A stretch of 64,000 bases of DNA from contig CP141137.1 in the NCBI GenBank assembly GCA_035236585.1, positions 45,282,057 to 45,346,056 of the forward strand. The letters run 5' to 3'. A program made the position numbers and the translations under genes. Below, one piece after another: positions 1 through 64,000 of this stretch (position 1 is the stretch's first letter; the number at the start of each line of letters is the position of its first letter). This stretch comes from Warburgia ugandensis (lineage: Eukaryota > Streptophyta > Magnoliopsida > Canellales > Canellaceae). Under the pieces are notes generated by a model that was given only the letters and a program-made list of their open reading frames with translations, had not been told where the DNA came from and searched no databases.

Positions 1-1049
1 CATAGAAGGTAATACTTATTTGTAAAGATATTATCGCCATGATTCATTAAATTTATTTCCTTGTTTATGCATAAAACATAAAGTATTTGAGACTAGTGTG
101 TTAAGACTTATGAATTTGTAAAGTTATAAATGTTATGGCCAAGTGGGAGAATGTTATAAATTTTTTTTATTTTTTGTGATCCTTAACATTTAAAATTGAA
201 AATGAACGCGGGTATCATGGTAATGATAGGTACCTAGTTACTACTCTAAATGTTATTGGTGATGACAATTTTTCTATTTTTGAACTACACATGAATAACT
301 ATTTTGAGACAGTTAGTATCCTTGATGAAAGGATAACTGCTATTAAGATCTAAATTTAAGGGTCCTCTAATTCTAGCAATTTAGTCTCTCTATTGATATG
401 TCTGTCATTTTGAATTGTAGAGAATTAGAATAATTCTTAAAAACACTACTGGATCATCTACTATGGCAGAGGTAAGCATCCATTTAATTTTTGCTTCTAA
501 TTGTTTTTCTAATTTATGTAAACATTAATAAGATTAGATGGTTGACAACCTTGTCTCATATGTATATTTAATATTTTCATAATATCATTAGGTGAATGAG
601 ACCTAGCATCTAGACTGGGACTAGAAAAGATTTAAATGCAAGCTGCAAGTGGTTCAAATGTCTTGACACCTGTAATGGCTTTGCTAATATTTAAGTGAAG
701 TTGCAAATGGATTTCTAAGAATTCTTGGATTTAGATTTAAGGTCTACCCTTAATTGATGATTGGGTACTAGTTTGGTTACAAGGAAGAATAAAAAAGCTA
801 AAAGTTAGTGATCAAATCAAGTGCAAGATGATGCAAAGGTTATGCTCATAAAAGTAAACTAGCCAATTAATGTGGTGAAAGCTTTTCAATTTATTGGATG
901 AAGGGAGCATGTAAAGATGACTGTAGTGCAAATGGAGTTAAAGTTGCATGTGTTAACAAAAATATTGGCATTCTCGCCAAACTATCATTGTATGATAGTC
1001 ATACCTAAGATCGAACAATTCAAAATTTTGTGAACAAGTAGAATCATCT
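1..1049. other. Stretch without a recognised gene
   Basis: AT-rich sequence with no open frame of useful length on either strand. The right part (from about 600) may already be the decayed upstream part of the L1 element that follows, but I cannot align it to a domain. Confidence 0.4.
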
Positions 1050-4000
1050 TAAAGTCTTAAGAATCAAAATGTCATGTGGATAATTGACAAGAACCAAGAG
1101 GTTTTAGGTGTTCTGCTACCAAAAGAGGAATTTGTCCTATCTAGTTTATATAAGGGCATAAGATTGGGTTCAGTGGAATCAAAGCCATTCAAATATTCTC
1201 TTGGTGGTCAAAGAAATTCGTTCTATCTAGTTTATATTAACTTACCATCAAGGACTCCCACCCCATGATGCACATACTTTTAAAGCCATATCAAAGATTT
1301 TTGGTGAATTTCTTTCAATGATATGCTTAAGTTTGCTTAGATCCATAGAAAGAGAAGTAGAAGTAATTGCTAATGCTGAAATAAGAGGAAACACTTCACA
1401 ATGAGTTGACTTCCAAGAGAACAAAAGAGATCCTAAGCACTCAAATTGGAGCTTCTATTCATAGAAGGGACAAATGTTGTATGCTCAAACAACCGATAGT
1501 CTTGTGAAATGAAATCAAAATTTTGAAAGATCTGCAAAGAGATAGGCATTAACTTCTCAGGGAGAGATGAAGAAGCTTTGTCTCATTCAAACTTGTGAAA
1601 CACTATGAAAGCAAAAATAAGAAAGAGGGTCTATCAAATAGAAAGAAGGGAATGTCCCAAATGGACAAGATCAAGGTTTCTCAAGTTGAAAGTGGATGAG
1701 AACTAAGTATTCATCCTATGATTTTTCTATCATAGAACATGTGGGTTGGGTAGTACTAGGAAGAAGGCTTGAGTTAAGCATGTAACATAAACCAAACTAA
1801 ATCATGGTTTATCACCTTGCAAGACCAAAGCTCCATCAAGGCCAAAATTCATGGCTCGATTAGTGGGAGTACATGAGAGCTATGGCTAGATACATATGGA
1901 TTCCATTGGATCATTTGGTGGTTTAATAGTTGGAGTCAGAATTATTATGGTGCATATTCAATCTCAAATTATTTTTTTTTAAATTCTATCAAATGGAGTT
2001 GTTGGATCCCTTGCTGAAATTTATGCTTCTAATTATTTTTCAAAGAGAGAACCAATGTGGTAGGAACTATTGGTAATCAATCAAGGGTGACGAGGACCAT
2101 TAATCTACAGTGATGGTTTCAATGTCATTAACTCCCGTGGAGAAAGAAATTCGACTTCAATCTTCACTCCTGCAATGATCTCCTTTAACAATTTTCTTGA
2201 CAACAATGAGTTCATTGATCTTCCTCTTAGTGGAGGTCTATACACATGGAGAAAAAATAAACGCAGCCAATATTTAGAAAAATGGCTAGATTTCTTTGCA
2301 ATATGGGGTGCCTCTCTACATACCTAGACACATTGTGTTTAATTCTTCAAGAAAGAGCATCAGGCCATAAGTCCATTTTGCTCAAGACTTTTGTAGAATC
2401 TTGCAGTCATAAGCCATTTTATTTTGAGATTGCATGTTGTAGGAGCCAAGCTTATTTATAGGATTGAAGAATGGTGGTCTCAAGCAACTAAGAGCTTACA
2501 TTCAAATTCCACCATAAATCTTGCTTTGAAGCTAAAATTTATCAAATAGAAGTTACAAAATGTGTGAAAGATCAGGATATGGATCAAAGTAGCCACTTTT
2601 CATCTTTACAAAAAGATCTCTCGACTATCATTTTGAACGATAAGCTAGCCTTCCAGAGTCAAAGGCAATTAAGCTTAGAATTCAAATTAAAGTTAATTAA
2701 GGTCCATGGAATTCTATATATGAGGAACTCTAATGGTGACAAAGGTCCCGTGTTAAATGGCTTGAAGTAGGATATTGCAACATAAAATTCGTTCACCATG
2801 ACAAGTGCACATAAAAGCTTTAATCATATTTCCTCCTTTGTTGTCAATGGAAGAAAGTTGGAAAATCCAGATGATACCTCACATGAAGTTATGAAATACT
2901 AGAAAAAATTATACTCTTTTGAGGACCAAAATTGCCCATGTTTGAAGAATATCGAATTCAACTCCATAGATGAGGAAACCAAAAACAAACTTGAACTTGC
3001 TTTCTTAGGAAAAACAAGTTGAAGAAATTGTATCTAAAGTTGCTAAGTATATTGCAGTCTTGCCTCAGATGGATTTTGCATTTAATTCTATCAGATATGT
3101 TGGCACTTTATCAAATATGATGTCTTTGTTAGGGGAAAGCTAAACCAAAGCACTCAAACAAAGTGCCAAATCCAAAGCACTCATTTTAGTATGGAAAGAA
3201 CTCATTTTTAACTAATCTAACCAATTCATCTCATTTATCTTTCTTTAGACATCTTCACTCAAAAAATCAAGAATTTTGCATGATTCTAGCATGCTAAAAA
3301 TGTATTTCTAGTCATCAAATTTAGATTGTTGTTTTAGCAGATAGTTTTACTATTTATTTTTTATAAATAAAATACAAAATTTTCAAATGCTAAACTCATC
3401 CAACCAGCATGCTTTTTTATTAAATAGACATTCATATTAGGCGCAATAGTCAAATCATTCAAAAGTAGCCCCTTCCATGTAAAAATGAGTGCTTTGGTTT
3501 TGGCACTTTGTTTGAGTGCTTCAGTTTAACATTCCTCTTAATTTTATTAACAATTTCTACATGGGCAATTCTCTTAGTATTGAATCATCTTTTGTAGCCT
3601 TACCTTATAAGAAAAGTGGTGCAAATTTTCTTAAAAACTTCTGCCTATTAGTTTAATTAGTAGATGCTACAAAATATTGGTAAAGATGCATCTCAAAAAA
3701 AGCATTGTAAGGAGTCATATCTCCAAACAATTGTCTACCATAGCTACAAGGAATATTGTAGATTACACTGTAGTAGCCAATGAATGCTTTGGTATGATTC
3801 ATAAATTATGATCGATGGCTTCATTTGTGAGCTTGAGATGAAAAGGGCCTTCTATCTAGTAGAATGGAGGATAATTGACATAATTTTTCATAAGATGAAT
3901 TTCAGCCCAAAGTGGGCAGGTTGGACCAAAAACATCTTCAATCAACTGACTTTTTAGTTCTTATCAAGGCTCACCTAAATTCTTTTTCTACCTCTCGAGG

Positions 4001-4880
4001 AGTGTGACATAGATATCTGGTTTCACCTCATTTATTCCCTTGGTAACAAAGGTTTTCAACAAACTAATAAAAATTATGATTTCATCTAGTCCACATAGCA
4101 GCTTCAAAGCTCCAAACTTGAATCTTATTGTTTTGCATGTTCAGTAAGCTGATGAAAGGATGCTAGTCAGAGAGCCCAATGAATACCAAAAGGAGAAAAA
4201 CAAGGGAAATTCTCAAGGCTTATGAGCCAATCATGGACCAAGATAAATCTTGAAAAGTCAGAAGACTATGGTGTAAATATTAATGACAGCATGCATATAT
4301 AAGCAATTGGCTTAAGAATTGGATTGCAAGATTACTAGTCTCCAATGATACTATCTTGGCTTACCCTTATTATAATAAGACCAAATGCATGGCTTTGGGA
4401 ACTAGTTATTCAAAGATACCAATCCTAGTTGGCAACATGGAAAAGAGCCATAGTTATGAAGGGGGAAAGATTAATTCTTCTAAAGGCCTCAATGACTAAT
4501 TTCCTAATTTATTACGTCGCTTTTTCACTATCTAGCTCAAGTAATAAATCAAATGGAGCAAATTTGAATGGTTTAACACAATGGAATATCATTTTGCACT
4601 GAAATCTTAGAGGCTTGGAAAATGAAAAGTTACAAAATCTAGTGTGCTTGCTCTAATTAGTGGTGGTCAATACTCAAAATGAGGACAAATTATGTGGCTC
4701 CCTAATCCAAAAGGCTTGTTCACAATTAAGTCAGCTTTTAATTTGCCAAGCAATTACAATGATTGATGAAATCTTGAAAATTTCATCGGACTTCATCAGT
4801 TCCTTTGGAAGTCATTTTTTGTGTATGGATTGTTGCATTTTCAAGGGGTTCATCAAGTCCATCTCGTTGTCCATGATGTA
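1050..4880 (+). mobile_element. Decayed L1-type LINE (non-LTR retrotransposon)
   Basis: Broken frames in L1 order can be read on the plus strand. Near 1270-1330 there is a stretch like the DUF4283 part of plant L1 ORF1 (HDAHTFKAISKIFGEFLSM). Near 2090-2310 lies the endonuclease core (FNVINSRGERNS, then FIDLPLSGGLYTW). Near 3590-3760 is the start of the reverse transcriptase (an IPKKSGA-like block, then VISPNNCLP). Near 4440-4510 is its end (LILLKASMTNFLIYYV), and near 4680-4840 the zinc-binding RVT domain (LFTIKSAFNL, FLWKSF). Stops and frameshifts occur throughout and the catalytic tetrad was not found, so this is an old, inactive copy. It is interrupted by a MITE. Both ends are approximate. 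Identification rests on motif order, not on an alignment. Confidence 0.68.
3139..3530. mobile_element. MITE inserted in the L1 remnant
   Basis: A roughly 390-bp AT-rich element has terminal inverted repeats of about 48 bp. The left arm reads TAAACCAAAGCACTCAAACA and goes on with AAGTGCC. The reverse complement of the right arm reads TTAAACTGAAGCACTCAAAC and goes on with AAAGTGCC. Both arms then run into GCACTCATTTT. There is no coding capacity. It splits the L1 remnant between its endonuclease and reverse-transcriptase parts. I could not define a target-site duplication, so the superfamily (hAT or Mutator) is open. Confidence 0.72.
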
Positions 4881-4881
4881 A

Positions 4882-7466
4882 CAACAAGCCTAAGGATCAT
4901 GATCATTTATTTTTATCTTATCTTGGCTAAAATCCCAATCTAATTGGAATGCTATTTTCAACAGATTTGGACTAAAACAGGTATTGCCATCATCATTTTT
5001 GGATCTCCTAAATCAATGTCCTATTGCAAGACTAAGCAAAAGAAGTAACATTGTAATGACTAAAATTGTCATATATGAAATTACCTGCTTTATTGAGCAA
5101 AACAATAGTCATTTGACTAAATAATTATTCCTAAAAAATAAGAAAAATTATATGACATGTTTAGTAAGTTAGCTAGGTTAGTTAACTTAGCTAGTTAATT
5201 AAACTAGTTTGGTTAATTAGCAGTTTAATGTAATTATAAATTAGTTATAAGATAGATTTGAATTAAAGAATAAAAAATCATTAAGTAAACTAGTTTATTG
5301 AAACTTAAAATTATTTAAAACTAGGTCTTAATGAGATGCAATTGAATGTAACCAAGACAAAAAAAAAAAAAAACATTGTGATCTAGAAATGAATTCTAGT
5401 GACTTGCAAATCTAAAAAATGTATTTTTCAATGAAAATACAAATCAAAGCTAAAATGAATTTAGATATGAAAATAATAACTATTCCTAATATGATAATAA
5501 AATTTAATTTTGCACATTTTTAACCCTGTATATCAATTTTCAATTTAGCAGATCTAACCATTCAAAATGTAATTAATCCTGAACTAAATATGTTTAGAAC
5601 TTAAGACTTAGACCATAATTAGAAGTAAGTAAAAAAGTATTAAACCATTTGGATCTCATCGAATGATCCAAGATAATCAATTGGATGAGATCTTATCTAA
5701 ACCATTAGATCCATAACATATTTTTAAGGTAGCTTACATCAACTCATATAAAGGCTTGCATTATCTCTCATGTGGTTGCTAGAGATCTTATAAGCAATCT
5801 CTTGTTTGTGAGACTTGGGACAAATAACACTTAAAAGAAAGTGTATTTATTGACACTCAAACCTTGTTTATTCTTACTAAGCCATACAATTGTATTTTTC
5901 TACTCCTATTCCACTCTCTACCCTAAATTTTACAATACTTGATTCATCCAAGTAGGACTATGAGTAAAAATGAGATAAACTAAAAATCACCTATTGGATC
6001 ATTGAGGCATGCATACTAGCATTCCAATATTTACGTGGCTCACACACTTTAGGGCTACTCGAAAGGAGTACACATCCCTTTTCTATGGATGGTAAAACTT
6101 GTTTGGTAAATCTATATATATAAAGCAAACTTTATATAGACCATGAACAGATTTACCAACTAAGTAGAGGGGCTGTTTTGCTTTATATAATAAGTATGTA
6201 GTATCATATATGTCTTTCTATAATATATACTATGTATTTTACGTGGAAGAAACAAAAATATATGGAAAGGTATCTGGAAAATACCTAAAAGGATATTTTG
6301 AAAATAGATGGAAGGGTATTTGGAGAACAGGAAAGAAAATTGCAGCCACTAAAAATGATATTAGATATATTTTGTTGTAATCTCGCATGGTGGCGGGTGG
6401 AGGGGGCCTATTCCACCGGCCCTTCTCTTCTCATGTTCTGGTATCCCTCAGGTTAAATATTCCTTAAACAAGTAATGTCATGGCAAGTATGCCCCTTGAG
6501 AGCCTGGCCTCACTGTGAATTTTCAATCGCCCCCAATAACATGTAGTGATTTACATGCACAAGAGTTCCCTATGTGATGTTTGTGCATGTAGACCAGTGG
6601 ATGAATCTGTTCATGGAACCCATAAGCTTGGTGATGATTTAAACCACATTGGATATTACACACCACAAAATCCTCTTCGTAGCATGATCTTAACCCTTTG
6701 ATCTACAGGACTTTGTACCTATTTCTAATTTGAATTTTCTGATCTTCTCCATTGGATGATTTTATCCCTGTGATCTGTTAAGAATTTTCTAAATGTTTGA
6801 AATGTTTCTGCCCTTCACTTACTTTACCTCATAATAATAGTTACCCTTCACTTTAGCACATAATAAAAGTTAAAGGCTAGGATCATCGAGCGGAGATGCT
6901 TCTAAGTGTATTGCCTATATAAGACATGCGCCCAAGAAAGTCATTTGCTTACAAAGTCTAGGCTTCCAATAAACTTCTAGCCTTGCAGGGCATGTAAACC
7001 ACTGCATTTACCTACCCGCGGGGTTCGTGGAATGTTTAGTAATCCAAGCTAGTCATCATCTAGACCCAATTCTAGATATGCAACATCCAAGATCATGTCC
7101 TGTTGGATGATCTTAATTCTCCGGTTGTCGAAGATTTTACAAGCATTGCTTTAGATATTCTAAATATTAGCTTCTCAAAAATGGAATAGCAGGGGTTAAG
7201 ATTATTTATGGTACAAACATTTGTGCATGCCGTATCTAAGATGTCCCCTTGACCATGAGCAACTTGGATCATCAAACTTCAGACTGCACGGCCTTTCAAA
7301 AGTGCACAAATCTTTATTCTGATTGAGACGGCACAATCATAATATCAAGAAAGAAGTAAGAAAAAAATATGCTAAGACCTAATTTTACGTTATCTTAAGA
7401 AAAATGAAGACTAGTAAACTAAAAACTAGTCCACTAAACACACTTCCTACGCTAACAGATCTTTTC
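4882..7466. other. Intergenic stretch, no gene seen
   Basis: AT-rich sequence with many stops in all frames. It holds a poly-A run near 5360, a GC-richer patch near 6390-6430, and the hairpin listed separately. I see no domain, tRNA or clear transposon end here. Confidence 0.5.
6103..6159. repeat. Short nested hairpin
   Basis: Arms TTGGTAAATCT and AGATTTACCAA are perfect 11-base complements. Between them TATATAAAG and CTTTATATA form a second, inner stem with a four-base loop. A MITE fragment is possible; function is unknown. Confidence 0.5.
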
Positions 7467-8950
7467 CTATTCATTCATAATGGCAGAGAGTGAATTAAGA
7501 GAAGACCCACCCTCCCTCATACTTCTTCCAGCACTCTTCTTGAGTTCCTCTGCTCGTGCTCTCATGACTCTTCTTTCTTCACTCTTAATCACCAAACTCA
7601 CTACTCTGTTCACCTTCCCACAACTAACGGTACCATCTTCACCGTGCATCAAGTAGATCTCACCTTCAGTTCATCACACATCATTGCAGCATTAATTCAT
7701 TGCCCGGCATAAAGAGGCCAAGCGATCATTGGAATCCCGTTAGTGATACTCTCTAGACTTGAGTTCCACCCGCAATGTGATAGAAATCCACCTTTTGAGC
7801 CATGGCTCAACACCTCCGCCTGTGGAGCCCATTTAGTCACCGCCATACCTCGTCCTCATGTCCGATCAACGAAGCCATCTGGCAAGTATTTCATCATCCG
7901 TTTTACAGTTTCCATTGGGTTCACAAACCACCCATAGAAAACTTTGTTGGCTTTGCTCCAGCCCGTTTGCAATCTCCATTAATTGCTTCGATGACAAATA
8001 CAAATTCTTGCAGCTGCCGAATGATACATATAACATCGACTGGGTTGGTTGCTCATCCAGCCACTTGTGGCATTCTGGTGGTTTGTAATCTCGAGTCTGC
8101 CTTGCTAACAGGCCAATTGGATATACAGGTGGCATAGGAATGTTTCTAAAAGCCATATCATCTCTAAGGGATCTAAGCGTCCTAGGCTCTAATTCTTCCC
8201 ATGTGTTCACTAAAAATGCCTTAACATCCCATGTGTTCACTAAAAATGCCTTAACCTCAGGATGCCGTCGAACCTTGTCCAATATCCTTTGATGATATCC
8301 TTGTTGCGACTCTCCAAGGGTTCCACGATATCGTTTATCTGAATATGTGTGCAACCTGGGAGTTTGATGGGCTCACCGAGGTTGCAAAAGTCGACTTCAC
8401 ATTCAAGCATCAGTGCATAGATAATAAAAGTTAACACCCATGCACTTAAAGTGCAATAAAGGTACTTGGGGAGGTGGACTAGATCAACAACATCAAACAT
8501 CAGGGGGCCGAAGATGTCAAGCGCAACCACCATTGGATGGGCTGTGGATGCAACAAAATTTGACAAAGCAGTTTGAATAGATGGGAGAGACTTTTTTATG
8601 GTGAAGATGACTCGGGGACCTTCGGGTTCATAGGAGCGGAAGTCCGAGATATCTAAAGGAGGGAGAGCAACGATCTCAAGATTAGGAAAATCATGAAAAG
8701 AGTATTGGTGTTTAAATTGGGAGACAGAAACGTCGTTAGTGCCAAGGAAAAATGTAACCCTCAAGGAATGGAGAGAGATGAGGTGCTTGGAGAGTGCTAG
8801 CATTGGGATGATGTGCCCCATGCCTGGACTCCCAAGAACGGCTACGTGAGTTGAGCTTGAGTTCTTAGTGGTTCCATGAGATAGTTTTAGGATCTCTGTG
8901 GCCTCATCAAGTGATTTTTGAGTCTCTGTAGATGCTGTAATGGACTTCAA
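7467..8950 (-). pseudogene. UDP-glycosyltransferase pseudogene, UGT72-like (family 1)
   Basis: A full-length but broken copy of an intronless plant secondary-metabolism glycosyltransferase, an enzyme class that moves glucose from UDP-glucose to phenolic acceptors in the cytosol. The N-terminal part starts at 8950 and has the acceptor-domain signature SPGMGHIIPMLALSKHL, typical of UGT72 (hydroquinone glucosyltransferase-like) proteins. The donor-binding PSPG box is at 7700-7831, exactly 44 residues, from [11 protein letters not shown] through HCGWNS to a final Gln, the residue usual for UDP-glucose users. The C-terminus ends SLNSLSAIMNE. Damage: the frame shifts near 8285, near 7870 and between the PSPG box and 7652; TGA stops lie at 7856-7858 and directly after the PSPG box at 7697-7699; a 30-bp in-frame duplication lies upstream. 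The length (about 494 codons) is normal for the family. Family assignment is good; the UGT72 subgroup is an inference. Confidence 0.9.
8198..8257. repeat. 30-bp tandem duplication inside the UGT pseudogene
   Basis: Two adjacent 30-base units repeat ten codons of the pseudogene (VKAFLVNTW twice in a row). The duplication is in frame and lies in the loop before the family's ELEP motif. Confidence 0.9.
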
Positions 8951-9370
8951 GACTGGCTAGAGCAAGTTGGCTAAAAGAATACGAGAGTTTGTTCTTTGGA
9001 CCAAGTCAGTAAGGGGTATCATTCCCTCCCATATCTCATGCATTTCCTTTCTTTTCTCCCTCTTTATCTAATCCCCTCTTCCCCTCCCCAAATCGCACGT
9101 GTCTCCTTTTTTCTTGCTTAATTTATTTAACCCCCCTCCTTGTCTCTCTTTCTCCTCAAAATAGGAAAAGAACTAAAAATAAAAGCAAGAGTAAGTTTGA
9201 CCATTTCTATGAACACTTCCCTGAGAATCAACATTCAAATAAATAAATAAATATCTTCTAATTGCTATATATTACATTTAATCCTGCATATATAGGAGAA
9301 AAACAAGGGACTTGATATTTTTAGCTCATTACCTTTTTCTTGCTTAATTTTGTGGTTTTCTTTTTTCTTT
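8951..9370. other. Former upstream region of the UGT pseudogene
   Basis: Pyrimidine-rich on the plus strand. No clear TATA box or transcription start can be supported. Confidence 0.4.
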
Positions 9371-9753
9371 TGTATTCATAGGATGAGCGTCGCAGAAATG
9401 AGGATGTTGAGATGGATTAGTGGTAAGACAAGAAAAAATAGAATTCGAAATGAAAGCATTCGAGGAAATTTAAGGATAGCACCAATAGGTAATAAGATGA
9501 GGGAAACCAGACTTAGATGGTTTAGACATGTTCAAAGGAAACCAACAACAGTACCAGTTAGAAGAAGTGAGGCAATACAAGTAGAAAGTTTTAAAAGGGC
9601 AAGGGGAAGGCCCAAAAGAACATGGATAGAAGTGGTGAGAAAATATTTAAAAACTTTGGGACTAAATGAAGACATGATATTTAATAAAGTGGAATGGAGG
9701 AATAAGATTCATGTGGCCGATCCCAAATTGGGATAAGGTCTTGATGATGATGA
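9371..9753 (+). mobile_element. RTE-clade LINE, 3' end fragment
   Basis: The open frame 9350-9736 contains the C-terminal tail of a plant RTE reverse-transcriptase protein ([41 protein letters not shown]). After the stop the sequence runs into a TGATGATGATGA tail, the short repeat ending usual for RTE elements. It is severely 5'-truncated, as is usual for LINEs. The same family occurs on the minus strand at 33844-33922 plus 39135-40140, and at 45055-46205. Confidence 0.85.
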
Positions 9754-11940
9754 GTCAAGATAAAAAAAATATTCATGAAAGGAGAGAAAAATTCAAGCAA
9801 ATTTTCCAATATACAAAGAAAATTTGTAAACCTCAATCTTGGTTCGAATGAACATACCAGGGGAACTTCATTTTTTCTTTCTTATTTGTCTCGCCAAATG
9901 TTAGGATTATAATTAATTATAATGAGCTTAAGATTATAATTTAAGTGAGCTACCTTCCAAACTCCTTTATGACACAAAATTCTCGTCAACTCCCCGAGCA
10001 ACAACTATATGTGAGGTCCACATGATTGGTAAACAAACTGTTCAACTTATCGATGGCATCCAAATCAGCGCTCTGTTTCTTGGTGTACCTGTAGAATTGG
10101 TTATGGGGCTTCTAGAATCTTGCAGACGACCTCTTTCACTGTACCAATCCTAGAAGGAAAATGACCAAAGTCTACTTTTTCTTTTTTATTGTTGACCAAA
10201 GTTTACTTACCCGGATGAGTTGTGGCTAGTTGGTTGGAATAGAGAGTTTGGCCCCCATAGGCCTAAGTTCAGGTTTCACTAATGGATTTACCATCACGTG
10301 CGTGCTTTGTGTGGGTGATTGCGCTGCATCGGCGGGAATTAATTACACCTCCTAAGGGTTGGGAGACACTGTGATATGAATAACGAAACAAGAAGAAGCA
10401 ACTGAAAAACTCTTCTTATCAGTATGTATTGTTGTTTTGGCTATGCTGAACGACAGCAATGATACTAGTAAGGCACAACTTGATTGCTATACAATGAGGC
10501 ATGCCTCACTGTAACACGATTGGCACTCAGCTGTGAGCTGACTGAACAACATTAAGATCTCCAATGGCCTGAAATCTTGCCAACTGAACAAAAAAAAATT
10601 TCCAAACAAGTTTGGTTGAAGCTTATTCGCACCATTGTCGGATGTATGCTTCAGCATTTCAAGGTGCAAAATTTCAATTAAGGTTGCCAACTGACATGAC
10701 TTTCTCACTATTGAAGATCTAAAGCAATACAAATGGTTCAAACCAATCATGGGTGGTTCCAATGTGTAAAAGCACGTGTGCCTCAATGTCTTGTACTTCA
10801 TTGAGGTTGTTCCTTAGTAGAACTTCCTTTTGGACAAAAACTTGTATCTAATTAACCGCCTTGCCGAGGCTAAAGCAACCGAACGTGAACCGAAGTTTAA
10901 ATGAGTAGACCTCTAAGAGTTGGCTGAGAGATGACTCATTACTGAACATGTTTTGGTCTTTAGTTTGAAAGACGAACTAAAATGGACGAACACCCCCGTG
11001 TATAAACAACACAACTTTTGATTTATAAACTATCTCTACCTCACTATTGTATTTGCCTGTTGACAAGGACTGTCCAATATAAGGGCGGCTTTTGGACAAG
11101 CTGTGCAAAAATTTAAAATAAATGAGCTCATCAGTGCCATCGCAAACATTTAGTATATCTGCGAATATTTAACGGCAATCAAAAGTTAGCTATAATCAGA
11201 CGGAAAGAATTATTTGACTACCATTGTTTTAGGGGAAGGCCAAATAAGTTGGTCTGCCGAGTCACCTATTCAGTGATAGAGATGGATCTGTGACTTCGCA
11301 CATATACTTGGCGCAGACAGACTACGAGCGCTGCTAGGAAAATGGGTTTTCATATTTATTAAGATGGAATGACTTTAATCAAGCCACCAATCTGAAAGAC
11401 AAGAAGCCAGTGTCCAAGAGGCGTAATCCAGCAACGGAAATTTATCTTCTTCTTAAATTAGAGGAAAATAAAAAGCCAATCCGGTTTATGCAAACCGTTT
11501 TTTCCCACAAATATGATAAAGATTCCCGTAATTCAGGTGCCAATTTTCCAAGAAAAATATGCAATTATATCACCGGGTCAAAAAGCTTGTAGCCCAGTGC
11601 ACGGAGTTTTCCGACTGCCAGTGAACCCCCTTTTGATTCAACGAGAACTGCACTACTCTTCTATCAAAATTCCAGCCAACACTAGCCAACCGCAGGAGCT
11701 ACCGCCCACCATCTCAGCCTATTTGTTGTTCCTCTTCACCTAGAGACGGTATAAATATCATTTCCGCTAACCACAAATATACAAAGTTATTTAAAACCAC
11801 AAGGTCGTTTCTCAATTGTAAAAAATGTAAAAATAACAAAGAGCCTTCTATTTTGTTTTAAGAAGACTGCATAACTTTCTCAGATCCTGTAAGAATCGAA
11901 CGCTTCTTCTTTAGTAATTTCAGCAGAAAATGAGTTACTG
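9754..11940. other. Region between the RTE fragment and the SIS3-like stop codon
   Basis: No recognised gene. The last few hundred bases (about 11600-11940) should include the 3' UTR of the SIS3-like gene, but I see no poly-A signal I would trust. Near 10205-10400 there is a weak tRNA/SINE-like patch (see rejected items). Confidence 0.4.
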
Positions 11941-12351
11941 TTAATGTGGAGAAGATGGATCAACAACTATCATTACAGCAGTAGCCATACTCGTAGGACC
12001 CTGAGTTACCATCACCTGTCCTCGTCCATTCTCAGCTGCTTCCAACTCCAAATCTTCATTGCCAGTGGCAGCATTCTCTGTGCGGATTGTTCGGACAGCC
12101 TGCTCTGAACCATAGAGCAAACCCTGCAGCCGCAAGAGATAGCTCTGTCCAGGCGGTTGAGTATGCATGTAACGGGTAGTAGTCACTATACTAGCAGAAG
12201 CTCGTCCTGAGTCTGCCCGGAGGTTGGAGAGTGCACTAAGGTCAAGGTTTGGAAAGACGGAGCAGCGGCACCGAGGGCACTTCACGTTGAGCCGAAGCCA
12301 CTCATCAATGCATTCTACGTGAAAATTGTGAGCACAAGGGAGGCCTCGAAC
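11941..12351 (-). CDS. SIS3: SIS3-like coding exon 10 (second half of RING-H2, tail, stop)
   Basis: Starts [20 protein letters not shown] and completes the finger with CPRCRC. It then has the conserved [12 protein letters not shown] and a variable acidic tail to the TAA at 11941-11943. The acceptor is AATGAGCAG. Confidence 0.95.
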   Translation of the reverse strand, partial: VRGLPCAHNFHVECIDEWLRLNVKCPRCRCSVFPNLDLSALSNLRADSGRASASIVTTTRYMHTQPPGQSYLLRLQGLLYGSEQAVRTIRTENAATGNEDLELEAAENGRGQVMVTQGPTSMATAVMIVVDPSSPH

Positions 12352-15300
12352 CTGCTCATTTTGCAACAAGACTTGAACTTAAAAGGGGTCCACCAAGGGA
12401 ATATTGGTTCCTAAAACAAAGATTTGAAGTGTCTGACATGCATGAGATCATATCACACTTGACAAATGCTTTGCGCTACAGCTATAATATTGAGAGTTCA
12501 AACCAAGCTTGCCACCCGCTCAAAACAAAGATAAGTGATCATTTTGTACAATTTTAGCCTTTAAGAAAGTACATAAAGCAACACTGTTGCTCAACCACTG
12601 CACAAGCCAGCCAATCCAAACCATCTAAAATTGATTGGCTGCTGCTTGTTGGAAGCAGCAAGCAACCTAAAGTCCACTCAACAGGGATGGCTGGCAAAAT
12701 TTTGGACTGGTGAAGCAAAGGAAAATACTCATTGACTGGATACTGTAGAACTTCAGATTGCTTTGTGAATCAAACTAGAGGTATAGACCCATCATTAATC
12801 AAATAGTGATATTAGATAGTTCAAAATAAATGTCATATTTGTACTGAGATCCAGCCCAAGAAGTCGGCATTATTTACTGAATAGGGACATCATCAGTAAG
12901 AGCTTTTTACTGAAACCATGATCAAACTAAAGCATACTTTCAGCTCATTTCAGGAGACACCAAATTAACTATGCAATTCCTTTTGAAATCCGGCGGAGGA
13001 ACCAAGGATCCAACTTATTCAACAAAAGAAAAAGGAACCAACCTTAAGGCTATAACAAAAAGGTTGAGTTGAGCAATGTGGGTTCAAGCCCGAAATTGTT
13101 GGTTTTACCCTGTATAAAATGGAAAAGTTGTCTTCTTTACCTCATTGCCGACACGAAATTCTTCCAGGCAGATTGGGCATTCACTGCAATCAGTAGGGAC
13201 AGCCTTTAGCCTGAACTTTGGAAGCTCCTGAATAAGTGCCTCCACTGCTTCTCTCTGTCGCCATACAAAAACCTCAAATGATGGAAAAAATAATAATAGA
13301 TAGCAGAAGAAAACCTTTTAATATGAACAAAATATGTTTACATGTCAAACCCCCAAAGCAATTGACATATCACTTGCCTTTCTATTTCTGACAAACATTT
13401 TGACAATCAGGCAAATTTCAAGTCTTAAGAGACCAAGGTAAAGGAGTGCAAGAAGGAAGGGAGGATAGTTGCATCTAATCAAAATATGATGCCTGTAAGT
13501 CATGAGGAGTCTATCCTTAGCATATGTGACATATACCCGAAATACAATAGAAGAGTAAGACATAATTCAAGAAGTTGTTGTGACATTGACCCTGTAGCAT
13601 AATGAGTAGGTATTCCTAGTGCCAGAAAAGGTGGAGTCACGGAGAAAGAATTACACAAAACCCAGATATAAGCAATTCCTTCTAAAATGGCATCATTGTT
13701 CTTCTTTCCCTCAGTCATACTACATGTGATGCATAGTGTCTGTCCAAGACACTGCAACTTGCTATCTTCTTGCCTACCAGGAAAAAGATTGACCTCTATG
13801 GAAAGACTTATCTGTAGTTCAAAATTGCAAAGGCAGATCACTACTCCCCAATAAAAATTACCTGGGTTGCACTTAAGTAAAGTCCTGGATGATATGCAGT
13901 GTCTTGGCCCATTCCCCTCAGCTCTTGTCCAGCAGCTTCAAATGCCCAGTCAGGTACTCGGATCATATCCACCAAAACCTGAAATGAGAAAGATCAATAT
14001 TATCAAATTAGGGTTTTGCATATTGTTCCAAGATAATTAGGTATCCATAATCGAACAGTAATAAAATGGAAGGCAAAAAACTCATTAAAAAATTATTTGT
14101 CCAGTGACCTGTCACCAAAAAATAGAAAATTGGCTTCATTGTCCAAGAAACTTTTTATATCTAGATAGACTCATGATATTAACAAAATGACTGAGCTAGG
14201 TAAAACTGTTACAAGAGCTCATGACGTGATTGCAGCCATTAAAACAATAATTCCCTGTCTAAGTACATAATATTATAAGCTTTTAACCATTACATAATTA
14301 TTATATATCATCATGTATAACTAGGAAATCAAACAAAAGGCCATGATAACCTCACAATTCAAATTGTTGACCTCAAGATATACCATCATTTTTTCAGTTA
14401 TGCATGAGCAATTTGTAGAATTTAAACATATTTAAAAAGGTTGCTTGTGATACACACTACATTGCGTCCAATTTAGCTTGTCAAGCCTAGCAGCGTGCAT
14501 AACAGAAAGAAATGATATATAGTTCCAGGACTCCAGCTTAATTCTGAAATCAAGGGTATGCTTTGAAGCAATTCTCACATCTGGGACTAAGTAAATTAAA
14601 AGACATACACAGACAAACACACACCATATATTTTTATGGGGTGTCTGCGTTTGCAGTGCAGGTCTGTGCAGGTTGGTATTCGGTTGCATAATCAATATGG
14701 TAGGTGTAGAATCCATTTAAAGAAGAGACGCTCATAGAATGGTTCAAGTCCGAGATGCTCACTGCATTCAACAGCAAAGGAAATATAGTAGCACCAAGGA
14801 AAAAACCAAAAGAGAGCTAAAACCTCAGCCAGCTTCCTAAGAAACAAAGAGAGGCAGACACAGATCAAGACCAGCCAGACAGCAGCAAAAGCCATTTTGT
14901 CACTAGCTAGGAAAAGACAAGCAGCAGCACCAGAAACACTCAAGGGCAAAACACAGCAGAATAGCAACCAAACCATCATGAGGCAAGAGCAAAAAGAACC
15001 TGATGAGTATCCAATTTTGTATAAAAATCATCTAATTAGTTGCCCATCTGTAATAACTTGTGGTGTTATTTTAGGGTTCTTGGCCAAAATTCATAACACA
15101 TGCATTTCTGACCTAATAATTCAAAAGTTGATATTTTGCAGGTTCAAAAACTAATCCGAAGTATGTGAATAATCATATTTTTCTAAAATTTAATTAGAGT
15201 TTTTAACCTTTTGTAGGTGATGGGAAGGTAATCCAGCAGTCAAGATTTATCGAGATAGAAATTAAAGCCATTCATGAGGTTTTCCTAGTCCTAACTAGGA

Positions 15301-18300
15301 AACCTATGGAAGCCAAGGCCTAAATTTTATCAATCCAAAGTGTGATCAAGGGTCAAGATCATCTCAAGGCAAGATCATGAATCCAAGGAAGCAATTAGAA
15401 TAGCCAATGGTACTTAAAATGGGCCCGTGTACAAGCCATGGAAAGCCTACCACCTTTGCAAGAGAGTCATTGAAGCCACCTTAACCATATGAGCCATGAG
15501 AGAAGGTGACAAGCTAATGAAGTCAAGCCAAGACATTAAAGCCAAGGGTATGAGCCATGAAGCCATGCTAAATGAGCCCTCAAAGCTACTTAAGCCAAGC
15601 TAAATGGAGTGATGTTATTTGAGGAGAATTTCACTTAATTATCCTAAGATAAAAAGTAGGTTTTTAAGAGGATAATTAAGAGATATTTTGGGTGAAAGTC
15701 AAAACAAGTAAGCATGCATGTAGACCACTAGGAAGAGCCCACTTTAGTTTTATTTTTCTCATCTTTTCCCCACTTTTTTCTCTCTCTCCATCTCACCGCC
15801 CTTGTTCCCATGATTTTCACTTAAGGGGGAGATGCACCAACCTAAAAAGTAGGCGTCTCCCACCTTCCTAAAGTCCCTCTTAGCCAGCCAATCACCCACC
15901 TATTTCCTTTTCTTCTTTATCTCTCTCTCTTTCCCTCTCTCGCCATCCCTCTTTCCATCTTTATTCAAATTCAAAAAGTGAATCGACAATTTTTACAAGA
16001 GGGAGATTGCCCCTCCTAAAGCCCACCTTGTCCCACCTTGCTTGCTATCTTGCCCCCACCTTGGGTGTCCTCTCAGTTGTCCTAGGTTAACCAATCTCTC
16101 CTTGCCACCTCACCTCTCCCCTAGGGTTTCCTTTAAATAACAGCCAACCCATATAAAGGTTGGGAGGGTTTCCACGTGAACTAAGTATTGGAGAAGGGGC
16201 AAACGCCCCCACCTAAGAAGCGTCTCCACCCTTCCTCCTCTTCTTCTCCAATGCACTCCAATCACTCTCCTTCCAAAAGTCTTCAACGCCTCCTCCCGTG
16301 GAGCAGCCATCTTCCTCCATCCCTCCACTCCTGCTTTTGCTTGTCTTCCTTTAGTTACTACTTTGATTCAGGTGAGTTCTTTAATGGTCTTATTTCATTG
16401 TTGCTTTGCTTTTGTTCCTTCTTTTATTACCTTGTTAGCCTCCTTGCTTCCATGCTTTATTTTTCATGCCCTGTTCCTTAATATTTCATGCTTGTTGCCT
16501 TTGATTTCAACCCTAAATCCTTGTTCCTAAGGATCACTAATCTCTAGTAGTGACAACTAAGAGATAGTGATCTTAGATCAAGTGATGTGGGAGCCTTAGA
16601 TCCATTGATTCCCATTAATCTTACTCTCAAATATCACTTTTTTGTTGGAATCTTTGCTTCATCTCCTTAGTTTTTCTTGATTATTTTCTTAAGATTTAAG
16701 TTATTGTTTCTGTGCTAGTGACAGCCAAGAGAAGTAGTAGCTTAATTCTTTTGAGTTCAATTCATCTTTTATGTACTTTTTGCTTAGCTCTAGCACTAGT
16801 TTGATGCTGTTTTTCCTTAGGATAGTTCCATCTTCCTAGTTTCTCCTCTTGGTTTTCTTTTGGGTTTTATTTGCATGTTAACTGAGCTTGGTTTACTGTT
16901 GTTAGAAGGCTTTTATATGTGATTGGAATCAATTTTCTAGCCTTGTAAGAGAGCGCAATTTCCAAATGGTGGATACATGTTCATCAAGCTCTAATTTGAT
17001 GTATTTTGACATTCAATCAGCATAGTTGCATGAAGATTCTTGTTCATGCTTGTTCTAGTAGCTAAATACTTTAGATCTTGAATGTTTTATTACATAAAAA
17101 GTGCTCATTACAATGCTTTCCATGTCTAATTGATTGGATGTTCAAAAACAGCATGTACTGGAATTTATAATGAACTGTTCATGCTTAATTTCCACCACCA
17201 TATACATCTTGTTTACTTGCTTTCTTCAAAACACAATTAGATCTTTAGATTATTTAGTTAATGCTTGAATCATGCGCATGATACTTGGGTGGCTTTCTTT
17301 TAAATGCTTGATTAGTTGTTGTTCCCATTTAGTTTTCTTGTTTAATTGTATTTGATCTTAGTTTAGATTCCATCAATTACTAATTTGCATCTTAGTTTAG
17401 AAAGTTTCTAATTTTAGTTTAGGAAAATGTTACCTTTAGAATATCTTAGTTTAGAAAATTTTCAACTTATCGCAAGTTCTTTAATTTCTTTAATTTCATT
17501 TAGTTTTCTTGTTTAATTGTATTTGATCTTAGTTTAGATTCCATCAATTACTAATTTGTATCTTAGTTTAGAAAGTTTCTAATTTTAGTTTATGAAAATG
17601 TTACCTTTAGAAAGTCTTAGTTTAGAAAATTTTCAACTTATCACAAGTTCTTTAATTTCATCTTTCCTTGAGTAATTCATCTTAGTTTTGCATTAGTTAA
17701 TGTTTTAGAATGCATGTTTAGAAAAGTTTCTAAGTTTTAGCTTATTTACTTTTAGCATGTTTTATCATTCCATGGTTTTAATCCATGCATATTTAGTTTC
17801 ATGTTAGTTTAAATCTTTAGTGCAGGTTAAAAACCACTTTCTTTCGCTAGGTTAGATAATTTAAATAAGGATCCACCTAACACACAAAATGTTAGATTCC
17901 TTATGGGATTGACCTCACTTGTATGCAATTACTACATTGATTAGTGCACTTGCAAGTAAATTAAAACATACATCAAGTTTTTGGCGCCATTGCAAGGGAA
18001 TCATAACGGATTTGTGGATTGAATCTTAGTTTAGATAATTTATCTCTAGTCTAGGTTTAGGTTGCATTAGATTAGAGTTTTGCATCATTTTTGCATTTAT
18101 TGCTAATTTCTCACAAATTGACAATATTTTGTTTGATTTTGTATGAGGAAAATTTGGCAAAGGAGCAATGATGATTCCGTGAGCCAAAGCTTCATCACAT
18201 TAGATTAGGGTTTTGAGTGAAACTTGTAGTGAGGCCCATTGTATATTGCACTTTATTATTCAATTTTAAATAGGTTGTATTAATACATGGCAAGTGTGTG

Positions 18301-19801
18301 ATATGGCGACCAACGCTTGATCTTCATCTCCACTGTAAGTATCCTCACTCATTTTTTCTTTTTCTAGTATAATTGCATTTAGTATAAATTCCATCTTTGA
18401 TAGTAGCTCATATAGAATAGGATCATTCATGATGATTGTTGCATTAGTTGTGCACCTATTTAACAAAGATTAGCCTAAGCTTGACTATAACCAAGGTATA
18501 GGTTGTCTAGTTATAGTATCTCGTCTGTTGAGGTGTTTGACTCTTTATTAGATAGCATATAGGTAGGCATTAGTTTGCTTTCTTCTATTGCATTGCATGT
18601 TTAAAAGCTTTACAGTGGAATGGATCACAATGATACTAAGGGTCCACAAGAAACCTCATAAAATAAAGATTAGATTTCATCACCAGATCCTTGGTCCACC
18701 TCACTTACATGCATCTACTACAATGGATTCGTGCACTTGCAAAGTTAATTAAAACATACACCATAACCCTATGCAAGCTAACTTTCCTCTTCAGTGTCAA
18801 TAGCCACCAACCACAGAGCCCTTCTAACAACAATCTAAAACATCTACAAGAGAGTCCACCAATCTCTTGACATGCTTAAACCTAACAATTTACTATGCAG
18901 TCCGCTGTTTAATCAAACCAATCAGGCCAGGAAATTGCCAGCAGCCTGGCTTGTTTGGCCCTTACACTTAATTAGGCTTTGAATCTCCATAAAGTATGAT
19001 ATTGGAAAGAACTGTTTTCCACATTTTAACCTAATTAAACAAGGCTACCTATTAAGTGTTAAATTTTGGCAAAATACCCTTAATCTAGCATCAAATTAGA
19101 TCATCTCATCAATCAATTTTAAAATTTTAAATAAAATTTTGCATTTTAGCTCCAATTGATCATACAACCATTTATTTGTCAAATTTAACGGTTAGATGAT
19201 CATCAGAGTTAATCAGCTGATTCGAATTTAATTTTGTATGTTGCAGATCAATCAAATTGAAATTGGATGATCCAAATCAAGGAGGAAACTACTTGGAAAA
19301 AGAAAAAACTAAAGCCAATCAGGACACTAATGTCTAAATTTGGATAAGGGAGAGGAAGAATTGGATTAAAAAACAAACTCCAATGAGAAATCTATATAAA
19401 GACAAGAAGAAACGGTTAATGGAAGAAGCATGAGTGGGCCGTATATCCCTCTCTCTCTCTCTCTCTCTTGCTCCCCCTTTCCCTGCCCACTCTAGACCGT
19501 TTCCTCTCTCTCTCAATGACTCTCTCCCTCACTTATTCTCTCTTTCACCCACATATATTTGTTTTGATCTCGCTCTTTCTCTTCTTTGTAAGGAAAACCA
19601 GACCCGAACCCATCTTCTCTGTTCATCCTCTTTACTTCTTTCTCTCTCTCTCAGGTTCTCTTTATTGTAAGAAAACCATATTCGAACCATACCTCACAAC
19701 GGAGAGGACTTGAAGAATTCATTCACATCTCCGCTTTCTACCTCATCACCGTTGGGGCCTCATCACCGTTGGGGAAACCCCACGAGTTCTCATCCGCTCC
19801 T

Positions 19802-19857
<56 letters not shown>

Positions 19858-22800
19858 CTCTCGATTTTTCTTTGACTAGTCACCATTCCATCATCCCTAT
19901 TTCCGCCCCACTATTTGTCGTCAGTTTCATTTTCAAATCTACACAAAAACCCTTCAAATTGCCTTCCTTTCACTAAATTTCAATGTTTTAATCCAAACCC
20001 AATACGGGTTTTTCATTAATTCCCCCTTAGTTTCATGTTTCAGCCCCCTGCGTTATTCATTTTTCTCTTGGTTACAGGCGAGGAAGAAAAGGAATTTTAA
20101 ATGAAAATTCCAATTCTACCCTTAGCTCAATTTCCTTCCTTAAAAACCCCTGTTTTGACTTTTTCCCTAATTTGTCTTTACCCTTATTCTTATTTTATTT
20201 TATCTTTGTTCTGTTTTGTTTCTAAATTAATTCAGGAATAAAGTAATCTAATCCTATTTGATTAAAGCCTAATCGAATCAATGGTTTAGCTTATTCCTTC
20301 TTAGATCTTGTTTTTAGGACAACTATTAGCTTGTTTATCATTCTTGATATTCAATCTGAAATCCAGAAATTTGATCTAAGTCATCCAAAACCCAAAATCT
20401 TTCCTTAAGTCCAGATCATCAAAATTTTGGAAAATCTGAGCAATCTAACCATTGGATCCTTAATCACAAGTATCGGTGAGAGATTGATGAAGGCCGGTCG
20501 ACTTTGATGACTTCAGATTTGAAAAAAAAAAAAAAAAAATCATAATCAAGCTAAGAAAGTAGATTTTATTTGTTATTTAATCTAATTTTCTGTCTTTTTT
20601 AACTTAGAATTGTGTAATTTTCATTAGTTAAAGTGATTTGAGTTTACAATTTATTGTTATTTAATTTCTGTAATTTTTTTAATTTTTGGTCAATTAACTT
20701 TTATTTAAACTCCAAATTTTTAAGTCGAGTCCCTGTAGGATCGACCAATACTTGCATAAGCTGTACTACAATAGATTATGAACTTGTGGTAAACAAACAC
20801 AAACAAGTATCTACACCGTTGCATTTTTCAATTTTTCTTAGTGCATAATCATTCTATTTTTTGAATTTGGTACTTATTGTTATTTTTATTTTGCAGGGAA
20901 ATTGAAAAAGGAGAAATTTAAGGAGGATCTCAATTAGGATAGCCAATATTTTTACTTTGAATGAATTGCGTATTGTATTTTTCATTAATCCCAATTCATT
21001 TAAAAGGATTGTAATAATATAGGTCAAGAGTGGACTATCATAACATGGAAGTGCGGGTGGAATGTAAATGGCCCCACCCTTGTACGAGAAGACTTTATCC
21101 AGGACCCCACTGTAAGTAATCCTAACTCCTTAAAATTTCTAGATTAGGGATTGCATTATTGGAATAATTTTGCATTGTTTGATAGTATAATTGCATATAG
21201 ATAAAATACTTGATAACTACTACATTTTTAGGATTTGCATTAGTTTATTATTTTTAATTGAATTATTAGGGCATGTTTATCGCTTTAAGGTAATTTATAT
21301 ATTGATCGAACTGCCATGGAGTGTAGAAATTAATTAGTAAGGGCACCCATCCCCACAAGTTCAAGGGTGGATTTAATCACCACCTCTTCGCCCACTTAGA
21401 ATAATCACAACAAGCGCACAACCTAGCTTTTCAAATTAATTTAAAATTAATAAGAAGATACCTAGAGAGGCCATCACATGCTCATATGACCCTTTTAAAA
21501 GGACGCGACCTATTGTCATAGGGGGGTGTCTTAAAATCCAAATAATTTTCCTACACCCTCCATTGACATCAGTTGAGGTCTAAATGCCTCCTGAAACTAG
21601 GATTGTATGAACTACTTTAGAGCAGAACCCAACTGGTAAGCAGTAGTCAAATCTAAAAGAGAGAAGAAGCGTTAGATTAGGCTAATCTAAAAGCATCTCC
21701 CCCACACAAATTCAAGAAAATCAACATATTTTTGCTTGTTAACTTTAGGGGATTGTTTAATTGTGTCCTTTGTTTGAGCATCATTCTATGCGCTTAGGTT
21801 GCATCATTTAGGGTCGTTTTTTTACAAAAAAGGAAAAAGAAAGATCTTTCATTCTATGCACTTTTGGACATGAGACAAAACCAGGAGATTAGTCAACTAC
21901 GACCAAAATGACATACAATCATATCAATTAGCACCAATGACTAATCAACCATCAAAGGGTAACTTACCCCGTGGTAGTATTAGAAGTGATCAAGGCCCTC
22001 CATTCATCATGAATGAGGACCCACCACCTCTAATTGCTGATGAATATCAACCTCCACCACGGAGGAATAATTATCCACAAATGCAATGAGATTGGAGAAG
22101 GAATGCAAACAGAAAATGGGATCAACAGAGTAACTATGGAGACCATGATGTCTATCATAATTTTCATGGAAGAACTTTAAGAGATTACCTTCCGCCTACA
22201 TTCACCAATACACCATCTTGCATCATTCTTCCGCAGAATGCTGGTGCACTAGAATTAAAAACGGGAGTAATTCAATTACTTCCCAAATTCCATAAGTTGG
22301 ATAGTGGAAGTCCTTACTTGCATCTTAAAGGATTTGATGAGGTATACAGTACCCAACAAACACAAAACATTGGTTTAGATACTGTAAGGTTTAAGCTATT
22401 TCCTTTCTTTTTAAAGAAAAAAGCTAAAATGTGGTTTAATGCACTGCCAATGGGTTCTATAAAGACCTGAAATGAAATGACTAGTAAATTCTTGAAAAAG
22501 ATTTTCCCTACACATAAAACAAATACACTTCGCCATAAGATAATGGATTTTACCCAGAAGGATAAAGAATTATTCTACCAATGAAAAGGTATTAAAATCT
22601 ATTAATCACATGCCTACGCCATGGATATGAACCACGGCACATTATCAACTACTCTTAGATAAAATTTTGCATTTTAGCTCCAATAGACCATACAACCATT
22701 AAAAAGGGCAGCCCCGGTGCACGAAGCTCCTACCTATGCGGGGTCTAGGGAAGGGGTGGACCACAAGGGCCTATAGTAGGCAGCCTTACCTTGCATTTTG

Positions 22801-25800
22801 CAAGAGGCTGATTCCACGCCTTGAACCCGTGACCTCAAGGTCACATGACGACAACTTTTACTGTTGCGCCAAGGCTCCTCTTCAATAGACCATACAACCA
22901 TTGATTTTTAAAATTTAATGGCCAAATAATGATCAAAATTGATTAGATGATTCTAATTTAATTTTGTGGGTTGCAAATCAATCAAATTGGAATTGGATGA
23001 TCCAGATCAAATTAAATGGAGCAGATCAAGGAGGAAACTACTTGGAAAAAGAAGAAATTGAAGACAATCAGGACACAAATTTCAAAATTTGGATAAGGGA
23101 GAGGAGGAATTGGATTAAAAAAAACTCCAATGAGAAATCTATATAAAGACAAGAAGAAACTGTTAATGGAAGAAGCATAAGAGACAAGGGCTAGAGCTAC
23201 TATAGCAATGGAGTTTGGTATGCGGGGGGGAAAGGGGAAGCTCTATACTTTGATTACAAAAAAAGAGTCTAAAAAAAAAAACAGATTCTGAGCACCTCTG
23301 CCCTCTCTCTCTCTTGCTTCCCCTCTCCCTGCCCACTCTAGAATGTTTCCTCTCTCTCTCTCTCACTGTCTCTCTTCCTCACTTATTTTGTCTTTCACCA
23401 ACATATATCTCTTTTGATCTCTCTTTGTTTCTTCGCTATTAGGAAAACTAGACCCAAACCCACCTCCTTCTCTGTTCATCTTCTCTGTTTCTTTCTCTTT
23501 CTCTTGGGTTCTGATAGTTTAGTAATATCATCACTTCAATTCAGCATTCTTAGTTACTTCGACTAGAAGGGTCTTAGTGATGGAATAATAAGTCATAATT
23601 CATTGATTGTATTATTAACCATTTCTTTATTTTGGTGCGAGGAGCTTACCATAAATCCACTGATTTCTGCCGCTTCCATTATTGCTGCTGGATTGGCCGT
23701 AGGGCTTGCTTCTATTGGACCTAGAGACTCGAAGAATCTATTCACACCTCTGCTTTCTAACTCATCATCGTCAGGGAAACCTCTCTCTCTCTCTCTAACT
23801 AGTCACCGTTCCAACATCTTTGTTTCCTCTCCACTATTTCCCATTGGTTTCATTTTCAAATCTACATACAAACCCTTCAAATTGCCTTCATTTTACTAAA
23901 TTTCACTGTTTTAATCCCAACCCAATTTGGATTTTTCATTAATGCCCCCATTTCCCTCTTCATTTCACATTTCATCTCCCTGCGTTTTTTGCTTTTCTCT
24001 AGGTTACGGGTGAGGAAGAGAAGGAATTTTTAGTGAAAACTTCAATTCTATCCTTAATTCTGTAATTCAATCCTGTTTGATAAAAGCCTAACCGAATCAA
24101 CGGTTTAGCTTAATTCAATAGAATAACTTTATTTCCTAATCTTTTTATCATTAGAATTCAAATCCATTCTTAGATCTTGTTTTTAGTACAACTCTTAGCT
24201 TATTTATCAGTCCTGATCTTCAATCTGACATCCAAAAGTTCAACGTAAGCCGTCTAAAACCCAAAAATTTTCCTTAGTCTAGATCATCAAAATTTTGAAT
24301 AATCCAACTGTTGGATCCTTAATCTGAAGTATCAGTGAGAGATTGATGAAGGCCGATCAACTTTGATGGCATCATATTTGATGAAATTTGCCATAATCAA
24401 GTTAGGGAAATAGATTTTATTTTTTATTTAGTCTAATTTTCTGTCCTTTTCAACTTGGAATTCTGTAATTTTCATTAGTTAAATTGTTATGAGCTTACGA
24501 TTCATTGTTATTTAATTAATTTTATTTCTTTTAATTTTTGGTCAATTAAATTTTATTTGATCTCCAAATTTCTAAGTCGAATCGCCATGAGATTAACCCG
24601 TACATGCATAAGTTGTACTACAATGGCCTATGCACTTGCATTAAACAAACACAAACACCACCTTCTGTGTTTCATTCAAATCCACAATGTTCAATGGACT
24701 TGTAAAGGCTCTATTCATGTGCCCAAGAGAGTTAATCAAAAACCTAAACCCGAAGCACCTCAGCACTTTCATCTTAACTATCCATCAGATAATTGGAGTT
24801 AAATTGTGAAATATTAGCCTGCCAGAGTGTGATGTGTTCCCAATACTAACAAAAAGCAAACCATCCAATGGTATTTAATATTGAGAAAACTGCCAAATAA
24901 AATGTGTCTCAAGCTGAAATATCACAAGTACCCCTTCATTCAAGACCATTGCAAGGAAAAACATAACCAAATTTATCCAGCATTAACTTGGAACCAGGTG
25001 TCCCTAAAGCACCTTTTAATAAGATTAATGTCTTTGTATGCCAACCTAGAGTGACCACATAATTAACCAAATAAGTATTGCTTGTGCTAGCTTCCATCAA
25101 AGAAACAAGCTCACCTAGCTAGCAATTTTAGCATCCTCCAGCTTCAACATATCACTTAGCCCCATTCATCTTCTGCACAAGAGTGCTCAATCAGTGAGCT
25201 ATTATGCACTCTTTCAAAGGTGGCTGCTTGTAGGCAGACCTCCTAGCTGTCTCTATACCCTTAACTTCTTTGTCTCTAAGCAGTCATCCAGGGACCACTG
25301 GTGATTATTGTTTCCCTCTTAACAATGAAGCTTATCCCCATTGTCTCATTGACCAAACTTGACCTGGTTATTTGCTGTCCTATCTAAAATTTCGAGTTAG
25401 CCTCGACTTGGTAGAGCCCTCAAATCCCTTATCCTGAAAGATAAATCTATTTCATTCCTTCCAGAAAGCAACTAAAAGTTAATATACAGCTATTTATGTT
25501 TAGTTGTGCCTCTATGCATACCCACTGCTACACCAAAGAGGCCAAAGACCAAGGCATAACCAGTTGATACCAAACAGATTGACAATAAAGTTCCACGAAT
25601 TTCTAGCTTCATATGCTAAATTATTATCATATAGACCTCTGTATTATCTATCTATGCATATGATAAACCATTAAGCATTGACAGTTCAATTGAGTATATA
25701 TTTAAAAAATGGAAGTGATATTTTATAGCAGTCAATGGGTTGAGCTTGTCGATAGGTAAACTTCAAGTACATAAGATAGATTGCACAAAAACTTTTCATA

Positions 25801-28800
25801 GGAGAAGGAATCTCCCTTGGGTGTTTCTTAGCAATCAATTGTAGAACAATGGCTAAGGTATCTGCATAAAGAAAAGGCTGAAGGCCACTTTACAGCAGTC
25901 AATGGGTTAAAGCTTTATCCAAGTTAAACTTCAAGTGCTCAAGGACACATTGCATGACAACGTTTTAGTAGAAGGAATCTACCTTAGGTGTTCCTTCACA
26001 ATCATTTGTAGAAAAATGATTAGCTGTCTGAGTAAAGAAAAGGCTGAAGTGTGCATTCTAGCAATGAGGCACTCAATTTTATTCTTCAGATTGATTGCAA
26101 AAACAATTTCCTATCGTTGCATTCAGTCATGTAAACATAAACTACAGAAAACCAATTTATTAAAATTCATCAAATACAAATACCAAAGAGGAAAAGCAGA
26201 AAGAAACAGAGAATTACATTCCTTCCAGTATTTTCATACAACTTTGAACCTGTAATAACCAAGGAAATAAACTACCCGCACCAAAGAACCCAAACCAAGA
26301 AATGATATAACTATTAACTTTGAGGGGAAAAAACATGGTGCATCTTACCTCATATTCTGAAATTGGGATTCCTTGCTGGGCACGTTGTAAATGTGCTTGC
26401 CTTCGTGTTAGCCACTGCAAAATAAATCCCACAAATCAGGATAAATATGAGAGCATCTTCGCCACATGAATATTGAACATTATTATTTCATGAAATCATG
26501 TGTAACAAATAAAAAGGTTAAGCTTTAGCAAATACAATATCTCCATGCAGTGTGCATGTAATACCATATATATACATCAACAGGTAGATACTTGAGTTTT
26601 AACAAGAAAAATAGCAGATACCATTTCTAGAGTCCTCACCAGTTGAAAGATTTGAGTAAGGCGAAAGTAATTCGATTCTAAACCTTTAAAAGTGTGGTTT
26701 CTTAATCTGAGCCTAGTCCAGTAAAAGAGAATCCAAAAGTTAGCTTATAAGGACAAAAATTCTCCCACCCGAGAATAAGATAAACCCTCAGGTCTTGACC
26801 TACATTCTACCTACGCAGAGGAAGAACTCGTAATTTCACACCGATATCAAGGGGCATTTTTATAGGTGCAAGCTCTTAAGGAATACCTGTTTTGTGTTTT
26901 ACCTTCTACTGAAAAGAAAATGATAGGCTCTTTCATAGCAGCCACTTTCTGGCGCACTTGTGCCGCATGACCTGGTCAGTTAAACTGATCCAAATGACCC
27001 CAGACCCATTGTGGTTGGTCCAATCTGACTTGGATGAGCCTAGCCTCTTGATTCACCAAGTTCTTTCAGGGTTCTACCAAGACAAGTCAATGGACGAGTT
27101 TGTAGGCACTAATCTTATAATAGAATGTCTTCTAAGTGGAGGACCAAGAATATATTGGTCATCCATGACGATCGATGAGTTAGTGGTGTTGGTTACAAAT
27201 GTCTCCATATGAGACCAAGAAGTGGATCGTCAGGATTGTCCAGGACAGCACCATCAACATGGTCATCTCCTTCTACAGTTCTCAACTTCGCATTCATGTT
27301 ATCGACTAATTTCTCTGTAATGACTTCAAATCTTTCATTAACTACAACTGCAGTACAAGTGTCCCTTGATCTGATATAGGAGCCTAATTTGAGGCAAAAT
27401 TAATAGTAGAAAATTTTTTACATCACTACCATGAAGTTGGTATGAGATCTCACTTAAGAACCTCATTTTTCAAAAGTATCACATAGGGTCCCAATGTTTG
27501 CTTGTGTACCTCCATAAGACTTTTTTAACCGTCCGTTGAAATCACTTATAGAGGGGTTTCACATGCCATTCACATGCATTTTTAGAAGGGTAAAATTGTA
27601 TAAACTCAATGATGGACATTAGCTTTCACAAGCAGCCTAAATAAGGTAGGCCAAACAAGATGAACGAATAGATCATCCAAAGGTGGGGACTAGCTAGAGG
27701 CATCCCTTAACTCATTTTTTCAGCCATATACCCATTGAAATTTTCAACTAGAAAAACTAGTAGGTAGAAGCACCTAATGGACATGCATTTTATTAAGCTG
27801 CCTAAATAGGGTAAGCCAAACACGATGAATGGATCGGATCATCCCAAGGTGGGTCCAACTAGGTGGTGTCCTGTTTTGTCTTTTCAATCACAGCCATTTA
27901 AATTTTCAACCAAAAAACTACTAGGTAGAGGCATCTGATGGACATGAATTTTTACAAGTTTCCTAAATAGGGTAGGCCAAACAAGATGAATGGATTATAT
28001 CATCCAAAGCTTGGGTTTAATTAGGTGGTGTCCCATTTTGATTTTTTCAATCACAGTCATTGAAATTTTCAACTAGAAAAACTAGTAGGTAGAAGCATCT
28101 GATAGCCATGCATTTTCACAAGCAGCCTAAACGGGTAGGCCAAACAAGATAAATGACCAGATTATCCAAAGGTGAGGTCTAATTAACTGGCGTCCCATTT
28201 TGATTTTTCAATAATAGCCATTGAAATTTTAAAGTAGAAAACTAGTAGGTGAAAACATCTTATCGGTATGAATTTTCACATGCATCCAAAATAGGACAGG
28301 CCAAATAAGATGAATGGTTTTGATCATCCAAAAATGGGGTTTAGCTCAATGGAATACCATTTTAAATTTTCCAATGATAGTTATTGAAATTTTCAACTGG
28401 ATGAACTAGCGGGTAGAATCATCTGACAGGAATGAACTTTCACAAGCAATCTAAATAGACTAGCCCTAACAAGATGAAAGGTTCTAATCATCCAAAGGTC
28501 GGTATAGCTAGGTGGTTCTTTATTTTGAATTTTTCAATTAGAAAAACTAGTAGGTAGAAGTATTTGATGGGTATGAAATTTCACAAATAGACTAATTAGG
28601 TAGGCCAAACAACATGAAAGGATCAGATCATCCAAAGGTGGCACCCCATTTAGGGTAGGCCAAACAAGATGAATGGATTTGATCTATTTAGGCTGCTTAT
28701 GAAAATTCTTGCCCATCAAATGCTTCTATCTACTAGTTTTTCTTGTTGAAAATTTCAATGGCTGTGATTAAAAAAATTCAAAACAGGATGCCACCTAGCA

Positions 28801-31800
28801 GCCCCTCACTCTTGTATCAACAGATCCATTACCATGTTTAGGTTTCTTAAGAAATTTCATGCCAATCAGATGCTTCTAGCTATAAGCTTTTCTAGTGGAA
28901 AAATTCAATGTTTATGATTGAAAAATTCAAAAGACGACACCCCACGTTTGAATAATTTGATCCATTCATCTTGTTTGGCCTATCCTATTTAGGCTTCTTC
29001 AGAAAATATATGCCCATCAAATGCTTCTATGTACTACTTTTCCTAGTTGAAAATATCAATGGCTATGATTGACAAATATAAATTGAGGCCACCTAGTTAG
29101 GCCCCATCTTTGATGATCTTATCCAATTGTCTTTTTTAGCATACCTAATTAGGCTTCTTGTGAAAATACATGCCCATCAAAAGCTTCTACCAACTAGCAT
29201 TTCTAATTGAAAATTTCAATGTTTATGATTGAAAAATAAAAAACAAAGCCCAGCTAGCTAGGGCCTTTGGATGATCTAATCCATTCATCTTGTTAGGCCT
29301 ACCCTATTTAGGCTCCTTGTGAAAATTCATGCCCATCCGATTCTTCTACTTACTAATTTATTTAGTAAAAAAATTCAACAGTCATGATTACAAAATCCAA
29401 AATTAAATTTATGGCCATTTTACACATTTGAAAATGCATGTGAAGCCATTGCATAAGTTATTTTAATGGACAGTTAGAAAAAGTCTCGCAGAGGTACACT
29501 TAAGCAAACATCGGGGCTTTATGTACTTTTGGAAAATGGGGTCCTTAAGTGAGATTTCATACCAAGTTCAAGGCTGTGATGTGAAATTTTTTCTAAATAT
29601 TATATTGTTATGATCTTAGATGTCAATTTCATTTAGTTTTGGATGGATAGACAAAACTTTTCATTCAAAAATGGAATAAAAATGACCTTAAAACTTTTTG
29701 TTTTGTGTTTCTCTTTTCTTTTACAAAGTAGCAACAAAATCTCCTAAAATCCCCCTTTTTATTCCAACTTTTTACGACTTGTACTTTAAATTAAAACATT
29801 TGCATCCCTCTCATGGTATGCAAATTGTATGTAACAAAAAAATGATATTTACACCCCCTATTCAAAATATTTTAGATTTGATTAGATTCATCTCCCCAAA
29901 AATTTGTCTGGAATAAAACTCTGGAATGGCCTAAACACAGGAATGTTATCCCCCCAGTTCCCAAAACGGAACTGCCACAGGAATGGATATGAAAACTGTG
30001 GCTATGATTTTCCAACTATGCTCAAAACCATAGTGCATAAATATGATCCTAGAAACAATAACCATCCAAACATATAAAGGATACACCAAAAGGTTTCAAT
30101 CTGTATCAATTGCATCAGTTCATTATTTCTAAAAATGCTGAATGGCAAAAGACAACCTTCTCATCATTCATCACTAAAAATGGAAAGTTGCATGAACTGT
30201 TCTAAGTCCAACAACTACTCGTCATTGCCGCATAACATAACTATTGTTTGGAACAAGTCAGTCAGCTCTAAAATTTGCAAAAGAAAGAAGCAAAACACAC
30301 CTTTCCCATGGACATGCAAGCAATGCAAACAAGTCCGCAATAACTGAAAAGCAACCAAATAAGGAAGCCCCATTTTTGACCTTCCTCTGGCAACTGCAAA
30401 AATTAAATAGTATGTCAACAAATAAGTTTATTGGCAACTATGAGCTCCACTAAATGAAAACTTGACTTGAAATGCTAAGAACATTAGAACTCACGCAGCT
30501 TCTAGCACTTGTAAACCATATTGTACCAATCACAGTCCAAGCCCATAAGAAGGGATAAAGTAGCAGTGAAAGAGCAGAAAGAACCACAATCCTTCCACAA
30601 AAACGAGTGTATCTTTGCTGCCATCCTAGATCCCTAGAAGCACATGGAACGAAAGCAAAAGACTCACTTTAGGTGTTTGTAAAGGATAAGAGATTCCACA
30701 TTACAATCCAGAGTCCTCATAGTTGATTTACCAAAGAAAACTTATGAAAATTATGCAATGCTACACGCTAATGACTATTATTCCACGCTGATGATCAACA
30801 TAACATCCATAATATCCTTAAGGTTGGCCTTTCTCACTATAACCAATTGATGCAACAAGCTTATTTCACTTGTATTGGGTAACAAAGAACATCTGATGGT
30901 CAACAGAAAGGATTTGGGTCCAACCAGTTTAACAAGTTAATCAACAATCAAATAAAAGAAAACCTGAAAACATCTACAGACTCGATTGCAATTCATACAG
31001 TTCAATTTTCCCCCTCCCAATTATCTAAATCTAATCACTGAGGCTTTTGTGTTTGTTGGTGGCAAGCCCCTACATAACCTGGTTGTGTGTATGATAACCT
31101 TAATGGTTGAAGACTTGAAGTATAAATTAGCAACTGCCTCCTGATTGGAAAGGGATAAGGATTTCTACTTGTGGGTGTGAGTTACCCCTTTCAACAAGAA
31201 CAAGATGCTGACAATTGATTTTTGGCCAGCTACATTGAGCACAAAGAACTATCCATAACGAAAAAACAGCAAATATATTTTTGGTATTATTAAGCAACAT
31301 CCTAGTGAGTCTCTGAAGCTGAAATCAAATTTCTAATTGAAAAATGTCACGAACTGAATCATGAAAAGGTGTCAGAATTACACAGTTTACATTGACAGGT
31401 GTCAACACTGACGGTATGGTATAAAGAGAGTAAAAAAAATTGTATGATACATTGTAGAAACAAATTTAAATTTTGAACATGATGCAATGTTGGTAATGAA
31501 TGAGTTCTCCAGGTGATAGGGACTGATAGATCTCTCAACAGTTTTAACTTCAATTCAAGGTAGACGTTTCTCATTTCTCGAGAACAACAGGGCTTAATAT
31601 ATCGTGCTTTTTTTGCGGCTACTGTCATCAGTTTTGTTTCATTTCCCACTCCTTTCACCTAAACATAAAAGTATAGAAGGAAAAAGAAGGGCAAACAAGA
31701 GGAAAAAGTGACCTACAGCAAGTTATGTGGGTTACACTGGGCTATTATCTGTGCACAGCAAGACAGAAATACAGGGCAGAAAATTACAGCACAGCAGATA

Positions 31801-34800
31801 TTGCCTTACAAAATGGTGGAGCAGACTCCTTTTAGCAAGAAAATTCCCATTTCATTAGCACATCAGGGATAAAAAAAAAGAGAGAGAAGAATCTTGCACA
31901 GAGAGATATCTTGATCTCACTCGTACAGGATAAAAAATGCCAAGAACCAGAAGCAACATTATGCACCCACAAGATAACACCGGCTGAATCACCTTCTATT
32001 CTACCATCAATGGATGAGACAGGCTCTGAAAAATGACTAGAAAAAGAACCATTGGACCTTATGGCCACACATTAGACCTTTCACAAACACACTTGTCCAA
32101 TCTTATTTGTCAATAAACTGATCATAAAAGTATTTGTCAATACACTGATCATCATTACTTTTATGTATGCAGATGACTCATTTGGGCATGAAGCTCCACT
32201 CCATTCTGCAAAATACAAGGTACAATAGAGCAAAAAGCAACCATTTCCACAAGTAGGACAAAAGGAAGCATATTGTGAGGACTAACATTAAAAAGTTTTA
32301 TGTTGCCGACTTAGACTTCAGATAGACACTAACAACCTAATTGCATTAGATCTTCCTTGAACTCATTAATCAACCAAAGAACTAATGCAGTAAGAGGACT
32401 CCAAGCTTAAAGGCTGATCCAGTAGTTGTCAATGGCTATTTCTGATCGAAACATGCTTCCACAAATTGTAAGACCTTGGCAAATCACAATTCCATATAAA
32501 TTTCTAATTACCAAAAGATACGGGCAAACATGTAAGACTGCCTCGCCTCATCCTTTTCATTACTAACTTCCTCTAAATCATAATTGAGCCAATTACAGCA
32601 CCTTGCAACACTAGATGGCACTTGGAGTTAGACCTAAGGATCTCTAAACTGGAGCCACTTTGATTTAAGCTAACAGGTTGAGCCAAATCTTTCTATGGAT
32701 TGCTTCTTGGCTGCTTTCACCGTCAAAATGCCTATGGCACCAGTTTATCAGCACCAATGACATAATAAGAAGCCACAAATTGTAAATGTGAAAATTTTGA
32801 GGATGAATTGACTAACTTTGCAACCCTCAAGGGCCTAGCCAAACCCACAATGTTCTAACTTAATAAGGATTAGGCTTAAATCTCCACAATGATCATAAAT
32901 AGAAAAGGAGATACTGTGAAGAAGTTCTTGTTTAATCCTCATTCATCTGTTAAAGAACCTCACTAGTCTTTCTCATAGGCCCGAGGAAGAAGCAAATGAA
33001 ATGAAATCTTCGATCCAAGACCTCCTCCTAACCCAAAACCCTACCCACTCCAAGAAAAGGCACTGCAAACATGATGTATGGACCACAAAAATGCATATGC
33101 TCTCAAGTTTCCAATTTAGCTTGCTAAGTGTGGCCCCGCAGGTCTGCAACATTTGCAATAAGCAACTAGCAGTGCTCATCCACCTTCGATTAAACCATCT
33201 CAAAAAGTGAGATTATCTCTTTTAGCACACACTTAACTTTTCTCATGAGCCAAACTACAGAACTAACGACATTAAAGTCCTATCCATATATGCACATGCA
33301 TGTGAATGCACACACACACACACAGTTTTTATAATGTTTGGACGATTAAATCTGTTCAAAGCTACATATGTTTTTTCCACATGTGAAGTGTAGACCTTAT
33401 TTGATCCAAAGAGCTCATTTCTGGGTTAGATACACCCAGCCCCAAAAACATCTCCACCGTGTATTGGTCAGGCAACACACACAGAGGCAGGGGCACGCGC
33501 ATGCGAATGCGAATGAACACAGTTTTTATAATGTTTGGATGATTATGCCTGTTCAAAGCTACATATGCTTTTTCCACATGTGAAGCGTAGACCTTAGTTG
33601 ATCCAAAGAGCTCATCTCTGGGCAGTATCTTAGATCCACCCAGCCCCAAAAACATCTCCACTGCCTGATGCACTCCACTATTATTTTGTAGTGAAAATGC
33701 ACAAATACAGAGTAAAACAAACAACAAAAAAAGGTAAGGATAGAAAAATCTTAATATGTCAAAGCATTAACATCATCAAGTGCATCAAACTTTTAGAATA
33801 TGGAATATACGAAATGTAGCCCAGAAGATGAATGCAGAGACCACATCATCATCATCAAGACCCTATCCCGATTACTAGTTGGCTACATGAATCTTGTTAC
33901 TGCATTCCTCCCTATTAAGTATTGTCGGATATGTTAGGAAACTCTCTCAAAATTAGTTCCTAGTTTTTAGGGATTAGTTTTGATCTTATCTTAGTTTGTT
34001 TTCATAAATAATGGAGATTACGATCAAATTTGAATCTAAAAATCTTCTTTCCTTTTATTCCTAGTTTGACCCTTATGTTAAGGGATTTCCTTTAGCCTAA
34101 TCCATGAGATTCAATGGTAGGTTTGTTGTCATGCTTCCCTATATATATATAATAATAGATAGAAGAATACATTCTCTTTCTTCTAAACTTATATGGTATC
34201 AGAGCTTAGGCTCTTGATCTGCTTTTAAATGGCTAAAACAGCTATGACTAGGGCTAGAAGAACCTCTGATTCATCGGAAACAACTGCTGGAAGTTTCTCG
34301 TCAGGGACAGCCATGTCAAACAATGGTACAAACCACTTTTCCCCAAATACTTCATTCTAGTTAACTTCTCACAAGTTAAATTGGAAAAACTACCTGGAAT
34401 GGGCTCAATCCACGAAGTTGGCGATTGATGGCAGGGGAAAACAAGGGCATTTGACAGGAGAAGTGAAGCAACCAGAGGCTGGAGATCTGAATATGAGTGC
34501 ATGGAGGTCAAAAAACTCACTAATCATGTCCTGGCTTATCAACTCAATGGAGCAGACCATAGGTAAACCTTATCTTTTTCTCCCCACTACAAAAGATGTG
34601 TGGGAGGCTGTAAGGGAGCCCTGTTCTGACTTAGAAAACTCATCTCAGATCTTTGATCTAAAAGCAAAATTGTTCAATCAAAACAAGGACAAAGGGAAGT
34701 CACAGTATACTATAATGAGATGGTTTCATTATGGCAAGAATTGGACCAATGCTATAATGATGAATAGGACTGCCCTACTGATAGTGTAAAAATTATAAAG

Positions 34801-37800
34801 GAGGAGAATGATCGTGTGTATCTATTCTTGGCTGGCCTCAATCATGATTTGGATGAAGTTAGGGGTCAAATCCTTGGAAAGAAACCTCTACCATCCCTCT
34901 GAGAAACCTTTTCTGAGATTAGAAGAGAAGAAACCAAGAGAAAGGTTATGTTAACCAACCAAGAACACAAATCTGTGATGGAAAATGATAATTCTGCCCT
35001 TATTTCTAGAAGTGCTGATCCCGATAGTGAAAGAAAGAAGAAACCCTAATGTGAACACTACAAGAAGTCATGGCACACAAAGGAAACTTGCTGGAAACTC
35101 CATGGAAAGCCTCCAAATTGGAAGAAGAAACCTGGAAACGACAACCGGGCATTCCAAACCTCACATGAAGAGAACCAGGGGCAGCAAGTCAATTCAGAAG
35201 CATCTCCATTCACAAAGGAACAACTAGAGCACCTATACAAACTCTTCCAATCTCCACAATTCAATGTTAACCCCTATTGTTCTTTGGCCCAAAAAGGTAA
35301 CTTCATTACTGCCCTTCTTAGTGTCAATCCCAGCCAAAGCAACTCTTGGATCATAGATTCAAGAGCAACTGATCATATGACAAGCTACTCTAACCTTTTC
35401 TCAACTTACCATCCACGTGCAGGGAACAAAAAAATCAAGATAGCAGATGGATCTCTCTCGGCAATTGCTGGGACAGGATCCAATGTTATATCACCTTCCT
35501 TAACTTTGCATAATTTTCATGTGCCTAACCTTTCTTGCAACCTTTTTTCAATTAGCAAGTTAACTAATAATATCAAGTGTCAAGCTAATTTCTATCCCTC
35601 TCGGTATGAGTTTCAGGAACTATCCTTGAGGAGGAGGATTGGCAATACTAGAGAAAGTGGAGGTCTCTATTTCCTTGAAGATGGAACTAACTCGAGAAGA
35701 CAAGTTCAAAGTACCTATTTTGTTTCTAATTCTAGTGAATGTAATGTTATATTATGGCATTATAGATTAGGACATCATTATTTAAAACACTTGTTTCCTA
35801 GTTTGCTTAAAAATAAAAGTCCATCTTCATTTCAACGTCAAATTTGTGAGTTAGCCAAGCACCACCGTGCCTTTTTTCCTCCAAGATCATATCAAGCATC
35901 AAAACCTTTCATGTTAATCCATAGTGATATATGGGGACCATATAAGGTTTCAACACTTCAAGGAAAAAAATGGTTTGTCAATTATATTGATCATCACACA
36001 AGGATAAGTTGGGTATACCTTTTAAAAGAAAATTTTGAAGTTGAAGAAGTTTTCAAAAAAAAAAATTCCATGGTGGAAACACAATTTCAAGAGAAAATAA
36101 GGATTTTTCAAAGTGACAACGGCAAGGAATATTTCAATAAGATCCTAGGTAATTTTTTCTTGGAAAAAGGTGTAATACATCAAAGTTCTTGCACTGACAC
36201 ACCCCAACAAAATGGGGTAATAGAGCGAAAAAACAAACATCTTTTGGAAGTTGCTAGGGCACTATTGCTCACACAAAGTTCCTAAGTATCTTTGGGGTGA
36301 AGCTATACTTACAACAACATATCTTATAAATCGAATGCCAACAAAGATTTTAAAATTTCAAACTCCCCTGTCTTTCAAAAAAACTTTCCCATATCCAAGT
36401 TGTCCTCAAACTTACCATTGAAAGTATTTGGATACATTGCCTTTGTACATGTTCATGCTCACAACCATGGCAAACTAGATCCTATAGCAAGAAAGTGTGT
36501 TTTTGTAGGCTATGCTCCAACTCAGAAGGGGTATGTGTTTTGATCCTACTTCCAAAAAAATGTTTGTCAACATGGATGTCACTTTTTTTTAGTCTCCACC
36601 ATTTTTTGAAACTCATCTTCAAGGGGAGACACCCGTGGAAGATTCAGATTACTTAGATGTTTTTCAAAGCGAAAACACTGCCACATTGATTCCTGATGGA
36701 CCCAATGCTTTTAAACCTCAGGTCCGAATCCAATAGAGCCATATCATAACCTTGACAAAATTAGCAATGAAAAAATAGGTACCAAAGAACTTCTAGTCTA
36801 CTCAAGGAGGAACCAAATTCAAGGCAATGAGACCAATGCTCCTCAACAAAGTCAAGAGTTCGAACCAAAAGCTGATCTAAACTCTACCAACTCATCAGGT
36901 AATTCTTCCTCTGAACCTATTCAAACAAATTCACCTAATTCCAAGTCTATACATTCTGAGTCCAGCTCTTCTGATCTTAGTATTCCTATTGCTAATCGAA
37001 AGGGTTTTAGAGTTTGTACTAAACATCCCATGTCTAATTTTGTCTCTTACAAAAATTTGTCCCCTACTTTCTTTGCCTTTGCGTCACAATTGTCTTCTAT
37101 GGAAATACCAAAGAATGTACAGGATGCTTTACAGATTCCTAAGTGGAAGGAGCCTATTCTTGAAGAGATGAAGGCCCTTAAGGGCAGCCCCGGTGCACGA
37201 AGCTCCCGCCTATGCAGGGTCCAGGGAAGGGGTGGACCACAAGGGCCTAAAGTACACAACCTTACCTTGCATTTTGCAAGAGGCTGTTCCACGCCTTGAA
37301 CCCGTGACCTCAAGGTCACACGACAACAACTTTTACCATTGCACCAAGGCCCTTGAGAAAAATAAAACATGAGAGGTTGTGGATTTGCCAAGAGACGAGA
37401 ACAGTTAGATGCAAATGGGTGTTCACAACCAAACACAAGTTAGATGGATCGCTTGAGCGATACAAGGCTTGTTTGGTGGCCAAAGGCTTCACTCAAACAT
37501 ACGGTATTGACTACCTTGAAACCTTTGCAACTGTTGCCAAATTGAACACTATTAGAGTACTTTTGTCAATTGCAACCAATCTTGAGAGGCCCCTACAGCA
37601 GCTGGATGTGAAGAATGTGTTCCTTGACGGTGACTTCAAGGAGGAAGTCTACATGGACCCACCACTGAGTTTTGATCTGAAGTTTGGCTCAAAAGTATGC
37701 AAACTAAAGAAATCCTTATATGGATTGAAACAATCACCAAGAGCCTGGTTTGAGAGATTTACTCAGCTTGTAAAGGGTCAGAAATATGTTCAGGTGCAAA

Positions 37801-39037
37801 CTGATCATACCATGTTCACAAAACACTCAACTGATGGGAGAATAGCTATTCTCATAGTGTATGTGGACGATATTATCCTAACTAGGGATTATACAGCTGA
37901 AATGGAACAGTTAAAAAGATGTCTTGCATCTGAGTTTGAAATTAAGGACTTGGGATCACTAAGATATTTTCTTGGAATGGAGGTTGCTCGATCAAAGAAA
38001 GGGATTGTTGTCTCACAAAGGAAATACATCCTTGATCTTCTCAAGAAAATGGGAATGAGTCGCTGTCGTCCTGCAGAAACTCCAATTGATCCCAACCAAA
38101 GACTTAGAGATAGTAAAGGTGATCCTGTGGACACATCTCGATACCAGAGGTTGGTTGGTAAGCTCACTTACTTGTCCCACACACGTCCCTGATATTGCCT
38201 TTACAGTAAGCCTTGTGAGTCAGATCATGCATTCCCCTCATGAAGAACACCTTGAAACTGTGTATCGAATTCTGAGGTACTTGAAAAGTTCTCTAGGAAA
38301 AGGTTTATTTTTTAAGAAAAATGAACAACAAAGTATTGAGACGTACACAGATGCAGATTGGGCAGGTTCAGTCATTGATAGGAAATTAACATCGGGTTAT
38401 TATACCTTTGTGTGGGGAAACTTAGTGATGTGGAGAAGTAAGAAACAAAGTGTTGTTGCCAGGAGTAGTACAAAAGCAAAATACAAATCAATGGCTCATA
38501 GAGTTTGCGAGATGATATGGCTGATACGAGTTTTGGAAGAGCTAAAGCGAATTGTGACCATGCCAATAAAGTTGTATTGTGACAACAAGGCGGCTATTAG
38601 CATTGCACACAATCCAGTTCAACATGACAAAACAAAGCACGTTGAGGTTGACAGGCATTTTATAAAGGAGAAAATTGAAGCAGGGGATATTTGCTTGCCA
38701 TTTGTTCCAACTTCACAACAAATAGCTGATATTCTTACAAAGGGACTTTTCAAACCTAACTATGAGTTCTTCATTAGCAAGTTGGGCATGATAGACATCT
38801 ACGCTCCAACTTGAGAGGGAGTGTCAGATATGTTAGGAAACTTTCTCTCAAAATTAGTTCCTAGTTTCTAGGGATTAGCTTTTATCTTATCTTAGTTTGT
38901 TTCCATAAATAATGGAGATTAGGATCAGATTTGAATCTAAATATGTCCTTTCCTTTTATTCCTAGTTTGACCCTTATGTTAAGGGATTTCCTTTAGCCTA
39001 ATCCATGGGATTCAATGGCAGGTCTATTGCCATGCTT

Positions 39038-39075
<38 letters not shown>

Positions 39076-42000
39076 CTATAATTTTTTCTCTGATAGTAGA
39101 TAGAAGAATACATTCTTTTTCTTCTAAACTTCCAAGTATCATGGTTTCATTTTGTCTCAGAGTTTTTAAATCTTTTCTCACCACTTCTATCCATGTTCTT
39201 TTGGGACTTCCCCTTGTCCTTTTAGAACCTTCGACTTGCATTGCCTCAGTCCTTCTAACCAGTGTCGTTTTCAGTCTCCTTTGGACATGTCCGAACCATC
39301 TAAGTCTAATCTTCCTCATCTTGTTATCTATTAGTGATATTCCTAATTTTCCTCTAATGTTTTCACTCATAATTCTATCTGTTCTTGTCTTACCACTCAT
39401 CCATCTCAACATCCTCATTTTGGCTATGTTCATCCTATGTACATGATGTGTCTTAACTGTCCAACACTGATCCTTTGAGCATGACTAGCCTTGTAGCCAT
39501 CCTATAGAATTTTCCTTTCAATTTGAGTGGCACCCGCCTATCACACAAAACTCTAAAAGCACATCTCCATTTTTCCAACCCACTTGAATTTTCTGGGTAA
39601 TGTTCCTCTCAATCTCTCCACTCTCGTCAATCATCAATCCTAAGTAACAAAAGTGGTCTTTTAGGGGGACTTCTTGGTTATCAATCTTTAATAGTGCTCC
39701 ACTCCCGCTCCTCTCCTTGCTAAAATTGCATTCCATATACTCTATCTTAGTTCATCTGATTTTAAATCCTTTAGATTCTAATGCTTCTCTCAATAACTCT
39801 AACTTTCTGTTTATGCCCTCCTTAGTCTCATCAATTAAAACTATGTCATCTATAAATAACATACACCATGGAATCTCCTTATGCAAATGTTTTGCTAACT
39901 CGTCCATAACCAATGTGAAAAGGTAAAGACTCAATGCTAATCCTTAGTACAATCCTACAGTGATAGGAAAATCATTGATCTTTCCGCTAGTGGTCCTAAC
40001 ATTTGTCACTGCTCCTTCATAAATACCTTTAATTATGTCCACATACTCCCATGAAACACTTTCTCACCCAACACCCACCATATTAACTCTCATGGGACCC
40101 TATCATAAGCTTTTTCTATGTCAATAAAGACCATGTGCAAAATAAAAATAAAAAAAAATCCAAATTCAAGCAATATCTATAGTAGCAACAAACCATATAT
40201 ATATATATATATATATTGTCTTCGATCAATTGCAAGGATTGGGTTAGTTCATAAATTAATGAAAGCCAATTTTTTGAGGCATTCTCACCTCTCCATTACT
40301 TTTTCCTTTCATCCTTTTGAGATCTTTGGTTTTCTAACTCAAATTAGGCTCAAATATGCACCAAAGCTTTTAGACAACAAAAATACCCAGGTATAACCTT
40401 CCTTCAATACAAGAATCTTTGCAGCCTTGATATAACTAGATTAATGGTTGCTGGGCCAAGTAAATCTTGCTTGCAGCAATCATTGGTCTATCAACTCATC
40501 CCATTGGATAAGGTAAGAAATTATGGTCATACTTGCCATGACTTCTAGATACAAAACATTCTTCTCATTTTCATAGAAGTAGCCTGGCTAGGGGATGTAG
40601 AACAGCTTACAAAATGACCTAATCTATATGCTGAGATCAAATCCCAATTAACTTAAATAAGAAAACATAACTTAAACTACTACGAACACTTCAATATGGA
40701 GAAAATCAGTCTTAATTAGCATGAATAGCCTACAATGAGTTATAGGATTTGTAGATTGCCCCAGATCTCTATCAAAGTTTCAATTTAAACTGTCCCTCTA
40801 ATTGACAAATGGTCCTAATTAAACTTCAAATCTCGGGCTCAGGAATTTTGTGCAAGATAAGAATTTTAGGTTATTACTGATGCAAATCACGTAACCACAT
40901 GCAGCTCAAAAATCGTCCTTTAAAAGACAAGGTAGAAAAGTATTGACTTACAAAACAGGATGAAACAAAAGTGATTAGGCCTTATACCGAACGCGGCTTC
41001 ACGCACACAATAAGGAAGCTAGAACGAGGAATCCATTGAGTCTAACCAAATTTTCATTCATTATTCATCAAAAACTACTCACACAAAAGAGAAAAGGATC
41101 TTAAGTAGGAGACATCCAACCCTAATATAGAAAAAGACAAAATTGCCCCTACTTTAAGTCACAACACACAAAGAAACCTAATACCCTTAGTGGTAAATAT
41201 CCCAAGTAAACTAAACTGTAACATAACATAAAAAAATAAAAAAAGTGGGATGATGGTCCCCATCAATCTCCCCAGCTGAAAAGACTTCAACCCTGTCAAA
41301 GTAAGAATATCGAACCTCCCAAGTGTATGTGTGCCCAATGCAGGGTCTTCAAATTCATATACATACTCTTGGCTCATCAGTAAAAATCCTCCATGTGTGT
41401 AGCTTCCCAATGTGAGGTCTTCAAATAGTGCACGCATACATGGGTCTTCAATCATCTCTTACAAGTACATCTTCACAGGGTGGGGACCTCACGTAGTACA
41501 TACGCATGTGTAAGAGGTCTTTTGCTCTTAAAGACCTGGTGAAATAGGAACCCTTCTTCGTCGCCTCTGATATGTCTTGAAGTTACATCCATTTGACAAG
41601 GAATTTTCAGTAACCTCGTCGTCTAGTGGACACTATCTGATCGTCAAGTATGTCCTCCACCTGCTCTTGTGTGGGACGAACCTGTGGCTATGGAGGTAAT
41701 GACTGCATGGGTGGGGCAAGGGGCCAAGGGAACTAGTTGGGCTGGCTAGGATCAGTGCTCGGGTCAGGGTTAAGGTTAAGATTAGGTTCAATGGGTGAAA
41801 TGGTGGGGTGATGAAAAGAAACTAGATACTCCACATTAAATGTTTAACTAATTCCACAATCATGAGGAAGATCCAATATATAAGCGTTCTCCTCAGTACT
41901 CGAAAGGGATCAGCACTGCAAGCCTGTAATTTCTGATTGACTCCCTGTAGATATCTTTCAGGTCTCATATGGACCATGACAGGATCACCTGGCTGAAATT

Positions 42001-45000
42001 CCTTATATCGTCTATGCAAGTCAGCAACAAATTTATACTTATCGTTACTTAAACTAATCCTTTGTCTGATCTCAGAATTCAAATCATGTATATGTTGTGT
42101 AAAGGACTGGGCTAACTCAGATAGTCTATGTTATACGGACATGGGTATGAGATCTACAGGCATCCTAGGCTTGTATTCGTGAACGACCTCAAAAGGACTC
42201 ATACCAGTTGTCCTATTAACAGAATTATTACACATGAACTCAACAAATGGTAGAACAGTGTCCCAACTCCTATTGTGATCCCCACTAAGCACCTCAACAA
42301 ATTTTCTAGCCTTCGATCACAACTTCTGTCTAACCATCCGTTTGTGAATGGTAAGCAGAAGAGAATTGAAGCCTAGTGCCCATCATGTGCCATAGTGTCT
42401 TCCAAAAATAGCTAACAAAATTGACATCCCTGTCAGACACTATAGACTTTGGTAACCCATGTAGCCAAACTACTGACTCAAAAAAAAAAAAAACACACAA
42501 ACAATCCTAGACGCGTTAGCAATTTTAGAGCAAGAAATGAAGTGGGTCGTTTTAGAAAAACGGTCCAGAACAACAAATATGAAATCATGCTTCCTGATAG
42601 TCTTGGGTAGTCCTAGCACGAAGTCCATACTTAAATCTTGCCACGGGGCATGTGGAACTAGCTAAAGGGTGTACAATCCTGCATTCTATTTGGGTTGCTT
42701 TGCCAGTTGGTAATTACAGCATTACCCAATGATATTGGCAACATCCTGTTGGAGACTAGGCCAATAGATCCTATCAGATACAAGAGCAATCACCTTGTTA
42801 TGACTAAAATGGCCAGCGATCCAGCCCACATTGAGCTCCCAAATGAGAAAATCTCTCACATATGGGGAATACACAAACAAAGGCCTCTAAACAAATATGC
42901 ATCTTGCAAGAGGTAGTTCCTAGCACTTCGTCTCTAACCCTCAATCAATGATGTGTAAACCACTCCAAAATCTGGGGACGATAAATAGTCCTCTCTCAAA
43001 TGCTCAAACCTGGTGACCTCAACTTGTAAGCTGTGTAGAAATGCCAACTTACGACTCAATGCATTTACAGGTTTGTTCTTGACTTCTGCCTTACGCTTAC
43101 GCACAAATGAATATTCCTAAAAAAATTCAACCCATTTGGCATATTGTGGACTTAATTTCTTTTGAGAGCTGTGGTATCGTAGGGCCTCATTGTCAGAGAA
43201 CAAGACAAATTCATTCAACAATAAGTACTGCCTCTAATATCGTAATACCTGAACAACTACACAACTGCATAGAACTCCTTATCATAGGTGGAGTATTTTT
43301 ACTATGCGTCATTTAATTTCTCACTGAAAAATGCCACGGGGAAACTCTCTTGACTTAAAACTCCTCTACCTAAACCAAATGCATTGTGTGCCACTTCAAA
43401 AACCTTCGAGAAGTACAATAGGCGCATCACCAGAGCTTTAGTCATCCGCTCTTTGATTTCTTTGAATGCTTTTGGATACAACATTCGTCCATTGGAACTC
43501 CCCCCTCTTCATGCACTTAGTAATGGAAGCCACAATGGAACTAAACCCACAAATGAAGCGATGCTAGAAGGCAGCTAACCCATGAAAACTGCAGATCTCG
43601 TGAATATTTTGTGGCTCGCTCCACTCCAAGATGGACCTCACCTTCTCTAGGTCAGCAGAGATGCCTAAGAAGAAACCACAAATTTTAAAAAGATAACCTA
43701 TTGGAAGCAAATGAACATTTCTTAAGATTTGCATATAACTTCTCTATCCTCAGCATCTCACATATCTACCTTGAGTGGATGAGGTACTACTGTTGGGTTT
43801 GACTATAGATCAAGATGTCGTCGAAGTACACGACTAGGAACTTGCCAATAAACAGCCTTAGCACGTGTTATGATCCTCATGAATGTAGTAGGGGCATTCG
43901 AAAGCCCAAAAGGCATGACTAGAACTCATATAAACCATCCTTCAACTTAAAGACGGTCTTCAACTCATCCCCCAGACGAAAACAGACCTGGTGATAGCTG
44001 CTCTTTAGGTCAATCTTTGAAAAGATCATGGCACCCACCATCAAGTCCAACATATCGTCGAGCCTCGGTATGGGAAATCAACAACTGACTATTATTTTAT
44101 TGATAGCTTGACTGTCCAACATGTCCTCCATGACCCATCTTTCTTGGGTGCAAGCAATACGGGTACGGCACAAGGACTCAAGCTCTCCTAAATGAAACCT
44201 TTCCTTAGCAATTCATCCACCTGTTTCTTCAACTCAGCACTCTCGTTGGGATTCATTCTGTAGTAGGGAAGGTTCAGAAGACTCGATCTGGGGATCACAT
44301 TGATAAAGCATCTTAATAGTCATGTAAAGTGGTTGCTACCTCACTAGGGTACTGAAGAATCATTAGCGATGGGATTTCTTTTGCCACCAAGGCATAAAAG
44401 AAAGGCTCGTCTCTATTGTCCATCACAAATGCAATGGCGCTGACAATATGTAGGCCTTTAGCTTTCACCTTGGCCTCCATGACTACTTTGATATTGCCTT
44501 CTTTTCGCTCAGGTGGCACTTTGGGTAGTAGAGGATTGAGTCGGATCCTCTTGTTGTCATGCAAGAAAGAGCACGAATTAGACCAGCCATAAATAGTAAT
44601 GTCCATATCATAAAGTCATAGCCTGTCTAAAAATAATGTGATATGCATCCATAGGTACCACATCACACGACAAAGTGTCTTTATATGTTAGAAACTCAAT
44701 GGGAACCTAACACTTCTGAGTAACTAGGAGTGATGAAGAAGCATCAACCCACCAAACTCTATAAGGTCTAGGGTGGGAAAGGGGCGAAAGTCCTAAGTGG
44801 GAAATAACATGGGTGGAAATTATATTCATGCAGCTCCCACTATTGATGACAATTTTACATTTCTTTTTGCACTCTTAACATATGTATGAAAAATGTTCGT
44901 CCTATGCCAATCATCACTACCCTTTGAGGCGAGAGCACACCTAACTATCATCACACATACGGTATTACCCTCCCCATGGAGCCTACAAGTCTCTCACACC

Positions 45001-48000
45001 ATGGCAACTCTCTAACTATTCGCCTCATAGGCCTACTCCTCATCGCTGACCTCACCATCATCATCATCATCATCAAGACCTTATCCCAATTAGGGGTTGG
45101 CCACATGAATCTTATTCCTCCATTCCACTCTATTAAATACCATGGCTTCATTTAGTCCCAACGTTTTAAAATCTTTCCTCGCCACTTCTATCCAGGTTCT
45201 TTTGGGCCTTCCCCTTGCCCTTTTAGAACCTTATACTTGTATTGCCTCACTTCTTCTAACCGGTGCCATTGTTGGTCTCCTTTGAACATGTCTAAACCAT
45301 CTAAGTCTAGTCTCCCTCATCTTGTTACCTATTGGTGCTATCCCTAAATTTCTTAGAATATTTTCATTTATAATTCTATCCTTTCTTGTCTTACCACTCA
45401 TCCATCTCAACATCCTCATTTTTGCGACGCTTATCCTATGAGTATGATGTTCCTTAACTGCCCAACACTCTGATCAATAGAGCATGGCCGGCCTTATTGC
45501 CATCCTATAGAATTTTCCTTTTAGTTTGAGTGGCACCCGTCAATCATACAAAACTCCAAATGCACATCTCCATTTGTTCCAACCCACTTGGATTCTCTGG
45601 ATAACTTCTATCTCAATCTCTCTACTTAAATGAATCATTGATCCTAAGTACCGAAAGTGGTCTTTAACGGAGACTTCTTGGTTATCAATCTTGACTGGTG
45701 TTCTACTCCTACTCTCCTTGCTAAAATTACATTCTACATATTTTGTCTTAGTTCGGCTAATTTTAAATCCTTCAGATTCTAATGCTTCTCTCTATAACTC
45801 TAGCTTTATGTTTACACCCTCCCTTGTCTCATCAAGTAAGACTATATCATCTGCAAATAGAATGCACCAGGGAATCTCCTCGTGCAGATGTTTTGTTAAC
45901 TCATCCATAACCAATGTGAAAAGGTATGGACTCAATGCCGATCCTTGATGCAATCCTATAGTGACAGGAAAATCACCAGTCACACCGCTAGTGGTCTTAA
46001 CATTTGTTACTGCTCCCTCATACATATCTTTAATTATATCTATATATCCCTGAGAAACCCCTTTACTGCCCAACACCCTTCATATTAACTCTCTAGGGAC
46101 TCTATCATAAGCTTTCTCTAAGTCGATAAAGACCATGTGGAGGTCTTTCCTCCTCTCCCTATATTTTCTACTAATTGTCTTAATAAGAAAATAGCCTCCT
46201 TCATACCCATTCTCCACATTCTCGCCTTCCATAAACAAGGATTTAAAGGGAGTCCTAGAAGAGCCCTCTGCAACAACATATCCAAATCCTTGACATTGAC
46301 AACACCTAGTGTTGTTGTTTTGCCTTGAAAACTCTCCTGTCACAACCTTTCCTTTATCGACATTAGACGCCACTGTCGCTTGAGTTCTAGGTTGCTAATT
46401 CTAAAATGTAGATTTAACCCTGGATTCATATTGTTTAGCAGGTTGCAGTTTGAGATACCACTCTAAATATTGCACTATCCAATAGGTGTGATCTAAGGAA
46501 TTTATATCATGGAGAATTGAGTTCTTTCTAAAGCTCAGGCAAAGGCCTATCCTAAATCTAAACAAGTCACAAAGGGATCTTCCTTTACATTACACCTTAT
46601 CATAAAAATTGAACTGAGGAATGTATTCAATAACAGACAGACCTCCCTGGCATAAGTTCTGCCATTGATCTAGTAATCGAGAATGGTAAGACAAAAGAAC
46701 AAATTTCTCTTTCAGCCTCTCCTTCATGTTCTCCCATGCAGAAATGCATGGACGCATTGCTGCAGCTCGTTGACGCCTCAAATTGGTCCAATAGAGCCTT
46801 GCTTGACCAATCGGTTTAATCTTAGCAAACTGGACCCCCTGCTCTTCGAACATTTTATACCAGTCAAAGTAATGACCCATGTTTGAAAGCCAGTCAAGAA
46901 ATTGTTTTGGATTCAGTTTGCCATCATAGGTAGGGGCATCAAGCTTAACAGATTTCAGGACCCAATTTTCAGCAATATGTGGCTCATAATTGACATGATG
47001 GTGATTATCACCTTCTTTGTGGTTATCTAGCTCCTGCAAAGCTAGTATAGCATGCTTACCTATGAGAGGTTCGGGTCACGACTCTAAGGCCTTAATGCAC
47101 GAACCCTTATCATCTAATCGTACTGTCAAATTTAGGATGCTGACTGATTACACAATCATTCAACTCAGAGCCTGAATTTCCTAAAGGATTTTACTAAGCT
47201 GTAAATTCATTGGCTGGTAGGACTGACCACTACAGTTGGACATACACTAGGATGCCTTGACACTTGACGACTAAACACCCTACAACTCTATGGTAAGTAC
47301 CCTAATGTAGATTCTAAGCAACCTTATGCTCTGATACCAAATTTGATGTAGGATAGCATGGAAAATGACCTGATCTATATGCTGTGATCATATTAGAATT
47401 AAATTAAACTACGACGAACACTTCAACATACAGAAATTAGTCTTAATTATCATGAATAGCCTACAATGAGTTACAGGATCTGCAAACTGCCCTAGATATC
47501 TATTGATTAAGGTAAGATCGAAGTTTCAATTCTGATCACCCCTCTAATTGACAAACGGTCGTGATTAACTTCGATTCTAGGGTTTAGGAATTTTGTGCAA
47601 TATAAGAATTCTAGGTTATTACCAAAGCCAATCACGTAACTACACGTAGCTTAGAAATCGTCCTTTAAAAGACAAGGTAGAACAGTGTTGACTTACAGAA
47701 CAGGATGAAACAAAAGTGATTCGGCTTTTATACCAAATGCGGCTTCATGCCCATGAGAAGCTAAAACGAGGAATACACCAAGTTTAACAAAATTTTCATT
47801 CATTTTCATCAAAAATTGCTCACACAAAAGAGAAAAAGATCTTAAGTAGGGGACATCCCACCCTAATAAAGGAAAAAGACAAAATTGCCCCTAGATAAGT
47901 CACAACATATTAAGAAACCTAATAACCTTAGTGATAAATATCCCAAGTAAACTAAACTGTAACATAACATAAAAAAAAAAAAACATGGGATGATGGTCTC

Positions 48001-51000
48001 CATCACTAGCATACATAAAACTGGAAACAATTGTTCAATAGTCCAAATAAAGAAAGCTCCATTCAATTATAGTTCAATAATTTATTTTATTAAATCAATG
48101 TCAAAACATGCGTATAACTAGACTTGCATCTTGTGGTCTACTCATGAACAGACTGCAGAACTAATAGTATGGAAGTCATATCCATATATTGGTTATACAC
48201 CATCAACCTGCAATTCTTGGTCAATCCAAATGCAACCAAGCTGTCTACCACATAATTCTTGGCTATACGCATATGTACACATACATACATTTAAATAGAA
48301 GAGGGGGGGGGGAAGTTATCCTATGGTGTTTGCACAATTAGATCTACACAGGATCACATTATGCATTCTTTTTTCTACATCTCGGTTGTAACATTTGTTT
48401 ATCCAATCTGCTCATAGTAGGCCTGCATATTACATAGGCCATGCGCCAAAAAACATCACCACATGACGTTCAGCAACAATATTTTGTAGTGAAAATAGAA
48501 GATACAGAAGTCCAACAAACAACCAAATACTAAGGGCAGAAAAACCTTAACACGTTGAAAGGTTCACATCATACAATCCCCGAAACTTTTAGAGTAGCAT
48601 ATACAAGATGAGGCCCAGATATGAACATGACACCCACATATAGAGAAAACATCTAAATGCTAACAGTGAAGTGGAAACACCAGATAAGAACAAATATATA
48701 TTATGTCCAATCTATTGCAGGGACTGGATTGGTTTGAGGCATTCCTCTTCCCCATTCCTTATCCTTTCATCTCTTTGAGATCTTTGGCTTTTCAACTTAG
48801 ATTTGGCATAGATATGCATCAAATATTACACAGTCAACCAAACTCATATACAACCAAGAGAATAGAAATCACTGATCCATGATAAAGGAGTCAAACTAGC
48901 TTTATGAGAGACAATATATGACAAGCTGTTAGTTGTTCATGCCCAGCCACCTATTGGAGATTCATGCTAGACCACTTGAGTCGTGACATGTCAACTAATT
49001 AGAAACAAGTGATGAAGAAGAAAAGAAAGTTCACATAATCATGATAACATCAATCTTTATATAAATAGCATCAAGACGAGTCCTTACAAACCCATTCCTG
49101 CAGCAAGGCCATTATCCACGAACATTAATAGCCGAAAAACAAAGACAGTTGTGTAGTCAACCTAAGACAAAGAGAAGACAGAACAGCAGGTCACTACCTT
49201 TAGAAAAAATCTGATAACAAACATAGAGAATTTGTTAAATATGTGAACTCACCACAATCCATATGTGCAAAGGATATATACAGAGATGGTACCGTTTCCA
49301 ATTAATCGAGACAATGATTCTTACAGGTCATTAAGGAACAAGACATAATCTCAAATGCAAATAAACAACTTATTCAAATGGACATAAAGTCAAGCATTCT
49401 TGTGACATGAACATCTACATAATAAAAAACTGAAAAAGGTGGATTCTTAGCAAGAATAGTATCAACAGTTTTCCATTAATCCCCATTAATGAGAAGAGAG
49501 AATAGGACAAAAGATTTTGAGCAACTAACTTCCCTTAGTAATTGTATATATAATACAGTCCAACCTCATATGCGAAATACCAAAAGCTGCACAAGAAGGG
49601 CAGCCCGGTGCACGAAGCTCCTTCATATGCGGGGTCCGGGGAAGGGGGGACCACAAGGGTCAATAGTACTAGCCTTACCTTGCATTTTTGCAAGAGGCTG
49701 TTTCCATGCCTCGAACACGTGACCTCAAAGTCATACAAAGACAACTCTACCGCTGCGCCAAGGTTCCCCGTCTAAAAGCTGCATGTGGATTTGAAGAATA
49801 CTTAGGTAAATCTTGAGTAAAGGGCAGCCCCAGTGCACGAAGCTCCCGCCTATGCAGGGTCCAGGGAAAAATAATTGGTAAATCTTGGGTCTCAAAGGAA
49901 AACTACATCAACACTATTGAGCAAGAGAGAGCTAAGAAGCACTAGTGAGTTTGGAGCGGAAACATTATGGCAAAGAGCCTACTTTTTCCCTTTTTGTTCT
50001 CTGTCTTTTTTTGAAGGATAAATCTAACCACGGCATTAAATTCACTTGCTATAGTCTAAAATGTGGTTACAATTGCTTAGAGAAACTATCCAATGGAGAA
50101 GTATTTTGTTGATTCCATAATCATTCATGGAAGAAATCAGTTAGTTGTTACAAGAATACATGTTGACAGGACTAGAACAAAACTTTAGAACCAGCTGCTA
50201 AACTAGGGCCCTTTTAACATAGTATTAAACTTTCTCCTCTCTCTTGGTCATATCAAAATGCTTTGATTCTCTGCCTTTTTGACAAGAAATCAGGATTCTG
50301 GTGTATGAAACTCCAATGACAACTGGATCTGATTCAAACATTTAGAATAATAGTCACACAAATGATTCAAACCTCACATAAGTCAGGCTTACTTTATTAA
50401 CTTCAAAACCAACAAGGAAAACAAGGTCGACAAAAAAACTGAAGATAATCTTACGGAGGATTTTGGAGATGCAGAAAAAAAACTATGGTAGACCATGATA
50501 CAAATCAATAAGATGAGAGACCTAGAAGATACACATGAATTTTGCAAGTTGACGTAGAACTTGAAAAATATTGAGGAATTCAATAGTTGCAGAGAACTGG
50601 TTTTGGTACAAGGCAAGGATAAAAGATGCAAATGAGAAATAGAGGAAAGAAAGACAAACTTAGAGACATAACAACATAAAGAAATTGTTCACTAATCATC
50701 TTGATTAACCTGTATGCATGTTTCCTCTCGATAATATTTCGACCATTGAAAAATAAGAAAGAAGAAATTGAAGAATTGTTTCATCAAAAGTTTCTTCAAT
50801 AGATAAAACAAAAAAAGAAAACAAAAACAAAATGGGGGATGTAATCAAAGGCAGAAGAGAAAAAGAATAGAAGAATGGAATACTTATTGAGAAAGGAAAA
50901 AAAATTTACATGTTCATATATCTTCACTCACCTATTTATTTACAGTTCTTTAAATGACTTGAGATGAGAGAATGAGCGAACACAAGTCCCAACTCAGACC

Positions 51001-53708
51001 TTTGCACCACTCAGTTAGAATAAGATAAAGCACAAGTGCTCTATATACATAAGAAAATGACTAGATTACAAGCAAAACATTACACACTGTAGCAGTCTAA
51101 AACTTCTATTTGATCTATGAAATCCCAATCCCTTATTTCCATGCCATCTCCAATTGTAATTACAGATAAATATTAGACCCTCCATTGTCATGATTCATTC
51201 TGTAAATTCAAAGTGGCACATGCTCACACAGAAAATAACAGTAACTGTGGGCAGGTTTGTATGCCCAAAGAGGCTCTGGAGTGTTGTATACGAACAATCA
51301 GAAACTGCTGAACTCATAGCCTTAAGTTCACATCTCTTAATCGCAAATAGATAACAACTACATCACCTATTTGCTGGCTTGGTGCACACGTAACAGCTTT
51401 TCTGAAATAAATATACGCAATCTCTCTCTTGACAGCAGAGCTATTATCATTGTTTAGGTAAATGAGTGTGGAGTCAGTAACAAAGTAATTTTCATCTTTG
51501 TTCAAATGATAAGAATCACTCAACAACGTCAAAAGTAAATATGCATGCTGGACAACCAGAAGCCAGATTAATTATGGTGAATAGGAAGAAGTCCAGGTTT
51601 CCAGCAAGGATTACAAGCAGTGCCAAATGTGTATATTGGCAAACTTTGGCCAATCCCACTATAGTTGGAAAAGCTTTATAAAAGTGTGGAATGAAGCATC
51701 AAGAGTCAAAGGGTACTAGCAAGGAATCAACATTACAAACTTTGAATAATAATGAGAACATATCAACTCCAACCATGATGGTTTATAAGAGAGGGCCCAG
51801 TCACTTTGATGATCTAAACTTTGCAAGGAAAAATTCCAAGAGTCCAGCAGCCGCTCGCATTGTTAACAAAGCTTCATCCTATCCAACTCATCCATGGGCT
51901 GAGGCCCACTCTACCAGGCCAAACAAAAGCAGCTACAAAATGGTCCAGCTGATTGTTCTAGAAAGTGGTTGTTTCCTTGGTTATCGTGAGAGTAAACAGC
52001 ATGCTTAGCTTAAAGGCCCAGGAATTGCTTCTTTTAACAAAGGATGTATTTCACATTCCAAATCCTAATCAGGCTAAAGTAGGTAATGAAGGCACGTGTC
52101 AAGTCCTTGACAACCTTGACAGGGGAAAAATATGCCTAACATTTATTATCATCATCCTACAAAGATCAAGAAAATTATGCCCCAAGTTCCATGCATAAGG
52201 GATTCTTTTATGAATATGCTGTGAAACTACCGTGACACAAAGCACCCAAGCCAAGAAGAGGAAGGAATGGAAGAAGAAAGACGGAAAGAATAGACAAGAA
52301 AAAGAGCAAGTTCATGTTTTCTAAATTCTCATGTAACCAATTCAACTGGTTCTTGCAGATTTACCGAGTTTGACAAGAGAGGTCAAAATTCCAAAGGGTG
52401 GTTTCCTTACAATGAGTATCAGTATTCTATGCATGTTCTAAGAAGCCTAGTTGTTCAATTTATGTTGAAAACCTTATGATAAAAAGATGCAATGATATGG
52501 CACCATAATTAGCAGATGTATTACTTAACTTGAAGTCATGGTAGACTTCAGAGAAAAGATAAAGGACTAAGAATCGGTTTGACCAAATGAAAGTTGCAGA
52601 TCTTATGCACTAATGGTAGTTGTAGGTTTAAGTCAGATTCACCTCCCAAGATTTCAGACAAGCATCATATAAACATTTTAGAATTGACGAAATTTTGATG
52701 GTTTCTCCCTTGGGGGAATGCTACAAGCTCTTCTGTTGGTGTTGATATTATTACAATGACCAGGGTCATGCCTCATGTTCCACAAGTAAAATGAGTACTT
52801 CCAGCACTTGAAATGTGTTACAGCCTTTCAGATAGGTTTTTTTGCTGGTAAAGGGCAGCCCCGGTGCACAAAGCTCCCGCCTATGCAGGGTCTAGGGAAG
52901 GGGCAGACCACACAGGCCTATAGTAGGCAGCCTTACCTTGCAGTTTTTGCAAGAGGCTGTTTCCACGCCTTGAACCCGTGACCTCAAGGTCACATGACGA
53001 CAACTTTTACCATTACGCCAAGGCTCCCCTTCTAGGCTTCTTAATTGAATGTTTCTTGATCTTTCCTTGATGTATGCTGGAAACCTTTATAGACTTTGAT
53101 TGGCTGCATTGGAAATCTTTCTCCACCATCACCTCCTCTTGAAAGATGTCCCAATTAGTTATAAGAACCTTCAGCAAGATGGCTTCATAAGTAGTTAAAA
53201 TATCATGTACTAGAATCCTGTTCTAAAATGGAAGTTATTCAAATGAGTATTCCAAATGGCACAATTTCTCCTGCAACAAGTATGGATAGTCTGAGCATGG
53301 CTATCTATTGCTTGTAAAGAACTTTATCTTTGATAAGCATGCTACTTGCATAAACTGCTTTAAGGATGAGAGGAATCATGAACGATGGAAATCAATTGGC
53401 ATTTCGTGTTCCTAGGAAAAGAGGAATCATGAACGATGGTCCATATGTTTGAGGTCGTCAGATCCAGTCAACCAACAATGTGCAAATTTGCAAATTATCA
53501 GAATTTTAGGAACAATAAAATAGCAGAAAAGAAAAACGAAAAAAATGAAGAAGCATGCATCTTATAGAGATTGTGATGTTTTCAAATTTCAATTTGCGCT
53601 TTCTTTACCCAAACCCTTTAAATGATATTGATTTCACAGTTAAGCACCTAGGCCAGCTTATGCAGAAGTTACAAGAAACACTGGCTCAACGCAGCATCTG
53701 TAATCATT

Positions 53709-53770
<62 letters not shown>

Positions 53771-54061
53771 ATCACGATCAATCCCTGTCATACCAACAAT
53801 TGAGCACGAGAAACCTAAACGAAAACAAAATCAAGAAACAATACAATTCAACAACCCACTTAAGAAAAGGAATGTTCACATCAACTAAATTCCCGAATAT
53901 CATACAAAGGATACACACTAGTCGCGAGCATCGACAAGAAGAACCCGTCGTACCTGCCAAAACAAATGCACGAACTAAAACCATCGTTCTAAGACAAGAG
54001 CCCACACAAAGAGGAAACGAAACCGAACTTACCACTTGAAATCGACGCCCCTGATGGCCAT
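11941..54061 (-). CDS. SIS3: SIS3-like membrane RING-H2 E3 ubiquitin ligase, 10 exons over 42 kb
   Basis: Ten exons join into 1149 coding bases (382 codons plus stop), each intron with GT and AG borders. Coding exons, in order: 54033-54061, 53915-53953, 49253-49319, 49088-49161, 30495-30633, 30301-30393, 26349-26414, 13862-13978, 13141-13254, 11941-12351. Predicted protein: four hydrophobic segments (about residues 12-29, 43-62, 84-110, 124-146), a basic loop ([19 protein letters not shown]), then a RING-H2 finger with C234, C237, C252, H254, H257, C260, C271 and C274, and a variable tail of about 105 residues. It matches Arabidopsis SIS3 (known: a RING ubiquitin ligase acting positively in seedling sugar response; about 358 residues) along its whole length. 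No stop or shift was found in any exon, so the gene is probably active. The substrate is unknown. What is odd is its size: introns 2, 4, 6 and 7 are packed with transposons. Confidence 0.93.
12352..13861 (-). other. SIS3-like introns 9 and 8 (with exon 9 between them)
   Basis: Introns of 789 bp (12352-13140) and 607 bp (13255-13861). No transposon or RNA gene is seen. Small open frames here (for example 13345-13841) are shadows without domains. Confidence 0.8.
13141..13254 (-). CDS. SIS3: SIS3-like coding exon 9 (first half of RING-H2)
   Basis: Encodes [20 protein letters not shown] and the first zinc pair, CPICLEEF; 38 whole codons. Acceptor GCGACAG, donor GTAAAG. Confidence 0.94.
13862..13978 (-). 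CDS. SIS3: SIS3-like coding exon 8
   Basis: Encodes [20 protein letters not shown] through [11 protein letters not shown]; 39 whole codons. Acceptor ATTTCAG, donor GTAATT. Strongly conserved with SIS3. Confidence 0.94.
17326..17667. repeat. 171-bp tandem duplication
   Basis: Two units with offset 171 (start CATTTAGTTTTCTTGTTTAA), differing at a handful of positions, inside the putative LTR of the first Athila/Tat-like copy. Confidence 0.9.
17982..17999 (+). other. Primer-binding site, tRNA-Asp type
   Basis: TGGCGCCATTGCAAGGGA against the tRNA-Asp-complementary TGGCGCCGTTGCCGGGGA, the primer site typical of Athila/Tat gypsy elements. It lies 7 bases inside the LTR end. Confidence 0.7.
19125..20805 (+). 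repeat. 5' LTR of the second Athila/Tat-like element (left end approximate)
   Basis: Shares its order of blocks with 22656-24657. TATA box at 19392-19401, CT-rich leader, perfect CT run at 19804-19854. No NUPT or SINE here, so it shows the undisturbed LTR sequence. Confidence 0.75.
19804..19854. repeat. (CT)n microsatellite
   Basis: About 25 perfect CT units in the 5' LTR. The matching place in the 3' LTR (near 23785) has only a few units, so the run expanded after insertion. Confidence 0.95.
21937..22655 (+). pseudogene. gag remnant of the second Athila/Tat-like element
   Basis: From [14 protein letters not shown] the frame continues into the gag core of Athila/Tat elements ([19 protein letters not shown], then [10 protein letters not shown], then [16 protein letters not shown]). 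Three in-frame TGA codons interrupt it. Two replace conserved Trp codons (after GSIKT and after ELFYQ). The frame then shifts, and sequence like [14 protein letters not shown] can still be read before the break at about 22655. The capsid-like protein would package element RNA; this copy cannot make it. Confidence 0.8.
22701..22882 (-). mobile_element. Au SINE, full length, copy 1
   Basis: A perfect 20-bp target-site duplication (CAATAGACCATACAACCATT, 22681-22700 and 22883-22902) bounds it. On the minus strand it starts with a tRNA-like head (A box TGGCGCAACAG, B box near GGGTTCAAG at 22820-22828) and ends GGGGCTGCCCTTTTT, as the plant Au SINE family does. It depends on LINE enzymes in trans. 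Confidence 0.95.
23512..23722 (+). other. atpH: Plastid DNA insertion (NUPT): atpH start and upstream spacer
   Basis: From about 23651 the sequence reads [20 protein letters not shown] and on to IGP, the N-terminus of plastid ATP synthase subunit c. It is preceded by GGTGCGAGGAGCTTACC, the usual plastid leader just before the atpH start. The start codon is now ATA. The gene breaks off after about 26 codons. Compared with the 5' LTR, the piece replaces about 45 bp of LTR sequence between GGGTTCT and the (A/T)GAAGAATTCATTCAC-like block, as expected for end-joining repair that captured organelle DNA. Borders are good to within about 10 bp. Confidence 0.88.
25711..26045. repeat. Diverged tandem duplication, 166-bp unit
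   Basis: GCAGTCAATGGGTT and following blocks (TTAAACTTCAAGT, AGAAGGAATCT, GAAAAGGCTGAAG) recur with an offset of about 166 bases. The start of a third unit may follow. Confidence 0.75.
26349..26414 (-). CDS. SIS3: SIS3-like coding exon 7
   Basis: Encodes the basic juxtamembrane stretch [19 protein letters not shown] plus EYE; 22 whole codons. Acceptor ATTTTGCAG, donor GTAAGA. Confidence 0.94.
26415..30300 (-). other. SIS3-like intron 6 (3.9 kb)
   Basis: Dominated by the foldback element at 27407-29595. The flanks 26415-27406 and 29596-30300 show no further recognisable element. Confidence 0.88.
27407..29595. mobile_element. 2.2-kb foldback element with tandem subrepeats
   Basis: The outer ends are inverted copies: TAGAAAATTTTTTACATCAC at the left; the reverse complement of the right end reads TAGAAAAAATTTCACATCAC. 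Both continue through a shared GGTATGA(G/A)ATCTCACTTAAG. Inside, a unit of about 163 bp marked by GGCCAAACAAGATGAATGG repeats in direct order from 27651 to 28660 (markers near 27651, 27811, 27974, 28136, 28298, 28462, 28601, 28655). Inverted copies then occur near 28963, 29127 and 29290. The arms meet near 28675. No open frame belongs to it. This is the structure of foldback or long-TIR (possibly Mutator-like) non-autonomous DNA elements. The target-site duplication was not resolved. Confidence 0.82.
30301..30393 (-). CDS. SIS3: SIS3-like coding exon 6
   Basis: Encodes [20 protein letters not shown] and the rest of the fourth membrane segment. Acceptor TTTTTGCAG, donor GTGTGT; 31 whole codons. 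Confidence 0.93.
30495..30633 (-). CDS. SIS3: SIS3-like coding exon 5
   Basis: Encodes [14 protein letters not shown] and the long third membrane segment, ending TSARSC. Acceptor TTCTAG, donor GTGAGT. It lies 18.5 kb from exon 4. Confidence 0.92.
33230..33843. repeat. Duplicated intron segment A, left part
   Basis: Shares ordered blocks with 48130-48640: a (C/G)AGAACTAA block then TCATATCCATATAT-like sequence, ATTTTGTAGTGAAAAT, and ACTTTTAGA then ATACAA/ACGA. Its right part resumes at 40145 after the RTE and copia insertions. Confidence 0.65.
33324..33735. repeat. 207-bp tandem duplication in segment A
   Basis: AGTTTTTATAATGTTTGGA at 33325 and 33532 starts two units that share TTCAAAGCTACATATG, TTTTTCCACATGTGAAG and CCAGCCCCAAAAACATCTCC. 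A CA run (33308-33324) precedes the first. Confidence 0.88.
33844..33922 (-). mobile_element. RTE-clade LINE, 3' tail (left piece, split by copia)
   Basis: ATCATCATCATCAAGACCCT followed by ATCCCGATTA.. is the reverse complement of the RTE 3' tail. It runs to AGTAT, where the copia element begins. The rest of the RTE copy continues at 39135. Confidence 0.88.
33923..34193 (+). repeat. 5' LTR of the copia element
   Basis: 271 bp, TGTCGG to CTTATA. Preceded by AGTAT. The canonical CA end has decayed to TA here; the 3' copy keeps CA. Confidence 0.92.
34194..34205 (+). other. Primer-binding site, initiator tRNA-Met type
   Basis: TGGTATCAGAGC, a perfect match to the usual plant initiator tRNA-Met primer site, directly after the LTR. 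Confidence 0.95.
34229..35270 (+). pseudogene. copia gag remnant
   Basis: Starts [16 protein letters not shown]. After one in-frame TAG it continues with the UBN2-type copia gag ([28 protein letters not shown]-like [20 protein letters not shown]). A zinc-knuckle remnant near 35050 has lost its second Cys (CEHYKK where CEHCKK is expected) but keeps H and C in [12 protein letters not shown]. Frames break after about 34730. Confidence 0.85.
35284..38814 (+). pseudogene. copia pol remnant (PR, IN, RT, RNase H)
   Basis: Protease remnant [13 protein letters not shown] has Arg where the active-site DSGA needs Gly. The integrase core (35760-36285) keeps the acidic residues in [18 protein letters not shown] and QNGVIERKN. 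The frame then shifts, with readable [10 protein letters not shown] and [12 protein letters not shown]. Reverse transcriptase (37353-38192) has the YVDDIIL box and [14 protein letters not shown]. RNase H (to 38814) has [24 protein letters not shown] and [14 protein letters not shown] replaces the Trp in the KTWE motif near 37370. A SINE separates the connector from RT. Confidence 0.93.
37180..37345 (-). mobile_element. Au SINE inside copia pol, copy 2
   Basis: The reverse complement has the tRNA-like head (TTGGTGCAATGGTAAAAG), the B-box region near GGGTTCAAGGCG, and the end GGGGCTGCCCTT. AAGGCCCTT flanks it (37171-37179 and 37346-37354) as the likely 9-bp target-site duplication, though part of that may be SINE sequence. 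Removing it restores the conserved copia MKALEKNKT reading. Confidence 0.92.
38813..38821 (+). other. Polypurine tract of the copia element
   Basis: GAGAGGGAG directly before the 3' LTR; it primes plus-strand DNA in this family. Confidence 0.85.
38822..39134 (+). repeat. 3' LTR of the copia element
   Basis: 313 bp, TGTCAG to CTTCCA, followed by AGTAT. Longer than the 5' copy mainly through a TA expansion (39040-39073) and about 20 extra bases after it. Confidence 0.95.
39040..39073. repeat. (TA)n microsatellite in the copia 3' LTR
   Basis: About 17 TA units; the 5' LTR has only about 6 at the same place. Confidence 0.95.
39135..40140 (-). mobile_element. RTE-clade LINE, remainder (right piece, split by copia)
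   Basis: Resumes with AGTAT at the copia right border. Read on the minus strand it holds, 5' to 3', [10 protein letters not shown]-like sequence (near 40110), the reverse-transcriptase box [16 protein letters not shown] near 39855 (consensus FADD, here FIDD), and the C-terminal [16 protein letters not shown] to [13 protein letters not shown]. It is 5'-truncated near 40140 and broken by shifts. Confidence 0.88.
40145..40440. repeat. Duplicated intron segment A, right part
   Basis: Aligns with 48690-48870: GA(T)TGGGTTAG/GATTGGTTTG, GAGGCATTC, CCTTTCATC, TTTTGAGATCTTTGG and ATATGCA(C/T)CAAA occur in the same order. A TA run (40196-40216) lies near its start. Confidence 0.7.
40593..41265 (-). 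repeat. 3' LTR of the gypsy element
   Basis: About 673 bp; on the plus strand from GATGTAGAACAGC to GTCCCCATCA. It aligns with the other LTR nearly end to end with many point changes and small indels, so the insertion is not recent. Confidence 0.93.
41266..41277 (-). other. Polypurine tract of the gypsy element
   Basis: The minus strand reads AGCTGGGGAGAT directly before the 3' LTR. Confidence 0.8.
41822..44900 (-). pseudogene. gypsy pol remnant (PR, RT, RNase H, IN)
   Basis: Read on the minus strand: a protease-region remnant near 44850, then the spacer with [16 protein letters not shown] (44313-44606). RT near 44250 has [20 protein letters not shown], and its active box VVYFDDILI is intact near 43814-43830. 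RNase H (43302-43484) has [12 protein letters not shown]. Integrase core pieces near 42640 ([12 protein letters not shown]), 42430 (SDRDVNF) and 42350 (HSQTDGQTEVV) keep the three acidic residues. A C-terminal end (41822-42082) reads [16 protein letters not shown]. Stops and shifts occur throughout. Confidence 0.9.
45055..46205 (-). mobile_element. RTE-clade LINE copy inside the gypsy element
   Basis: On the minus strand it runs from [19 protein letters not shown] through [12 protein letters not shown], then [20 protein letters not shown] and the catalytic box [16 protein letters not shown], to [16 protein letters not shown] and TWIEVARKD-like sequence. It ends in a GATGATGATGATGATGATGG tail at 45055. 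It is 5'-truncated near 46205 and separates gypsy gag from protease. The target-site duplication is not clear because the gypsy side also has GAT repeats. Confidence 0.92.
46285..47039 (-). pseudogene. gypsy gag remnant
   Basis: The capsid domain at 46590-47039 reads [51 protein letters not shown] and LLDQWQNL. A decayed zinc knuckle near 46300-46340 reads [15 protein letters not shown]: the His of the CCHC motif is replaced by Tyr and the last Cys by Gly. It is followed within about 100 bp by the RTE insertion. Confidence 0.9.
47328..47339 (-). other. Primer-binding site of the gypsy element, tRNA-Met type
   Basis: The minus strand reads TGGTATCAGAGC four bases inside the 5' LTR. Confidence 0.93.
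47344..48005 (-). repeat. 5' LTR of the gypsy element
   Basis: 662 bp; plus strand TGATGTAGGATAGC to GGTCTCCATCA, with a perfect 5-bp inverted end pair. Confidence 0.94.
48130..48870. repeat. Duplicated intron segment B (uninterrupted copy)
   Basis: Matches segment A (33230-33843 joined to 40145-40440) in block order without the RTE or copia insert, so it shows the pre-insertion state. Divergence is substantial, with several indels. Confidence 0.65.
49088..49161 (-). CDS. SIS3: SIS3-like coding exon 4
   Basis: Encodes [19 protein letters not shown] to AAGMG, the second membrane segment. Acceptor GTCTTAG; donor GTAAGG, which gives Leu70 across the junction. Confidence 0.92.
49253..49319 (-). 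CDS. SIS3: SIS3-like coding exon 3
   Basis: Completes Val23, then [13 protein letters not shown] to HIWIV. Acceptor CTGTAAG, donor GTGAGT. Ends in phase 0. Confidence 0.92.
49592..49773 (-). mobile_element. Au SINE, full length, copy 3
   Basis: Flanked by AAAAGCTGCA (49582-49591 and 49774-49783). The minus strand has A box TGGCGCAGCGG, a B-box region near GTGTTCGAGGC, and the end CGGGCTGCCCTT. Confidence 0.95.
49819..49876 (-). mobile_element. Au SINE, 5'-truncated, copy 4 (58 bp)
   Basis: Only the 3' end of the SINE is present (plus strand AAGGGCAGCCCCAGTGCACG onward to GGGTCCAGGG). GGTAAATCTTG(A/G)GT, 14 bp with one change, flanks it (49805-49818 and 49877-49890). It is therefore an insertion that arrived truncated, not a later deletion. 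Confidence 0.9.
52851..53031 (-). mobile_element. Au SINE, full length, copy 5
   Basis: Full head and tail as in the other copies (minus strand TTGGCGTAATGGTAAAAG to CGGGGCTGCCCTT). A clear target-site duplication was not found; TAGG(T/C)TT(T/C)TT on both sides is only a partial match. Confidence 0.93.
53710..53767. repeat. (GA)n microsatellite in SIS3-like intron 2
   Basis: 29 perfect dinucleotide units, about 150 bp downstream of exon 2 in the direction of transcription. On the transcript it reads as a CU run. Confidence 0.97.
53915..53953 (-). CDS. SIS3: SIS3-like coding exon 2 (39 bp)
   Basis: Encodes [12 protein letters not shown] and most of Val23, the start of membrane segment 1. The acceptor is TTTTGGCAG. 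The donor is taken as GTATCC, because only that one keeps the frame into exon 3; two nearby GTs do not. Confidence 0.88.
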
Positions 54062-54077
54062 ACCAGAAGAACTTCAT
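53918..54077 (-). CDS. Overlapping upstream ORF in the SIS3-like mRNA (26 codons, spliced)
   Basis: An ATG at 54077, 16 bases before the main start, opens a +1 frame. In the spliced mRNA (exons 1 and 2) it runs 26 codons to a TAG at 53918-53920. It therefore overlaps the main start. Its start context is weak (T at -3, A at +4), so leaky scanning could reach the main ATG. A regulatory role is inference. It matters only if transcription starts upstream of 54077. Confidence 0.45.
54033..54061 (-). CDS. SIS3: SIS3-like coding exon 1
   Basis: Encodes MAIRGVDFK and two bases of Trp10; donor GTAAGT follows. This ATG was chosen because it gives the conserved N-terminus and has G at -3 and G at +4. 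An ATG 16 bases upstream is out of frame. Confidence 0.93.
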
Positions 54078-54487
54078 CTAAACCCTAGATACCTTTCAAG
54101 AAACCACCATTTCACTTCGTAGAAAGAATATAAAAATGAAGAACCACCAAATCGAGCATAAATCTTTCAGAAATTGCTCCGAGAAGAATTGGAACTCCGA
54201 TTGGGAGAAGTGAAATTGAATTCCATCAACAATTGCATGGACGAAAAGAAGAGGAATCTTGGAAAGAGGGATAAAGATAAAAGAAATGCGGGAGAAGGCA
54301 AAGTGGAGTAGCAGTAGGTGAAGAAGATCCAGTACCGTAAAAAAAAAAAAAATGCAGCGGTGAGCAACCACGGCTTCATATGGGTACGGAAAGGTAGCGG
54401 TCACTCGCCGTTATTTGACGGCGCTTGTTCCTCCTTCGTGGATGACACGTAGGAGCATTTGGTGACCTGGGGTTCTTCTCCCTGCGT

Positions 54488-54493
54488 CACGTG
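54488..54493. promoter_or_regulatory. G-box CACGTG upstream of the SIS3-like gene
   Basis: A CACGTG core about 430 bp upstream of the start codon. G-boxes bind bZIP and bHLH factors, including ABA-response factors. A link to sugar/ABA control of this gene is inference from one short motif. Confidence 0.4.
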
Positions 54494-54985
54494 CGAGAAG
54501 AACAGAGCGGCAAATTGCTAGTTGGCTGGCTTGCACCGTTCCAACTAAGCAGTTAAACGTGGCGGTTTACTGAACAGTGCGTTCAGAGATAATGAGATGT
54601 AAAATCGAGAGCGTTGATCTCGTTAACATCAACCGCAACTATTTTACGTTCATTTTTCCGAGCATGATAAATGGAGTGACCGATCAAACCTGAGGAGCAT
54701 TTGATCTTAGTTGGGAGAAATTAGCATTGAGTTAGTCTATCACTAGTAAGATGGCATGAAGATAATAAAGAGAAGTAGGGAAGTGACTATTGGTTAATGT
54801 TAGAAACGTATTGAGTAGTTGAAGAAAATGTGAGAAAATAAGAATGATTATTGTTGAAAAAGTTGAATGAAAATAAAAATAAAACCAAAATAAATTTCAA
54901 TATATGTAATGGTTGTACCTTGAAAGAAATAAAGGATAATCACAATCATAAATCCCTATTTTAAGAAAATATAATTGATTTACAA

Positions 54986-55125
54986 GAGAAAAAATAAATT
55001 ACATTTAAAAACAATTTTGATACCCATTTATTAATTAGCTAAGTTAAGTAAATGAGAGAAAAAATAAATTACATTTAAAAACAATTTTGATACCCATTTA
55101 TTAATTAGCTAAGTTAAGTATTTTT
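54986..55125. repeat. 70-bp tandem duplication
   Basis: Two adjacent 70-base units, identical for the first 65 bases or so (start GAGAAAAAATAAATTACATT). The near-identity suggests a recent event. Confidence 0.9.
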
Positions 55126-55810
55126 ATATTCTTTAGATTTCTCAAAATGGCTAATGAAATTCAACCCCTCTCCCTTAAAAGTAGGAGGTGTATTCTCTTA
55201 GTATAATATTATATAGAAACAAAGTATAAAAAAAAATGACCAGAAAGCCCTCTACCACTTTGGCATAGGAAGGAGCCTCTCCTGTGTTGTCTAACATTTT
55301 TCTTTTTGTAAAAGTCAAAATAAGAATACCATGTCCTAACCTACTCTCCTATAATATCTAGTATTATGATTCAAGATTAGTCATAGTCATGGTTGTGTAT
55401 CCAACATTTGAGAAAAGAAAATTGTAAAATATTTCAAACACCTATTAGACTAAATTCTCAACTATGATTGAGTTTTTTGTAGAAAAATCCAAATGCTCAC
55501 TAGCTTGAAATTGCATAATGAACTCTTAAAATGGTACTTTTCAGTTTTAATTAGAAAAAAAAAAGAAAGAATATCTAAAGTTTTTCTTTCTTACTTATTT
55601 TGTTATCCATGTAACTGTGAACCTTCTTTCCCACCTTCATCTTCACATTTTTCTTGGTTATTATCACCATCATTGATGCAAAAAACTTCCTTCTTTCATA
55701 ACTTCAACAGCAGGTAACAAGTTTCCTTTATCTTCTTCTTTATTGTCCTTATGTCTCAACATTAGGAAGACTTATTGCACAAACAACTCAATCAATAGAA
55801 AACTAGAATT

Positions 55811-56062
55811 TGTAACACCCCAGGGTTCCAACAGTCACAATATTGTCCGCTTTGAGGCGCCCATACACACCTCACGGTTTTGTTATTCCATAGTTTTCTA
55901 GGAAAAACGCGTTGTGACCTTTAGAGTTTCCCGCACTCTTATAAACAGCCCAGTTTCCTCTCCCCAGGTAGTGTGGGACTAACTCTCTGTCCTTCACCCC
56001 AGCCTAAAAGCCTGCCAGCCTTCTCTTAGCCCACCCTCATCGCCAGCAGTCAAGGCTTAACA
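55811..56062 (-). repeat. TRIM-like LTR, left copy
   Basis: Plus strand TGTAACACCCCAGG to GGCTTAACA; preceded by GAATT. Confidence 0.92.
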
Positions 56063-57564
56063 TCCCATTAAATGTCCATCATATGTGTAACCATCTTAAT
56101 CAAATCCATAATATAAAAGTATACAGTCTTTAAAGAAAATCAAATGGCAGTCATGTTTATTAACTCACATCATTGTCTATCAAATCAAGTAAAGGAATCT
56201 TCCACTGCTATCATGGTTTCTCAAAGGTCTTGCCCTTCTTGATGTCGCGCTAGAGATCTAAGGCATTGCAAAACAAAGCAATGCCTCAGCAAGCTATTGC
56301 TTGTGTAAGTACATAGACAATTAATGTAATAAAGATGGAATAACCGAATAACAGTGGCGATATAATAAAAACATTTATCATCCAAGAAATTAAAGTCGTT
56401 ATAAGCCATGCTAACATAGTATCAAATTATCAAGTATGATAAAACATGCATCTCAAGGATTTAAAACATGATATAATTAATGTAAATGAGCATACTATAA
56501 TAACATGGCACCCTACAATACATGGGTCCCATGAGCGTCGCATATACTCGTATCACTAATCATGAGTATTCATATCAAACCTCTGAGTGTCGTCACACCT
56601 AGGCATACCATCACGTCTCCATGCTCATCATGCAAGCACACAAAATAAGAGTATGGATCGTTATGCTGCAGTGGCAACCCTCCAGGGTCTCAACCACCCC
56701 GCTCCCCGTCGATACCATAATGAAAGACTTAACGTCCATTCCCATGGAAAGGCCCAGACCGATAGTGTGGACTATCCATGTTACCAAACCCCTATCGAAT
56801 GCATCTATGAGTAGGTGTCTATCATATCACAAATCTAGGAGGGTGGGTAGCTCACCCTCTCCCTCCTAGCATGACATCCACTGGGTGAGAGCACCCGTCA
56901 TAAATCTCAAAATACAAAAATCATGTATGTCGAAAACCAGGGGCACTCGTTGCTTGCAATCCCCAAGGCATGACCCTCATCTTGGGGTTAGCCTCTAAAA
57001 GGACCAGCCACCAAGCCCTCACTTTCCTTTCTCATGAAAACTCATCAATTTCAGTGATGCAATAAGGAAAGATAATTTTCTAATTGTGCATAAGTAGATA
57101 ATATCATTCTCATAAAATTATCGGGTCATAAAGCCATTCGATACATAATTGAAATCAAGTAACGATCGTCGTATGAAGCTCTAAATCTCACAAAATCAAC
57201 GACTAATAATAAGTGCAATGTAAATCACAATCGATCATGATGCTGTGATAAATGCAGGCTTTTTAAAAATCAAAATAAAACATTAATTATCATCACCTGC
57301 CTCAATGTGAGATCACTCAGTTCAAGCGTATATACTCTTTATCTGATACGTCCAGATGTACCTATCAACACCCCAATACTATCTTAAAATTTTTCTACAT
57401 TAAAAGTGGTTAATTTTAAGTTTTGAAGTTAAATCTAGGTCTGCTTCATCAATACGGTCACAACGCCTCTTTCGAATCGTGATTTGGAACTAACAATTAG
57501 TGGTATTTAAACTTTTGACAAATGGCTCCTCAAAGAAGGACAAGGTCTACCCCTGCTACACATT
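56063..57564. other. 1.5-kb interior of unknown origin
   Basis: Lies between the left and middle LTRs. The minus-strand frame 56221-56409 has no known domain. It could be captured genomic DNA or the interior of a larger relative of the TRIM. Confidence 0.6.
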
Positions 57565-57811
57565 TGTAACACCTCAAGGTTCCAACAGTCACAATATTGT
57601 CTGCTTTGAGGCACCCATATACCCCTCACGGTTTTGTTCTTCCCCAGTTTCCTAGGGAAAACGCGTTGTGACCTTTAAAGTTTCCCAAACTCTTATAAAC
57701 AGCCCAGTTTCCTCTCCCCAGGCAGTGTGGGACTAACTCTCTGTCCCTCACCCCAGCCTACAAGCCTGCCAGCCTTCTCTTAGCCCACCTTCATCGGCCC
57801 AGGGCTTCACA
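57565..57811 (-). repeat. TRIM-like LTR, middle copy
   Basis: Plus strand TGTAACACCTCAAGG to GGGCTTCACA. Its left flank (ACATT) does not match the right flank of the right LTR. Confidence 0.92.
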
Positions 57812-57823
57812 TCTTCCCTCCTT
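57812..57823 (-). other. Polypurine tract of the TRIM-like unit
   Basis: The minus strand reads AAGGAGGGAAGA directly before the middle LTR. Confidence 0.75.
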
Positions 57824-57897
57824 AGGGACCACGCGTCCTCGCGTGATAGCCACGACTAGGCGCCAGCGTGTGGCTAGCCACCACACCACGAGGGGAA

Positions 57898-57912
57898 CTG
57901 GTTTTGATACTA
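57898..57912 (-). other. Decayed tRNA-Met primer site of the TRIM-like unit
   Basis: The minus strand reads TAGTATCAAAACCAG two bases after the right LTR, against TGGTATCAGAGCCAG; all three differences are G to A. Confidence 0.75.
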
Positions 57913-57914
57913 TT

Positions 57915-58160
57915 TGTAACACCCCAGGGTTCCTACAGTCACAATATTGTCCGCTTTGAGGCGCCCATACAGCCCTCACGGTTTTGTTCTTCCTCAGTTT
58001 CCTGAGGAAAATACATTGTGACCTTTAGAGTTTCCCGAACTCTTATAAACAACCCAGTTTCCTCTCCCCAGGCAGTGTGGGACTAACTCTCTGTCCCTCA
58101 CCCCAGCCTAGAAGCCTGCCAGCCTTGTCTTAGCCTACCCTCATCGGCCAAGGCTTCACA
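57915..58160 (-). repeat. TRIM-like LTR, right copy
   Basis: Plus strand TGTAACACCCCAGGG to AAGGCTTCACA; followed by GAATT. Confidence 0.93.
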
Positions 58161-58165
58161 GAATT

Positions 58166-59150
58166 TGAGTTTAATAATCTTTGTTTCTCAGCATACTATA
58201 CAAATCTACTATAAAAATCCGGTATTCATTGATTCAGTTGTCCTAAACTCTTGTTCAAGCTCTAAATTCAATATTTTTCATATCAAGTACCTAAAATTTG
58301 AATTTTCTTGCATGTTTTTGTGCAGTATTGTTTTGTAAACTATCAATAATTTGATTTTTTGAAAAGAATGACAAACACAACACGTAGCATATGACCTCTA
58401 TTGTGTACAATTAAGTGAAAGTTATTTATTCAAACTTATCTAGATTTTATAGTTTTTAGTGAAAATTTATCTTCAGAACTTACATGCAATTGATTTAAGT
58501 TTTAGAACTAATGTGTAGAATGTTTCTTGGTCAAACTTGTAGAATCTATAACTTCAAAAATTAAGTAGCAAACTATCAGATAATCAATTGAGCTTTCTTT
58601 TTTGGGTAAGTACAACCTATCATGGAATTGTCAAGAAGAAGTGTGGTTTTTGATAATCCAACAATTATTGGAAGTTGTATATGTAAACTTAGGTTCTAAT
58701 TCTTTATAAAGTAAGCCATCTTTGTAGGACATGTAAATTCTTTTTCTTTTTCAGGTTGGATTTGCATATGTTCTTCTTTAGATTTTCTTAATCTTTGATT
58801 TTTCTTCTTCTATGATGAATATTTGCCCCATAGAAAAGGAGGAAACATGGACTGCTACACATAAATATTACATATGTTACCTAAAATTAATCGTTTATAG
58901 GTAAGTTTACACTCATTTTATTATTATGTCTTATATATGGTGATAGTTTTGGTTGTCTCCCTATTTGTAGTAGTTAATCAATGTTGTTATGTTCCAAAAA
59001 ATAGGAATAGGTGGTGATCTCTCTATCATATATGTACATTCCAAACTTAGATGCCTACAGAATTTCTAAGGAAGGAATCTATAGATAACCTTGAAACTAG
59101 GGAAAGCTAATGGTTTGTGATATCCACTTATATATTTGGATCATTACTTC
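58166..59150. other. Stretch without a recognised gene
   Basis: AT-rich sequence with stops in every frame. It may include the unlocated left end of the CACTA-like remnant. Confidence 0.4.
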
Positions 59151-59659
59151 ATATGAGGCTTTTAAAGTTGGTATAAAGAATTCGTTATTTCAACTATCGA
59201 CTTCGTAAATATTTTGCAAGTTATTTAGAAAAAAATTGACTTTAAAAATCACACTTAAGAAGTTGTTTAATAGAAAAAACAACTTCTTTAGTCTGGCATG
59301 AAGAGAAATTTTTTCGTGGGAAAGGACTTTTAAAGTTGTTTAGCTAAAAATGACTTCAAAAGAATGGAGTTTTAAAATCGTTTTCCTAAATGACTTTAAA
59401 ATTTTATAGTTTTAAAGTCCTTTTCAGCAAACGAATTTAAAATTAATACTTTGCTTTAATAAATTTTTCATCGACTTTCGGTTTGTGTTTTTTCAACTAT
59501 CTTCATCTATGCACAAACTGAAGCTCATATATAGGGGTTGATTCTCATTGTGGGTATCCTCAACCAAATCCCAACTGTAGATTGGAATTATATTAATATG
59601 TTCTAGGGTAATATCAATTTTTAAGTCTTTGTTAGTGTCTCTTTCATTTGTCTCATATA

Positions 59660-59662
<3 letters not shown>

Positions 59663-59722
<60 letters not shown>
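59663..59722. repeat. (TG)n microsatellite
   Basis: 30 perfect units. Confidence 0.97.
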
Positions 59723-59723
<1 letters not shown>

Positions 59724-60058
59724 ATGTTTGAAGAAATTTTGCATGGTGCCTAGGTCTTTTGCATATTCTTGTATTTATTTTGCAAAAAATGCATGATTCA
59801 ACACTGATTTATGTGAAATGACTTCAAAAGTCCTTCATCTATAAAATGCCAAAGTCATCTTATTTTTTCTTATATCCCTTATTCATGTTCTTCATCTTAT
59901 AAGTGGCATGATGAAGTCCTTGTCTGGTCGTTATGTCTCTCTCTGTCCTGTTTTCCCATCTTGCTTTCATTTTTGGATATTTTTATTATTTGTGTCATGA
60001 CAAACACTACAAGTGTACAAAAACCTTTTTTTTTATCATGCATGACTTTCTTGTTATC

Positions 60059-60166
<108 letters not shown>

Positions 60167-61758
60167 TTGGATTTTGTAGATCAAGTGGGTTTTGTCACTG
60201 CAAATGAAGAGGTTAAAAAGTGTGTTAGGTGGTCGTGATTTTAATAAAAAAATTGTATGATTTTATTGCAAACAACAACTGCTTCTCTCTCTAACTCTCA
60301 TCGTTGGAGAAAGAGAAAATATTATGATTTTCTCATCTAAAATTAGGATTTGATGAAGAGAAATGGTAACCATCAAGTTGGCTAAGGAAGTTGCAACTTA
60401 AAGCTTTACCGTCTCTTTCCCCTTAGAGTGGTGTCAATTGAATACTAGGAGGTCAGATTTTGATAAAATCATTTCATATTAGCTCTTTGATCATTATCTA
60501 GTATTAATAAGATATCATAATATGTAAGATTTGATATGTAATAAAAGGATGATAAATGAAGAATTATTCCAAAAAATACTTTGATTTCCTTGTTCTTGTG
60601 TTTGTTTATATATGTGAGTATGTGTGTGTGTGCATGCAAAGAATGCATGAGTCAACATTGATTATCATAAAAAATTGGTTTCATTGTGTATTTATGTAAA
60701 ATATTGTAAAGTACTGAAATAATATATATTTGAAGTGAAAAATGTATTAGTTTTTAAAGTCATTTGAAAAAAATGACTTTAAAAACAATTACTTTTAAAG
60801 TAGTTTGAAGAAAATGACTTTAAAAATGGTGACTCTAGTCTGACATGAAGTGACTTTTTTTCATAGGAAATGACTTTTAAAGTTGTTATTAGGAAACAAC
60901 TTTAAAAGTATAGACTTTTAAATTTGTTGTCTTGAAATGACTTGAAAAATTATAGACTTTTAAAGTCATTATCTGGAAAGCCTATACTTTTAAGGTCATT
61001 TTTAGAAAACGACTTTAAAATTACTACTCTATTTTAAGAGTTATTTCATTGACTTTTGCTTTGCTTTTTCTGAATGCCTTCATCTATATACAAACTAAAG
61101 CTCTTATATGTTGATTTGCATATTCTTGCATTTATCATCTAAAGAATGCATGAATCAACTTCGACTATTATTAAAAAATTAGTTTCATTGTATTTAAATA
61201 AGAGATTGTAAAGTGAAATAAAATAAAATTGAAATGAAAAATATATTGGATTTTAATGTTTTTTAAAGTCGTTTGAAAAAAAAATACTTCAAAATTCATA
61301 ATTTTTAAAGTCGTCTAAAAAAATGACTTTCAAAATGGAGATATTTTTAAAGTCATTTTTTTCAAATGACGTTAAATATGGTGTTTTATATAGTCATTTG
61401 AAAAAGTGACTTTAGATATAGTGTATTATGAAGTCGCCTAAAATAATGACTTTAAATATGATGTTATATAATGTTTTGTGTGGCAGCAAAAGAAAGCTAG
61501 GACTACCAAACCCATTGATCGCTCTATCCTTTAGAAGATGGCACATTTGGTGGGTCATATTAGGCAAATATTCTTAAATGAAACTACTGCACAAGTTGCT
61601 TCTTGCATTGTAAATGGTTCCACCTATCTATTCTTTAGCAACTTTAATTTTATGCAATTAATTAGATAACATGATCATGTCCTTCTAATTAAATTTTCCA
61701 AGATATTCTTATACAAAAATGCACAAGTACAAGAACTCTAAGTAGCATTATTGTCAAT

Positions 61759-62900
61759 GATGACATCCTATGTAGGGCTATGGGTAATAAGAAGGACCAT
61801 CCTAATCGAGTTAGGGGCATGGGGTGCAATATTATTCTTTCCAAATTTGTTGGTAAATGATTACCTACAGTTCAAGATTAGGAGGCCTATAATGAGTTGT
61901 ATGAGAAAATAAAAACGGTTATATATAGTCAATTGTGTGAAGGAAGTTTGATGGTAGCATCTCAATCCCCTACACATAATTCTCGCAACACCCTTGTACC
62001 TCCATCAAATGCTAGCTACAATTCTCTAACAAAAGAAATTCATGAAAGACAACCTCTTGAAACAAAAATTCCAGCCAACGAGGTATACATATACACAAAA
62101 TTTAAAATTTTCAATTTCCTTTTATCTCAACCTCTCTATTGTCTATTTGATTTGCAGGTGGGATTCAATGCTTATTGGCCATGGATTCTCATTAAAATAT
62201 CATGGCAGTTGGTTCATGCTATGAGCATGAATCAGCTATTTTGCAAGGAATTAGTATGCTACCACATACTTAGCAATTGTTCATTACCATGGCTTTGGAT
62301 GCTATTCACTTTAGAAATGAAATATATCATAACCATTGGTCAAGAAATTGCATATCATGTAGCTTAGCCAGAGGCACTAACCGTTACCATAGAGTCTATA
62401 GTATGTATCTTATTATATTATTTTCCTCATTAATAATTTTTAGCTAGAGACCTCAATTTAATTATTTTTAACTTTATATAGATCATCAATAACATAAGCC
62501 ATTGAGGTCGCCCGTCGGTGCACCATCACCTATTGTCGCACCAATAGAACATTTACTTGTATATATGTTTGTTTTTCATCATAAATTAGGTCATCTTCAA
62601 TGATCAATATTATTTAGCTAAAAACTTCTACATCTTTTACAACAGTCGTTTAAGGAGTGTGTGGAAGTCCCACCTAACACGTCTCGATCCTTAAGGTTAA
62701 TCTATGATCTCATCTACGAAGATAGGGCAATTAACCACATATGAATCAATGAGGGAGTGCTTATAGATGACATTGTTGAAGTGCCACTTATGACATAGGA
62801 CCTATTATGAGTTTGCCTGTGGAATCAATGCGAGTACCCTTACATTGTCTCCTACATGGTATATATGAACATATTTACTTATAAAATACTTGACATTACA
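61759..62900 (+). pseudogene. CACTA-associated ORF remnant (PTTA-like)
   Basis: Coding-like pieces in different frames (61759-61890, 62171-62380, 62650-62870) separated by stops and by a likely intron near 62080-62158 (TTTGCAG acceptor). No single frame covers them. Confidence 0.45.
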
Positions 62901-63500
62901 TGTTATATTTTCATGGTATAGGTAATAATTATTTCTTATATGCAACTTCTTGAATGATGCAACTAGCCCTTTTGAGGTTGAGGGTATACTTTACCAATTC
63001 CTTGACACTAGCATTTGTGGAGCAATGCTACCACTCGGTCAATTCTGTTCCACTTAATCCCTCTTTCATGGCTGCATATCTTTCTAACTAAGGAATGGGA
63101 AATCTTTCTCTTATTACATGAATCAAATGTTTCATTTCATTCAGGAAAAGCCATCCCTTTCTCAACAATGCCTTTGTCATTTGATCAAATAGCCTTATGT
63201 TAGATAGATATTTGGTAAATATTGATAACTCTCTAATAGAATATTTGAATGGAAAGATCCATTAGACAATGAACTATTGGTTCTAAGCCATCTCTGGCGA
63301 TGAATCAACAATTCAAAGTGCTTTTCTTGCATATTCTTGATGAACCAACGTTGGCATCAGTGAAGTTAAATTTACACTCCTTAAATGTGACAAAATATTC
63401 ATTCCTTCATTTATTTCAAACTTCTTTTTCAAGTTCAGGTAGTTGATCAAGTGGAGCAGTGGTTGATAGAGAGGCATGTTGATGTTATTTTACCAGGGTT

Positions 63501-64000
63501 TTTTTGGTGCTCTAAGAGACAGGACACAATGATTCCCTGCAGTGACTAAGTTTTACAATTCTTATTTTCTTGACAACATATTCTATACCTACAGATTGTT
63601 AACTTTAATTACAATTCATATGATTGTCTATGTAGAGCTTACTGAATATTGCTCGTTTTAGATGTGTATGGTGGGATGCTTTCTTTTTCTATTCTTTTGA
63701 ATTGCACATCCGTCCCCACCCTCATAGAAATTATTAATAAGTAAGCATTGATTCTTTTCGTGTATTATGTTTAGATAAATAATTTTTTATTCATTTATAA
63801 TGCATTTGAAATTTAAATTTGTAGAGCATAATTAACGTGGGCTAGTGTGATTGAGATTGCACAACCATCGAAATTCATTTGGAAGAATGTTAAGGTATAG
63901 AAAATAGTTAATTACTCTATTTTATAAATAACTAAACTTACATTATTACAAATAATATTTTTGAATTTTTTATATTTTTTTTTCTTATTGCACAATGCCC
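63501..64000. other. Right edge, no gene seen
   Basis: AT-rich; it may still belong to the CACTA-like remnant, which could continue past the window. Confidence 0.35.

Follow-up and report, generated by a model that had tools for sequence, protein, structure and literature searches.

The window, the 64,000-nucleotide stretch of DNA analysed here (C12:45282057-45346056, from an assembly of 1.12 Gb in 14 contigs), contains the sole intact gene for a predicted SIS3-type RING-H2 ubiquitin ligase that we found in this assembly; the gene is very probably still functional, and its introns 2, 4, 6 and 7 host layered mobile DNA. That a stop-free coding sequence has been swollen by intronic transposons is a confirmed observation. 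The genome is probably that of a plant, to judge by the likeness of the gene product to a plant protein and by retroelements of plant type. Our comparisons draw on this one genome, on one Arabidopsis protein in a provisional version of its sequence, and on published papers, which are cited by PMC number.

Structure and predicted product of the SIS3-like gene

The exons were located by tblastn with the provisional Arabidopsis SIS3 protein (AtSIS3), after which their edges were read and the exons joined. The gene lies on the minus strand and runs in ten exons from 54061 down to 11941, a span of 42,121 bp (Table 1). Joined, the exons give 29+39+67+74+139+93+66+117+114+411 = 1149 nt, or 382 codons and a stop, with no internal stop codon; all nine introns have GT-AG borders and the frame is maintained across the joins. 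The original prediction, made from the letters of the window, had proposed just such a ten-exon join with GT..AG borders and an open frame, and its start and end of the gene agree with ours to the base. Introns 1 to 9 measure 79, 4595, 91, 18454, 101, 3886, 12370, 607 and 789 bp and account for 40,972 of the 42,121 bp, with introns 2, 4, 6 and 7 contributing nearly all of the excess length.

The reference sequence of AtSIS3 is provisional, and all identity figures rest on that version. Aligned with it over 359 columns, the joined protein is identical at 262 (73%, E = 0.0; residues 1-355 of the gene product against 1-344), and identity is 59/69 in exons 1-4, 79/100 in exons 5-7 and 126/185 in exons 8-10. 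An exact RING-H2 motif (C-x2-C-x14-C-x1-H-x2-H-x2-C-x10-C-x2-C) occupies residues 234-274, and Pfam reports zf-RING_2 in the joined protein at E = 1.9e-14. Kyte-Doolittle analysis gives three hydrophobic peaks above 1.6 in the N-terminal half, as in the N-terminal membrane region of SIS3-like proteins. The 43 distinct solved sequences that match the protein are all confined to residues 207-309 around the RING. For the predicted product, a likeness to AtSIS3 that runs through ten exons in order is far above chance, and the assignment of the gene as SIS3-like, already made in the original prediction, stands. AT3G47990 has been named SIS3 (PMC7003101), and SIS3 is described as a RING-H2 ligase whose mutants show an altered sucrose response (PMC8787203).

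Two features lie outside the gene. Upstream of the SIS3 start codon, at a distance of ~1.7 to 4 kb, a ~240-bp repeat is present in three copies (55808-58160). On the other side, a minus-strand sequence at 7434-9248 that we presume from its motifs to be UDP-glycosyltransferase-like is split into broken frames; within it, 30 bp are exactly duplicated in tandem (8197-8255), and contig C11 has related sequence in two places.

Table 1. Exons of the SIS3-like gene and insertions in its introns, in window coordinates.
Feature	Position	Strand	Basis
Exon 1 (ATG, 29 nt)	54033..54061	-	tblastn, edges read
Exon 2 (39 nt)	53915..53953	-	tblastn, edges read
Exon 3 (67 nt)	49253..49319	-	tblastn, edges read
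Exon 4 (74 nt)	49088..49161	-	tblastn, edges read
Exon 5 (139 nt)	30495..30633	-	tblastn, edges read
Exon 6 (93 nt)	30301..30393	-	tblastn, edges read
Exon 7 (66 nt)	26349..26414	-	tblastn, edges read
Exon 8 (117 nt)	13862..13978	-	tblastn, edges read
Exon 9 (114 nt), RING-H2 domain begins	13141..13254	-	tblastn, edges read
Exon 10 (411 nt), remaining RING-H2 domain and stop	11941..12351	-	tblastn, edges read
SINE-like repeat, intron 2	52850..53032		size, spread and structure
SINE-like repeat, intron 2	49593..49767		size, spread and structure
Gypsy LTR retrotransposon, intron 4, sense to gene	40588..48008	-	Retrotrans_gag (Pfam); LTRs; empty site on C11
Truncated LINE nested in gypsy	45052..46199	-	RVT_1 (Pfam)
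LINE in two pieces (33844-33922 and 39135-40137), copia between, intron 4	33844..40137	-	likeness to nested LINE 45052-46199
Copia LTR retrotransposon, intron 4, antisense to gene, inside LINE	33923..39134	+	rve, RVT_2 (Pfam); LTRs
SINE-like repeat nested in copia, intron 4	37180..37350		uninterrupted copia copies elsewhere
Foldback element, ~160-bp subrepeats in both orientations, intron 6	27407..29595		arms in inverted order
Organelle-type large-subunit rRNA fragment, intron 7	25089..25422	-	Rfam match 25110-25396 (bacterial family)
LARD-like LTR element, intron 7	19053..24658		LTR blocks; empty site on C11
SINE-like repeat inside LARD-like element, intron 7	22701..22883		size, spread and structure
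3.76-kb insertion, classless, intron 7	15004..18765		missing from C11

Mobile DNA in the introns

Eleven insertions were identified in the introns, comprising a copia and a gypsy retrotransposon, a LARD-like LTR element, two LINEs, four SINEs, a foldback element and a 3.76-kb insertion. The count is ten without the last of these, which has no class, and an organelle-type rRNA piece comes in addition; the earlier estimate of at least ten mobile elements is thus borne out. The identified insertions cover 25,964 of the 40,972 intron bases (63.4%); in intron 4 they take up 13,715 of 18,454 bases, and in intron 7 they take up 9,702 of 12,370. Size, spread and structure, rather than a repeat library, are the basis of the SINE and LARD labels. 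Pfam searches of ten element frames left three without a family and gave weak or unrelated matches only for some others.

The copia LTRs (~33932-34194 and ~38831-39134) differ by a K2P distance of 0.077 over 262 sites. For the block formed by copia and the surrounding LINE, 25 other places were scored among 19,200 candidates; in other genomic copies among these the two LINE pieces are contiguous, and several other copia copies span the position of the SINE, overlapping there by 12 bp. The frame of this split LINE itself matched no Pfam family. The gypsy LTRs (~40592-41268 and ~47343-48004) differ by K2P 0.152 over 645 sites, and the LINE nested in gypsy has 39 other places at 93-95% identity (40 of 14,015 candidates scored).

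Within the LARD-like element of intron 7, the LTR blocks fall within 19150-20805 and 22880-24657 and are 80-82% alike. The 3.76-kb insertion has one near-collinear relative, at C10:30361151-30364621, with 74-78% identity (39 of 41,778 candidates scored), and inspection of its ends yielded no element class. Dispersed pieces at other genomic sites are ~72-85% like the rRNA fragment. We had considered an amplified rRNA-derived family for these pieces and dropped it, the constant ends of the matches being set by the window's own piece; dispersed organelle-type insertions explain them. The arms of the ~2.2-kb foldback element in intron 6 (27407-28294 and 28684-29595) are ~70% alike when inverted and could form a long imperfect hairpin in the pre-mRNA.

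On the gene strand, introns 2, 4, 6 and 7 carry 3, 5, 4 and 25 AATAAA hexamers, 37 in all. The opposite strand has 7 against the 25 in intron 7 (13979-26348), and 12 against the 5 in intron 4.

A decayed sister copy and selection on the code

A genome search with the joined protein, in which 108 of 216 candidates were scored, returned SIS3-specific matches outside the window only on C11, at 9.22 Mb, the remaining candidate matches outside the window being to the RING region only. A second, compact SIS3 gene in the same genome, carrying all expression, had been named in the original prediction as evidence that would count against it; no compact second gene was found among the 108 candidates scored, and on that basis it was rejected. 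The sole other SIS3 locus found is the decayed relic on C11.

The two loci were compared using 120 kb from C11 and the window with 40 kb of flank at either end. Collinearity between C11 and the window region extends from the glycosyltransferase side through SIS3 to sequence past the window end. Exons 3, 4, 8, 9 and 10 match C11 in order, and exons 1, 2, 5, 6 and 7 have no match in the 120 kb; for exons 1 and 2 this absence is judged mainly from the collinear match, which stops at ~53727, ahead of exon 2, because these exons are very short. The relic contains three in-frame stops, frameshifts in exons 8, 9 and 10, and broken splice sites at the exon 3 donor (GT to GG) and the exon 10 acceptor (AG to AA).

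C11 presents clean empty sites for gypsy and the LARD-like element; it is also without the 3.76-kb element and the copia-LINE block, where the junctions are less clean. Intron 2 is mostly common to C11 and the window at ~71-79% identity, and was therefore long already before the duplication. In three intron blocks common to C11, the gene and the relic diverge by K2P 0.208-0.218. The LTRs of the LARD-like element differ by K2P 0.32 over the full alignment, which is no less than the gene-relic divergence even though C11 lacks the element; methylated LTRs may mutate faster, or the alignment may be noisy.

We propose that the sister copy on C11 arose by segmental duplication, possibly as part of a duplication of the whole genome. 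Thereafter the window copy gained at least gypsy and the LARD-like element, for which C11 has the clean empty sites, and probably also copia and the 3.76-kb element, with its code retained, and the C11 copy accumulated stops and frameshifts, exons 1, 2, 5, 6 and 7 becoming lost from detection.

Selection was assessed over 232 aligned codons, after removal of codons with gaps and of the divergent tail beyond codon 366. The gene and the relic show 44 residue differences with an Arabidopsis counterpart, and Arabidopsis agrees with the gene at 28, with the relic at one and with neither at 15. The window gene therefore matches Arabidopsis at 28 of 29 polarisable differences (p = 1.1e-7; two of the 28 are relic stops), from which we conclude that the swollen copy is the one that selection kept. 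The counts are 8:0 in favour of the gene in exons 3-4, with two differences matching neither, and by subtraction 20:1 in exons 8-10, so that the code has been preserved since the duplication both before intron 4 and after intron 7. Conservation of exons 5-7 rests on their 79/100 identity to AtSIS3, because the relic is without them. Between the gene and the relic, the NG86 method gives dN 0.103 and dS 0.251 over 229 codons.

The decay expected of a neutral sequence was estimated by scaling the relic's 11 disabling changes, among which one 7-nt gap sits near the divergent tail, by LTR age (K2P 0.077 for copia and 0.152 for gypsy, with 0.208-0.218 for the intron blocks common to C11). A neutral coding sequence as long as this one would be expected to have gathered ~6.3 disabling changes at the copia age or 12.5 at the gypsy age, and the gene has none; the probability of none is 1.8e-3 and 3.6e-6, respectively, both rough values that assume equal rates. 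Faster mutation in methylated LTRs would make the insertions younger and lower the expected damage, whereas a late onset of decay in the relic would raise the true expectation.

These results bear on whether the locus might be a recent pseudogene or a split gene, in which transcription stops in intron 4 and only the youth of the insertions has left the exons intact. Introns of 18.5 and 12.4 kb would suit that explanation, as would the 25 gene-strand AATAAA hexamers of intron 7 and the fall in expression described for Chloranthus once intron length exceeds 40 kb (PMC8626473). However, the counts above show that the exons on the near side of intron 4 and those beyond intron 7 have both stayed gene-like, every splice site is intact, and the insertion ages predict ~6 to 12 disabling changes in a neutral coding sequence. 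We consider this explanation quite improbable, and rejected it as the main reading on the selection counts and the decay estimate. It would be more surprising still, and we give the idea hardly any credence, if the inserted elements were an artefact of assembly: the assembly comprises 14 contigs for 1.12 Gb, the C11 empty sites for gypsy and the LARD-like element are clean, and the nesting of SINE in copia in LINE is backed by other genomic copies. A functional gene with transposon-laden introns is the reading that we carry forward.

Predicted transcription through the introns and related systems

The two LTRs of a retrotransposon are identical at insertion, and later C-to-T changes between them record local methylation. 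In counting such changes, each site was taken once, poorly aligned stretches were masked and three LARD-like LTR blocks were used; the p values are nominal. In the LTR pairs, 27 of 60 CWG sites were changed as against 119 of 541 CHH sites (odds ratio 2.9, one-sided p = 1.7e-4), and in the introns common to C11 the corresponding counts were 60/204 and 290/1238 (odds ratio 1.36, p = 0.04), the two odds ratios differing at z = 2.3. The main source of the CWG excess is the gypsy LTRs (14/25 against 34/184 for CHH, p = 1.3e-4); the remaining LTR pairs give 13/35 against 85/357 (p = 0.066). CG sites reverse the contrast, with 20/51 changed in LTR pairs and 50/81 in the introns common to C11, and CCG sites (2/11 and 4/10 changed) are too few to use. 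Observed/expected ratios of CpG, CHG, CWG and TG/CA did not separate the introns from their flanks. The counts hint at earlier CHG methylation of the gypsy element in intron 4. That the introns were once heterochromatic, as the original prediction implies, is thus weakly supported: the CWG excess in LTR pairs speaks for it, but that excess is driven by gypsy, and depletion of CpG and CHG is no different in the flanks.

Expression of the gene would require RNA polymerase II to cross ~42 kb, and the transposons would leave with the introns and be absent from the mRNA. The LTR elements may have borne CHG methylation, to judge by the weak fossil signal. Full-length transcription would also call for suppression of intronic poly(A) sites, for which the candidates are a general mechanism of splicing or U1 type and IBM2/EDM2, acting singly or together. 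In the genome, seven places with PHDvar_NSD were listed, of which two are above the family cut-off; the better of the two is an open frame on C14 with tandem PHD_NSD (4.1e-13) and PHDvar_NSD (3.4e-7), whose likeness to EDM2 beyond these Pfam domains is presumed. BAH domains occur at 20 places, 15 of them above the cut-off, and none was singled out as IBM2.

Whether the full-length mRNA needs the IBM2/ASI1-EDM2-AIPP1 machinery, on account of heterochromatic introns 4 and 7 with cryptic poly(A) sites and in the manner of IBM1, PPD7 and RPP7, is a question on which we lean towards doubt. The transposon load of introns 4 and 7, the CWG excess, the 37 AATAAA hexamers and the presence of an EDM2-like tandem-PHD open frame are all consistent with such a need, and there is a precedent in rice, where OsIBM2 supports transcription of genes bearing heterochromatic introns (PMC7145194). 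In Arabidopsis, IBM2 and EDM2 have been suggested to keep proximal poly(A) sites that lie in transposon regions from being used (PMC10241880). Against this stand the dependence of the CWG signal on gypsy, the opposite CG contrast, the failure of CpG and CHG depletion to separate introns from flanks, and the lack of an IBM2 assignment among the BAH places. Furthermore, most Arabidopsis genes whose long introns are methylated keep their full-length transcripts unaltered when intronic mCHG is lost, with IBM1 and PPD7 as notable exceptions (PMC11265718); because of this, to call the gene a natural target of IBM2/ASI1 and EDM2, as was done originally, is an overstatement. Overall, the original interpretation is partly supported. 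A bolder proposal, which we regard as unlikely, is that a predicted sugar-response ligase became gated by heterochromatin after the duplication. The sole surviving copy would then stand behind two long methylated introns, the balance of full-length and intron-terminated transcripts would report the state of the silencing machinery, and the swollen copy would have been kept over the leaner one. A reporting role of this kind has been proposed for IBM1.

Whatever its regulation, the functional gene that we favour is long for its genome. Its 42-kb span exceeds those of all 29 control gene groups (1.3 to 32.7 kb), which were measured over domains only. The first control, the myosin head, gave 105 listed matches in 13 gene groups (65 of 143 candidates scored); the second, Cpn60/TCP1, gave 95 matches in 37 groups (87 of 168 scored), of which 16 with at least three matches over more than 250 model positions were retained and 21 dropped, including an intronless gene. 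Gaps of more than 30 bp between adjacent myosin matches (n = 41) have a median of 124 bp and a maximum of 2184 bp; short exons may be concealed in the larger inter-match gaps, which reach 14,087 bp in the myosins and 10,389 bp in Cpn60/TCP1.

The two loci form a natural experiment, in which copies of equal age met different fates, the swollen one preserved and the other broken. They show that a well-conserved gene can tolerate mobile DNA amounting to tens of kilobases within its introns, and intronic LTR pairs offer a route to reading past methylation at a single locus from sequence alone. Beyond these points, the locus adds another long gene to those of a plant genome of 1.1 Gb. Among the titles listed in a literature search none concerned the locus, a weak negative result. 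Genes laden with transposons are known from large plant genomes, and the SIS3-like locus is ordinary in kind and a useful case.

Long genes filled with LTR elements in Chloranthus and magnoliids are of the same kind in different plants. In Chloranthus, LTRs are apparently the chief cause of long introns, and in a comparison of 2,184 orthologues 876 C. spicatus genes were above 20 kb in length; long-intron genes were more expressed there, with a drop beyond 40 kb of intron length (PMC8626473). The genes regulated by OsIBM2 in rice are likewise coding genes with transposon-filled introns. Rice has 4,227 gene models (~11%) with heterochromatic introns, under constraint that is relaxed on average (KA/KS 0.473 vs 0.384; PMC7145194), whereas the window gene, which is known from its sequence, is well conserved. 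As in genes with a heterochromatic intron under IBM2/EDM2 control, long introns of the intact window gene hold transposon or organelle-derived insertions, and Arabidopsis IBM1 likewise has an organelle-type piece in a long intron. That piece lies in intron 7 in both genes, which is probably coincidental: in IBM1 it is a methylated repeat that resembles plastid YCF1 (PMC11265718), and in the window gene an rRNA fragment among several transposons. The protein itself is nearest to Arabidopsis SIS3 (SUGAR-INSENSITIVE3, At3g47990), a RING-H2 E3 ligase with the same RING-H2 motif and 73% identity over 359 columns. Compared with the provisional version of that protein, the predicted product of the 42-kb gene is 24 residues longer, with the surplus in its C-terminal part.
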